The translations under genes were made by a program, and so were the position numbers. A stretch of DNA of 34,481 bases. Origin: a virus. The stretch covers positions 1 through 34,481 of the IMG/VR virus record IMGVR_UViG_3300031825_000354. One strand, 5' to 3'. Below are positions 1 through 34,481 of the stretch, piece by piece (within the stretch, counting starts at the first letter, position 1; each line of letters starts with the position of its first letter). The notes beneath the pieces were generated by a model, which made no database searches, had not been told where the DNA came from, and saw nothing but the letters and a program-made list of their open reading frames with translations.

Positions 1-429
1 TCAGCTTCCCCAGCCGCCCCCGCCGCCCAGCCTGACGGCGCGATACATGACCTCCCGCCGCCAGGCGTCGACGCCGACGACCCGCATGGCCTCGCGGAAG
101 ATCGCGTCCGCCTCGGCCCGCGCGTAGGGCCGCTCCCGCGTGATCCAGCAGCGCTGGAACGCCCAGCCGTCGCCGCGCGTGGCGTAGAGGAAGTCGTGGA
201 TGATCGCCGGCCTGGCCCAGGGCCCGAGCGGCGGAAAGAGGTTCCAGAGCCCCCAGGGGATCGAGGCGAAGTCGGTCAGGAAGCCCGCCGGGACGACGAT
301 GGTCTCCCCGCTCTCCGCCGACCCGACCCGGTACTCCAGCGGCTCCAGCAGCCGCACGCAGGCCCGTCCGCCGCGCAGGCTGTTGGCCTCGGCGACCTTG
401 AACTCCCCGGTGATCCGGGCCGGCGTCAT
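1..429 (-). CDS. DUF1353 family phage protein
   Basis: Encodes 142 aa. The core has the DUF1353 signature: a VPAGFLTDFASIP stretch, then a Pro-rich segment and an A-I-I-H-D-F-L-Y motif. The family is common at the lysis or tail end of phage genomes, and its biochemical role is not established. I chose the ATG at 429 because it overlaps the TGA of the preceding gene (ATGA, 426-429), the usual coupling in this operon. A longer frame to 456 adds only nine residues and has no support. It is the last gene of the leftward late transcript, after lysozyme and the lipoprotein. The C-terminus ends in a Gly-rich tail. The family call is from motif recognition; a lysis-related role is inferred from position only. 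Confidence 0.82.
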   Translation of the reverse strand: MTPARITGEFKVAEANSLRGGRACVRLLEPLEYRVGSAESGETIVVPAGFLTDFASIPWGLWNLFPPLGPWARPAIIHDFLYATRGDGWAFQRCWITRERPYARAEADAIFREAMRVVGVDAWRREVMYRAVRLGGGGGWGS

Positions 430-740
430 TGGCCGTCGAAGGGCTTGGCCGGACACTCGATGTAGAGCGAGCCGCTCGGCGCACCGAGCGCGCCGATCGA
501 GGCCTGGTAGGTGCGCTTGCAGTGCTCCAGGTTGCCGAGGGCCTTGTCGGTGACGGCTCCGTCTCCGAGCGTGCCGCAGGCGGCCAGGCCCAAGGCCGTG
601 AAGGCGAGGGCGGCGAGCTTGATCTTGCGCATGGCGAGGCTTCCGAGTTCGAGGGTGGCGCAGAGCAGGAACAGGGCCGCGGCGACGCCGGCGACCATCG
701 CCAGGAACCTCACGTCGTCGCGGTAGAACGAGCTCGTCAT
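426..740 (-). CDS. Small lipoprotein with N-terminal membrane segment (spanin-like candidate)
   Basis: The frame gives 104 aa from the ATG at 740, which overlaps the lysozyme stop (ATGA). It contains two hydrophobic stretches in series. Residues about 11-30 form a membrane helix. After an internal Met37 (ATG at 632) comes a textbook lipoprotein signal, MRKIKLAALAFTALGLAACG, with Cys at position 19 of the short form. The internal ATG has GGAAG seven bases upstream, while the 740 start has no close Shine-Dalgarno. The mature part is short, with two more Cys residues (EHCKRT and YIECPA). Its place directly after lysozyme suggests an outer-membrane spanin or other lysis lipoprotein; this is inference. 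Two products, 104 and 68 aa, may be made from one frame. Confidence 0.62.
   Translation of the reverse strand: MTSSFYRDDVRFLAMVAGVAAALFLLCATLELGSLAMRKIKLAALAFTALGLAACGTLGDGAVTDKALGNLEHCKRTYQASIGALGAPSGSLYIECPAKPFDGQ
629..646 (-). promoter_or_regulatory. Internal ribosome binding site and ATG for the short lipoprotein
   Basis: On the minus strand GGAAG lies seven bases before an in-frame ATG (632-630), which begins a complete lipoprotein signal peptide. This start is better supported for translation than the coupled ATG at 740. Confidence 0.5.
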
Positions 741-1255
741 GCGGCGCCGGTCCGCATCATCCTGGCGAGGCGCTTGGCCCGGTCGCCGACCTGGCGCGCC
801 CACAGGCTGTCCAGCATCCCGTCGGCGGCGGCGTCCCACCGCCGCGCCTTCATGGCCGTCAGGGTGTCCTTGAACTTCGCGAGGCGCGGCCAGCCCAGAT
901 TGAAGCACATGTTCTGGACCACGCGCTGGCGCACCGGATCGAGCTCGCGCCACCACGGCGCGTTCTTGTCCAGATCGGCGCGGACCCGGGCCACGTCGTT
1001 GAGCGCCAGGTAGTCGATCTCATCGTCCGACAGGCCGACGTCTTCGAGGTTGCGGCCGAGGCCGATGGAGAGCTTGTCGGCCGTGCAGCGGTAGGGCTTC
1101 CGGCGCCGGCCCTCGTCACGCTCCAGCTCCCGAAGCAGGAGGGCGGTGTTCGCGTCCGTCGCGAGTCTGGCGGGCTCCGGCGTCTCAAGGGCGGCGGCCA
1201 CGACCTTCTCGGCGGCGCGCAGGGCTTCCAGGGCTGTCGCGAGCGGCTCGGTCAT
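737..1255 (-). CDS. Endolysin, T4-type lysozyme (glycoside hydrolase 24)
   Basis: Encodes a 172-aa muramidase that cleaves the glycan strands of peptidoglycan at lysis. Residues 44-70 match the T4 lysozyme active site: Glu48 in RDEG, Cys57 in YRCTADK, and Ser63 in LSIGLG, with the exact 9- and 6-residue spacing of T4 Glu11-Asp20-Thr26. Cys in place of Asp is common in phage endolysins; Ser in place of Thr is a conservative change. The C-terminal half carries the matching FNLG...RWDAAA...RAKRLARMMRTG block. About 38 N-terminal residues precede the domain and form a charged helix, not a secretion signal, so release should need a holin. The gene begins just after a copy of the late promoter module, with no leader and no Shine-Dalgarno. 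Confidence 0.93.
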   Translation of the reverse strand: MTEPLATALEALRAAEKVVAAALETPEPARLATDANTALLLRELERDEGRRRKPYRCTADKLSIGLGRNLEDVGLSDDEIDYLALNDVARVRADLDKNAPWWRELDPVRQRVVQNMCFNLGWPRLAKFKDTLTAMKARRWDAAADGMLDSLWARQVGDRAKRLARMMRTGAA

Positions 1256-1261
1256 GGGGCC

Positions 1262-1291
1262 ATGGTACGGCCCGCCCGCACCCTCTCAGCG
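1262..1291 (-). promoter_or_regulatory. Late promoter module 1 (before lysozyme)
   Basis: CGCTGAGAG (1291-1283), 14 bases, then the -10-like GTACCAT (1268-1262). Six bases separate it from the lysozyme ATG at 1255, so the transcript would start at or next to the A of ATG. The module fills the gap between the stop of the membrane-protein gene at 1297 and lysozyme. Confidence 0.7.
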
Positions 1292-1296
1292 CGCGG

Positions 1297-1632
1297 CTAC
1301 TGGACCTGGAAGAGCCGCGCGATCTGCGCCCGTTCGATCCATAGGATGACCAGGACCAGCGGGACGCCGATCCAGGCCGCGCCACGGGCCCGCTCGCGCA
1401 GGGCCTCGAAAGGCTTGATCCGCCGGTCCAGGGTCGCGAGCTTGCCGAGCACGCCCGATCCGCCGGCGCCGTCCTCCTGCGGTTCCTGGCCGAGCTTGTC
1501 CAGGATGTGGTCCTGCGTGCCCTTCACCTGGTGCATGCAGCGGTGGAGATGGCGGGCCCAGGGCGGCGCCCCGGGGTCCAGCTCAGCGTCGTATTCGGCC
1601 GCCACGACGGCCAGGCTGGGCTTACGCGGCAT
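1297..1632 (-). CDS. Small membrane protein with C-terminal helix, holin/XhlA-like candidate
   Basis: Encodes 111 aa. The N-terminal 80 residues are soluble and helical, with a Gly/Glu-rich break near residues 50-62. A single hydrophobic segment (about 87-99, AAWIGVPLVLVILWI) follows, then a short charged tail. This layout resembles small XhlA-type phage membrane proteins that act with endolysins. Position next to the lysozyme supports a lysis role, but I see no decisive family motif. The ATG at 1632 was chosen over an upstream start at 1755 because GGAGGGGG lies about five bases before it. It lacks the late promoter module in front and is probably read through from the ejection-protein genes. 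Confidence 0.72.
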   Translation of the reverse strand: MPRKPSLAVVAAEYDAELDPGAPPWARHLHRCMHQVKGTQDHILDKLGQEPQEDGAGGSGVLGKLATLDRRIKPFEALRERARGAAWIGVPLVLVILWIERAQIARLFQVQ

Positions 1633-1711
1633 ATCCCCCTCCGAACCCGATGCGGCGACCCCACGATCGCCCCCCGTTGCCCTCGGCGCGAAACCGGGGC
1701 ACCTTCCCGGC

Positions 1712-1987
1712 GTGGCGCGAACCAACGATGAACAGGCGACCGAGGTCGACTTCACCGTCGTCAGCGGTCCCTACCGGGCCCACGAGGAGCACCGTGAGCG
1801 GAAGGGCTGGTTCTTCACCGGCCACTACGACGCATCCGGCGACCCCCTGTTCTACGACAGGAAGTTCTTCGCCCGACGCCGGCTCGTGCGCCGCATCGCG
1901 AACGGCTACCTGATCTTCTTCGCCGTGGCGTTCGGGCTGACAATGGGCTCGTGGTTCGTGATGAGCGCGCTGGGCCATATCCGCTGA
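1712..1987 (+). CDS. Antisense small membrane protein of unknown function
   Basis: Encodes 91 aa from GTG, the only late-region gene that I find on the plus strand. The N-terminus is polar and rich in charged and aromatic residues (GPYRAHEEHRERKGWFF, GHYDASGDPLFYDRKFFARRR). One transmembrane helix spans about residues 66-86, followed by a short tail. Positive charges before the helix predict a cytoplasmic N-terminus. It ends one base before the stop of the convergent 940-aa gene. The start is uncertain: no Shine-Dalgarno is visible, and a weak TTGCCC-N17-CACCTT pair ends six bases before the GTG. Placement suggests a moron expressed apart from the late genes, for example in lysogens; this is inference. 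Confidence 0.6.
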   Translation: MARTNDEQATEVDFTVVSGPYRAHEEHRERKGWFFTGHYDASGDPLFYDRKFFARRRLVRRIANGYLIFFAVAFGLTMGSWFVMSALGHIR

Positions 1988-1988
1988 C

Positions 1989-4811
1989 CTACTTCCGCTG
2001 CTGCGCCGCGGTCGCGGCTCCAGCCGCGCCGCCGCTCAGCGACATCTTGCGGATCTCCTCGGCGAGCCGTTGAGCCGCCGCGGCCTCGTCCAGCCGGCGG
2101 GTGACGCCGGGCAGGGCCGACTGGTCCATGTTGGTCAGGATAGCGGCCAGGGCCTCGGCGGTAGGCTCGCCCATCTTCTGCGACCCGCCCCAGGTCTTTA
2201 GGAAGGTGAGGATCGGTCCGGGGTTGCCGGTCTTGGCCGCGATGCCGGCGCTGATCGCCTGCTGCAGCGTCGCCTCGTCGTTGTCTTGCGCCGCCAGGAG
2301 CTGTTTGGCCGTGGTGGAGTTGCCGAGCACCGCCGACCTGGTCGCGAACATGGTCTGCTCGGCTTCCATGCGGCGGATGAAGTCCCGGAAGCCCTCCTCG
2401 GTCGGGAAGAGCTCCTTGAAGCGTTCGAGCTGGTTGGGCTTCAGCAGGCCGGCGCGGCGCGCGGCGTCGAAGGTCACGTCCGACCCGCCGAGCTTGTCCT
2501 TCAGGCCCTGAAGGGCGCCCAGACGGTACATCTCCCGCTCGCCGGAGGACATGTCGGCGAGCTTGCGGCCGAGCGCGGGCGCGTCTTCCCGGAAGAACGA
2601 GCGACCGGCCTCCAGGGCGTCCTTCATGGCCGCCGGGCCCGAGTAGGCGTTCAGCGCCTCCCCGTACACGGGGTTCAGGTGGACGAGCTCGCCCCGCAGC
2701 TCCTGGAGCGTGCGCAGGACCGCGCGGCCCTCGTCGTTCAGGACGAGTTCGCCCGTGGTCTTGTTCCGATAGGTCTCCAGTACGTCGTCCAGGCCCCGCT
2801 TGATGTAGTCCCAGGTCTCCGCCGTGGGCTGCGCCTCGTAGGCGACCTCATCGACCGGCGCGGGCCGGCCGACATAGTCCTCCGGCCGAGGCGCAGGCTC
2901 GTAGCCGCCGCGATACGCGGCCTCGTCGGCCGCGTTCCGGGCCTCGAAGCGCTGCTGCGCCGCCGGGTCCGCGTCCCGGGCGAAGCGCGGCTTGCCCCGA
3001 AGCTCGGTCCGCAGGGCGTCGAGAAGCTGGCGCTCGGTCGGACGCTCGGTCAGCTCCGGGAAATAGCCGGCCTCCCACGCCTTCAGCGCCCAGTCATCCG
3101 CCGAGGCGCCGTCGCCGATCAGCGGCTTCTGGTACGCCTTGCCCTTGTGCCAGGCTTGCGCGTCCGCAGCGGCCAGGTCCCCGCCCGCGTCCTTCATGCC
3201 ACCGCCGTCGGCGATGAACTTCGCCAGCGAGGGGCCACGGGTCGGCGCCTTCGCTGGGCCCCGGGCCGGCTGCGCTAGCCGCACCGCGCCGTCTGGCGGG
3301 AAGTCCGAATCCCAGGCCCCCGGTCGTTCGACCGTGACCAGTCCGAGTGCTTCGGGGTTCCGCCCCTCCTCCTTGGCGATCCGGTAGGCCCGCGCCATCG
3401 CCCGCTTGACCGCGGGCCGCTGCTCCAGTTCCTGAAGCTTCGGGCTGTAGGTCGGGCCGATCTCCCGCACCTGCGCATAGAGCGGGTCGGCGGCCTCGCG
3501 CTGGATCTTGTTCAGCGCGTCGAACTGGCCGTGCCAGTCGTCGGTCATGACCCTCAGGCCTGACCCGGCTTCGTCCAGGATGCGCAGGGACGAGGGCCGC
3601 GAGGCGTACTGCCCCGTCGCCGCATCGAAGACGCCGCGCTGGCGCGTCTCCAGGGCCTTGCGGATGATGTCCTCGGCGCCGCTCGGGCGGTTCAACGCAT
3701 CGCGGGTGAGCGTCCGCATCGCCTCGCCGCTGTCGGCGATCATCCCGAACGGTCCGAGGTCCTCGACGACGCGCCGGACCTCTTCCGGCGTCTGCCGCTG
3801 GCGCGCCATGGCCCGGGCGATTCGCGCGATGGCGTCGTCTTCCGCGCTCGGCGGAACGGCGGCCGGCGGGACCTCTTTCCGGGCGGCGAGGATCTCGGCC
3901 AGGGCCGCGTCGGGGTCGCGCGTGGACTTGGGCCGGAGCGCCTCCGGCATCCCTGCGTAGGGGTCGTAGGAGCGGACTGCATCGGCCAGCCGCTCGGCGT
4001 CGGTGGCCGCCGGGTTGCGCAGCCCCGCAGCGGCGTCGCGGGCCTTTCCGATGGTCGCCTGCCAGGCCGAGCTGACGCCCTTGGACGCCAGCGGGATCGC
4101 GCCACCGAGGACGGCGCTCACGGCCCCGACCTCCGCCGCGCTCCGAACGCGGGACGGATCGGTCCAGCCGCCCTCGCCAGACGCGTAGCCCGTCGGGCCG
4201 CCGTAGATCGCCGCATCGCCGATGCCGGCCGCCACGCGCGGGATCAGGCCCGCTTCGGCGCCCAGGCCGGCCGAGAGGGGCAGCGCGACGCGCGGGATCG
4301 CGGCCACGGCGCCGACGCCGGAGGCGAGACCACCACCGAGCTGAAGTCCGGTCGACAGGCCCGGGTGCTCGGTGTCGAAGCGCTGGTCCTCCAGGTTCTG
4401 GAACGCCTTGGCCGCCTCATAGCGCTCCTGATAGGTCGGAAGGTCCCCGATCTCCTTGGCCGGGTCGTAGCCGACCGCATCCTGAAGGCCGTTGGGAAGC
4501 CGGCGCATCAGCGGCTCCAGGTACGGCGCGAGCGCGGCGGCTGTCGCAGCGTTCGCCTCATCGGCCCCGGCGCCCAGGATCGGCACCCCGCGCGCAAAGG
4601 AGCGAACCGCGTCGTTGATCGCCTGCATGCCGCTCTCGAGGCCGGACAGGGGCGCCGGCTCCTGCGGCCGCTCGACTTCCACCGTGACCCCAGGCGTTTG
4701 CGAGACCACCACCCATTCCTTGCCGGGGTCGGCGGGCGGGGGGCCTGCGCTGTTCAGAAGCGCCAGCAGTTCTTCGTCGGTCATGCCCGGCTGGGCCTGC
4801 GGCTGCGCCAT
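1989..4811 (-). CDS. Large internal virion protein, probable DNA-ejection protein
   Basis: About 940 aa, the largest protein encoded. The N-terminus is Pro/Gln-rich. A Gly/Ala-rich hydrophobic region lies at about residues 155-250 (GLQLGGGLASGVGAVAAIP and onward), and a long charged, helix-rich C-terminal half follows. This architecture fits the membrane-active ejection proteins that podophages carry inside the capsid. I see no enzyme motif. It is the last of three consecutive large virion genes, each starting with the same GTGATG junction: the TGA of the gene before overlaps an ATG. I chose the ATG at 4811; the GTG at 4814 is an alternative. Confidence 0.75.
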   Translation of the reverse strand: MAQPQAQPGMTDEELLALLNSAGPPPADPGKEWVVVSQTPGVTVEVERPQEPAPLSGLESGMQAINDAVRSFARGVPILGAGADEANAATAAALAPYLEPLMRRLPNGLQDAVGYDPAKEIGDLPTYQERYEAAKAFQNLEDQRFDTEHPGLSTGLQLGGGLASGVGAVAAIPRVALPLSAGLGAEAGLIPRVAAGIGDAAIYGGPTGYASGEGGWTDPSRVRSAAEVGAVSAVLGGAIPLASKGVSSAWQATIGKARDAAAGLRNPAATDAERLADAVRSYDPYAGMPEALRPKSTRDPDAALAEILAARKEVPPAAVPPSAEDDAIARIARAMARQRQTPEEVRRVVEDLGPFGMIADSGEAMRTLTRDALNRPSGAEDIIRKALETRQRGVFDAATGQYASRPSSLRILDEAGSGLRVMTDDWHGQFDALNKIQREAADPLYAQVREIGPTYSPKLQELEQRPAVKRAMARAYRIAKEEGRNPEALGLVTVERPGAWDSDFPPDGAVRLAQPARGPAKAPTRGPSLAKFIADGGGMKDAGGDLAAADAQAWHKGKAYQKPLIGDGASADDWALKAWEAGYFPELTERPTERQLLDALRTELRGKPRFARDADPAAQQRFEARNAADEAAYRGGYEPAPRPEDYVGRPAPVDEVAYEAQPTAETWDYIKRGLDDVLETYRNKTTGELVLNDEGRAVLRTLQELRGELVHLNPVYGEALNAYSGPAAMKDALEAGRSFFREDAPALGRKLADMSSGEREMYRLGALQGLKDKLGGSDVTFDAARRAGLLKPNQLERFKELFPTEEGFRDFIRRMEAEQTMFATRSAVLGNSTTAKQLLAAQDNDEATLQQAISAGIAAKTGNPGPILTFLKTWGGSQKMGEPTAEALAAILTNMDQSALPGVTRRLDEAAAAQRLAEEIRKMSLSGGAAGAATAAQQRK

Positions 4812-6727
4812 CACTTCACGAGTCCCAGGTCACGCGCCCGCTTCTGCTGCGCCGGCGACAGACGATTGAAGAGGCCGCGCTGGATCGCGAGCGCCAGGCC
4901 GGCGTCCGCCGACCCGGGCTTGAAGATCGGCGTCGGAGCCGGTTCGCCGCCAGCGCCGCCCTGCGGCGGCGGAGCCCCGGCCCAGCCCACCGCCTTCGCC
5001 ATCTCCGGCGTGAAGACGTAGCGATCGAAGGAGCCGGGGCCGTACCAACCCTCGACGATGGGCTTGAAGCCCTCGACGCGGGCCCGGTAGCCGTTGTTGA
5101 GCTCGCCGTAGAGCGAGTTCGCGACGGCCAGCACCTTCTGCCGCACCGCCGGATCCGCGAAGAAGCCCTCGCTCGACAGGTATCCGCGCAGGCCGGAGAT
5201 CGAGCCAGCCAGGCCCTGACCCTTGAGCTGCAGCGCCACGTCGCCTTCGCGGACCACGCCTTCGTCGATCATCCGCTGAAGGCCGTTGATCATCGCGATG
5301 TCGCCGGCGCCGTTCTGCTGCTGGTAGCCGACACGGACGCTCTCGTAGTTCCGGCGCAGCTTCTGGGCCATGTCCAGGACCGGCGCGAGTTCCTTGCGGA
5401 TCGTCTCGGTGCCCTGAAGCACCGCCTGGGGGTTCGCCGGATCGGCCGGGCCGCCCGGGATCGGCTGCTGGCCGCCGCCCTGGTACTGGTAGCCCGTGGC
5501 GGGCGGCTGCTCGCGCCGGGGATCGGCCGGGCCACCGCGGATCGGCGCGTAGCCGTCGCCCTGGACCCCGTAGCCCTGAGGCGGCGTGCCGCCGGGCACG
5601 TCCTTGAGGTTCCCGAGGGGATCGCGCTGGACGTAGGTTCCGGGCGGCGCCGTCGCGACCCCGGCCTGCTGCGCCGTCTGGACCTGCGTCATGGCTTCCT
5701 GCGGCAGGGCGATCGGCCGACGCTCGCCGGTGTAGGGGTTCACCTGGAACGGTAGGCCGTTGATCGTGGTGTTCTCCCACTTCACCGCCTCGGCCATCTG
5801 CTGGCGCAGCTTCATCACGTAGGCCACGCCCTGCTCATAGGTGCGCGGATCGCTCAGGAGCTGCTGCGCCAGCGCCCGCTGTTGCGGCGTCGGGCCCATG
5901 GTCGCGACGCCCGCCGCCGCTTGGGGAACAGACGCGGCGGGCGTCGCAGCCGCACCCCCGGCGGGCGGCGGCGCGGCAGGCGGTTGGCCCGGCGCGGACG
6001 CGGCGAGCTGAGCGTAGTCCACGGGCGGCTGTTGGCCCTGCCCCGACCCTTGGCCCTGGCCGAACGCCCAGTGCCAGTGGTCGCCTTCGTTCAGGAGTTC
6101 GGAGACCGGCGCGCCGCGGGCCTGGAGCTCCGCCCGGAACTTCTCCAGGTCCGCGCCCTGCGGCGGAACGAAGTCCCAGGCCTGGCCCTCGCCCCGGGTG
6201 TGGAAGCTGTTCGGCGCGCCGCCGACCTCGGCGTTGCGTTCGGGCGTGCGATAGCCGCTGGTGAAGGCCGCGCCGGGCACGATCTCCGAGACCAGCGCCT
6301 TGGCCCGATCCGGGGTCATTCCGGCCGAGTTCTGCAGCCCCGCGCCCGGCGAGGTCATCGCCAGGGCGAACTGCGGCCCGGGCGTCGTCTGAGGCTGCGG
6401 CGCGGCCGTCGGGGCGAGCGCCGGGGTCGGGGCCGCCGGCATCTCCCCGGTCCCTCCGAGGCCCTCCAGGAGCGCCTTCGCATAGGCGCTCTGCTCGTCC
6501 TTCACGGCCGAGATCGCGGCTCGATCCGCCCTGTCCTTGCCGTAGGACATGATCGCGTTCGCCAGGAGCTTCGTCCAAAGCTCGGTCGGGGTCGCGATCT
6601 GCTCGCTCCCCTTCTGCATGGCCTGAAGGGCTTCCGCGAGATAGCGAGACCGCTGAATCGCGGACTGGGTCTGCGGCCCGTACCGCAGTCCGGCCTGGAT
6701 CTCGGCGGGGACGCCCGAGGCCGCCAT
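4811..6727 (-). CDS. Internal virion protein with M15-type peptidase domain
   Basis: About 638 aa. Residues about 150-222 match the M15 D,D-carboxypeptidase/endolysin fold: SGYRTPERNAEVGGAPNSFH, then HTRGEGQAWDF and EGDHWHWAF. The zinc ligands would be His176, Asp185 and His219, with a nearby His217 (numbering from the ATG at 6727). A long Pro/Gln/Gly/Ala-rich disordered region follows, and a helical C-terminal domain from about 430 onward. M15 enzymes cut peptide cross-links in peptidoglycan, so this is likely a virion-borne wall hydrolase that helps DNA entry. Its context between two other ejection-type genes supports that. Peptidase assignment is from visible motifs; the stage of action is inferred. 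Confidence 0.82.
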   Translation of the reverse strand: MAASGVPAEIQAGLRYGPQTQSAIQRSRYLAEALQAMQKGSEQIATPTELWTKLLANAIMSYGKDRADRAAISAVKDEQSAYAKALLEGLGGTGEMPAAPTPALAPTAAPQPQTTPGPQFALAMTSPGAGLQNSAGMTPDRAKALVSEIVPGAAFTSGYRTPERNAEVGGAPNSFHTRGEGQAWDFVPPQGADLEKFRAELQARGAPVSELLNEGDHWHWAFGQGQGSGQGQQPPVDYAQLAASAPGQPPAAPPPAGGAAATPAASVPQAAAGVATMGPTPQQRALAQQLLSDPRTYEQGVAYVMKLRQQMAEAVKWENTTINGLPFQVNPYTGERRPIALPQEAMTQVQTAQQAGVATAPPGTYVQRDPLGNLKDVPGGTPPQGYGVQGDGYAPIRGGPADPRREQPPATGYQYQGGGQQPIPGGPADPANPQAVLQGTETIRKELAPVLDMAQKLRRNYESVRVGYQQQNGAGDIAMINGLQRMIDEGVVREGDVALQLKGQGLAGSISGLRGYLSSEGFFADPAVRQKVLAVANSLYGELNNGYRARVEGFKPIVEGWYGPGSFDRYVFTPEMAKAVGWAGAPPPQGGAGGEPAPTPIFKPGSADAGLALAIQRGLFNRLSPAQQKRARDLGLVK

Positions 6728-8112
6728 CACAGCGCCCCGTAGTCGACGGCCAGGAAGCCGCCCATGTCGTGGACCGCGTCGGGTCGGACCTGCGCCAGTT
6801 CCTGCGCCAGGACGCCGACGTGCACGGTCTCGCCGCCGAGGTAGCGGTAGGCGTAGACGCCGACGCCGTTGTCCAGCGCGCCGACCCGGCGGATGTCGGT
6901 CTTCAGGCGGGCGTCGGACAAGATGCGCGAGCCGAGCGCGCCGGCCAGCGAGCCGCCGCCGGTCATCGGCGCGGCAAGCGCGGCGGCCCCCAGCGAGAAC
7001 AGGCCCGAGAGCCCAGAGCGCTGGTTCGCCGCCTGCGCCTGATAGGCGGACTGCTGCGCCTGCTGATTGAGGGCGTAGGCCCCGAGGACGTCGGTGTTGG
7101 CGACTTGGGAGGGCGTGTACCCGATGCCTTCGGGCATGCCGACCTGGCCGGAGCTCATGAGCGCCGTGAACTGGTTGATCGGCTGGTTCTGGAGATAGGC
7201 GCGCTCCTGAAGGCCCTGCTGGCGGGCCTCGTTGCCGAACTGCGCGCTCGCGAGCTGCTGCTGGAATTGCTGCTGTTGCGCCGCGTTGTTGAACTGAGCG
7301 GCGCCGAGGTTCTGCCCGTAGTCCTGGCCCGCGGTCTGGTTCCAGAACTCCGCCTGCCCCATGTTCTGACCGTACATCTGCGCCGCGGCCTGGTTGGCGA
7401 ACTGGCCCTGCTGGAGCTGTCGGCCGAACATCGAATTGGCCGCATCCTCGCCGGCCCCAACGGCGGAGTAGATCGCCTGGTTGTAGGCGTCGTTCTTGCC
7501 CTCGGAGAACTGGCGCTGGGCGTTGGCGTAGGCTTCTGAATTGGTCGACAGGCCCTGGTCAGCCAGCCGCTGTTCCAGCGCCCGCTGCTCCCGGTCGAAG
7601 CGCGGATCGAGCCGCGAGGCGGCCTGCTGATAGACCGCCGCCATGTTCTGGTAGCGCGCCGCGTCGAGATCGCCGCCGACCTGCCCCTGGACCTGTTGGC
7701 CGGGGTCGAAGCCGTACTGCAGGGCTCGGCCCTTGTCGAAGCTGCTCTGGATGCCCTGGCCCGCGCCCGGGATCGATCCCGACAGCTCCGGGAGACCGGC
7801 TGTGGAGAGCGGCGTCGAGAGCGCCTCACCCACCCGGCCGATCTGGCTGTTCGCGACGCCGAGCGCGGCGTTCTCCGCCTGCTTGGACAGGTCGTAGGAC
7901 TGCTGCTCAGGCTGGCTGAGGCTCGTGACCTGGCGGTAGCCGCCCGGCTGTGTCGGGTCGGCCACCCAGCCGACCGACCCCTGCGGGCCGCTCGACCCCA
8001 CCATGTTCAGGCGCTGCTGTTCGCGCGCGGTCTCGATGTTGGCCTGCGCCTGCGCCTGGCTTACGGCGACGGGATCGGGCGCGGGCGGGGGCGTCGGGGC
8101 GGATTTGCCCAT
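6727..8112 (-). CDS. Internal virion protein with C-terminal S74-like autoprocessing motif
   Basis: Encodes 461 aa. The N-terminus (MGKSAPTPPPAPDPVAVSQAQ) is the type seen in many internal virion or tail proteins of podophages. The middle is a Gln/Asn-rich run of imperfect repeats (about 225-300). The last 63 residues begin SDARLKTDI (Ser399, Lys404) and continue through VGVLAQEL and DMGGFLAVDYGAL, the hallmark of the intramolecular chaperone/peptidase S74 domain, where Ser and Lys form the self-cleavage dyad. The domain is much shorter than in tailspikes, with no long coiled coil after it. GGAG nine bases before the ATG supports the start. The start lies inside the tail of the upstream GNAT frame. 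Confidence 0.82.
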   Translation of the reverse strand: MGKSAPTPPPAPDPVAVSQAQAQANIETAREQQRLNMVGSSGPQGSVGWVADPTQPGGYRQVTSLSQPEQQSYDLSKQAENAALGVANSQIGRVGEALSTPLSTAGLPELSGSIPGAGQGIQSSFDKGRALQYGFDPGQQVQGQVGGDLDAARYQNMAAVYQQAASRLDPRFDREQRALEQRLADQGLSTNSEAYANAQRQFSEGKNDAYNQAIYSAVGAGEDAANSMFGRQLQQGQFANQAAAQMYGQNMGQAEFWNQTAGQDYGQNLGAAQFNNAAQQQQFQQQLASAQFGNEARQQGLQERAYLQNQPINQFTALMSSGQVGMPEGIGYTPSQVANTDVLGAYALNQQAQQSAYQAQAANQRSGLSGLFSLGAAALAAPMTGGGSLAGALGSRILSDARLKTDIRRVGALDNGVGVYAYRYLGGETVHVGVLAQELAQVRPDAVHDMGGFLAVDYGAL

Positions 8113-8587
8113 CGTTCAAGGCTCCAGTTTGGGCCTCGCGCTCTTCTCCGAACCGACCACGTCGCCATTCCTTGGCGAGAAGACCGTAGATGACGGCGTG
8201 ATCGTCCCTGAAGCCTAGGCGTGCCACGCCCTCGCGCTTGAACCCGAGACGTTCCAGGAACCGGCGCGGCTCGTCGCTCTTGAGCGGTGTCACGCTGGTG
8301 CAGCGGACACATTCTAGGTCGCCGAAGGGGTATCTCAGCAACGCGCGCACGATGTCCTCGGTCAGCCACCGGCGGCCCTCGGACGCGCAGCTCAGTTCGA
8401 TGTTCCCGAAGAGCGGCTGGTAGTTGTGATAGACCACCCCGCCGGTCAGGAAGCCCCTGGCGTTCTCGACGCCGATGGCCCGGCAGGGCCCGAACACCTC
8501 GCCGTATTCCGCCTCCGCCACGAGCGGCGCGAGCTTGGGGATGCGCAGGGCCACCCAGTGCGCCACCGCCTTGTCCTGGCCGTACAC
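7907..8587 (-). CDS. GNAT-fold N-acetyltransferase-like virion-module protein
   Basis: Residues about 1-155 look like a GNAT acetyltransferase: a beta-rich first half, then RRFLERLGFKREGVARLGF and DDHAVIYGLLAKEWRR, typical of the C-terminal strands of the fold. Proteins of this kind are often found beside the nozzle and internal virion genes of podophages; their substrates are unknown. The start is probably the GTG at 8587, five bases after the nozzle gene stop, but it is weakly marked. The frame stays open 206 bases into the next gene (start 8112) and adds about 67 residues rich in Arg, Ala, Gly and Pro that resemble out-of-frame translation. The true protein may end near 8100, or a stop may have been lost. 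Confidence 0.72.
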   Translation of the reverse strand: MYGQDKAVAHWVALRIPKLAPLVAEAEYGEVFGPCRAIGVENARGFLTGGVVYHNYQPLFGNIELSCASEGRRWLTEDIVRALLRYPFGDLECVRCTSVTPLKSDEPRRFLERLGFKREGVARLGFRDDHAVIYGLLAKEWRRGRFGEEREAQTGALNDGQIRPDAPARARSRRRKPGAGAGQHRDRARTAAPEHGGVERPAGVGRLGGRPDTAGRLPPGHEPQPA

Positions 8588-8592
8588 CAGCC

Positions 8593-10242
8593 TCAGAGCA
8601 CGCCCCCGCGCTGATAGACCAGGTCGAAGCCCACGAGCTGGACGCTGACGTCCAGCGGCAGGTTCGGGCGGGTCAGGACGTGGCCGCCGCCGGCTTCGTA
8701 CAGCAGGAGGTCCGCCAGCGTCGGATCGATGGCGATGCTGGCGGTCTCGGGGTTGCCAAGCACCTCGACGCGCATCCGCGGCGTCGCGACGTAGCCTGTG
8801 GCCGTGACCCCGGTCCAGGCGTAGCGGATCTCGTCGGCGTCGTTGGGGCCGATGTCGCCGGCCTGGATCACGGTCTGCCGGGCGACCGGCACGCGCTCCT
8901 TGTAGTCGGTGCAGACCTCCAGCGCCGGCTTGATGATCGACGGCGCCTTGATCAGCGGCCGGATCATCGTGAAGTGCTTCTCGACCAGATGGCTCCCGAA
9001 GTCGTTGAAGGCCGGCTTCACGTCCCCCACGATGGTCGCGCCGTCGTCGCTCGCGCCGGTGTCCCACTGGTACACCCCGTCGGCGCCGCCGAAGTAGATC
9101 GCGCCGTTCGCGGCGCCCCAGCAGATCGCGTTCAGCCCTGTGAAGCGGCACCAACCTCCCTTCTGCATCGACCTGACGTACTGGTGGGCCGACACGCCCT
9201 CGGCGGTCGGGACGTTGACGATCAGCAGCGAGCCGCGGTTCGGATAGAAGATCGGCTGCCAGCCGAACAGGCCGCCATAGGAGATCGCGGCGTCGGAGAA
9301 GGCCGAGGCGACCTTGGCGCTCAGGGACTTGCTCTTCTGCTCCTCGATGGGGGCCGACAGCACCACCGACAGCGGGATCACGCCGTCTTCGGTGAGGATC
9401 GCGAGGTCGCTTCCGTACTGGACCATGCAGCGGTCGCCGATGGGCTTGGGGAGGTTGAAGACCCCCACCAGCGCCCAACTGTTGGCGTCCCCCGGATCGG
9501 AGCCCCGGTAGATCGCGGCCTGGCCTTCCGTGGTGACGTACACGGCCATGTCGTCGGGACCGGCGCCGCCGTCCATCGACCAGGTCGACATGCCGGCCAG
9601 CGAGCCGCCCTTGGTGAAGAACGGCCCGAGATCGAGGAGCGAGGCCCCACCCTGAATGGCGTTGACCGCCAGGTACCAGACCCGCAGGCGATCCTTCTCG
9701 CCGTAGTGGATGCGCGCCTTGTGGGCCATGACGTGCTTGAGGTCGGTCTGGTCCAGGGTGATCGAGCCTGACGAGCCGCTGACGCTGGCGGAGGATACGC
9801 TGGAGCCGTCGTACTTCACCGGCCCGTGGACGCCGTTCGCCATGACGACGTAGCGCCCGGCGTCGTTCGAGAAGTTCACCCAGTTCCAGCGGGCTGAGGT
9901 GGTGGAGCCCGAGGCCGTGTAGATCGCCGAGTTGAGCGCCCCGGCGTCCGTCACATCGAAAATATCCGCCCCGGCGCAGGCCAGGAGCTTGTCCCCGTTG
10001 CTGGAGCCCGCCCAGGTCGCGAGCGTCTCCACCGGCGCATCGGTCCCGGTGACGTGCTGCTTGGAGCCCCGGCGCAGCTCCACCCAGCCGCCGCGCGGAA
10101 TCCAGTTGTCCAGGATCACCGCGTTCTTGGCCGGCATCGCGGCCAGCGGGCTTTCGGTGTCCCAGCCGCCGACCGGCGCGGGAACGGTCGCCGAGATCGC
10201 GGTCTGCCGGCGGGCGACGTTGCGGCGCAGCGCCTGTCTCAT
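8593..10242 (-). CDS. Tail nozzle/hub protein of podophage type
   Basis: Encodes 549 aa, rich in beta strands, Gly and aromatic residues throughout, with repeated short blocks such as GGLFGWQPIFYP, GAIYFGGADGVYQWD and YVATPRMRVEV, as in the propeller-like nozzle proteins (P22 gp10/T7 gp12 class). It would close the tail tube beneath the connector adaptor. It follows the adaptor gene directly, which is the conserved podophage order. AGGGGG four bases before the ATG supports the start. I recognise no enzyme motif. The structural class is inferred from composition, size and neighbours rather than a named sequence motif. Confidence 0.75.
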   Translation of the reverse strand: MRQALRRNVARRQTAISATVPAPVGGWDTESPLAAMPAKNAVILDNWIPRGGWVELRRGSKQHVTGTDAPVETLATWAGSSNGDKLLACAGADIFDVTDAGALNSAIYTASGSTTSARWNWVNFSNDAGRYVVMANGVHGPVKYDGSSVSSASVSGSSGSITLDQTDLKHVMAHKARIHYGEKDRLRVWYLAVNAIQGGASLLDLGPFFTKGGSLAGMSTWSMDGGAGPDDMAVYVTTEGQAAIYRGSDPGDANSWALVGVFNLPKPIGDRCMVQYGSDLAILTEDGVIPLSVVLSAPIEEQKSKSLSAKVASAFSDAAISYGGLFGWQPIFYPNRGSLLIVNVPTAEGVSAHQYVRSMQKGGWCRFTGLNAICWGAANGAIYFGGADGVYQWDTGASDDGATIVGDVKPAFNDFGSHLVEKHFTMIRPLIKAPSIIKPALEVCTDYKERVPVARQTVIQAGDIGPNDADEIRYAWTGVTATGYVATPRMRVEVLGNPETASIAIDPTLADLLLYEAGGGHVLTRPNLPLDVSVQLVGFDLVYQRGGVL

Positions 10243-10250
10243 CTCGCCCC

Positions 10251-10952
10251 CTAGATCCCGAAGTTCCCGTCCGGGAAGTTGGTCTGCATCGGCGCCGTGC
10301 GGCCCGCCCGGATCGACAGCGCGCCTGCGCCGCCGTCATGCGCCATGGCCCGCGCGACGGCGCGCTCGTAGGTCTCCATGTCCTCCGAGTAGTCCAGGCC
10401 CTTGGCCTGCTTCCAACGCCAACGCACCCCCAGAGCGATCAGGCCCTCATCGAGATAGGCCCCATCGCCATCGACCGTGAACTCGGCCTTTCCTACGCCG
10501 ACGCTCGACCTGGCCCAGTTCCGGCTGACGTACTCGTAGGCGATGGTCTCGCCGGCCGAGGGCGTGGGCGTGATCAGGAACGCTCCGGCGCGCTCCCGGA
10601 AGGCCAGATAGACGCTCGCCGACGCGGGATTGGCCTGCACGGCCTCGAACTCCTGCGGCGAGATCGGGCCGATCAGCCGGCGCTGCGTGGTCCGGTTGAA
10701 GAAGGTGTTGGGGATGAAGCGGTCCAGGTCCTCGGGGATCGGCGTGTTGGTCTGCGTCTCGGCGGCGTTGGTCACGAAGGTCCAACCGCTCGTCAGGGCC
10801 TGCCAGGGATAGCGCTTCGCCAGTTCCTCACCCTCCTCGTTGGCGAGCGCGAAGAGTTGGCGCACGGCCTCGTCCGTCGAGTCGACGACGGTGTCCGGCC
10901 GCGAAATTCCGGTGCGGTCACAGACCCGCTGGATGATCGTCAGCAGGCTCAT
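10251..10952 (-). CDS. Connector adaptor (tail tubular protein A-like)
   Basis: Encodes 233 aa. The N-terminal helix MSLLTIIQRVCDRTGI and the pattern of a helical bundle followed by strands fit the adaptor proteins that dock under the portal in podophages (T7 gp11/P22 gp4 class). Supporting blocks are the acidic EEGEELAKRYPWQAL segment and the C-terminal ALGVRWRWKQAKGLDYSEDMETYERAVARA helix. It would link portal and nozzle. The start has AAGGTGA three bases upstream. It overlaps the upstream 105-aa gene by 35 bases. Confidence 0.78.
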   Translation of the reverse strand: MSLLTIIQRVCDRTGISRPDTVVDSTDEAVRQLFALANEEGEELAKRYPWQALTSGWTFVTNAAETQTNTPIPEDLDRFIPNTFFNRTTQRRLIGPISPQEFEAVQANPASASVYLAFRERAGAFLITPTPSAGETIAYEYVSRNWARSSVGVGKAEFTVDGDGAYLDEGLIALGVRWRWKQAKGLDYSEDMETYERAVARAMAHDGGAGALSIRAGRTAPMQTNFPDGNFGI

Positions 10953-11235
10953 TCGTCACCTTGCGACGGCGACGGCCGTCCGGCTTCTCGATGGTCTCAG
11001 GCGAGGCGGGAAGGGAGCCGCCGTCACCGTCGCGGGCGTCGCGGTCTAGCGGGCCGACGCCCTCACGGGCGCAGAACAGCCGCCAGGCTTCCGGGTGCGC
11101 CTCTTGGTCCGCCGCCGTCGCCGGCCGTGGCCCGATCACGTTGGCCGCGTCCAGGACGAACGAGAACAGGACATCGCCCTCCTCGTTGCGGCTGAAGCTG
11201 GCGCCGGGCGCCGCGCCGACTGATCGCCGCGTCAT
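10918..11235 (-). CDS. Small hypothetical protein of the head-tail module
   Basis: Encodes 105 aa that I do not recognise. The first 75 residues look like real protein (RNEEGDVLFSFVLDAANVIGP, AHPEAWRLFCAREG), and the tail is Arg/Asp-rich and probably disordered. The ATG overlaps the stop of the preceding gene as ATGA at 11232-11235, and its end overlaps the adaptor start by 35 bases, so it is translated in a tightly coupled string. No motif allows a function; it may be a minor head protein or an assembly factor. Confidence 0.65.
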   Translation of the reverse strand: MTRRSVGAAPGASFSRNEEGDVLFSFVLDAANVIGPRPATAADQEAHPEAWRLFCAREGVGPLDRDARDGDGGSLPASPETIEKPDGRRRRKVTNEPADDHPAGL

Positions 11236-11810
11236 CGGCCCTCTCCCTTCGCGCCGGCCTCGCGGAGCTTCTGAATCTCCTCGGCCATCTGGTCGATCTG
11301 CTCTTTCATGGCCGAGATTGTCTCACGGAGCTGCTCGTTCTCAGCGGCCAGCGCATCGGCCGGCGCCGCCCCCTTCGCCGCGTCCAGGTAGCGCCTGGCC
11401 TTGTCGCGGATCGCGAAGCCGCCCATCGGGATCGCGCGGGACAGCGCGGCGTCGTCGAGCGCCGCGAGCGTCTCGACGGTGCGGATGTGGAAGTAGGACA
11501 ACTCCTCGACCTGACCGCGCGTGACCCCGGGCCATTCGGAAAGGGGCGTGCCGTGCTCCGGCGCTTCCTGGTTGTCCTTGAAGGCCCGATAGCGGTCCGG
11601 CCAGCGCTGGCGGTGCTCGTCCTTCACCCGTTCGTCCACCGTGGACTTCTGGCCGGGAATGACGATCTCGACGTACTCGACGTCGTCGAAGATCGGCCGG
11701 CCCTCGAGCTTGGTCCGGAACTCGTTCTTCACCGGGCGCATGTAGAAGCGCGGGATGGTGATGTCCTTCTCCGCCGCGCCGGGCGTCGAGAAGCCGTGAA
11801 GCTCGCTCAT
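11232..11810 (-). CDS. Conserved phage head-module protein with C-terminal coiled coil
   Basis: Encodes 192 aa. The N-terminal part (FYMRPVKNEFRTKLEGRPIF, VEYVEIVIPGQKSTVDERV, RWPDRYRAFKDNQEAPEHGTPL) matches my recollection of an unnamed family near capsid genes in many tailed phages. Residues 100-130 (TRGQVEELSYFHIRTVETLAAL) look like a helix-hairpin-helix. A coiled coil of about 35 residues (ENEQLRETISAMKEQIDQMAE) closes the protein. The ATG at 11810 overlaps the stop of the glycosyltransferase-like gene (ATGA); longer in-frame translation upstream is shadow. The function is unknown, and a scaffold or connector-assembly role would be a guess. Confidence 0.75.
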   Translation of the reverse strand: MSELHGFSTPGAAEKDITIPRFYMRPVKNEFRTKLEGRPIFDDVEYVEIVIPGQKSTVDERVKDEHRQRWPDRYRAFKDNQEAPEHGTPLSEWPGVTRGQVEELSYFHIRTVETLAALDDAALSRAIPMGGFAIRDKARRYLDAAKGAAPADALAAENEQLRETISAMKEQIDQMAEEIQKLREAGAKGEGR

Positions 11811-13309
11811 GAGGTTCTCCTGAAGACCTGGTCGTTGCGGATTTTCCGCCAGATGTCGGGGATCAGCCCCTCGCCGTGGAGGAAGATGCGAAGGCCCTCG
11901 GCGCGCAGGCTGGCGTAAGCGTCCCGGAACTCTTCGGACTGACGGATCATCCACAGCGCGCAGCGGAAGCGCCTGCCGCCATGGCTGACCTCGATGACCC
12001 GCTCGCCGTCGTTGAGCGCCTGCGGATAGGCGTGGTGGTCGCCGCCCGCATAGCTCCCGTCCATCCCGTAGATGTGGACGCGCCGGTAGCCGGACAGCCA
12101 CAGGAGGTTCAGGGCCCGCAGGCCGACCGTTCCGCCGCCTGGCACGCCCACGATAGGCTTCGCGTCCCAGTAGGGTTCGAGGATCGCCCGGAGCTCCGTC
12201 CCGTCGCCGAAGAAGTTGTGCCAGACCACAACGTCGCGGTCCTCCAGCGCCTCGAAGACCGCCGGGTGACATTGGCTGGCGAGGAAGTAGGTCACGCCCT
12301 CAGGCGCGCCCTTCACGAACTCCGCGTTCTCCGGTCGGGCGTCCAGCATGACGTGCGCGTCCGGCGTGATCCCGTGCTCGCCCAGGAACCGCAGGGCGTT
12401 GTTCACCGTGATAAGCCGCTCGCCGCGGCGCTTCCGTTGACGGATTTCCTCGACCCGCGACTTCATCGACGGGCCGCCGCAGACCAGGACAGCCGTGTCC
12501 TCGGCCCTGTCGCGCCTGCGGTAGCCGGTGAACCACGGGAGGCCCCTGGCGACGTTCGCGCGCACGTTATCCAGCAGCGCGTCCGTGCTCACGTTGGCCC
12601 CGCGCATGACCGGCAGCGAGGTGTAGCCGCCGACCTTCCAGACGTTCGGAACCCAGCCCTCGGAGATCTCATGGTTCTTGGGCTCGCCGTGGAAGATCAC
12701 GACCCTCGCGCCCTGGGGCGGCCAGGACTGGGCCTGCCGCTTGTAGGAGACCACCCACTCGGCAGGCAGGGTCTCCCAGCCGCCCACTTCCGTGATCCAC
12801 TCCTGGTCGCCACCGTTCGGCACGCCGGCCGGCAGGGCTTTGGCCGGGACGAGCGGCCCGGGCGATCGCGTCATCACGTCGGGCTTGAAGCGGTCCCAGA
12901 CTGCCCGATGCTCCCCGTGGTCCCAGCACATCACCGAGGAGTTGAAGCAGGGCCAGCCGGCGTCCCGGGCGATGCCCTTGCGCTCGGCGAAGTCCTCCAG
13001 GCGGCCGACCACCGCCACGTCCAGGTCAAGGTAGAGCACCCGGGACCCCGGCTCCCACGGCATGTCGCCGGCGAAGAGCCGGACCTTCTGCCACCAGCCC
13101 GGCAGGGCTGGATCGTGGGGGATGGGGTTCACGCCAGGGGGGAGGGCGTCAGGCGCGTCGGTCACGCACCACAGCGCGTGGTCCAGCGTCGAGAGGTTGC
13201 GGTGGACCATGTCCGCCAGGATCTCGACGTATTCGGGGCCGTACTTGTCGCCGACCCGGACGCAGACGACGTGGACGAAATCTCGCGCGGCTTCCAAGAG
13301 CTTCCCCAA
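11807..13309 (-). CDS. Two-domain glycosyltransferase-like protein: GT-A domain plus MptE/DUF115 domain
   Basis: Encodes 500 aa. Residues 1-235 look like a GT-A sugar transferase: the DXD motif sits in YLDLDVAV (Asp95, Asp97), NGGDQEW near 165-171 resembles the GT8 DQ motif, and FHGEPKNH (206-213) matches the late metal-binding His region. Residues 270-500 fit the MptE/DUF115 fold of the motility-associated-factor family: VLVCGGPSMKS (275-284), TVNNALRFL, DAHVMLDARPE and GGGTVGLRALNLLWLSGYRRVHIYGMD. It heads the block carrying adaptor, nozzle and ejection genes, behind late promoter module 2. The start appears to be TTG at 13309 without a clear Shine-Dalgarno, and no other start is plausible. 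It may glycosylate a virion or host surface component; the substrate is unknown. Confidence 0.78.
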   Translation of the reverse strand: MGKLLEAARDFVHVVCVRVGDKYGPEYVEILADMVHRNLSTLDHALWCVTDAPDALPPGVNPIPHDPALPGWWQKVRLFAGDMPWEPGSRVLYLDLDVAVVGRLEDFAERKGIARDAGWPCFNSSVMCWDHGEHRAVWDRFKPDVMTRSPGPLVPAKALPAGVPNGGDQEWITEVGGWETLPAEWVVSYKRQAQSWPPQGARVVIFHGEPKNHEISEGWVPNVWKVGGYTSLPVMRGANVSTDALLDNVRANVARGLPWFTGYRRRDRAEDTAVLVCGGPSMKSRVEEIRQRKRRGERLITVNNALRFLGEHGITPDAHVMLDARPENAEFVKGAPEGVTYFLASQCHPAVFEALEDRDVVVWHNFFGDGTELRAILEPYWDAKPIVGVPGGGTVGLRALNLLWLSGYRRVHIYGMDGSYAGGDHHAYPQALNDGERVIEVSHGGRRFRCALWMIRQSEEFRDAYASLRAEGLRIFLHGEGLIPDIWRKIRNDQVFRRTS

Positions 13310-13324
13310 GCTGGACCGGCGTCG

Positions 13325-13354
13325 ATTATCCGGCCGCCGTGGGGCCTCTCAGCG
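13325..13354 (-). promoter_or_regulatory. Late promoter module 2 (before the glycosyltransferase-like gene)
   Basis: CGCTGAGAG (13354-13346), 14 bases, then GGATAAT (13331-13325), five of six bases of the sigma-70 -10 box in GATAAT. The predicted start codon (TTG at 13309) is 15 bases further, the longest gap of the six copies, leaving at most a leader of about eight bases. Confidence 0.72.
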
Positions 13355-13421
13355 TGGCGCGCATGAAGAAGGGCGGCCCCCCGGAGGCGACCGCCCGTCC
13401 CCTTGGACACTCAGGGAGCGG

Positions 13422-13712
13422 CTACAGGCTGGTCTTGCGGGCCCAGCCGTACTGGCCGGCGGTCAGGCCGCCGGGTGCGTTCAGGGTGAAGCCGGCCGAG
13501 CCGCTGTCGGACGAGGCCGACCCGGAGGCGCCGATCTTCACCGTGTCCACCGAGCCCAGGGCCTCGGAGGCGCGCACGTAGATGTAGCTCTTGCCGTCGG
13601 ACGCCTGGACCCGCGTGAGCGGCTTGAAGGCGGCCGTGGACGACTTGGCGCCGACGTCGACGCCGAGGGTGGGGACCGTCGCGAAGACGGCGCTGGATTT
13701 GTTCGCAGCCAT
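13422..13712 (-). CDS. Probable capsid decoration/cement protein
   Basis: Encodes 96 aa, Ser/Ala/Gly/Thr-rich, with alternating hydrophobic residues that suggest beta structure (VDVGAKSSTAAFKPLTRVQA, KSYIYVRASEALGSVDTVKIG). It lies 12 bases after the major capsid gene and has AAGGAG eight bases before the ATG. A small abundant protein in this place is usually a head decoration or stabilising protein; this is inferred from context, since no family motif is evident. It is the last gene of the scaffold-capsid block, followed by a 112-bp gap with promoter module 2. Confidence 0.65.
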   Translation of the reverse strand: MAANKSSAVFATVPTLGVDVGAKSSTAAFKPLTRVQASDGKSYIYVRASEALGSVDTVKIGASGSASSDSGSAGFTLNAPGGLTAGQYGWARKTSL

Positions 13713-13724
13713 GTCGGCGTCTCC

Positions 13725-14696
13725 TTAGTTGGCGAACAGGACGCCCTGAAGCTGGGCGTTGCTGAGGGTGGCGTTCCCCATGAAGCCGATGAACTTCGCG
13801 ACGGCGTCCTGGTTGGCCGAGACGCGATCGCCGCCGAACGGAACCATGTTGCGGTCCTTGTGGGGCCGCCAGTGCAGGTACCGGGTGTTCAGCATGTACA
13901 TGTGCTTGTCGGGGCACGCCCCGCCGACACCGCCGTCCAGGACGACGTCCGCGCCCTTGTACTTCAGGGTCACGAAGCCGGCGTCGGCGTCCGTCGAAGA
14001 CGTGACGCGCTGGATCGCCTGCATGGCGGACTCGAAGTAGCCGTAGAACTCGTCGTCGGCCAGGATCAGGTCCGGCTTGTCGGTCCCGCGGACCAGGCGG
14101 TTGTAGAGCGCGTTCATCATCCGAAGGATGTTCGACGCGCTTGGCGCCGAGCCCCCGTCCGACGTGCACTGGAACTTCTGGTTACGCCAGAAGTCGTAGT
14201 TCACGCGGCTGATGCCCCCCACCGTGCCGGTCGTCGGATCGTCGGCGACCAGGAGCTGAAGGCCCCCGATCTGCTTGCCGTTGTCCGCCGTGCCGTTCGA
14301 GTAGAGGTCGGCGCCGATGTTGTTCTGGAAGTCCGCCTCGGCGTTCTCGATGCGGGTCTCCATAAGGTCGATGACCTTCTCCGAGCCGCTGTTCATCAGC
14401 AGCTCCCGCCCGGAGATCGAGACCGAGATGGCGGCCTGCTTGTGGTCGAACTCGGCCGCGGTGATCACGTCCGAGGGCGACACGTTCAGCAGCTCGTAGC
14501 CGGCGTAGCGGATGAAGGTGTTGTTGCCCGGGTAGCTGATCGGCTGGAGGATGACGTGGCCGCCGTCCACCGGCTTGATCCGGCCGCGCTTCTTCAGCGC
14601 CCGCAGCAGGGCGTTGTTGTTCGAGATGTTGTCCGCCGTGACCGCGCTGCGGTTCTCCAGCGTGGTGGTCAGGATGTCGGAATAGTTCAGAGCCAT
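13725..14696 (-). CDS. Major capsid protein
   Basis: Encodes 323 aa, predicted to build the icosahedral head with the HK97 fold. Support comes from size, position directly after the scaffold gene, and capsid-like blocks: an N-terminal arm (NYSDILTTTLENRSAVTADNI), a spine-helix-like SEKVIDLMETRIENAEADFQNNIGADLY, and the late segment DLILADDEFYGYFESAMQAIQR then KYKGADVVLDGGVG, which resembles the A-domain/peripheral strands of podophage coat proteins. GGGA nine bases before the ATG marks the start. The capsid identity is strong from context and pattern; the subfamily is not assigned. Confidence 0.88.
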   Translation of the reverse strand: MALNYSDILTTTLENRSAVTADNISNNNALLRALKKRGRIKPVDGGHVILQPISYPGNNTFIRYAGYELLNVSPSDVITAAEFDHKQAAISVSISGRELLMNSGSEKVIDLMETRIENAEADFQNNIGADLYSNGTADNGKQIGGLQLLVADDPTTGTVGGISRVNYDFWRNQKFQCTSDGGSAPSASNILRMMNALYNRLVRGTDKPDLILADDEFYGYFESAMQAIQRVTSSTDADAGFVTLKYKGADVVLDGGVGGACPDKHMYMLNTRYLHWRPHKDRNMVPFGGDRVSANQDAVAKFIGFMGNATLSNAQLQGVLFAN

Positions 14697-14712
14697 CGTG
14701 GGTGGTCCCTAT

Positions 14713-15831
14713 TCAGACGCGGCCGGCGGCCTCTTCCATGGCCGCAGCGATCAAGCCGCGAAGGTTGTTGGGATCGGGACCGCCGGCCGCGCTACCGCCC
14801 GGACCAGGCGCCCCGGTGACAGACCCCGCCGCTTGGGCCGCGGCCGTGGCTTTCGCGCGCGCTTGCGTCTGCTGGGCCTGCTTGGCCTGGTCCGCCTGCT
14901 GCTGCTGGAGCATCAGGCCCCGGATCTCCGGGTTCGCCCAGCACGCCTTTTCGTAGGCGTCCTCGAGACCGCTGGCGCGGTTCTGAGCCAGAAGCGCCGC
15001 GACGTCCTCCTTCACCTCAGGCCAGTAGAGGTGCCTCGGATCGTTCGCGAACGCCTCGATGTGGGCGCGGATTTCAGCCTTCTGAGCCTCTTCGGCGCTC
15101 CGCTGCTGCTGCGTCACGGACTGCTTCAGGGTCTCCAGCTCGGTCAGGATCGGCGCGAGGCGGGGATCGGTGGCCGGCGACATCGGCGCGGCTTGTCCCG
15201 TCAGGTGCGCGATGATGGCCTGCGGCTGCGCCCCGTAGGTGCGCGCCAGATAGGCGATGCCGGCGGCCGGGTTGTCGATGAGGGCCTGTTCCGCCGCCGC
15301 GAGGTTGCGGATCCAGGTCACTTCGTCGACACCACTCAGGGCCAGGCGTTGCCGATGAGGCGCGACCACCTCTTGGAGGCGGTTGAGCTGCTCAGCCTTG
15401 GGCCCCCACTCGTTCCTGACGATCTGGAAGGACTTCTCCTGGTCCACGAAGGCTTTGCGCCACTTCGGGTCCAGGGCGGTCCATTCCGCTCGCAGGGGTG
15501 CGGGAAGCCCGGGCGGGGGGCGGCTCGTCTCCTCGTCGGGAGGTGTCGCCTCCGCCGGCTGTGCGGCTTCAGGTCGTTGAGTATCTTCGGTTTTTTCCGA
15601 TTTGGCAAACTTGCCGCTCGGATCGCGCGGCTGGCCGCCCTCAGCGCCCTGCGCGCCGGTCTCGGCCGCAGCCTCGGCGCCGGTCTCCCCGGCTGCGGCC
15701 TGGGCGCCGGTCTCGGCGGGCGGCGGGGTTTCGGCCCCGGCCTCGGGACCGGCCTGGCCGGCGGGCTCCTCGGTGTTCTCGGCCGCGGCGACGGCGGCTT
15801 CGATGGTCTCGCGCAGGCTTTGTCCCGGCAT
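14713..15831 (-). CDS. Capsid scaffolding protein
   Basis: Encodes 372 aa. The first 120 residues are low complexity (Ala, Glu, Thr, Pro, Gly, with imperfect TGAQAAAGETGAEAAAETGA-type repeats), followed by the DPSGKFAKSE motif often seen in scaffold proteins. The centre is helical and charged (LAPILTELETLKQSVTQQQ, EEAQKAEIRAHIEAFANDP), and the end is a short basic/hydrophobic helix (LRGLIAAAMEEAAGRV) suited to coat binding. It sits immediately upstream of the capsid gene. The ATG at 15831 has GAGGGGA nine bases upstream; translation of the frame further upstream is shadow. Confidence 0.85.
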   Translation of the reverse strand: MPGQSLRETIEAAVAAAENTEEPAGQAGPEAGAETPPPAETGAQAAAGETGAEAAAETGAQGAEGGQPRDPSGKFAKSEKTEDTQRPEAAQPAEATPPDEETSRPPPGLPAPLRAEWTALDPKWRKAFVDQEKSFQIVRNEWGPKAEQLNRLQEVVAPHRQRLALSGVDEVTWIRNLAAAEQALIDNPAAGIAYLARTYGAQPQAIIAHLTGQAAPMSPATDPRLAPILTELETLKQSVTQQQRSAEEAQKAEIRAHIEAFANDPRHLYWPEVKEDVAALLAQNRASGLEDAYEKACWANPEIRGLMLQQQQADQAKQAQQTQARAKATAAAQAAGSVTGAPGPGGSAAGGPDPNNLRGLIAAAMEEAAGRV

Positions 15832-15845
15832 GGGTGCTGTTCCCC

Positions 15846-16166
15846 TCAGCGGCTCTGAAGTTGTTCGATGGCCCGCTTGATGTCGGGCCCGACCGGCGGC
15901 GGCTTCTGGATCACCCGCTTCGGGCGCTCGTTGCCGACGATCTCGCAGCCCGCATCCCGGACGGCGCGGTAGTAGGCGGACCGGCTGTCGTAGAGCAGGC
16001 CGTTCACCGGGTTCTCGATGGCGTCCATGCCGTCGGTGCGGATGTAGAGGCGGACCCCGCTCGCGCCCGCCGAGGGCGCCGGCCAGTGGCCTAGGCAGGC
16101 TTCCGGCCACGCCTCATCGCTGGCGTGCCAACCGTGACAGACTTTGCACCAAGTGGAGCGGGCCAT
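15846..16166 (-). CDS. Small Cys/His-rich virion-module protein
   Basis: Encodes 106 aa. The N-terminus contains WCKVCHGWHASDEAWPEACLGHW: C-x2-C, several His and a third Cys, which could form a small zinc site. The rest (RLYIRTDGMDAIENPVNGLLYDSRSAYYRAVRDAGCEIVGNE) resembles an unnamed family found near scaffold and portal genes in tailed phages. Its ATG lies eight bases after the -10 of promoter module 3, with no Shine-Dalgarno, so it should be the leaderless first gene of the scaffold-capsid block. The function is unknown; a head assembly role is suggested only by position. Confidence 0.75.
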   Translation of the reverse strand: MARSTWCKVCHGWHASDEAWPEACLGHWPAPSAGASGVRLYIRTDGMDAIENPVNGLLYDSRSAYYRAVRDAGCEIVGNERPKRVIQKPPPVGPDIKRAIEQLQSR

Positions 16167-16174
16167 GGAGACGC

Positions 16175-16204
16175 ATTATCCAGCCGCTCCCGCCGCTCTC
16201 AGCG
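16175..16204 (-). promoter_or_regulatory. Late promoter module 3 (before the scaffold-capsid block)
   Basis: CGCTGAGAG (16204-16196), 14 bases, then GGATAAT (16181-16175), eight bases before the ATG at 16166. A GCGCGCCG stretch adjoins the -35-like element on its upstream side, as in the other copies. Confidence 0.75.
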
Positions 16205-16221
16205 CGGCGCGCATCGGGCGC

Positions 16222-16455
16222 CTACCGCCCCCTGAAACCCGCCAGGCGCAACGCCCGAAGGAGGTCCGGCAGACGGGCGATGTTCACGGCGACCCGCCGC
16301 GCCAGGTCGGGGCTCAGCCGCGCGCTCCGATCCGTCCCGACCAGGGGCTGGCGGCGAAAGTAGATGAACACGATCTTCTGGCCGGTGGCGTCCTCCACCC
16401 AGTAGCTTTCGTCGTTGTGGTGGACGGACCAAGGGGGTGGCAGGCGGTCGGGCAT
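16222..16455 (-). CDS. Small conserved alphaproteobacterial protein of unknown function
   Basis: Encodes 77 aa from the ATG at 16455; a TTG at 16491 in frame would give 89 aa. The pattern PPPWSVHHNDESYWVEDATGQKIVFIYF followed by LSPDLARRVAVNIARLPDLLR matches, from memory, a small family that is very common on alphaproteobacterial chromosomes, where it stands alone and has no known role. Here it is the last gene of the short fibre block, before promoter module 3. It may be a host gene picked up as cargo. Start choice is uncertain, since neither candidate has a clear Shine-Dalgarno. Confidence 0.7.
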   Translation of the reverse strand: MPDRLPPPWSVHHNDESYWVEDATGQKIVFIYFRRQPLVGTDRSARLSPDLARRVAVNIARLPDLLRALRLAGFRGR

Positions 16456-16504
16456 GCCGGAACAGATGCGGAACGCGCCGGCTGCCGTCAAGCGGAGCCG
16501 TCTA

Positions 16505-17092
16505 TCATCCCCAGGGCGAGAAGCCGGACGGTACGGCGTACACGAACGGCTCCTGACCGCAGTTCAGCTCGGCGCCCGAGCCGTTCGCGGCGCCCGCCGA
16601 CAGGTACGCGACAAAGGCGCTGTACTCGTAGCCGCCGGTTCCGGCGCTCGGGTCGCCATTGAGCCAGACGCCATTGAGAGACCACCAGATCTTCTTCGCC
16701 CCCGCCGCATTGGCTATGCCGATCACGTCTCCGAGCCCGTAGGGCGAGTAGGACGCTACGGTCCCGCCGCCGGCCACCAGTGCACCATCGGTCCCGTAGC
16801 CGATGCCGCTGATATTCGCCCCAAGCATCTGCGACAGGGACGCCGCGTCGGTCGCCATCCCGATCCTCAGATCAGCAGATCCGCGCGCGGTCAGTTCGGC
16901 ATATTTCTTGTCGGCGCCGGTCGCGTTGCTCGTCGTGGATCTGACGATGTTCGCAGTTGCGCCATCCACCGTCATTACGAGGTCGGCGGCGGATAAATCG
17001 ACGCCGGCGCCCTTATCCGAGGGATTCCATGTGGTGGTCCCGCCGACGCCGACGGGCCGGCCCAACAGCACGAGCAGTTGGGCCGGCGTCAC
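16505..17092 (-). CDS. SPRY-like domain protein, probable tail appendage
   Basis: Encodes 195 aa from a GTG that overlaps the stop of the fibre gene (GTGA at 17089-17092). After a short lead, residues 21-195 follow the SPRY/B30.2 pattern: WNPSDKGAGVDLSAADLVMT, KKYAELTARG, DLRIGMAT, GIGYGTDGALVAGG, then GDVIGIANAAGAKKIWWSLNGVWLNG (121-146) and the closing NCGQEPFVYAVPSGFSPWG. SPRY domains bind proteins or glycans. In a phage fibre cassette it probably decorates the fibre tip or the virion surface. The fold call is by pattern; the ligand is unknown. Confidence 0.75.
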   Translation of the reverse strand: MTPAQLLVLLGRPVGVGGTTTWNPSDKGAGVDLSAADLVMTVDGATANIVRSTTSNATGADKKYAELTARGSADLRIGMATDAASLSQMLGANISGIGYGTDGALVAGGGTVASYSPYGLGDVIGIANAAGAKKIWWSLNGVWLNGDPSAGTGGYEYSAFVAYLSAGAANGSGAELNCGQEPFVYAVPSGFSPWG

Positions 17093-17760
17093 GCGAAGCT
17101 CTTCCCGGCAAGGAAGCCCTGCCAGGTCACGCCGCCGTCGAAGGATATGAACCCCAGGACGTGCTTCCCGTTCGGCAGGACCGGTTTCGTGCCGTTCTGC
17201 CATTCGACGGACGCGGGCCAGGTCGGAACCGCGCCGCCGCTGATCGTGAGCCGCACCGCGAAAGCCTGCGCCTTGCTCGCCGTGGCGTTGGAGAACGTGA
17301 ACGTCGTGTTGGCGCTGATCGACTTGGTGAAGCTGTCGGCGGCCGAGAGGTCGAAGTCGGTCGACGCCACGGCCTGGACGTTGCCCTTGACCGACCCCGA
17401 ATAGGTGATCCCGCCGGTGAGGGTCGGTGCGTTGGCCGCCGCGGCGCCGATGTTGGTCCGCGCCGTGGCCGCATTGGCGACTTCCGAGAGGTTGTTCGAG
17501 ACCTGGAAAAGCGCCGAACTCGCCAGCAGGGCCGCTGTCCCAAGACCGAGACTGGTCCTGGCGGCGGACGGCGAGGCTAGGTCCGACAGGTTGTTGCTGA
17601 CCTGTAGGTAGGTGGCGCCCAGGTCCGCGCCCACGGCGCTGACCAGGATCGACCACTGCATCTTCTTCAGCAGCGAGGCCGAGATGTCGTAGACGACGAA
17701 CACGTCCACGTCGTCGGGCTCGGTGAGGCTCGAAAGCTGGTCTGGTGTCTTATCGTCCAT
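17089..17760 (-). CDS. Tail fibre protein with tandem stalk repeats
   Basis: Encodes 223 aa. Two copies of a fibre repeat lie at residues 52-74 and 85-107 (LQVSNNLSDLASPSAARTSL and FQVSNNLSEVANAATARTNI), 33 residues apart, the kind that forms trimeric stalks. The C-terminal half is beta-rich (TFTFSNATASKAQAFAVRLTI, HVLGFISFDGGVTWQGFLAGK) and ends in a knob-like domain. It is the first gene behind promoter module 4. The ATG is nine bases from the -10, with no Shine-Dalgarno. It probably takes part in receptor binding together with the SPRY-like protein encoded next. Confidence 0.8.
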   Translation of the reverse strand: MDDKTPDQLSSLTEPDDVDVFVVYDISASLLKKMQWSILVSAVGADLGATYLQVSNNLSDLASPSAARTSLGLGTAALLASSALFQVSNNLSEVANAATARTNIGAAAANAPTLTGGITYSGSVKGNVQAVASTDFDLSAADSFTKSISANTTFTFSNATASKAQAFAVRLTISGGAVPTWPASVEWQNGTKPVLPNGKHVLGFISFDGGVTWQGFLAGKSFA

Positions 17761-17769
17761 GACCCGCGC

Positions 17770-17799
17770 AGTTTAGGGCCGGGCCCAGGCCTCTCAGCG
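17770..17799 (-). promoter_or_regulatory. Late promoter module 4 (before the fibre/SPRY block)
   Basis: CGCTGAGAG (17799-17791), 14 bases, then CTAAACT (17776-17770), nine bases before the ATG at 17760. The -10 resembles the Caulobacter-type GCTANAWC. GCGCGCGG lies just upstream, directly after the TAG of the GH16 gene. Confidence 0.72.
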
Positions 17800-17806
17800 C
17801 CGCGCG

Positions 17807-19525
17807 CTACGCCAGGTCCCAGACCCGGACGTAATCCACGTAGGCGTGGACCGGCGGGCTGACCGACGCGGCTTCCTGGGGCAGCAGCTGGTTGGACAGC
17901 AGCAGGAACATCGGCTCCCGGAACTCGTCCCGCATCGGCAGGCGCGAGAGCTCCACCCGGTCCAGGTAGAAGATCATCCACTCGTCGGTCAGCAGGACGC
18001 CGTGGGTGTGCCACTCCCCGTCCGCGAGGCCGGCGAGGCTCTGATAGCTGCCGGTCTGCCAGTGCTGCGAGACCTCGCCCACCTGGAGGTTGGCGGCGGG
18101 GCGCAGGTGGACCGCCTTGTGGTGGCCGGTCGGGTTGGCGCCGGGGTAGTATTCCAGCACGTCGATCTCGGCGCGGGTCTTCGTGGCGTCGGTGTAGAGG
18201 CCGGCGGTGTAGAGCCAGAACGCGGCCCAGCAGCCCATCTGGCCGGTCGGGACCTTCATGCGGGCCTCGAAGTAGCCGTAGGCCTGACTGAAGCCCTCCC
18301 CGTCGCTCCCCACGGTCTGCATGTGGGCCGCGTACTTGGTCCCCGCGACATCCCGGATCTGAAGGTCGAGCACGCCAGCCGTGACGCTGAACGGGTCGCT
18401 GGCCTCGCCCGGGATGCCGTAGTCCGCCGCGCCGACCTTGGCCCGAACCGGCGAGCGCCAGGGGCCGGCCCCCTCGTCCAGGCTGATGCCCGACGTGTCT
18501 GTGAACACGTCCTCGAACGTCATGGTCCCGAGGAGCGCTTCGTTCAGGGCCGTCCCCGCATCGGCCTCCGAGAACACGTAGGTGCTTGGCGGGGCGTAGG
18601 GATCGGGCGGAATGGGCTCGTAGGGCGGGTTGGCGGCCTCTGCCGGGTCGTAGGAGCCCAGGAGCTGCAGCAGCGCCCCGAGCGAGCGGTAGAGCCGGAC
18701 TTCCTCCCGCTCGGTCAGGCCCTTGCCGTAGATGAAGGCCCCGATCCGTCGCGGCGAGCCGATGGCGTCGTCCGGGGTGCCGTCGAACTGCTCGTAGTGC
18801 CCGATCAGCAGCTCCAGGTCGCCCAACTGGACCGAGGGCCCGCCGGCCGCGCCGCACTGGACACCGTTGCGGCGAAGGACCGTGCTGGCCTCGCCCAAGC
18901 GGGTCGCGCCGGTCAGGCCCACCGCCGTGGTGATCCCGCTCGTGGCCGCCGCGGCGCTCCTGAAGGTGTGCTGGCGGGCGATCCGGCCCGCGACGGTCGT
19001 TGGAAGCCCGGTGAGCTGGTCGGTCTCGATGCCCTTGACGAAGGACCACTCCGACCCGGCCTCGGGCGCCGTGCCGGTCAGGGGCGTGTATTCGTTGGAC
19101 AGGATGAAGGCATAGACCCCGCAGTCATTCAGCGTCGCCCGGATCGCGTCCCGCTCGGGGATGAAGCCGGTGCGCCAGAACCCGCCCGTCGTGGGGTTGG
19201 ACCGCAGGCCGCCCTGCGGCGCCACTTCCCCTGCCCCGGCCCGGACCAGGCGGAACCGCGACGGGTCGCAGAGGTTGACCCCCGCCTCGTCCGCCGAGAA
19301 ATGGCCGGTCACATAGAACAGGTCCGACTTGCCGATGATGTCGGCGTTCATGCGGACGAACCAGTCATAGGCCGCGGTCATCTCGGCGCCAGGGCTCGAT
19401 CCCATGGCCGCGATCCAGCGGGCGGTGATCGGGTGCAGGCCGGAAGCCGGAGCATTCGCGGCCCCGGCCCGCATGGCCCGGCGGATCGCCCCCAGGCCCG
19501 CGCCACCATCGACCGTGCCGGGCAC
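17807..19525 (-). CDS. Tail depolymerase: fibre domain fused to a GH16 glycanase
   Basis: Encodes 572 aa. Residues 1-285 are paralogous to the protein encoded just upstream (19525-20370): same MP-x-TV-x-x-G start, similar central strands, and the same closing block (SPRRIGAFIYGKGLTEREE against SPRRVCFCYAGGILTDRPA). A Pro-rich linker (about 297-315) joins it to a GH16 beta-jelly-roll domain with the diagnostic motif EIDVLE at 453-458: Glu453 nucleophile, Asp455, Glu458 acid/base. GH16 enzymes cut beta-glucans or galactans, so this is likely a virion enzyme that opens host exopolysaccharide or capsule. GTG start at 19525 overlaps the preceding TAG. The polysaccharide substrate cannot be told from sequence. 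Confidence 0.88.
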   Translation of the reverse strand: MPGTVDGGAGLGAIRRAMRAGAANAPASGLHPITARWIAAMGSSPGAEMTAAYDWFVRMNADIIGKSDLFYVTGHFSADEAGVNLCDPSRFRLVRAGAGEVAPQGGLRSNPTTGGFWRTGFIPERDAIRATLNDCGVYAFILSNEYTPLTGTAPEAGSEWSFVKGIETDQLTGLPTTVAGRIARQHTFRSAAAATSGITTAVGLTGATRLGEASTVLRRNGVQCGAAGGPSVQLGDLELLIGHYEQFDGTPDDAIGSPRRIGAFIYGKGLTEREEVRLYRSLGALLQLLGSYDPAEAANPPYEPIPPDPYAPPSTYVFSEADAGTALNEALLGTMTFEDVFTDTSGISLDEGAGPWRSPVRAKVGAADYGIPGEASDPFSVTAGVLDLQIRDVAGTKYAAHMQTVGSDGEGFSQAYGYFEARMKVPTGQMGCWAAFWLYTAGLYTDATKTRAEIDVLEYYPGANPTGHHKAVHLRPAANLQVGEVSQHWQTGSYQSLAGLADGEWHTHGVLLTDEWMIFYLDRVELSRLPMRDEFREPMFLLLSNQLLPQEAASVSPPVHAYVDYVRVWDLA

Positions 19526-20370
19526 TACGCCGCCCCCCGCGACCTCAGGAAGCGCTTCAGGGCGGACACGAAGGCCGGACGATCCGTCAGGATGCCTCCG
19601 GCGTAGCAGAAGCAGACTCGGCGAGGCGACCTCAGGGTGGACGAGCCGTTCCAGTTCAGGAGGTACATGTTCGAGTTGGTGATCGCGACCGCATCGCCGC
19701 CGCGACCGGTCGCCGTGATCGACACGCCGTCACGGTAGATGAAATTGATGTTCGCGCCGGTCGCGGCCGTCCGCACGAAGGAGGTCAACCCGAGAGCCGA
19801 ACCCACGCCGGTATCGCTACTGAAGCTCTGGTTGCGGTTGGTCCGCCCGTTGGCCGTCGAGGGATCGGCCGTCGAGACCGTCGTCTGCATGGCCCGGATG
19901 AAGGCGTTGGTGTGCCCCATCTCGATGCCGAAGTAGTTGACCGGCATCTCGTCCGTGTTGACGTAGACGCCGAACTCTGCGGTCCCGAGCGTGTAGTTCG
20001 TCCCGCCCGTCACGGGGTTCCAGCCAGTGTCGAGCTGCGACGAGCTGGTGGCGTCCTGCACGCCTTGACTGGAGATGGTGGGCGAGCCTGCCGCGACCGT
20101 CGCGACGTGCAGGTCCGGGTTCTTCAGACAGGGAAACGTCGTCTGGCCGGAAACCAGCTCAAGCACCGGCTGCGCCATGTCGATCTCGTCCCAGGCTCCG
20201 CTCGCCTGCCAGGCGTCCACGAGGGCCACGAGCTGAAGCAGCAGAGTCGTGTCGGAGCCGCCGATGGCGTCGAAGTAGGCTTCCGCCGCCGTGTTCCGGG
20301 GCCGCTCCCTCGCAACAGCAGGGGCGCTTACGAGACGGAGCCCGCGACCGGCCCTCACCGTGCGCGGCAT
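19525..20370 (-). CDS. Tail fibre-domain protein, paralogue of the GH16 depolymerase N-terminus
   Basis: Encodes 281 aa without an enzyme motif. A helical N-terminus is followed by a beta-rich domain with SSQLDTGWNPVTGGTNYTLGTAEFGVYVNTDE and a C-terminal SPRRVCFCYAGGILTDRPAFVSALKRFLRSRG. The order of these blocks is the same as in residues 1-285 of the depolymerase encoded next, so the two arose by duplication, with GH16 added to one copy. It is likely a structural fibre or baseplate component. The ATG follows four bases after the preceding gene stop. Confidence 0.75.
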   Translation of the reverse strand: MPRTVRAGRGLRLVSAPAVARERPRNTAAEAYFDAIGGSDTTLLLQLVALVDAWQASGAWDEIDMAQPVLELVSGQTTFPCLKNPDLHVATVAAGSPTISSQGVQDATSSSQLDTGWNPVTGGTNYTLGTAEFGVYVNTDEMPVNYFGIEMGHTNAFIRAMQTTVSTADPSTANGRTNRNQSFSSDTGVGSALGLTSFVRTAATGANINFIYRDGVSITATGRGGDAVAITNSNMYLLNWNGSSTLRSPRRVCFCYAGGILTDRPAFVSALKRFLRSRGAA

Positions 20371-20373
20371 GGA

Positions 20374-20724
20374 TCACGCCACCGCGTAGTAGGTGACGTT
20401 GAGCTTGGCGCTGGCGCTTTGTTCGATGAACTCGATGGCCGCCAGGTTCACGTCGTAATACAGCTCTTCCGTCGTCGCGAGCGGCTGTCCCACCGAGGAG
20501 GTCGGAGACGTACCGTCGTCTCGCCAGCGCACAGCCTGGGCTTCGGGCTTGATGATCGCGATGGTCGCGCCGCTCGGGACCGTCAGGCCCTTGGCCGAAC
20601 TCAGGCCGGTGATCTGCTCATAGCCCTTGATCGTGAGGGCCGAGGCGCGGGGGCTGACCGGCACAGGGTTGTCGTTGGAATGCGCGACGCCATCCTTGTC
20701 GGAGAGCGATACGAAGCCGGACAT
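20374..20724 (-). CDS. Small beta-rich virion protein
   Basis: Encodes 116 aa. The sequence (IKGYEQITGLSSAKGLTVPSGATIAIIKPEAQAVRWRDDGTSPTSSVG and AAIEFIEQSASAKLNVTYY) matches a small beta-sandwich protein pattern that I associate with phage head or tail fibres. Function is not established. GAGGAG ten bases before the ATG marks the start. It lies between portal and fibre genes in the portal-led block, suggesting a minor virion or fibre-anchor role. Confidence 0.72.
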   Translation of the reverse strand: MSGFVSLSDKDGVAHSNDNPVPVSPRASALTIKGYEQITGLSSAKGLTVPSGATIAIIKPEAQAVRWRDDGTSPTSSVGQPLATTEELYYDVNLAAIEFIEQSASAKLNVTYYAVA

Positions 20725-20756
20725 GGGCGGGTAGCTCCTCTAGATCGTCGCGGCCG

Positions 20757-22850
20757 TCACGCGGTCGCCTGCGGGGTGGGATCGCGGCCGAGGGCGAAGA
20801 CCTTGGCGGAAGCGAGCCGTTCGCGGAGCGCCATGTCGGCGCCGTCGACCTGCGCCTGAAGCTGCGTCCTGAAGTTCTCGCCCTGCTGCTTGACCTGTTC
20901 GCGCTGGAGGTTGAGCCCGGCCACTTCCACCGGCGTCTTGTCCGGCGGCGGCGCTGCCTCCTGAGGCTGCGGCTGCTGCGCCGCGCCCATGAGCTGGTTG
21001 ATCGACTGCTCGATGATCTGTTCGAGCTCGCGCCCGGCGCGGAACCGGCGCATCGCGAACTTCAGCATCTCCGCCGCCATTGGGCCGAGTTGAGGCGCCT
21101 GTTGGACCACCGGGCCCCACTGCTGCATGAACGACGCCACCGCCTGGAGGAGCTCGACGGTCTGCGCCTTCTCCTCCTGCTCGTTCGGCTCGATGGTCGA
21201 GTCCGTCTCGATGTCGATGCGGAAGGCCCGCGCGGCGTTGTCCCGCAGCATCGCGACCACGTCTTCCCAGGTCGGCGACTGGAGCGCCTGAAGGATCTGC
21301 GGCGGCACCTGCTGGCCGGTCATCGCCGCCTGCCTGGCCTGAAGCTCGAGCTGCGCCTTGTCGGCGGCCGTCGGGAGTTGCACGCCGGTCATCGCCGCGA
21401 AGGTCTCCGGCGAGAAGTGCTCCGCCATGACCTCGCCCTTGATCCGCAGAACGTCCCGGGCGAAGCGCGCCAGCTCCTTCTGACGGTCGCGGATGCGCAG
21501 CGAGCCCCACTGGGCCTTCAGGCTCTGGGCGCCGTAGGTCTCGCCGGGGTCGGTGGCCCCGCGCAGGATGTCGGCGACGCCGGTGATTTGGTAGACGTCC
21601 TGGATGATCTGGGCCCGGAGGTCGATGCACGCCTTGAGCGTCGTCACGACCTTGTCGATCGGCCACCACTCCACCTTCCCGTTGACCCCGCCGTCCCCCG
21701 CGAAGTTCTTCCAGTCCGCGACCGGAACCAGCGTGCCGTTCGGCGACTCCAGCGCCTGCGTCAGGTCCAGCTTGGCCTCGCCGGCATAGAAGCCCACGAC
21801 CTTCAGCGCCTTCTGCAACTCGCCGATCTTGGCGGTGAGCTCGTCGATCTCCTTCGCCTGGTCCTGATAGGCGATGTAGTCCGGCACGGGGATCAGGCTG
21901 TCGTTGGCGATCACGCCCAGCGCCGGCCGCGGGCAGGGGAAGAACCCGTCCAGCCGCAGCGGGTCGGCCCGCTTGTCCAGTACCGCGTCCGGCCAGCTCT
22001 TCGAGATCCAGAGGGCGCAGCGCTCGTTCTTGTCCCAGACCTCGTAGATCGCCGCCCGGCGTGACATGTCGACCTCGTCCGGAGAGCCCGACTGTTTGGC
22101 CGGGTAGTCCAGCGGGATTTTGTTCCCGAGCTCCTTCCCGAAGCGCTCCACGAGCTGCTTGCGGCTCATGAACACCCGGCGCCAGACGTACCAGACCTCG
22201 TTCCAGGTCCGGGCCGGCGTGTGGCCGAAGTCCTCATAGGAGACGTAGTCCGTGATCGACTGCTCGAAGATCACCGGCCGGTAGGTGCTCTTGGCGACGT
22301 AGCCGCCTTCACCGTCCTCTTCGACGGTCTCGGCGTCGTAGCGGTCGCCGTCCTCGGTCTCGTAGCAGACGCCTGCGTCCGTCGTGACCTGGAGAACCTT
22401 GACCTCCTCGGTCTGCTCCGGCCCGTAGGTCGGGACGTAGCGCTCCCAGGTCTGGCAGCGGGCGATCAGCACGTAATCGAGCGCCGCCGTCCTCAGGACC
22501 TCGCCGAGGTCGTTGGCGTCGACGCTGTAGGACAGGCCGCGCTCCAGCACTTCCGTCGCGACCCGTGCGACCGGGTCGGCGTCCTTGAAGCGCCGGCTCA
22601 CCACCGGCTCCGGCGGCCGCGAGAAGGCCGCAGGCAGGATGGTCTGTGTGTTGGAGTAGAGGAGGGCGTAGCCGCGCTCCGCCCTCTCGCCGCGCTCCTG
22701 CTTGTACTTCCGGAAGATGCCGCGGCTGCGGGTCAGCCACTTCTGCTGCGCGCGCTCGGAGGTGCCGAGTTCGGAGATCCACCGGCGCGCTTCGGCCGCC
22801 GACTCCTCGTCGGGCGTCTTCTTGCGGTTCGCGGGGGCCAAGTACGCCAT
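20757..22850 (-). CDS. Portal protein
   Basis: Encodes 697 aa, close in size to the P22-type portals. Key blocks are NTQTILPAAFSRPPEPVVSRRF and LEVLERGLSYSVDAND-like text near 75-125, the central crown and stem segment with QDVYQITGVADILRGATDPGETYGAQSLKAQWGSLRIRDRQKELARFARDVLRIKG (about 420-480), and a Gln/Pro-rich C-terminal tail. Twelve copies should form the DNA channel at one head vertex. It follows the large terminase gene and heads its own block behind promoter module 5. The ATG is only six bases after the -10, so translation should be leaderless. Confidence 0.9.
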   Translation of the reverse strand: MAYLAPANRKKTPDEESAAEARRWISELGTSERAQQKWLTRSRGIFRKYKQERGERAERGYALLYSNTQTILPAAFSRPPEPVVSRRFKDADPVARVATEVLERGLSYSVDANDLGEVLRTAALDYVLIARCQTWERYVPTYGPEQTEEVKVLQVTTDAGVCYETEDGDRYDAETVEEDGEGGYVAKSTYRPVIFEQSITDYVSYEDFGHTPARTWNEVWYVWRRVFMSRKQLVERFGKELGNKIPLDYPAKQSGSPDEVDMSRRAAIYEVWDKNERCALWISKSWPDAVLDKRADPLRLDGFFPCPRPALGVIANDSLIPVPDYIAYQDQAKEIDELTAKIGELQKALKVVGFYAGEAKLDLTQALESPNGTLVPVADWKNFAGDGGVNGKVEWWPIDKVVTTLKACIDLRAQIIQDVYQITGVADILRGATDPGETYGAQSLKAQWGSLRIRDRQKELARFARDVLRIKGEVMAEHFSPETFAAMTGVQLPTAADKAQLELQARQAAMTGQQVPPQILQALQSPTWEDVVAMLRDNAARAFRIDIETDSTIEPNEQEEKAQTVELLQAVASFMQQWGPVVQQAPQLGPMAAEMLKFAMRRFRAGRELEQIIEQSINQLMGAAQQPQPQEAAPPPDKTPVEVAGLNLQREQVKQQGENFRTQLQAQVDGADMALRERLASAKVFALGRDPTPQATA

Positions 22851-22856
22851 GGCCGT

Positions 22857-22886
22857 AGTCTAAGGCGGCGAGGAGACCTCTCAGCG
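22857..22886 (-). promoter_or_regulatory. Late promoter module 5 (before the portal block)
   Basis: CGCTGAGAG (22886-22878), 14 bases, then TTAGACT (22863-22857), six bases before the portal ATG at 22850. The module fills the 41-bp gap between terminase stop and portal start. Confidence 0.75.
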
Positions 22887-22891
22887 CCGCG

Positions 22892-24541
22892 CTACAGCCG
22901 CTCTTCCCGCCTCGGCGTGCTGGCGTGCAGCTCGTCCCAGGTCATCTGGTTCAGCCCGCGGGGCGCTTCCGGAGCCGGCGGCGGCTCCGGCTTCACCACC
23001 GCCGGAAGCGCCAGGTCGATCGCCCGCGCCATGATCGCCAGCATGTCGACCTCCTCATCATCCCTCCCGGCCGGGAATTTCACGTACCTGTCGATGATCT
23101 CGTCTCCCTCCGGCCCCTCCGGAACCCAGATCAGGCCCATGGAGGCCATGCCCTGCGCCGCCTGCGCCTTGGTGGCCTTGTCGTGGCCGTGGGGGCTCAT
23201 GGCGTGGAGGATGGTGTGCACGCCCTCTTCCTTCATCTGCCGGACGATGAAGGGCCGGGCCGCCTTCCAGTTGTTGTCGTCCTCCGGGAGCCAGGCATAG
23301 ACCCCCCACTTGCGCAGCAGCCCGTTCATCGGCGTCGGAGGGTCGGGGCGCCGAGGCCCCGTCTTCAGGTTCCCCACGATCCGGTCCGCTGTCACGTCCA
23401 TGGTCGCCCGGTGCAGGAAGCCGTCGCGCAGATAGACGTCGCCCGAGGCCGCAAGGCCCCACACCCGGGCGCCCGACGGGTCGCTTTCGTCGCCGTCGGT
23501 CGGAGCGTGGTCGCTTGTGAGGTAGTGCCGCAGCGCCAGGCCCTCGATGTCCGCCGGCCGGTAGCGCCGGAACCAGTCCCGCTTGAAGAACGTGCCTTCC
23601 GCCGGAGCTGGCCGTTGCTGGTAGAGCGCCGACCAGGTCCGCGCGTTGCGCCGTGCCGCGGTCCAGAAGTCCGGGTCCTTGCCGAACCACTCCGGCCACA
23701 GCATTTCCCCGGGCTTTCGGCCAAGCGGGTCCTTGGCCTCGGCTTCAGCCGGGATGCAGAGCACCTCCCAGTCCAGGCCGTCCTTGCACCGGAAGATCCC
23801 GCTCTCGCCGTCCCAATCGTCCGGCAGGAGACCGCCGGCAAGGTCATCCTCGTGCCAGCGGGTCAGGATCATGAGCACCCAGCCGTGCGGCTTCAGGCGC
23901 GTGCGGACCGTGTCCTCGAACTCCTCGCGGGTCCGCTGGCGCACCTGCTCGGAATCGGCGTCCTGGCGGTTCTTGATCGGGTCGTCGACCACGAACCCGT
24001 CCGCGCGGTTGCCCGTGATCCCGGACAGGATGCCCCCGCCCATGAACTCCGAGCCGTTGGTGAGCGCGAACTCCTCGGCGGCCCGGCTCTCTGGATCGAG
24101 CCCGCACCGCATGATGTCCCGATAGACCGGCTGGCGGGTCACGGCCCGCATCCGGCGGCCCATCTTGCGCGCCAGGTCGCTCGCGTAGGTCCCGAGGATG
24201 ATGTTGCGTCGCTTCCGGCCCATGGCCCAGGCCGGGAAGACGACGGAGGCGTAGGTCGACTTCGCGGAGCCGGGGGGCATGAAGACCATGGCCCGCCGCG
24301 TCCGGCCGCTCTCCAGGCGTTCGCAGAGGTCGATCAGGGCCTTGTGGTGGGCGGCCTGCGGCGTCTCGATAGGCTGGAACTTCCAGTCCGCCGCCTCGTC
24401 ATCCTCCTCGCCGACCGGCGCGCCGGGGATCTCGATCATGCCGCAGAAGGCGTGCAGGCTGTCGCGCGCGTCGACGCAGTCCAGGGCGTACCAGGCGCCC
24501 GCCGGGTCCGCCGCGATCCGATCCTCCAGCGACACGCTCAC
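22892..24541 (-). CDS. terL: Terminase large subunit
   Basis: Encodes about 549 aa, the ATPase and nuclease that packages DNA. Walker A is MPPGSAKST and Walker B is GFVVDDP; in numbering from the GTG at 24541 they lie near residues 88-96 and 183-188. The nuclease domain shows acidic clusters at YLTSDHAPTDGDESD and near the C-terminus (DEEVDMLAIMARAIDLA). I chose the GTG at 24541 because GAGGAG lies five bases before it; an upstream ATG at 24577 has no comparable site. It sits 123 bases after the preceding small gene and directly before the portal block, the standard order. Confidence 0.92.
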   Translation of the reverse strand: MSVSLEDRIAADPAGAWYALDCVDARDSLHAFCGMIEIPGAPVGEEDDEAADWKFQPIETPQAAHHKALIDLCERLESGRTRRAMVFMPPGSAKSTYASVVFPAWAMGRKRRNIILGTYASDLARKMGRRMRAVTRQPVYRDIMRCGLDPESRAAEEFALTNGSEFMGGGILSGITGNRADGFVVDDPIKNRQDADSEQVRQRTREEFEDTVRTRLKPHGWVLMILTRWHEDDLAGGLLPDDWDGESGIFRCKDGLDWEVLCIPAEAEAKDPLGRKPGEMLWPEWFGKDPDFWTAARRNARTWSALYQQRPAPAEGTFFKRDWFRRYRPADIEGLALRHYLTSDHAPTDGDESDPSGARVWGLAASGDVYLRDGFLHRATMDVTADRIVGNLKTGPRRPDPPTPMNGLLRKWGVYAWLPEDDNNWKAARPFIVRQMKEEGVHTILHAMSPHGHDKATKAQAAQGMASMGLIWVPEGPEGDEIIDRYVKFPAGRDDEEVDMLAIMARAIDLALPAVVKPEPPPAPEAPRGLNQMTWDELHASTPRREERL

Positions 24542-24664
24542 GGGTGCTCCTCGGTCGGACGCTCCCGGAGACCGCATCCCGCCAACCGTCTTGCGAACGG
24601 CTGTGACCCTCCCGCGAGAGGGCCGCTGAAAAGGGGTGCGGCCTCCGGATTCGCCACGCTCCGC
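24542..24664 (-). other. Untranslated gap before the large terminase
   Basis: This 123-base gap has no copy of the late promoter module. It contains short dyads on the minus strand (CCCTC-N6-GAGGG; CCGT-N7-ACGG) and the GAGGAG ribosome site of terL. I see no terminator or gene in it. Confidence 0.4.
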
Positions 24665-25000
24665 CTACAGGCGGTTCGCCAGCTCCAGCGAGATGCGATC
24701 GATGTTCGCCAGGGCCTCTTCGAGCTGGTCGGCGACGTCGGCATAGGCCGCCGAGAAGTGGTCGCCCACGGGCTTCGCCGCGATGGGATTGCCCGGCACG
24801 GGGGCGACGCCGAGCAGGCGGTCGCGGAGTTCGCGCAGCCGGCCCACGACCTCGAAAGCCGTGTTCCTGGCGACGCGCGTGCGATCCATGATCTCGGCAG
24901 TGACCGGCTGCTGCTTCGCCAGCTCGTTGAGCTGCGCCGGGTTGGTCCGTCCGTAGCCGACGTACTGGGGCGCCGTCGCTTCGATGGGAAGTTCGCTCAT
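24665..25000 (-). CDS. Hypothetical protein of the terminase block
   Basis: Encodes 111 aa from an ATG with AGGAA six bases upstream. It is helix-rich (AEIMDRTRVARNTAFEVVGRLRELRDRLLG and ADVADQLEEALANIDRISLELANRL), consistent with a small helical bundle or coiled-coil protein. Its size and place between the two terminase subunits suggest a packaging accessory protein, but no family motif is evident. Confidence 0.72.
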   Translation of the reverse strand: MSELPIEATAPQYVGYGRTNPAQLNELAKQQPVTAEIMDRTRVARNTAFEVVGRLRELRDRLLGVAPVPGNPIAAKPVGDHFSAAYADVADQLEEALANIDRISLELANRL

Positions 25001-25070
25001 CTTCGGTTCCTGTGTGTGGCCCGGGCGGTCCAAGCGCCGCCTCGCCCAAGCGGTTTCCGGCGGCGGTTCT

Positions 25071-25211
25071 CTATGTGGCTCGTTCTCCGTGGGGCCGCCC
25101 GCTCCTGATCATCGCCAGCGTTCGGCCGGCCAGCGTCAGCCGCTCGTGCGCCGCCCGCCCGAAGGCCGCGCGCAAGGCGTTGAAACTGTGGCCCAGGTCC
25201 TGCCGGCTCAC
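25071..25211 (-). CDS. 46-aa hypothetical protein
   Basis: Found by reading the minus strand between two accepted genes. A GTG at 25211 overlaps the TGA of the upstream 73-aa gene (GTGA), and the frame encodes MSRQDLGHSFNALRAAFGRA and continues for 46 residues to a TAG at 25071. The product is basic and helical, with balanced amino acid composition. The coupling and the lack of any other gene in this space favour a real gene. No function can be given. Confidence 0.55.
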   Translation of the reverse strand: MSRQDLGHSFNALRAAFGRAAHERLTLAGRTLAMIRSGRPHGERAT

Positions 25212-25429
25212 TGTTGCGCCCCCACCAGCCGGCGGTCCCAGAGTGCGTCGTGCTGGACGTTCCAGTCCGCCAGCACCACCGAGGCGAACGCCAGCGTCAG
25301 GTCCAGGTCCGTCCCTTCGGCCAGGAGCTGCGCCAGCGCCTGACGCTTCTGTTGCGCCAGGTCGTGGGCCGCCTCCAGGTACTGCTCGTTGGTCGTGAAG
25401 GCTTCGCGCCTCAGGGCGATGGTGGTCAT
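25208..25429 (-). CDS. 73-aa hypothetical helical protein
   Basis: Encodes 73 aa from an ATG that overlaps the stop of the membrane-peptide gene (ATGA at 25426-25429). The sequence is helix-prone (NEQYLEAAHDLAQQKRQALAQLLAEGTDLDLTLAFASVVLADWNVQHDALWDRR), with no motif I recognise. It is one of a chain of small coupled genes between the terminase subunits. Longer translation upstream in the frame is shadow. Confidence 0.68.
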   Translation of the reverse strand: MTTIALRREAFTTNEQYLEAAHDLAQQKRQALAQLLAEGTDLDLTLAFASVVLADWNVQHDALWDRRLVGAQQ

Positions 25430-25608
25430 TGGCGGACCACCGCCGCCATGAAGCCGAAAGCGATCAGGGCGCCACCGACCCAGCCCATGCCCACCGCATG
25501 CTCCGCAGACATCCGCATCGCCAGCGCTGCGATGCTCAGTCCTGCCAAGACAGCGCTGCTGACCAGCACATAAGCCGCCAGCGCCGCCAAATAGGACCTC
25601 TCGCTCAT
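25426..25608 (-). CDS. Two-helix membrane peptide, holin candidate
   Basis: Encodes 60 aa with two transmembrane helices: about residues 8-31 (AALAAYVLVSSAVLAGLSIAALAM) and 40-57 (GMGWVGGALIAFGFMAAVV), joined by a short polar turn. Small size, two helices and a charged N-terminus fit a class II-like holin, which would release the signal-less endolysin. Its place between terminase genes, far from the lysozyme, is odd for a holin. The ATG overlaps the small terminase stop (ATGA). Confidence 0.68.
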   Translation of the reverse strand: MSERSYLAALAAYVLVSSAVLAGLSIAALAMRMSAEHAVGMGWVGGALIAFGFMAAVVRQ

Positions 25609-26342
25609 CCTTCATCCTCCATCGCGCGCTTGATCGCGGCGCGGATCGCGTCCCGCTTGGCCTGCGGAAGGGCTGCCAACTCGTCGGTCAGGGGCCGGTG
25701 TTCGATGGGGCCGCCGCCGGCGCCGGTGTGCTCCTGGCGCTTCGGCGCGCTCAGGCCCAGGTGGTCGAACAACAGGGACAGGGCGCCGTCCTGGCTACGC
25801 ATCTTGATCTCGAAGCCGTCCCGGGTCTGTCGGGCTCCGGCGTAGAGCCGGCGCGCCGCCCCGCTGAGGTTTCGCGTGTCCGCTGCATAGACCCGCCCGA
25901 AGCCCTCGCCGCCGCACGCCTCGCAGTCCGGGTTAGGTTCCCGGTCCAGGACCGGAGGATCCTGGCGGCGAGTGCGCTTCAAGGCCCCGCCATGCGGCTG
26001 TGCTTCCCGCTCCTCGGCGGTCTGGACGAAGCCGATCCCCCCGGCGGGCATCCAACACGCCGGGCAGGCGCCGCGCCGGTACTGGACCAGTTCGTTGGGG
26101 TCCGCCGTCGCGATCTCCCACAGGTGCTGCAGGACCGCTTCCCGCGTGATCCCGGTCCGCTGCGAGCGCTCGTCCTTGAGCCGGGCGATCTCGGCCGCGA
26201 CGCCAACATGCTCCAACAGCCGCGGGCCCGAGCTGTGCGCCGTCTTGGGGCTGTAGCCGGCGCGGATCGCGGCCTGGGTGGCGTTGAGGTCCACCAGGTA
26301 CTCCTCGGCGAAGCGGCGCTGCTTGTCGTTGAGGTCAGCCAT
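25605..26342 (-). CDS. terS: Terminase small subunit with zinc-knuckle insertion
   Basis: Encodes 245 aa. The N-terminus is typical of the Terminase_2 family: LNDKQRRFAEEYLVDLNATQAAIRAGYSPKTA, with a helix-turn-helix for DNA recognition at the packaging site. Two CxxC pairs (Cys93/Cys96 and Cys140/Cys143) flank an inserted segment and probably bind zinc. The C-terminal part contains the family block TRNLSGAARRLYAGARQTRDGFEIKM. It is the first gene behind promoter module 6. The ATG is eight bases from the -10, with no Shine-Dalgarno. Confidence 0.9.
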   Translation of the reverse strand: MADLNDKQRRFAEEYLVDLNATQAAIRAGYSPKTAHSSGPRLLEHVGVAAEIARLKDERSQRTGITREAVLQHLWEIATADPNELVQYRRGACPACWMPAGGIGFVQTAEEREAQPHGGALKRTRRQDPPVLDREPNPDCEACGGEGFGRVYAADTRNLSGAARRLYAGARQTRDGFEIKMRSQDGALSLLFDHLGLSAPKRQEHTGAGGGPIEHRPLTDELAALPQAKRDAIRAAIKRAMEDEG

Positions 26343-26350
26343 GGCCGCCT

Positions 26351-26380
26351 ATTCTCCGCCTCTGGAGACGGCTCTCAGCG
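26351..26380 (-). promoter_or_regulatory. Late promoter module 6 (before the terminase block)
   Basis: CGCTGAGAG (26380-26372), 14 bases, then GGAGAAT (26357-26351), eight bases before the ATG at 26342. This is the first module met by transcription from the early region, so it marks the start of the late genes. Confidence 0.75.
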
Positions 26381-26395
26381 GGGAGCGCGCGCCGG

Positions 26396-26755
26396 TCACG
26401 CCGCTTCCCCGTACCGGGCGCCGACCAGCGCCAGCGTCTGCCCCATGTGCTCCAGCGCGGCCCGGCACTCCGCCATGCCGACCTCGGTCAGGAAGTAGCC
26501 CCGCTCGCCGCGGTCGATGGCTTCGGCCTGGAGGCAGTCCCGAAGGCGGTGGATCGCCTCCTGGATCGCGCCGCTGCTGGGCTTGCGGTGGCTGTCCACC
26601 CGGGCGCTCAGCGTACCCGTGGTCGCCGGGGAGCCTTGGGCCTCGAAGAGCGCGATCAGCAGGTTCGACCGGGCTGGGCCGATCCCGAAGTATTCGCAGA
26701 ACGCGGCCTGCACGAACTCCCGCCGGAAGCCGCCGAGAACGAGACGCCCCGCCAT
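26396..26755 (-). CDS. Small winged-helix DNA-binding protein, candidate late regulator
   Basis: Encodes 119 aa. Residues about 45-105 resemble the OmpR/PhoB-type winged helix: SGAIQEAIHRLRDCL as the recognition helix and DRGERGYFLTEVG as the wing (the usual pattern is LR followed by a GYxL turn). No receiver domain is present. It lies at the end of the early transcript, immediately before promoter module 6 and the late genes, where phages often encode their late activators. That role is inference. The ATG at 26755 lies seven bases after the upstream stop and has only a weak GGTGAAG site. Confidence 0.68.
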   Translation of the reverse strand: MAGRLVLGGFRREFVQAAFCEYFGIGPARSNLLIALFEAQGSPATTGTLSARVDSHRKPSSGAIQEAIHRLRDCLQAEAIDRGERGYFLTEVGMAECRAALEHMGQTLALVGARYGEAA

Positions 26756-26762
26756 GCTGGCT

Positions 26763-27584
26763 TCACCACCGCACTCTGGGGAAGCCATCGGCCTCCAGTT
26801 CCTCGGCCTCCTGGCCGTAGCCGAACTCGGCGAGGATGTGCTTGGGGACCAAGCATCCGAGATCGCCCGGCGGATACCCCCAGGCGCGGTCCCAGGGCTC
26901 TCCGGCCGCGACGGCATGGAGCCTGTCGCGCCATTCCTGGTCGAGGTCTCGCGGCCCCAGCCGGTCGGCCTCCTCCAACAGGCCGGTCAGCTCGACGACG
27001 CGGTCTCGGGCCAGGACGTAGCTGTCGTAGCCGGCGCGGCTGAAGGCGGCCTTCTCGCAGACCTCGAGCAGTTCGGCGGCCGTCGGCAGGAACTTCTGCT
27101 CCCTGGCGATCTGCCGCGTCGCCCGCGCGACCACCGCGGACGGATAGCCGGCCGCCATGACCTCGTGCAGCAGCGTCTCGACGTACACCTCGGGATTGTG
27201 CGGCCGGGCGTTCGGGAAGCCGTCCACCATCGTGGAGATCAGCGCCAGGGCCTGCGGCCGGTCAGGCTCCGCGGCTCGCAGCGCGTCCAGGGCCTCGATG
27301 ACCTCGTCCAGGCGCGCTTTCGGGGGGAGCTTCGCCAGGGCCTCGGTCGCGTCCCGGTGGGCCTCGTCGCCGTGCCGGTCCGGCCGCCGAATCTGCTCCA
27401 GGGTCGGCGGCGAGCGATAGATCCCGCGGTACCATTCGGGGAAGTCGCGCCCCAGCGCTTCGACCAAGCGCCATGGGCGTTCCAGCTCGTGGGCCGCCTG
27501 CAGCACCCGGGCGGCCGAGCGACCCCCTGAGGCTCTGGCGACCATCGGAGGCGCCTTGGCGGGCATGGAGGTCAGTTCGTTCAC
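26763..27584 (-). CDS. Replication partner protein (possible helicase loader)
   Basis: Encodes 273 aa, with GTG start overlapping the initiator gene stop (GTGA at 27581-27584). The centre is helical (LPPKARLDEVIEALDALRAA, PEVYVETLLHEVMAAGYPSAVVARATRQIAREQKFLPTAAELLEVCEKA). I see no Walker motif, so it is not a DnaC-type ATPase. Proteins of this kind follow DUF1376 initiators in many alphaproteobacterial prophages. By analogy with lambda O-P it may recruit the host helicase; this is inference from order alone. Confidence 0.7.
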   Translation of the reverse strand: MNELTSMPAKAPPMVARASGGRSAARVLQAAHELERPWRLVEALGRDFPEWYRGIYRSPPTLEQIRRPDRHGDEAHRDATEALAKLPPKARLDEVIEALDALRAAEPDRPQALALISTMVDGFPNARPHNPEVYVETLLHEVMAAGYPSAVVARATRQIAREQKFLPTAAELLEVCEKAAFSRAGYDSYVLARDRVVELTGLLEEADRLGPRDLDQEWRDRLHAVAAGEPWDRAWGYPPGDLGCLVPKHILAEFGYGQEAEELEADGFPRVRW

Positions 27585-28531
27585 TCGAAACCCTCCTCTT
27601 CGCGGATGCGGTCGGCGGCGTAGTCCATCGCCGACCAGGGGGCGCGGCCGTTGGCTCGGCGCGGGTTCGGGCCGGACGCGTGACGGGCTTCGGCTTCGGC
27701 CGCGAACTTGATCCCGTTGGCGACCCAGGTCCGCCAGGCCGCGCGCCAGTCAGCCATCAGGCTTCCCTTCGACTGGTGGTGGTTGCGGAAGCGCTGGGCT
27801 TCCCGCTCGAAGTCGAAGGGCAGGCCGTTCCGGGCGAACTCGTCGCGGGCGTAGTCGGCCTCATCGTCGCCAGGGAAATGCTCGGGTAGTTCTCGCCGAG
27901 CCTTCTGGCGGGGCTGCTTCAGGGGCTTGAGGGCGGGCGCGTCGGCGTGCGCGCGCTCATCAATAGCGCCAGCTATTGATGTTATATCCTCTCCTCTCCT
28001 CTCCTCTTGTCCCAGTCCCGCCGGGACAATGGGGGATGTCCCGCGGGACACGAGGCCATGTCCCGCGGGACATCCGGCCATGTCCAACGGGACAGACGCT
28101 GCATTTCTCGGGACAACCGCGCCCTCGCGGACCCTGCGGCGGTAGTCGGCCTTGCGCGTCGATTCTGCCTTGCGCCGGCTTCCCCGCCGCTCCCACTCCT
28201 CCAGGGTCTGCTCGCACAGCGTGGGGTGGTACCAGCGCCCGTCTCTGCAGAGCACCCATGGGGCCATGATCTCGGCCTTCACGGCGGCGAAGGCGTCGAC
28301 GTCCATGCCGAACCCCGCGGCCTCGGCCAGCTCGTCGTCGTCGTCCGGCATGGAGCCGGCCGGCACCTGCTTGTAGGCCTCTCCCCAGAGCATGACGTTC
28401 CGGGCCCGCGCCATGTCCGACGCGCGCCGCCACCACTTCGATTTCCGCAGGCGGTCGAAATAGAGCCGGAACCAGTCGTTGCCGGCCATGTCGCAGTCAG
28501 CCGGGACGGGCGGGTCGGGAAGGGCGCTCAT
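27581..28531 (-). CDS. DUF1376 replication initiator, lambda O-like
   Basis: Encodes 316 aa. Residues about 19-115 form the DUF1376 domain (DWFRLYFDRLRKSKWWRRASDMARARNVMLW, PWVLCRDGRWYHPTLCEQTLEEWERR). A central Arg/Gly/Pro-rich linker (about 125-210) is encoded by the dyad repeats, polypyrimidine tract and inverted repeat described separately. A C-terminal helical domain (DEADYARDEFARNGLPFDFEREAQRFRNHHQSKGSLMADWRAAWRTWV) follows, resembling phage replisome-organiser C-termini. The arrangement, with the origin inside the initiator gene, is that of lambda O. ATG overlaps the preceding stop (ATGA). Confidence 0.85.
   Translation of the reverse strand: MSALPDPPVPADCDMAGNDWFRLYFDRLRKSKWWRRASDMARARNVMLWGEAYKQVPAGSMPDDDDELAEAAGFGMDVDAFAAVKAEIMAPWVLCRDGRWYHPTLCEQTLEEWERRGSRRKAESTRKADYRRRVREGAVVPRNAASVPLDMAGCPAGHGLVSRGTSPIVPAGLGQEERRGEDITSIAGAIDERAHADAPALKPLKQPRQKARRELPEHFPGDDEADYARDEFARNGLPFDFEREAQRFRNHHQSKGSLMADWRAAWRTWVANGIKFAAEAEARHASGPNPRRANGRAPWSAMDYAADRIREEEGFE
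27958..28007. other. Predicted unwinding region: polypyrimidine tract and AT-rich inverted repeat
   Basis: Next to the iterons is (CCTCT)4 at 27988-28007, then the AT-rich GTTATAT and an inverted repeat with 10-bp perfect arms, CATCAATAGC (27958-27967) and GCTATTGATG (27972-27981), around a 4-base loop. In a very GC-rich genome this AT-rich patch stands out. Lambda ori has the same order: iterons, strand-asymmetric AT-rich tract, then a palindrome. Initiation of melting here is inferred. Confidence 0.72.
28008..28116 (-). repeat. Initiator-binding iterons inside the replication gene
   Basis: Four dyads built from TGTCCC and GGGACA lie at 28015-28028, 28037-28050, 28059-28072 and 28081-28094. 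The second and third are the perfect 14-bp palindrome TGTCCCGCGGGACA; the first and fourth have one or two changes. GGGACA recurs once more at 28110-28115, and a lone TGTCCC at 28008-28013. Right half-sites end at 28028, 28050, 28072, 28094 and 28115, so the period is 22 bp with a last step of 21. This helical phasing (two turns) is what an initiator binding side by side would need. Confidence 0.8.
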
Positions 28532-28719
28532 CGGGTCAGATCGACCTCGTCTTCCAGACCGAGGCGCGCGAGCTGACCGTCGACCATGGCGGCGGCCTGG
28601 GCCTCGGTCATGCCGAAGTCGTGCATGGCGCAGCGGATGAGCATCGAGCGCGGGGGCTTGCCGAGCTGGCGTCCGTCGATGGGCGGGATCGGCGGCGGGG
28701 GATACTGCGACGCGCTCAT
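28528..28719 (-). CDS. 63-aa hypothetical early protein
   Basis: Encodes 63 aa with a Pro-rich N-terminus (YPPPPIPPIDG) and a helical remainder (MLIRCAMHDFGMTEAQAAAMVDGQLARLG). Both ends are coupled: its ATG overlaps the 70-aa gene stop, and its TGA overlaps the initiator start, each as ATGA. No function is recognised. Confidence 0.68.
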   Translation of the reverse strand: MSASQYPPPPIPPIDGRQLGKPPRSMLIRCAMHDFGMTEAQAAAMVDGQLARLGLEDEVDLTR

Positions 28720-28928
28720 TCCGGGTCGACCTCGCCCAGCAGCGCCTTGGCCACGGCCTCGACGTTCTCCGGCCGGATCACGATCAGCGGATCCATCTCG
28801 TTCTGGTCATCGCTCTCCTGACAGATCACGATGTTGCCGGCGGTGTTGGTGAACACCCGGATCGGCATCTGCTTCTGGACGACCAGGTCCTCGTCGGTCT
28901 CCCAGTCGATGGGTGTGGTCTTGGCCAT
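28716..28928 (-). CDS. 70-aa hypothetical early protein
   Basis: Encodes 70 acidic residues (IDWETDEDLVVQKQMPIRVFTNTAGNIVICQESDDQNEMDPLIVIRPENVEAVAKAL), with alternating strands followed by a C-terminal helix. AAGGA six bases before the ATG is a strong ribosome site. No family is recognised. It is part of the early leftward operon leading into replication. Confidence 0.72.
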   Translation of the reverse strand: MAKTTPIDWETDEDLVVQKQMPIRVFTNTAGNIVICQESDDQNEMDPLIVIRPENVEAVAKALLGEVDPE

Positions 28929-28929
28929 G

Positions 28930-29079
28930 TCAGTTCCTTTCGTGTTCGGCCGCGGCGCGCAGCCGGCGGGCCGCCTCGGCGAGGCGGTAGCTCAGCTCGG
29001 CCGTGAACTCGGCGTTGCCGCTAAGGGCGCGCGCCAGCGTCGCCAGCAGCGCGGCCGCGAGCAGCTTGAAGTTTCGCAT
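28930..29079 (-). CDS. 49-aa hypothetical protein with hydrophobic N-terminus
   Basis: Found by reading the minus strand beneath the end of the 137-aa gene. The ATG at 29079 is preceded by GGAAG four bases upstream. The frame encodes MRNFKLLAAALLATLARALS, then a charged helix to EHERN, and ends with TGA one base before the ATG of the next gene. The N-terminus looks like a short membrane anchor or signal. It overlaps the 137-aa gene by 59 bases. Function unknown. Confidence 0.5.
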   Translation of the reverse strand: MRNFKLLAAALLATLARALSGNAEFTAELSYRLAEAARRLRAAAEHERN

Positions 29080-29434
29080 CCAGCTTCCGCGCCTCCCCAG
29101 CGCGATACAGGGCCCGTGCGGCGGCGCGCTCGGCCTCTTCGGCCTGGTGGTCGATGTAGGCTTCCAGGGTGGTCCCCCCGGCCTCCAGCACCCGCTCGGC
29201 GACCCAGCCTGGCCCGTAGGCCTCGATCAGGCGCGCCACCGACGCGGCGCTCAGATGGCCGTCCAGCAGGTTCGCCGCGGCCTTCGGCGTGCAGGCCAGA
29301 TCGCGGGCCACGGACTTCGCCGTGTGGTGGGGGTAGCGGCGGGACAGCTCGGACGAGATCGCGCGCGCCAGGCACACCTTCTGCCGACTGTCATGGGTTT
29401 CGGCGCCCATGAATGTTCGCTCCATCAAGGTCAT
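29021..29434 (-). CDS. Helix-turn-helix-like early protein
   Basis: Encodes 137 aa. Residues about 40-75 (AKSVARDLACTPKAAANLLDGHLSAASVARLIEAYG) fit a helix-turn-helix of the kind in small phage regulators. The C-terminal half is a charged helix (LEAYIDHQAEEAERAAARALYRAGEARKLDAKLQ). The first ATG at 29434 has AAGG about eight bases upstream. ATGs at 29425 and 29410 are alternatives. It may regulate early or replication genes; this is inferred from the HTH only. Confidence 0.68.
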   Translation of the reverse strand: MTLMERTFMGAETHDSRQKVCLARAISSELSRRYPHHTAKSVARDLACTPKAAANLLDGHLSAASVARLIEAYGPGWVAERVLEAGGTTLEAYIDHQAEEAERAAARALYRAGEARKLDAKLQAARGRAAGDAGARP

Positions 29435-29475
29435 GGTGAGGACCTTGGCGGCGTGGACGCGGTGAGGAGGTGAGG

Positions 29476-29685
29476 GTGAGCGAAGCGACGGACGCCGCTA
29501 AGCAGTATCAACGCGGAATGAACTACCTTGCGGGAGCGCGACGGATTGCGGCCGTCGCGCGCCGACTCGACAACGGTGACGCCCGGAAGGCGCGATTGCT
29601 GGCCGACGTCCTCATGGACAAGGGCGTGAAGATCCTGGCCGGCGTCATGAAGCCCAAGAAGAACGCTCCGGCCCCGGCGGACTGA
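29476..29685 (+). CDS. Small hypothetical protein opposite the early operon
   Basis: Encodes 69 aa from a GTG preceded by GAGGAGGTGAGG; an in-frame GTG at 29470 would add two residues. The sequence (EATDAAKQYQRGMNYLAGARRIAAVARRLDNGDARKARLLADVLMDKGVKIL) is helical, basic and well balanced, unlike the Arg/Ser-rich minus-strand reading of the same DNA. It lies on the plus strand within the otherwise leftward early region, together with the next gene. No promoter is obvious. Function unknown. Confidence 0.58.
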   Translation: MSEATDAAKQYQRGMNYLAGARRIAAVARRLDNGDARKARLLADVLMDKGVKILAGVMKPKKNAPAPAD

Positions 29686-29688
29686 TCG

Positions 29689-29892
29689 ATGGAGGTCAGG
29701 CCCGAGATCGCCCCCGAGATCGGAGAGGCCATCGCCGAGGGCGTCAGGGCCGGTGTCTACCGGCGCGCCGAGCGGTTGAACCCGCGCTCGGCGCCGGCCT
29801 GGAACCGATGCGCCGCGCCCCACAGCCGCAGGGCCGCCGCCCTCCTGGCCGACGCGATGAACGGCCTTGGCGCCGCGAACTCCCGGCCATGA
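29689..29892 (+). CDS. Small hypothetical protein, partner of the upstream gene
   Basis: Encodes 67 aa, starting three bases after the previous stop. The N-terminus (MEVRPEIAPEIGEAIAEGVRAGVYRRAERLNP) is a convincing helix; the C-terminal part is Ala/Arg-rich. It ends in an inverted repeat shared with the convergent cro-like gene. Function unknown; weaker support than its neighbour. Confidence 0.48.
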   Translation: MEVRPEIAPEIGEAIAEGVRAGVYRRAERLNPRSAPAWNRCAAPHSRRAAALLADAMNGLGAANSRP

Positions 29893-29922
29893 CCGCGCGG
29901 ATGATGGGCCGCCGGTCATGGC
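29886..29922. terminator. Inverted repeat between convergent genes
   Basis: GCCATGACCG (29886-29895) and CGGTCATGGC (29913-29922) are perfect 10-bp arms around a 17-base GC-rich loop. The arms cover the stop codons of the plus-strand 67-aa gene and the minus-strand cro-like gene. No T-run follows, so it could be a bidirectional pause/Rho-type terminator, or a protein site. Confidence 0.4.
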
Positions 29923-30164
29923 TAGGCGGCTTTCCGGCCGACCAGTCGCCGCTGTTCGGCGAGATCGGCGAGCAGCTCGTGGCTGATGACGGCAAACCGC
30001 GGGTCCGACTGGGCCCGGGCCGCCACTACAACCGACTTGAACCATCCTGAGGGGATCGAATCACGCTGCCACCACGACATCGCGGTCCGCTCCTTGACGG
30101 ATAGCGCTTCGGCGAAGGCCGCCACGGTGCCCCAGGCGGAAATGACATCCTGAAAGGACTGCAT
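29922..30164 (-). CDS. Cro-like repressor
   Basis: Encodes 80 aa. Residues 3-45 (SFQDVISAWGTVAAFAEALSVKERTAMSWWQRDSIPSGWFKSVV) match the small Cro/CI-type helix-turn-helix proteins of alphaproteobacterial phages, with the usual W-x-x-RDSIPxGW turn and an AVISHELLADLAE tail. It is divergent from the CI-like gene, so the pair forms the lysis-lysogeny switch. I chose the ATG at 30164, which lies seven bases after a predicted -10 and so would be leaderless; upstream in-frame ATGs overlap the promoter. Confidence 0.8.
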   Translation of the reverse strand: MQSFQDVISAWGTVAAFAEALSVKERTAMSWWQRDSIPSGWFKSVVVAARAQSDPRFAVISHELLADLAEQRRLVGRKAA

Positions 30165-30171
30165 GGCGGCC

Positions 30172-30201
30172 ATGCTACGCATAATGCGCAATGAACGTCA
30201 A
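30172..30201 (-). promoter_or_regulatory. Leftward early promoter for the cro-like gene
   Basis: On the minus strand TTGACG (30201-30196), 18 bases, then TAGCAT (30177-30172), seven bases before the ATG at 30164. TTGACG is the -35 type known from Caulobacter housekeeping promoters. A partly palindromic ACGCA-N3-TGCGC (30177-30189) overlaps the spacer and should be an operator. Confidence 0.65.
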
Positions 30202-30216
30202 CGCACAACGCATAGT
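30176..30216. repeat. Operator block A, in front of the repressor gene
   Basis: This 41-bp block matches block B (30915-30955) at 30 of 41 positions without gaps. It starts TACGCA, includes a dyad ACGCA-TAA-TGCGC and ends CAACGCATAGT, where CATAGT can serve as -10 for the rightward repressor transcript. Four ACGCA-like half sites are present. It covers the leftward promoter as well, so binding would control both directions. Confidence 0.65.
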
Positions 30217-30238
30217 AAGGTGTGGTAGGCAACGCGGG

Positions 30239-30913
30239 ATGAAGCCGCACGAACGCCTACAGCAGGCCCGGCGCCAGGCCGGATATGCGACCGCCACGTC
30301 TGCCGCGGAAGCCTACGGCTGGCCGCCGAGCACTTATCTCGGCCACGAGAACGGCTCGCGCGGTATCAACCAGGACGCCGCGCAGCGCTACGCCCGGGCC
30401 TTTGGGGTCTCGTGGTCCTGGATCCTCGGCGGTGACGATGTCGAGTTTGATGAGCTTCTTCAGAATCTCGGCTCAATCCCCGTCTCCGGCGTCATAGATC
30501 CCGACGCCTTTCGACCCTATGACTTCTCTCTGGACGGCGCACCAGACCGCATCGCGATCCAGCTGTTCGGCTACGAGAGTAGAGGGCTGAAGGCGTTCGT
30601 TCTCTACTACGGGTGGCCCCACGTTCAGCACTTCTTGATCACTGCCGATGTTGGGGCGGCCTCCATCCGGGATGGCGACGAGATTGTGGTTCGACGCCTT
30701 GAGGGCGGCCGCTATGAACTCGCTGCTTGGCGCCTGACCCAACAGGGGCGCGATCATGTTCTCTCGCCAGCCTACGCGCCTCATATCCAGATGGCTGCGC
30801 ACCCCGTCGACATCCTGGACGAGCCTGGAACCGAGCTACTCGGAATCGTCGTCGCCGAACTCAAGATCAAAAGCAGGCGCGAGACTCCCTGGGATGCCCC
30901 CATCGAGTTCTAA
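30239..30913 (+). CDS. CI-like phage repressor with degenerate S24-type C-terminal domain
   Basis: Encodes 224 aa from the ATG at 30239. The N-terminal HTH (MKPHERLQQARRQAGYATATSAAEAYGWPPSTYLGHENGSRG, then AQRYARAFGVSWSWILGG) is typical of alphaproteobacterial prophage repressors. The C-terminal part follows the LexA/CI fold (IRDGDEIVVRRLEGGRYELAAWRLTQQG, then TELLGIVVAELK), but no catalytic Ser in a G-x-S-M context is visible, and the Lys position reads Trp-Arg. It may therefore not self-cleave. An in-frame ATG at 30191 lies inside the operators and is less likely. It maintains lysogeny by binding operator blocks A and B, by inference. Confidence 0.85.
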   Translation: MKPHERLQQARRQAGYATATSAAEAYGWPPSTYLGHENGSRGINQDAAQRYARAFGVSWSWILGGDDVEFDELLQNLGSIPVSGVIDPDAFRPYDFSLDGAPDRIAIQLFGYESRGLKAFVLYYGWPHVQHFLITADVGAASIRDGDEIVVRRLEGGRYELAAWRLTQQGRDHVLSPAYAPHIQMAAHPVDILDEPGTELLGIVVAELKIKSRRETPWDAPIEF

Positions 30914-30914
30914 C

Positions 30915-30955
30915 TACGCAATATGCGTTGACAATGGCTACGCGCAACGCATAGT
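30915..30955. repeat. Operator block B, after the repressor gene
   Basis: This block repeats block A (30 of 41 identical). It contains the perfect dyad ACGCA-ATA-TGCGT (30916-30928) and ends CAACGCATAGT (30945-30955). It begins two bases after the repressor stop and contains the promoter of the next gene. Confidence 0.68.
30928..30955 (+). promoter_or_regulatory. Rightward promoter for the 329-aa gene
   Basis: TTGACA (30928-30933, a full consensus -35), 16 bases, then CATAGT (30950-30955). The -35 shares bases with the operator dyad ACGCAATATGCGT, so repressor binding should block or modulate it. The transcript would have a short leader with GGAGG before the ATG at 30982. Confidence 0.68.
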
Positions 30956-30981
30956 TCTCCGCATCAGCCACGGAGGACGTC

Positions 30982-31971
30982 ATGCAGCACGTCGCCAACT
31001 TCCCGATCCAATCCGCCGCCGACCGCGCGCCCTGGGAGGCCGCGCTGGCCGCCTACCAGGCCGCGCAGGCCGCCTATGACGCCCACAAGACCATGGCGCG
31101 CGAGGTCGAGGCCCCGCTACGGGCGACCATCCCCGACAGCCTGGCCGAAGAGAATCGCTTCGGCCGTGCGCTGCGCTGGTGCTCCCTGGCGGCGTTCGAC
31201 CGCCAGAACGGGGCGCCGGACGCGCTCCCGTCCTATCTTGCCGCCATCCGCGCCGAGTTGGCGGCCTTCCTTCCCGGCTATGAGCGCCAATACCTGGAGC
31301 TCGGCTGCCGGGCCGCCGACGAGCGGCTCGAGGAGCTTGACGACGCCGTCGTGGCCGCGGCCGACGCGCTCCAGGCTGTGCCCGCGCCCGACGCCGAAGC
31401 CCTCGCGATCAAGATCGAGCTCGCCAGCCTTCGCGCGGACGAGGAGAACCTGGGCCTCGCCGATCCGGCCTGCCTTAGCCAGATGCTCCACGGCTACGCG
31501 CCGGGCCGGGTGCTGGCCGCGACCTATCTCGACGTGCTGCAGCTCGCCGGACGGCCCAGGCCCCTCGGCGCCGACTTCAACCCCCGGGTCTGGATCAGGT
31601 CCTACGAGGCGGCCGGCGGCGCCGTGAAGGAGCGTGACGACTACCGCTACCTGCTCCTTGGCCGGGCATGGGAGGGTTGCGACAAGCTCGCCTGCCGAGC
31701 CCTCGAGGACGAACTCCACGGCCAGCCCTGGAAGGCCGCCGCGGTCTACCGCGAGGTCCGCGACGATGGCTACCGGACCCTCGCCGACGCCAGCACCAAC
31801 CGCGGCCGCTTCTCATGGATCTGCTTCGTCGACGACGGCTATCGCGTGCTCACGCCTCGCATCCACTTCTGCCAGGAGGGCGGTGAGGACCACCGCCCGC
31901 CGCCGGCTGACGAGGACGCCATCGCCGCGGCCATTCCCGAGGAGCGGGTCGCTCTGGTCGCCGCCGAATAG
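30982..31971 (+). CDS. 329-aa hypothetical protein under repressor control
   Basis: I do not recognise this protein. The N-terminal 60 residues form an Ala-rich helix (EAALAAYQAAQAAYDAHKTMAREVEAPLRATI). The middle is helical and acidic (ERLEELDDAVVAAADALQAVPAPDAEALAIKIELA). The C-terminal 150 residues look globular, with aromatic and Cys residues (GRAWEGCDKLACRALEDELHGQPWKAAAVYREVRDDGYRTL, RFSWICFVDDGYRVL). GGAGG five bases before the ATG is the clearest ribosome site in this arm. It is next to the switch and driven from the operator-overlapped promoter, so it may be expressed early after induction. Confidence 0.78.
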   Translation: MQHVANFPIQSAADRAPWEAALAAYQAAQAAYDAHKTMAREVEAPLRATIPDSLAEENRFGRALRWCSLAAFDRQNGAPDALPSYLAAIRAELAAFLPGYERQYLELGCRAADERLEELDDAVVAAADALQAVPAPDAEALAIKIELASLRADEENLGLADPACLSQMLHGYAPGRVLAATYLDVLQLAGRPRPLGADFNPRVWIRSYEAAGGAVKERDDYRYLLLGRAWEGCDKLACRALEDELHGQPWKAAAVYREVRDDGYRTLADASTNRGRFSWICFVDDGYRVLTPRIHFCQEGGEDHRPPPADEDAIAAAIPEERVALVAAE

Positions 31972-31980
31972 CGTTCGGTG

Positions 31981-32008
31981 CCGGCCTGTCGCCATCCCGA
32001 CAGGCCGG
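31981..32008. terminator. Strong hairpin after the 329-aa gene
   Basis: Perfect 11-bp arms, CCGGCCTGTCG (31981-31991) and CGACAGGCCGG (31998-32008), around a 6-base loop, beginning 10 bases after the stop codon at 31971. No T-run follows, so it is terminator-like but not a classic intrinsic terminator; it could also stabilise the mRNA 3' end. Confidence 0.55.
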
Positions 32009-32085
32009 GTCTCAGCCCGTGCCGCCGCCCCTCGACGGGCCCGACAAAACGGGGCGGCGCCCCCTTCCATCAGTGGCTCAGGACC

Positions 32086-32403
32086 ATGAACGCACCCGAC
32101 TCAGCCAACGCCGCCTTCCGGCCGCTCGACGAGGCGGACGCCCGGGCCCTCCTGAACACCTTCCACGGCCACCTAGCCGACGCGATCGTGAAGACCGCGA
32201 CCGAGTTCCTGTGCGAGCGCCAGAACCGGGTTTCTGAGCGGCCGCGCCTTGTCGCCCTCCTGACGGACCTCGTCGGCAGGGGCGTGCTCAGCGTGGACCT
32301 GCTCTCGATGGCCGTCGCGACGGCGGAGGAACTCGCCGAGGACCCGGGCATGTACCAGGACGCTCGCGAGCTCCTGGAAGCGGCGAGGCGCCCGACGCGA
32401 TGA
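32086..32403 (+). CDS. 105-aa hypothetical protein
   Basis: Encodes 105 aa, mostly helical (DEADARALLNTFHGHLADAIVKTATEFLCERQNRV, SVDLLSMAVATAEELAEDPGMYQDARELLEAA). AGGA lies two bases before the ATG, which is close. It begins a chain of coupled genes leading to the integrase: its TGA overlaps the next ATG. No family is recognised; a regulatory or excision accessory role is possible only by position. Confidence 0.7.
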   Translation: MNAPDSANAAFRPLDEADARALLNTFHGHLADAIVKTATEFLCERQNRVSERPRLVALLTDLVGRGVLSVDLLSMAVATAEELAEDPGMYQDARELLEAARRPTR

Positions 32404-32504
32404 CCTGGCGCGGCCTCGCCACCATTCTGACGCTTGTGGGCGGGTCCGCCGCCCTCTGGTGGGCGATCTGGAGCATCGCTCAGTGGTGGAGGTCGCACCC
32501 GTGA
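32400..32504 (+). CDS. 34-aa tryptophan-rich membrane peptide
   Basis: The ATG overlaps the previous stop (ATGA at 32400-32403) and the TGA overlaps the next GTG (GTGA at 32501-32504). The product has one hydrophobic segment with six Trp in 34 residues (LATILTLVGGSAALWWAIW, then SIAQWWRSHP). Exact coupling on both sides supports a real gene. It may be a small membrane regulator or toxin-like peptide; function unknown. Confidence 0.58.
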   Translation: MTWRGLATILTLVGGSAALWWAIWSIAQWWRSHP

Positions 32505-33001
32505 CCGCCAGGGACCCGCTCGCCCGCGTCCGCCGCCGGCCCGACCCTGCGGACTGGGCCGACGACGACAAGCTGACGCTTCGCGAGGCCGTCGCGCTGT
32601 TCTGGCCTGAGGGCCCGGTCACGCTGGCGACGATCCGGGGCGTGATCGCCAAGGGGGAATTGACGCCCTTCTGGCTTGGGAACAGGTTCTTCGTCACGCC
32701 CGCCCAGATGCGCGGCCTTTTCCAGCCGAGACCATGTCGAGACCGTCCAAGGGGCCCAGGCTCCACCTCCGAAAAGGTCGCCGCCATCCCCGGACCGGCC
32801 GGCCCATCCCCGACGTCTACTACATCCGAGACGGAGCGCTTGAACGCAGCACTGGCTTCGGTCCAGATCGGCTTGGCGAAGCTGAGGCGGCACTCACCGC
32901 CTACCTCCTCGAAAAGCAGGCTCGGGCCGCGGACCGGCCCGCAGGCGGCGATCCCGACCGCCCCCGTGATCCCCATGAGGTCTTCGTCGCGGAGGTCTTG
33001 A
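32501..33001 (+). CDS. Excisionase-like DNA-binding protein overlapping the integrase
   Basis: Encodes 166 aa from a coupled GTG. Residues about 25-75 (DKLTLREAVALFWPEGPVTLATIRGVIAKGELTPFWLGNRFFVTPAQMRGLF) match the winged helix-turn-helix of excisionase/AlpA-like proteins found upstream of integrases in alphaproteobacterial prophages. The rest is Pro/Ser/Arg-rich and runs 268 bases into the integrase gene in another frame. The HTH part is convincing; the overlapped tail may be disordered. Proposed role: directing excision with the integrase. Confidence 0.72.
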   Translation: MTARDPLARVRRRPDPADWADDDKLTLREAVALFWPEGPVTLATIRGVIAKGELTPFWLGNRFFVTPAQMRGLFQPRPCRDRPRGPGSTSEKVAAIPGPAGPSPTSTTSETERLNAALASVQIGLAKLRRHSPPTSSKSRLGPRTGPQAAIPTAPVIPMRSSSRRS

Positions 33002-33975
33002 GCCTCTACCTCGCCGAGAAGGCGCCCAAGGCGGCCGACCCGTCGGCGGTGGCGGCCCGGATCAAGGCCCTGGTCGGCTGGTGGAGCGAGAAGCGGCTGT
33101 CCGACGTCAGGCGCTCGACGTGCCAAGGCTACGTCGCCCACCGGATCACCCAGCCCATCGCCCAGGCCAAGGGCCCAAACGCCCGTCTCGTGACCGAGCA
33201 GGGCGCCCGCCGCGAACTGGAAGACCTGTCGGCGGCGATCACCTACTACGACGGCGAGCACAAGCTGACGGTGAAGCCGAGGATCTGGCTTCCGGAGAAG
33301 CCCGAGAGCCCGCGCGACGCCCTGACCCGCGCCCAGGCCGCCCGCCTCCTCATGGCCGCCCGCGGGTACCGGTGGAACGCCGAAGCCAGGCGCTGGACCC
33401 GTCTTCGGGACAGCGGGCCGGCAAACCGGGCGCACATGAAGCGCTTCATCCTGATCGGCCTCTACACCGGCTCCAGGCCCGGCGTGATCCCGAAGGTGCT
33501 CTGGCGGGAATCGCCGACCCAGGCTTGGGCCGACCTCGACGCCGAGACGATCTTCCGGCGCGGCAAGCGCGAGCGGGACAGCCGGACCAAGCGCCGGCCG
33601 CTGGTCAAGCTCCCGCCCCGGCTCCTCGCCCACATGCGGCGCTGGCAGGCCGCCGACGAACGCATCATGGCCGAGCGGGCGAAGAAGGGCCTGAAGGTCT
33701 GCGCCTCGGTCCTTCACCACGGCGGGGCGCCGATCACCGGCCGGATCAGGACCGGGTTCGAGGGTTGCGTCCGCGACGCCGGCCTGCCGCCCGAGGTCAC
33801 GCCCCACTGGCTCAGGCACACCGCCGCGACCTGGCTCATGCGGAACGGCGTCGATCCCTGGGAGGCGGCCGGCTACCTCGGCATGAACCTCAAGACCCTG
33901 ATCGACAACTACGGCCACCACCAGCCGAGCCACCAAGCCGGAGCGCGCCAAGGGATCGGAGGCAAGACCGGATGA
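32734..33975 (+). CDS. int: Tyrosine recombinase, phage integrase
   Basis: Encodes 413 aa. Catalytic residues visible are Arg248 (LYTGSRPGVI), His358 and Arg361 (HWLRHTAATWLM), and the nucleophile Tyr393 (IDNYGHHQP). The position usually holding His/Trp before the Tyr reads GYLGMNLKTL, a Met variant that I recall from related alphaproteobacterial integrases. An N-terminal arm-type/core-binding region occupies about 1-190. It integrates and excises the phage genome at an att site, which I could not identify. The start overlaps the excisionase-like gene. Confidence 0.92.
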   Translation: MSRPSKGPRLHLRKGRRHPRTGRPIPDVYYIRDGALERSTGFGPDRLGEAEAALTAYLLEKQARAADRPAGGDPDRPRDPHEVFVAEVLSLYLAEKAPKAADPSAVAARIKALVGWWSEKRLSDVRRSTCQGYVAHRITQPIAQAKGPNARLVTEQGARRELEDLSAAITYYDGEHKLTVKPRIWLPEKPESPRDALTRAQAARLLMAARGYRWNAEARRWTRLRDSGPANRAHMKRFILIGLYTGSRPGVIPKVLWRESPTQAWADLDAETIFRRGKRERDSRTKRRPLVKLPPRLLAHMRRWQAADERIMAERAKKGLKVCASVLHHGGAPITGRIRTGFEGCVRDAGLPPEVTPHWLRHTAATWLMRNGVDPWEAAGYLGMNLKTLIDNYGHHQPSHQAGARQGIGGKTG

Positions 33976-34481
33976 GCGACTTCCCGCCCCAGCGGATCCT
34001 GCGCAACCTGCCGGGCGTCGCCGAGATCGAGGCGCTGCTGGTCAAGGCGAAGGCGCATCCGAGCTTCAAGTGGTCGGACTACTGGCTCGACGCCGAGAAG
34101 CTGGCCAGTCAGGTCGGCAAACGGCTGTTCGGGCTTAGCGCCGAAGACACCAAGTGGAAGCCGCCCGACGCCGAAGATGGCTGGGACTGCGAAGGCGCGT
34201 GGGAAGACGAGTTCCTGGACTATGACGAGGTCTCCTACGGCCGTGGCGGACGGCCAAAGGACTACGCGCTTGCCGACCTCGGCTGGGACATCTCGGACGG
34301 CAGCGGGGGTGATCTCATGGCCGCCGAGCTGCTCTACCGGCAGCTCGTGCTGGTCCACTTCGACATCGCCGGCCATGAGTACGGCGCGAAGCCGAGCGAA
34401 GAGGAACTGCAGGCCGACGCCGAAGCCGCGGCCGGAAAGCTTGAGGCCGACGTCGAAGCCTGGCGGCGGAAGCGCCGGTGA
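33972..34481 (+). CDS. 169-aa acidic hypothetical protein at the window edge
   Basis: Encodes 169 aa, with ATG overlapping the integrase stop (ATGA). The protein is acidic and Trp-rich (HPSFKWSDYWLDAEKLASQVGKRLFGL, EDGWDCEGAWEDEFLDYDEVSYG, ALADLGWDISDGSGGDLMAAELLYRQLVLVHFDIAGHEYG) and ends with a charged helix. No family is recognised. Translation coupling suggests that it is made with the integrase; the stop is the last codon in the window. Confidence 0.72.
   Translation: MSDFPPQRILRNLPGVAEIEALLVKAKAHPSFKWSDYWLDAEKLASQVGKRLFGLSAEDTKWKPPDAEDGWDCEGAWEDEFLDYDEVSYGRGGRPKDYALADLGWDISDGSGGDLMAAELLYRQLVLVHFDIAGHEYGAKPSEEELQADAEAAAGKLEADVEAWRRKRR

Follow-up and report, generated by a model that had tools for sequence, protein, structure and literature searches.

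The window, i.e., the whole stretch of 34,481 nucleotides (IMG/VR virus record IMGVR_UViG_3300031825_000354) that we analyzed, encodes on its minus strand a terminase small subunit (25605-26342; phrog_51, E 5e-46), a terminase large subunit (22892-24577; phrog_38, E 4e-81), a portal protein (20757-22850; phrog_12082, E 9e-193), a tail-fibre-like protein (17089-17760; phrog_9017, E 3e-15), a major head protein (13725-14696; phrog_9953, E 3e-110), a glycosyltransferase/MptE-like protein (11807-13297; phrog_1962, E 2e-18; PF01973, 69.3 bits against a cut-off of 34.6), a virion structural protein (6727-8112; phrog_6121, E 5e-64) and a phage lysozyme (737-1255; PF00959, 23.8 bits against a cut-off of 22.3; phrog_33534 and phrog_7). 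The unit of 17089-17760 had earlier been labelled fibre/SPRY; its product matches tail-fibre PHROGs, and at E <= 0.01 it has no match to any Pfam family, SPRY among them. The last gene before the first predicted late promoter encodes a 119-aa winged-helix protein (26396-26755, minus strand), which is our candidate late activator.

The 9-mer CGCTGAGAG occurs exactly six times in the window, always on the minus strand, compared with a mean of 0.86 and a maximum of 3 in 100 dinucleotide-preserving shuffles. Re-reading of the six sites confirmed the claim of the preliminary description that an invariant gap of 14 bases separates each 9-mer from a downstream heptamer; in -35/-10 terms, this same gap is 16 bp (CTGAGA-N16-hexamer). 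All six 28-bp cores are entirely intergenic, as had also been claimed, using a hand-made gene list in which 1283 of the 27795 bases of 737-28531 lie between genes. The excess vanishes with mismatches: the 9-mer at one mismatch was found 14 times versus 21.4 expected, and a longer pattern with two mismatches allowed was found 12 times versus 10.9 expected.

A matrix built from four relatives alone recovered all six sites of the window, each a predicted promoter on the minus strand. The site of the terminase small subunit unit (26351-26386; matrix score 24.8) contains a GCGC box, CTGAGA at 26373-26378 and the -10 GAGAAT at 26351-26356, with an ATG at 8 nt. It is followed by those of the portal unit (22857-22892; CTGAGA and -10 TAGACT; ATG at 6 nt, predicted leaderless; 25.8), the tail-fibre-like unit (17770-17805; -10 TAAACT; ATG at 9 nt; 24.9) and the scaffold/major capsid unit (16175-16210; -10 GATAAT; ATG at 8 nt; 24.0). 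At the site of the glycosyltransferase/MptE-like unit (13325-13360; -10 GATAAT; 24.4), a GGGGA leader, resembled by leaders in the related records G005, G007 and G008, precedes a TTG start 15 or 27 nt downstream (13309 or 13297). The weakest of the six by matrix precedes the lysozyme gene (1262-1297; -10 TACCAT; ATG at 6 nt; 14.0). The unit labels of the preliminary description need amending in that the first gene after the 13325 site is glycosyltransferase/MptE-like and not an adaptor gene. The same matrix found a seventh site (8311-8346, minus strand; 20.5) in the 3′ part of an ORF with an acyltransferase-like end (10339-7907), 198 nt upstream of the virion gene start at 8112. This site was overlooked earlier because the base after CTGAGA is T, and an element is present at the equivalent place in G005, G008 and the Caulobacteraceae genome G692. 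An eighth match (11317-11352, minus strand; 14.1) lies within coding sequence that is similar in these same three records, and is doubtful as a genuine site. The seventh site, the leaderless layout and the regulator gene were all absent from the earlier sequence-only reading.

Comparison of these sites with those of relatives refined the element to GC(GC)-N4-CTGAG(V)-N16-NA(TA)MT, and showed that the invariant 9-mer is particular to the window phage, the core in relatives being CTGAG with a GC dinucleotide at -8/-7. This dinucleotide is present at 25 of 25 start-associated CTGAGA sites, though it was not a selection criterion. Across 249 kb of sequence in 11 pieces, which comprise the window, relatives and a prophage and were picked partly for carrying the element, its relaxed form has 56 matches on the late strand and none on the opposite strand; the sixth base of CTGAGN at these 56 sites is A in 37, C in 11, G in 6 and T in 2. 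CTGAGA-N16-NANNNT is found at 32 sites in five phages versus 0-7 at 13 other spacers, and on the late strand of these phages at 31 sites versus a mean of 1.25 over 180 letter permutations (next 9), counts that are not independent events, because the phages are related to one another and so are their homologous sites. When hexamers located 4-35 nt from gene starts were ranked, CTGAGA led in the five phages pooled; taken singly, it led or shared the lead in the window, G004, G007 and G008, and ranked second in G005. Ranking by position only placed CTGAGA first in none of six records (rank 105 in the window), with GC-rich words dominating, and coding repeats swamped the k-mer enrichment over whole records, which was uninformative on the element. 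A blind DNA pattern scan of viral contigs returned 11 contigs, of which 5 have genes clearly related to those of the window (L193 among them is the already known G007); a sixth, L191, shows weak terminase similarity only. The layout is that of a two-box promoter: the fixed 16-bp spacing falls within the 16-18 bp of bacterial -35/-10 promoters, and an ATG lies 5-9 nt downstream at 27 of the 56 sites. This conservation in relatives, together with the strand specificity, fixed spacing and position before gene starts, supports the earlier proposal of a phage-specific promoter module heading late operons.

The distances to the ATG at five of the six original sites (8, 6, 9, 8 and 6 nt) are too short for a normal ribosome-binding leader. 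Among 39 ATG-associated sites, exactly 6 nt separate the -10 from the ATG in 20, from which we predict leaderless mRNAs. Caulobacter crescentus commonly makes leaderless mRNAs, 375 of which are described in PMC4117421; these likewise start at the ATG, and those of the window are predicted ones of phage late genes.

In G692 (IMG isolate 2837455513; about 4 Mb), which carries a prophage of this kind, the full leaderless pattern has 5 matches, all within the split prophage, and a strict pattern has 6, with 4 in the prophage and 2 outside. A host-wide promoter is thereby rejected for G692, and the phage-specificity that had been proposed is supported by the absence of the full leaderless form outside the prophage. 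A reading in which the sites are ordinary promoters of the host main sigma factor, with CTGAG as a tolerated -35 and no phage factor needed, would draw on the four of six bases that CTGAGA shares with TTGACA (three of six for the CTGAGC/G/T variants), on the likeness of the -10 to TATAAT, and on Caulobacter RpoD motifs, 93% of which, according to PMC4287350, start at -34 to -37. We regard this as highly improbable, given that the GC at -8/-7 falls outside the -35 and that the pattern is nearly absent from G692.

Wider surveys bear on whether an alternative sigma factor or another host transcription factor reads the element, with the winged-helix gene merely adjoining. Two boxes with a fixed 16-bp gap would fit such a factor, and sub-cutoff sigma region-4 matches are present in G004 and G005, although not in the window. 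In addition, when the GC box is left out, the leaderless pattern has 52 matches in 40 of 120 genomes from the order of a Caulobacter MAG (G012), versus 12 for the reversed control. These 52 matches nevertheless average about 0.4 to a genome, with no genome above 5, i.e., no regulon, and the loose pattern in the MAG itself (5 Mb; 35 matches versus 18 for the reversed control) likewise indicates no large host regulon there. The matches outside the G692 prophage (2 of 6 strict, 0 of 5 full) would leave a host factor with almost no host targets. Sigma region 2 (PF04542) was found in none of the five phages at E <= 1 versus 11 of 14 control genomes, where the phage records besides G005 may be fragments. 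We therefore consider a host factor or alternative sigma unlikely. A gene for a single-subunit phage RNA polymerase (PF00940) was found in none of the five phages, in a search whose control was likewise without any match. A search of 390 family genomes for the MCP gave 4 matches, and in two of the positive genomes, G675 and G586, the prophage stretch examined contains neither element nor regulator; in G675, a different contig carries a distant regulator homolog that is interrupted by a stop codon.

The winged-helix gene has homologs at the equivalent position in relatives, G005 and G692 included. Among the 74 machine-listed ORFs between 26396 and the right end of the window, it is the only one with sense-strand relatives in motif-bearing phages, and it has them in six of six. 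Relatives of the regulator were detected by local tblastn and profiles, and the six loci with close homologs (L008, L009, L011, L061, L083 and L167) have 3-5 elements each; they represent approximately three phages, because the regulators of L008, L009 and L061 are near-identical and L083 and L167 are one contig. Two new contigs fetched by the regulator protein alone (L213 and L215) carry an element at the 3′ end of the regulator gene. The 157 loci without the regulator have 9 elements in all, of which 4 fall in L012 (the regulator is present in its full record, G005) and 1 in the truncated L010, while L026, L076, L087 and L098 have one match each, with 1 for the reversed control. Linkage to the element is roughly as good for the glycosyltransferase/MptE gene as for the regulator. 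Loci with distant homologs (L018, L013 and L088) showed no element in the parts examined, and a by-eye look before 11 homologous genes in the L018 record found no substitute motif. An initial viral-contig search with the window's own regulator confirmed 0 of 13 candidates, a phage-collection search with the L061 relative gave none, and 289 genomes of the class gave 1 weak match.

An AF2 model of the protein (pLDDT 84.9) shows a winged helix and a long C-terminal helix. Foldseek returned no match at E <= 0.001; the best, weak matches are to members of the MarR family, of which several are named as repressors, and TcpP, ToxR and AfsR complexes are also among the weak matches. The top VIA match is the MotA activation domain (1bja; Z 10.6, rmsd 4.0, 93 aligned), with unrelated winged helices close behind and Z 9-10 also reached by ribosomal proteins. 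The match to Trans_reg_C is below the family cut-off (17.1 bits versus 26.2; E 0.0057), and four homologs have no match to this family at E <= 1. The MarR-like matches could point to a repressor or anti-activator, for which GCGC-N4-CTGAG would be an operator over the -35 that keeps late genes silent until late, and co-occurrence fits repression as well as activation. A repressed promoter should be intrinsically strong, whereas here neither the -35 nor the -10 is good, and the gene is placed immediately ahead of the late genes, like those of delayed-early activators; we thus judge repression quite unlikely.

We consider it likely that the copies are phage-specific late promoters to which the host RNA polymerase is recruited by the 119-aa winged-helix protein as an activator. 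The six copies, or seven with 8311-8346, would then act as late promoters whose -10 (NATAMT) is presumably used by the host RNA polymerase with its main sigma factor, and whose weak, non-consensus -35, CTGAG(V), would be overlapped by the activator site. The second part of that site, GC(GC), would begin 8 bp upstream, at approximately -42 to -39 if transcription starts 7 nt after the -10. The activator (26755-26396, minus strand) would be made from an early leftward operon and then open the late operons, and at many sites transcription is predicted to begin on the A of the ATG, which would give leaderless mRNAs. An earlier suggestion, that a weak -35 may need an activator, gains some support from the co-occurring candidate regulator gene.

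This arrangement resembles the middle promoters of phage T4, where, according to PMC6755090, MotA and AsiA use a phage box in place of the -35 (sigma appropriation), with the -10 kept and host RNA polymerase used, as we propose here. In T4, the AsiA partner remodels sigma region 4. The resemblance to MotA concerns its activation domain, the top VIA match, as against its double-wing DNA-binding domain, and is one of fold only. Among the differences, the window protein is one-domain, its box is GCGC-N4-CTGAG and is not centred at -30, and the element serves virion and lysis genes. A likeness to OmpR/PhoB/ToxR-type activators lies in the sub-cutoff Trans_reg_C match, the Foldseek complexes named above and two possible half-sites 10 bp apart over the -35; the window protein differs in having no receiver or membrane domain, in scoring below the family cut-off and in its modelled C-terminal helix. 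Late activators of temperate phages (P2 Ogr, Mu C and lambda Q) are made before the late genes and are needed for the late operons, and the regulator gene is near the start of the late region, as here. Their folds are other than that of the winged-helix candidate, and lambda Q is an antiterminator at one promoter, in contrast to about seven in the window phage.

Searches of an open-access library brought up no description of the element or regulator. As a broader and more tentative reading, which we hold at somewhat below even chances, this may be an undescribed family of winged-helix regulators, each able by itself to redirect the host's RNA polymerase to a two-part box that stands in for the -35, i.e., a one-protein form of sigma appropriation, which would switch on most virion operons, many of them leaderless, in phages of Caulobacteraceae and perhaps their kin. 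For a phage group met here mostly as virus contigs from the environment, plus a single prophage in the sequenced genome of a member of the Caulobacteraceae, the analysis provides a near-complete, testable proposed late-gene switch of about seven promoters and one candidate regulator, with leaderless late mRNAs predicted for the group. The element is also useful for spotting related phages, as the blind scan illustrates, and the unclassified regulator offers a mode of host polymerase recruitment that may be compared with those of T4 MotA and the PhoB/ToxR proteins.

Our analysis confirms the six exact copies of CGCTGAGAG claimed in the preliminary description, all of which are located on the minus strand of the window (0.86 expected), with N14 and then the heptamer reported for it following each copy, and with all six cores intergenic by our own gene list. 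No excess of the motif is present in the window once mismatches are allowed, and therefore the signal within the window is the exact motif; GC occurs at -8/-7 in 8 of 8 matches in the window alone. The window (34,481 bases, 69.7% GC) reads as a temperate phage, since an integrase gene (phrog_1, E 4e-25) and a repressor-like HTH gene lie on the plus strand, and the minus strand carries the genes for replication protein, terminase, portal, head, tail fibre and lysozyme. A protein with a GH16 glycosyl hydrolase domain (PF00722; 17807-19525), not found in the records compared, is a possible depolymerase.

We scanned the window with a matrix built from 18 sites of four relatives, from which the window sites were left out and which includes homologs of them. 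The top eight matches on the late strand (scores 14.0-25.8, next 3.4) are the six sites plus those at 8311-8346 and 11317-11352; the other strand scores up to 10.2, and ten simulated windows 4.8-12.9. Against these backgrounds the lowest two, 1262-1297 and 11317-11352, barely exceed chance. The core at 8311-8346 is kept in the related genomes G005, G008 and G692, within a reading frame that stays open in the window and G008 but is interrupted in G005 and G692. The match at 11317-11352, which falls within a coding region resembling that of relatives, may be accidental; an ATG lies 7 nt downstream of it, and it is either an internal start or a coincidence.

A TerL search of viral contigs identified 137 related stretches, the best 80 of which were taken as loci. 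The same module, with its spacing fixed, is conserved in several of the loci closest in sequence (L008/L009/L061, L011, L012 and L083). G005, the contig behind L012, carries a repeat of ~127 bases at both ends, and its TerL gene spans the junction between them, so that it probably represents an entire phage genome of about 55.7 kb. In a pooled set (the window, G004, G005, G007 and G008), the two strands combined contain 32 CTGAGA-N16-NANNNT sites, compared with 0-7 for other spacers; the late strand has 31, whereas 180 permutations of the letters average 1.25. CTGAGA is also the commonest hexamer 16 bp before a start-preceding NANNNT (23 of 2919 placements, next 13). All 25 start-associated sites have GC at -8/-7, and their -10 reads NATAMT; because homologous sites of related phages are among them, they do not count as 25 independent events.

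With the sixth base relaxed and GC required, 56 sites are found on the late strand and 0 on the opposite strand of 11 pieces: the window, G004, G005, G007, G008, two pieces of G692, L007, L010, L057 and L195, of which the pattern itself turned up L195, while L010 and L057 joined the set following a matrix scan. L007 contains none of the 56, though it is the nearest relative by TerL (70%); it has a weaker variant, CTAAGC, before an ATG (matrix score 12.2). An ATG follows within 39 nt at 39 of the 56 sites, at 5-9 nt in 27 (exactly 6 in 20) and at 11-36 nt in 12; the other 17 include sites followed by GTG or TTG starts and sites within coding sequence. Transcripts from the 6-nt sites would be leaderless if transcription began 7 nt past the -10; 375 leaderless mRNAs are reported in C. 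crescentus (PMC4117421).

A search for MCP over 390 Caulobacteraceae genomes found four, including a close prophage in G692, split over two contigs, to which virus contigs L185 and L217 (IMG isolate 2837455513) correspond, since identities and promoter sequences match. It is unlikely that a host factor reads the element instead of a phage protein: in the G692 genome (~4 Mb), all 5 matches to the full leaderless pattern are in the prophage (reversed control 0), as are 4 of 6 matches to the strict pattern. Conservation, strand bias (56 vs 0) and this near-confinement to the prophage support the phage-specific late promoter family originally claimed.

Directly before the first late promoter is the minus-strand gene of a 119-aa winged-helix protein, the candidate regulator (26755-26396), with homologs in L083, L008/L009/L061, L011, G005, G692 and L188 that precede terminase genes wherever that region is present in the record. 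Searching with the regulator protein alone also brought up L213 and L215, both of which have the element at the 3' end of the gene. We compared 74 window ORFs of at least 40 aa, from 26396 to the right end, with six motif-bearing records (G004, G005, G007, G008, G692 and L188) and seven others. The regulator ORF matches 6 of 6 motif-bearing phages, plus G009, and its antisense ORF matches G005; the remaining ORFs match none of the six, of which G008 and L188 extend only a little beyond the regulator on its upstream side and are weak informants on early genes. TerS is not common to the motif-bearing phages either. A glycosyltransferase/MptE gene matches 5 of 6 motif-bearing records and 0 of 7 others, but itself sits behind a late promoter. 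Its product (11807-13297; MptE-like, PF01973), found in G004, G005, G007, G008 and G692, may be an enzyme for glycosylation of the virion or surface.

The G009 homolog (locus L018) is distant and lacks the conserved SHRPP stretch, and no such elements were found there, which is compatible with a possible change of specificity. G009 lacks the element, yet its integrase resembles that of the window (32734-33975, 53%), which matches no motif-bearing record; we interpret this as module exchange. The regulator reaches the cut-off of no Pfam or NCBIfam family. Its predicted structure is a winged helix, with best matches to MarR (Foldseek, E 6e-3) and the MotA activation domain (Z 10.6), ribosomal S19e proteins being close behind.

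A start 7 nt after the -10 would put CTGAG(V) at -34 to -29 and GCGC at about -42 to -39. GCGC and GAGA, 10 bp apart, could be two half-sites on one DNA face. PhoB-type activators touch sigma region 4. An activator bound at GCGC/CTGAG could do the same, a contact described for MotA (PMC6755090) and likewise proposed for the candidate here. That the candidate regulator instead represses these promoters is unlikely; the order of replication gene, regulator, promoter and terminase suits a delayed-early activator. The replication gene contains three 29-nt direct repeats (CGGGACA...CGGGACA; 22-bp spacing; 28022-28119) adjoining an AT-rich stretch, probable iterons or an origin.

The kind of regulatory logic is known, and the element and protein are undescribed in the literature searched. 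Judged from sequence, the elements are a real, conserved, phage-specific family of predicted promoters, and the 119-aa protein is a strong candidate for their regulator.

Follow-up and report, generated by a model that had tools for sequence, protein, structure and literature searches.

Is the repeat-rich middle of a putative phage initiator gene the replication origin of that phage, as it is for gene O of bacteriophage lambda? The question is raised by virus record IMGVR_UViG_3300031825_000354, whose 34,481 bases (hereafter, the window) include terminase genes and, on the minus strand, an open reading frame of 316 aa that, from its translation, we consider a putative replication initiator related to DUF1376 (27581..28531). 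Comparison of sequences leads us to conclude that the segment is very probably a phage replication origin, situated within its own initiator gene, in the part that encodes the linker; most likely, it is a lambda-like origin with a non-homologous initiator. We found no description of this origin arrangement in the open-access literature, where DUF1376 receives single mentions in papers that are, by title, on other topics.

The initiator gene and its neighborhood

The 316-aa protein matches PHROG 22470, annotated as "replication protein" (E=2e-19), and Pfam PF07120 (DUF1376) with E=2.7e-5 and 24.9 bits, under the gathering score of 30.1. Residues P7, S31, P57, S60, P62, D97, R99, and H102 are invariant in 104 DUF1376-family sequences, the window's included. 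Homologs among phage records reach 28-39% identity at best, and several of them are annotated as replication or primosomal proteins.

Directly after the initiator, and overlapping its stop, lies a gene for 273 aa (26763-27584, minus strand) that has nothing above chance in Pfam, PHROGs, or NCBIfam; it occupies the position that would be expected of a helicase loader gene. A promoter-like site (30172..30201, minus strand; a consensus match only, 9/12) would head the operon that runs through the origin. This site is divergent from a gene for a Cro/CI-type regulator (30191-30913, plus strand, identified by profile matches) and is likely to stand at the front of the replication operon, an arrangement shared with lambda. 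An integrase gene (32734-33975, also from profile matches) points to an integrated lifestyle. Elsewhere in the window, positions 17807-19525 (minus strand) encode a phage protein that contains a family 16 glycosyl hydrolase domain.

Proposed origin elements in the linker-coding segment

Along the gene, the core domain and a basic segment are followed by a half site, four dyads, an extra half site, (AGAGG)4, TATAACATCAATAG, and a hairpin. The iteron array begins with a half site in the 22-bp register (GGGACA on the plus strand, 28110..28115) and continues with a dyad carrying two mismatches (TGTCCAACGGGACA, 28081..28094), two perfect copies of TGTCCCGCGGGACA (28059..28072 and 28037..28050), and a fourth dyad, GTCCCGCCGGGAC(A), at 28015..28028 (28015-28027 without the final A). 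The centre-to-centre distance of these four GTCCC/GGGAC dyads is 22-22.5 bp. The extra half site (TGTCCC on the plus strand, 28008..28013) adjoins a purine tract assigned to the minus strand, (AGAGG)4 on the coding strand and (TCCTC)4.2 on the plus strand (27987..28007; TRF period 5, 4.2 copies, 100%). Next is a short AT-rich stretch, TATAACATCAATAG... on the coding strand (27970..27986); its sequence and the AT peak of the family make it the likely, predicted site of opening. The last element is the hairpin CATCAATAGC-GCCA-GCTATTGATG (27958..27981, plus strand), with 10-bp arms that are 100% complementary and a 4-nt loop. The initial annotation had reported four TGTCCC/GGGACA dyads at a 22-bp period with a half site, a (CCTCT)4 tract, and an AT-rich segment with an inverted repeat of 10-bp arms; all of them are present, the tract in the form given above.

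We compared the segment with 5,000 synonymous shuffles in which the protein and its codon usage were held fixed, and none reached the observed count of the top hexamer. A stretch of 140 nt holds 8 GGGACA half-sites, whereas the shuffles have 0.8 on average and 5 at most. This enrichment is local, since the whole window holds 24 copies of GGGACA against 19.5 expected, which is no enrichment. The (AGAGG)4 tract has p=0.005 against synonymous shuffles, and TRF scores the repeats of the window at 81 and 42.

A layout conserved among DUF1376 genes

Alignment-based searches gave at least 80 IMG/VR loci and at least 80 loci in bacterial genomes; a single-protein query of the genome contigs had returned zero relatives, where the alignment query returned at least 80. 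After removal of redundancy (12-mer overlap cut-off of 25%), 128 DUF1376 genes were kept, including that of the window, and the named hosts of the sampled relatives are mostly Proteobacteria. Absence of the repeats from close relatives had been set beforehand as the observation that would count against an origin. The closest relative among the matches listed is a Caulobacter zeae locus, L014 (also numbered L094), with an identity of 71% over the tblastn segment and 79% over the core. It keeps TGTCCC/GGGACA dyads in the same place as the window, with an unrelated C-terminus.

Across the set, at least one of three signals is significant (p<=0.01 against synonymous-codon shuffles) in 89/128 genes; by the same measure, same-arm repeats stand out in 59/128 and the tract in 45/128. 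A tract comparable to that of the window is found in 88/128 genes, iterons together with a tract in 69/128, and all four elements in 43/128, while by our thresholds 40/128 genes have no tract and 15/128 no element at all. Dyads are denser in the linker (2.4 per 100 bp) than in the domain (1.0), and a spacing of 21-23 bp occurs in 37 out of 133 cases, compared to 2.4 expected and a maximum of 5 in 40 rounds of shuffling. At least nine iteron classes share the 22-bp period: GGGACA, GTGAC, GGAA, GAAAC, CGGAC, AGACG, GGGAT, ACGAT, and TGCC. When the relatives are anchored on their tracts, the order is dyads, tract, AT, and hairpin. Relative to the tract end, dyads are most frequent 40-120 nt before and hairpins 0-40 nt after.

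The tract itself has a period of 5-6, with units that are mostly ACAGGG or AGAGGG, or the five-base ACAGG, AAGGG, and ACGGG, and in 44 of the 45 significant tracts the coding strand is the purine-rich one. Family-wide, the first 12 nt past the tract have an AT fraction of 0.66, compared to about 0.33 further on. Different genes read the GGGACA tract in different frames, all three being represented (22/12/4), with translations such as GQGQ or TGTG, which argues that DNA rather than protein is conserved there. The initial annotation had gone further and proposed that the DNA sequence of the repeats is what is conserved. The dyads of distant relatives, however, differ in sequence while keeping their place and order; on this comparison, the layout and the pairing of protein with DNA are conserved rather than the DNA sequence as such.

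When viral contigs were searched for (GGGACA)3 without regard to protein, 73 tract-bearing ORFs were listed, 44 of which match DUF1376. Four other hits (L206, L213, L223, L253) are (GGGACA)3 repeats in low-complexity, repetitive viral ORFs that are not origin-like and form the background of this search. We rejected a G-quadruplex as the common role of the tract, as period-5 units with GG or a single G (AAGAC, ACAGG) have no capacity for three tetrads. Nor is tract type tied to one part of the protein other than weakly (core or helix 44-48/68, C-terminus 36, chance 28). Vibrio phage X29 (L011:2434-2560) has an initiator annotated as HTH_36 that resembles the window protein in its C-terminal part only; a GTGGAAATTCCAC dyad and ACAGAGACTAC-like repeats are found at the same relative place, so the layout may extend to other initiator families.

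A hairpin with a strand-specific loop

We counted hairpins in the DUF1376 genes, requiring a stem of 6 bp or more and a loop of 3-4 nt. Of the 34 near the tract, 28 carry C(TNC)G or C(TNNC)G loops in the coding strand, so that the template strand reads C(GNA)G or C(GNNA)G; the coding strand itself has no GNA or GNNA loop of this kind there. The same loop is found in 1/34 hairpins elsewhere in the same genes and 0/25 among the iterons (1/59 in total), and shuffles yield 0.67 rule-fitting hairpins near the tract. The difference between near-tract hairpins and those elsewhere has a Fisher p of about 8e-17, an overstated value because some stems recur between loci. The hairpin of the window follows the rule, with a C(GCCA)G loop on the template strand, that is, the plus strand of the window. 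The signal is visible only in the position-resolved count and in the loop rule; scored locus by locus over 90 nt, it is hardly significant (p<=0.05 in 5/87), so hairpins at single loci are weak evidence. Nearest-neighbor folding gives -8.8 and -8.4 kcal/mol for the two strands of the window hairpin, which is no real discrimination.

A GNA or GNNA loop closed by a C-G pair is the rule for unusually stable DNA mini-hairpins. The near-tract hairpins share both this loop and its closing pair, and we take them to be of this stable single-stranded type, with a presumed role at such origins. Extraordinarily stable DNA hairpins are established as a concept (PMC10527192).

The hairpin might instead work as RNA, for example as an mRNA stem-loop in pausing or control, the rest of the segment still being an origin. 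The strand bias would fit RNA as well as DNA, and the 3-nt TTC loops closed by C-G correspond to cUUCGg in RNA. Most loops (TAAC, TGAC, TATC, TGGC, and others) are not UNCG, whereas all of them, read on the opposite strand of the DNA, conform to GNA or GNNA. Moreover, no T run follows the hairpin in the window, and Rfam and tRNA scans of the window gave no match. We consider this reading rather unlikely, and it competes only with the last step of the mechanism proposed below; since all loops fit the DNA rule and most do not fit that of RNA, action of the hairpin as single-stranded DNA is the better guess.

A basic helix that tracks iteron class

An AlphaFold2 model predicts a winged-helix-like fold for the DUF1376 core (residues 1-102; 28226..28531, minus strand), which continues into one long basic helix (residues 103-135; 28127..28225, minus strand), our proposed specificity helix. 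The model of a relative, L115, has the same architecture. Mean pLDDT is 93.6 for residues 1-150 of the window protein and 94.9 for L115; past residue 135, that of the window falls to 63. Further along lies a C-terminal DnaT-like segment (27689..27904, minus strand), aligned with 10 relatives, which is a possible ssDNA- or loader-binding part. Pfam DnaT (PF17948) matches this segment in 5 of the 11 proteins (best 1.6e-6), the window protein not being among them, and a C-terminal profile gave no DnaT match in the PDB. The C-termini of DUF1376 relatives vary freely.

The sequence type of the helix tracks the iteron class: the TECARIKKHNQR type is found with GGGACA iterons, and a type MF..L...G..P.WN..T..LR accompanies GTGAC. 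Classes were defined by regular expressions written after the sequences had been viewed, and they leave 49/166 genes without a class. On these classes, nearest-neighbor prediction is correct for 78/94 genes from the helix, 52/94 from the core, and 39/90 from the C-terminus, with about 23 expected by chance. Masking the helix residues that are encoded by iterons leaves 74/94 correct. When neighbors are restricted to those with dissimilar cores (score <0.5), the masked helix still predicts 55/94, whereas the core, with neighbors restricted to dissimilar helices, predicts 5-14/94, below chance. We rejected the core as the determinant of iteron class, as cores that are about 80% identical carry different iterons. 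L071 and L149, for example, whose iterons are GGGACA and GTCACG, score 0.82 for similarity of the core and 0.33 for that of the helix.

Because class follows a helix of roughly 30 residues and neither the core nor the C-terminus, the helix together with its iterons resembles a single exchangeable specificity cassette and appears to move as a unit. From this correlation we infer that the helix touches iteron DNA. L149 and L158 carry TLCAAVRKHNER, a variant of the TECARIKKHNQR helix type, with GTGAC iterons; the change from TECARIKK to TLCAAVRK, alongside that from GGGACA to GTGAC, resembles a natural change of specificity in few residues.

Comparison with known origins

In lambda, the binding of O dimers to iterons leads to opening of the A+T-rich region next to them, and transcription and a DnaB loader take part (PMC5043065, PMC7466680). 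Lambda and lambdoid origins, such as those of Stx phages, lie in the middle of the initiator gene, as the proposed origin does in the window. Run on lambda ori, our scripts recovered inverted-repeat iterons at 20-24 bp, an A-rich purine tract, and an inverted repeat, in the order seen in the window. The parallel thus concerns iterons (about 20-24 bp apart and bound by initiator dimers in lambda, PMC5043065, PMC7466680; dyads at 22 bp here), and also a purine or AT-rich stretch followed by an inverted repeat on one side, the AT stretch of the window being short. The proposal that the lambda order is reproduced inside an initiator gene is supported both by lambda's own sequence and by the layout of distant relatives. 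Early transcription through the origin and a downstream loader or helicase complete the lambda arrangement, and the latter is found in relatives of the window: their next large ORFs encode DnaB-like helicases (phrog_19, 15/64) and primase/helicases (phrog_239, 15/64), and others encode RusA and, in a few cases, DnaC-like or lambda-P-like loaders.

The two systems also differ. Lambda has an A-rich tract, whereas the DUF1376 genes have a G-rich one with a period of 5-6, and the C(GNNA)G loop on one strand of DUF1376 genes has no equivalent in lambda. The iteron sequence of the window is unrelated to that of lambda, and the many DUF1376 iteron classes are tied to a protein helix. The initial annotation had also held the initiator family to be unrelated, and in the profile libraries (Pfam, PHROGs, NCBIfam) the window initiator indeed has no match to the lambda O family. 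Given this, together with the lambda-like layout, we class the locus as one that would work like lambda ori but lies outside the O family. In lambda gene O, an A-rich purine tract lies between the iterons and the inverted repeat (L294:520-592), which suggests that embedded origins may have purine tracts in general.

Plasmid initiators offer a second comparison. The best structural matches of the window core are the plasmid Rep initiators 4pql, 5kbj, 4pt7, and 4pta (Z 4.7-5.4, rmsd 3.1-4.2, 81-85 residues aligned; the highest Z, 5.4, comes with rmsd 3.1 over 81 residues), which are weak matches; Foldseek with the models found no significant fold match (E 0.14). These Reps of staphylococcal multiresistance plasmids (RepA_N) are the best match of both models, weak but consistent at Z 4.1-4.7 for one and 4.7-5.4 for the other. 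They are iteron-binding initiators, and the long basic helix of DUF1376 has no counterpart in them. Some RepA_N-type plasmids have their origin inside the rep gene. We found no sequence relation between RepA_N Reps and the window initiator, and the Z-scores are too low to claim a shared family.

DnaT binds ssDNA and acts as an adapter for DnaB/C (PMC4132743). Several relatives have C-termini that match Pfam DnaT, and many carry other C-termini. A DnaT repeat length behind the period of 5-6 was rejected, as DnaT covers 2 nt per subunit.

Other roles for the repeats

The dyads could be operators, bound by an autoregulator that represses its own operon or by an immunity factor, with replication starting elsewhere. 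Dyads are typical of dimeric repressors and the predicted fold is winged-helix-like; such a role would leave unexplained why a purine tract, an AT peak, and a strand-specific hairpin follow in one order, and why helicase, primase, and loader genes lie downstream in the relatives. We regard it as improbable. Even less probable is that the iterons serve partition or incompatibility in a plasmid-like prophage, or else packaging or recombination. Iteron arrays do play such roles in plasmids, and recombination can be focused on a site that lies within a gene, in keeping with the freely varying C-termini; the gene families and neighbors are of the replication type, however, the terminase genes are separate, and the window has an integrase. 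A functionless, low-complexity linker is scarcely credible: slippage makes short tandem arrays where the protein does not constrain them, and model confidence is lower after residue 135, but this accounts neither for inverted repeats at a fixed 22-bp spacing in nine classes nor for the matching of class to helix or the one-strand loop rule.

A possible mechanism

The computed results comprise the elements of the proposed origin with their order, spacing, and strand bias, the fact that these do not depend on reading frame, and the match between the classes of helix and iteron. A mechanism that would join them is as follows. Initiator dimers would occupy the dyads one by one, using both the winged-helix core and the long basic helix for binding, and the 22-bp spacing suggests that four or five of them would align on one face of the DNA. 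This assembly would strain the adjacent DNA, perhaps helped, by analogy with lambda, by transcription from the early promoter through the gene, and the AT-rich stretch after the purine tract would open. The tract may mark the strand or edge where the C-terminal part of the initiator, or the helicase loader, settles on ssDNA; this is the weakest step. The exposed template strand could then fold into the compact C(GNNA)G hairpin, which would hinder re-annealing and may mark the entry point of the helicase or primase.

Implications for DUF1376 and embedded phage origins

A broader reading would make DUF1376 loci exchangeable origin modules, in which helix and iterons are swapped together over a constant core and tract, with a new hairpin element for helicase or primase entry and a readable helix-iteron code; we see the case for this as evenly balanced. 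Pfam lists DUF1376 as a domain of unknown function, and here it is likely the DNA-reading part of a widespread phage initiator. For many phages and prophages, its origin is now predicted at base-pair resolution. Naturally occurring pairs of helix and iteron make initiator specificity directly testable, and both the purine tract of short period and the hairpin confined to one strand are candidates for strand opening and helicase placement at embedded phage origins.
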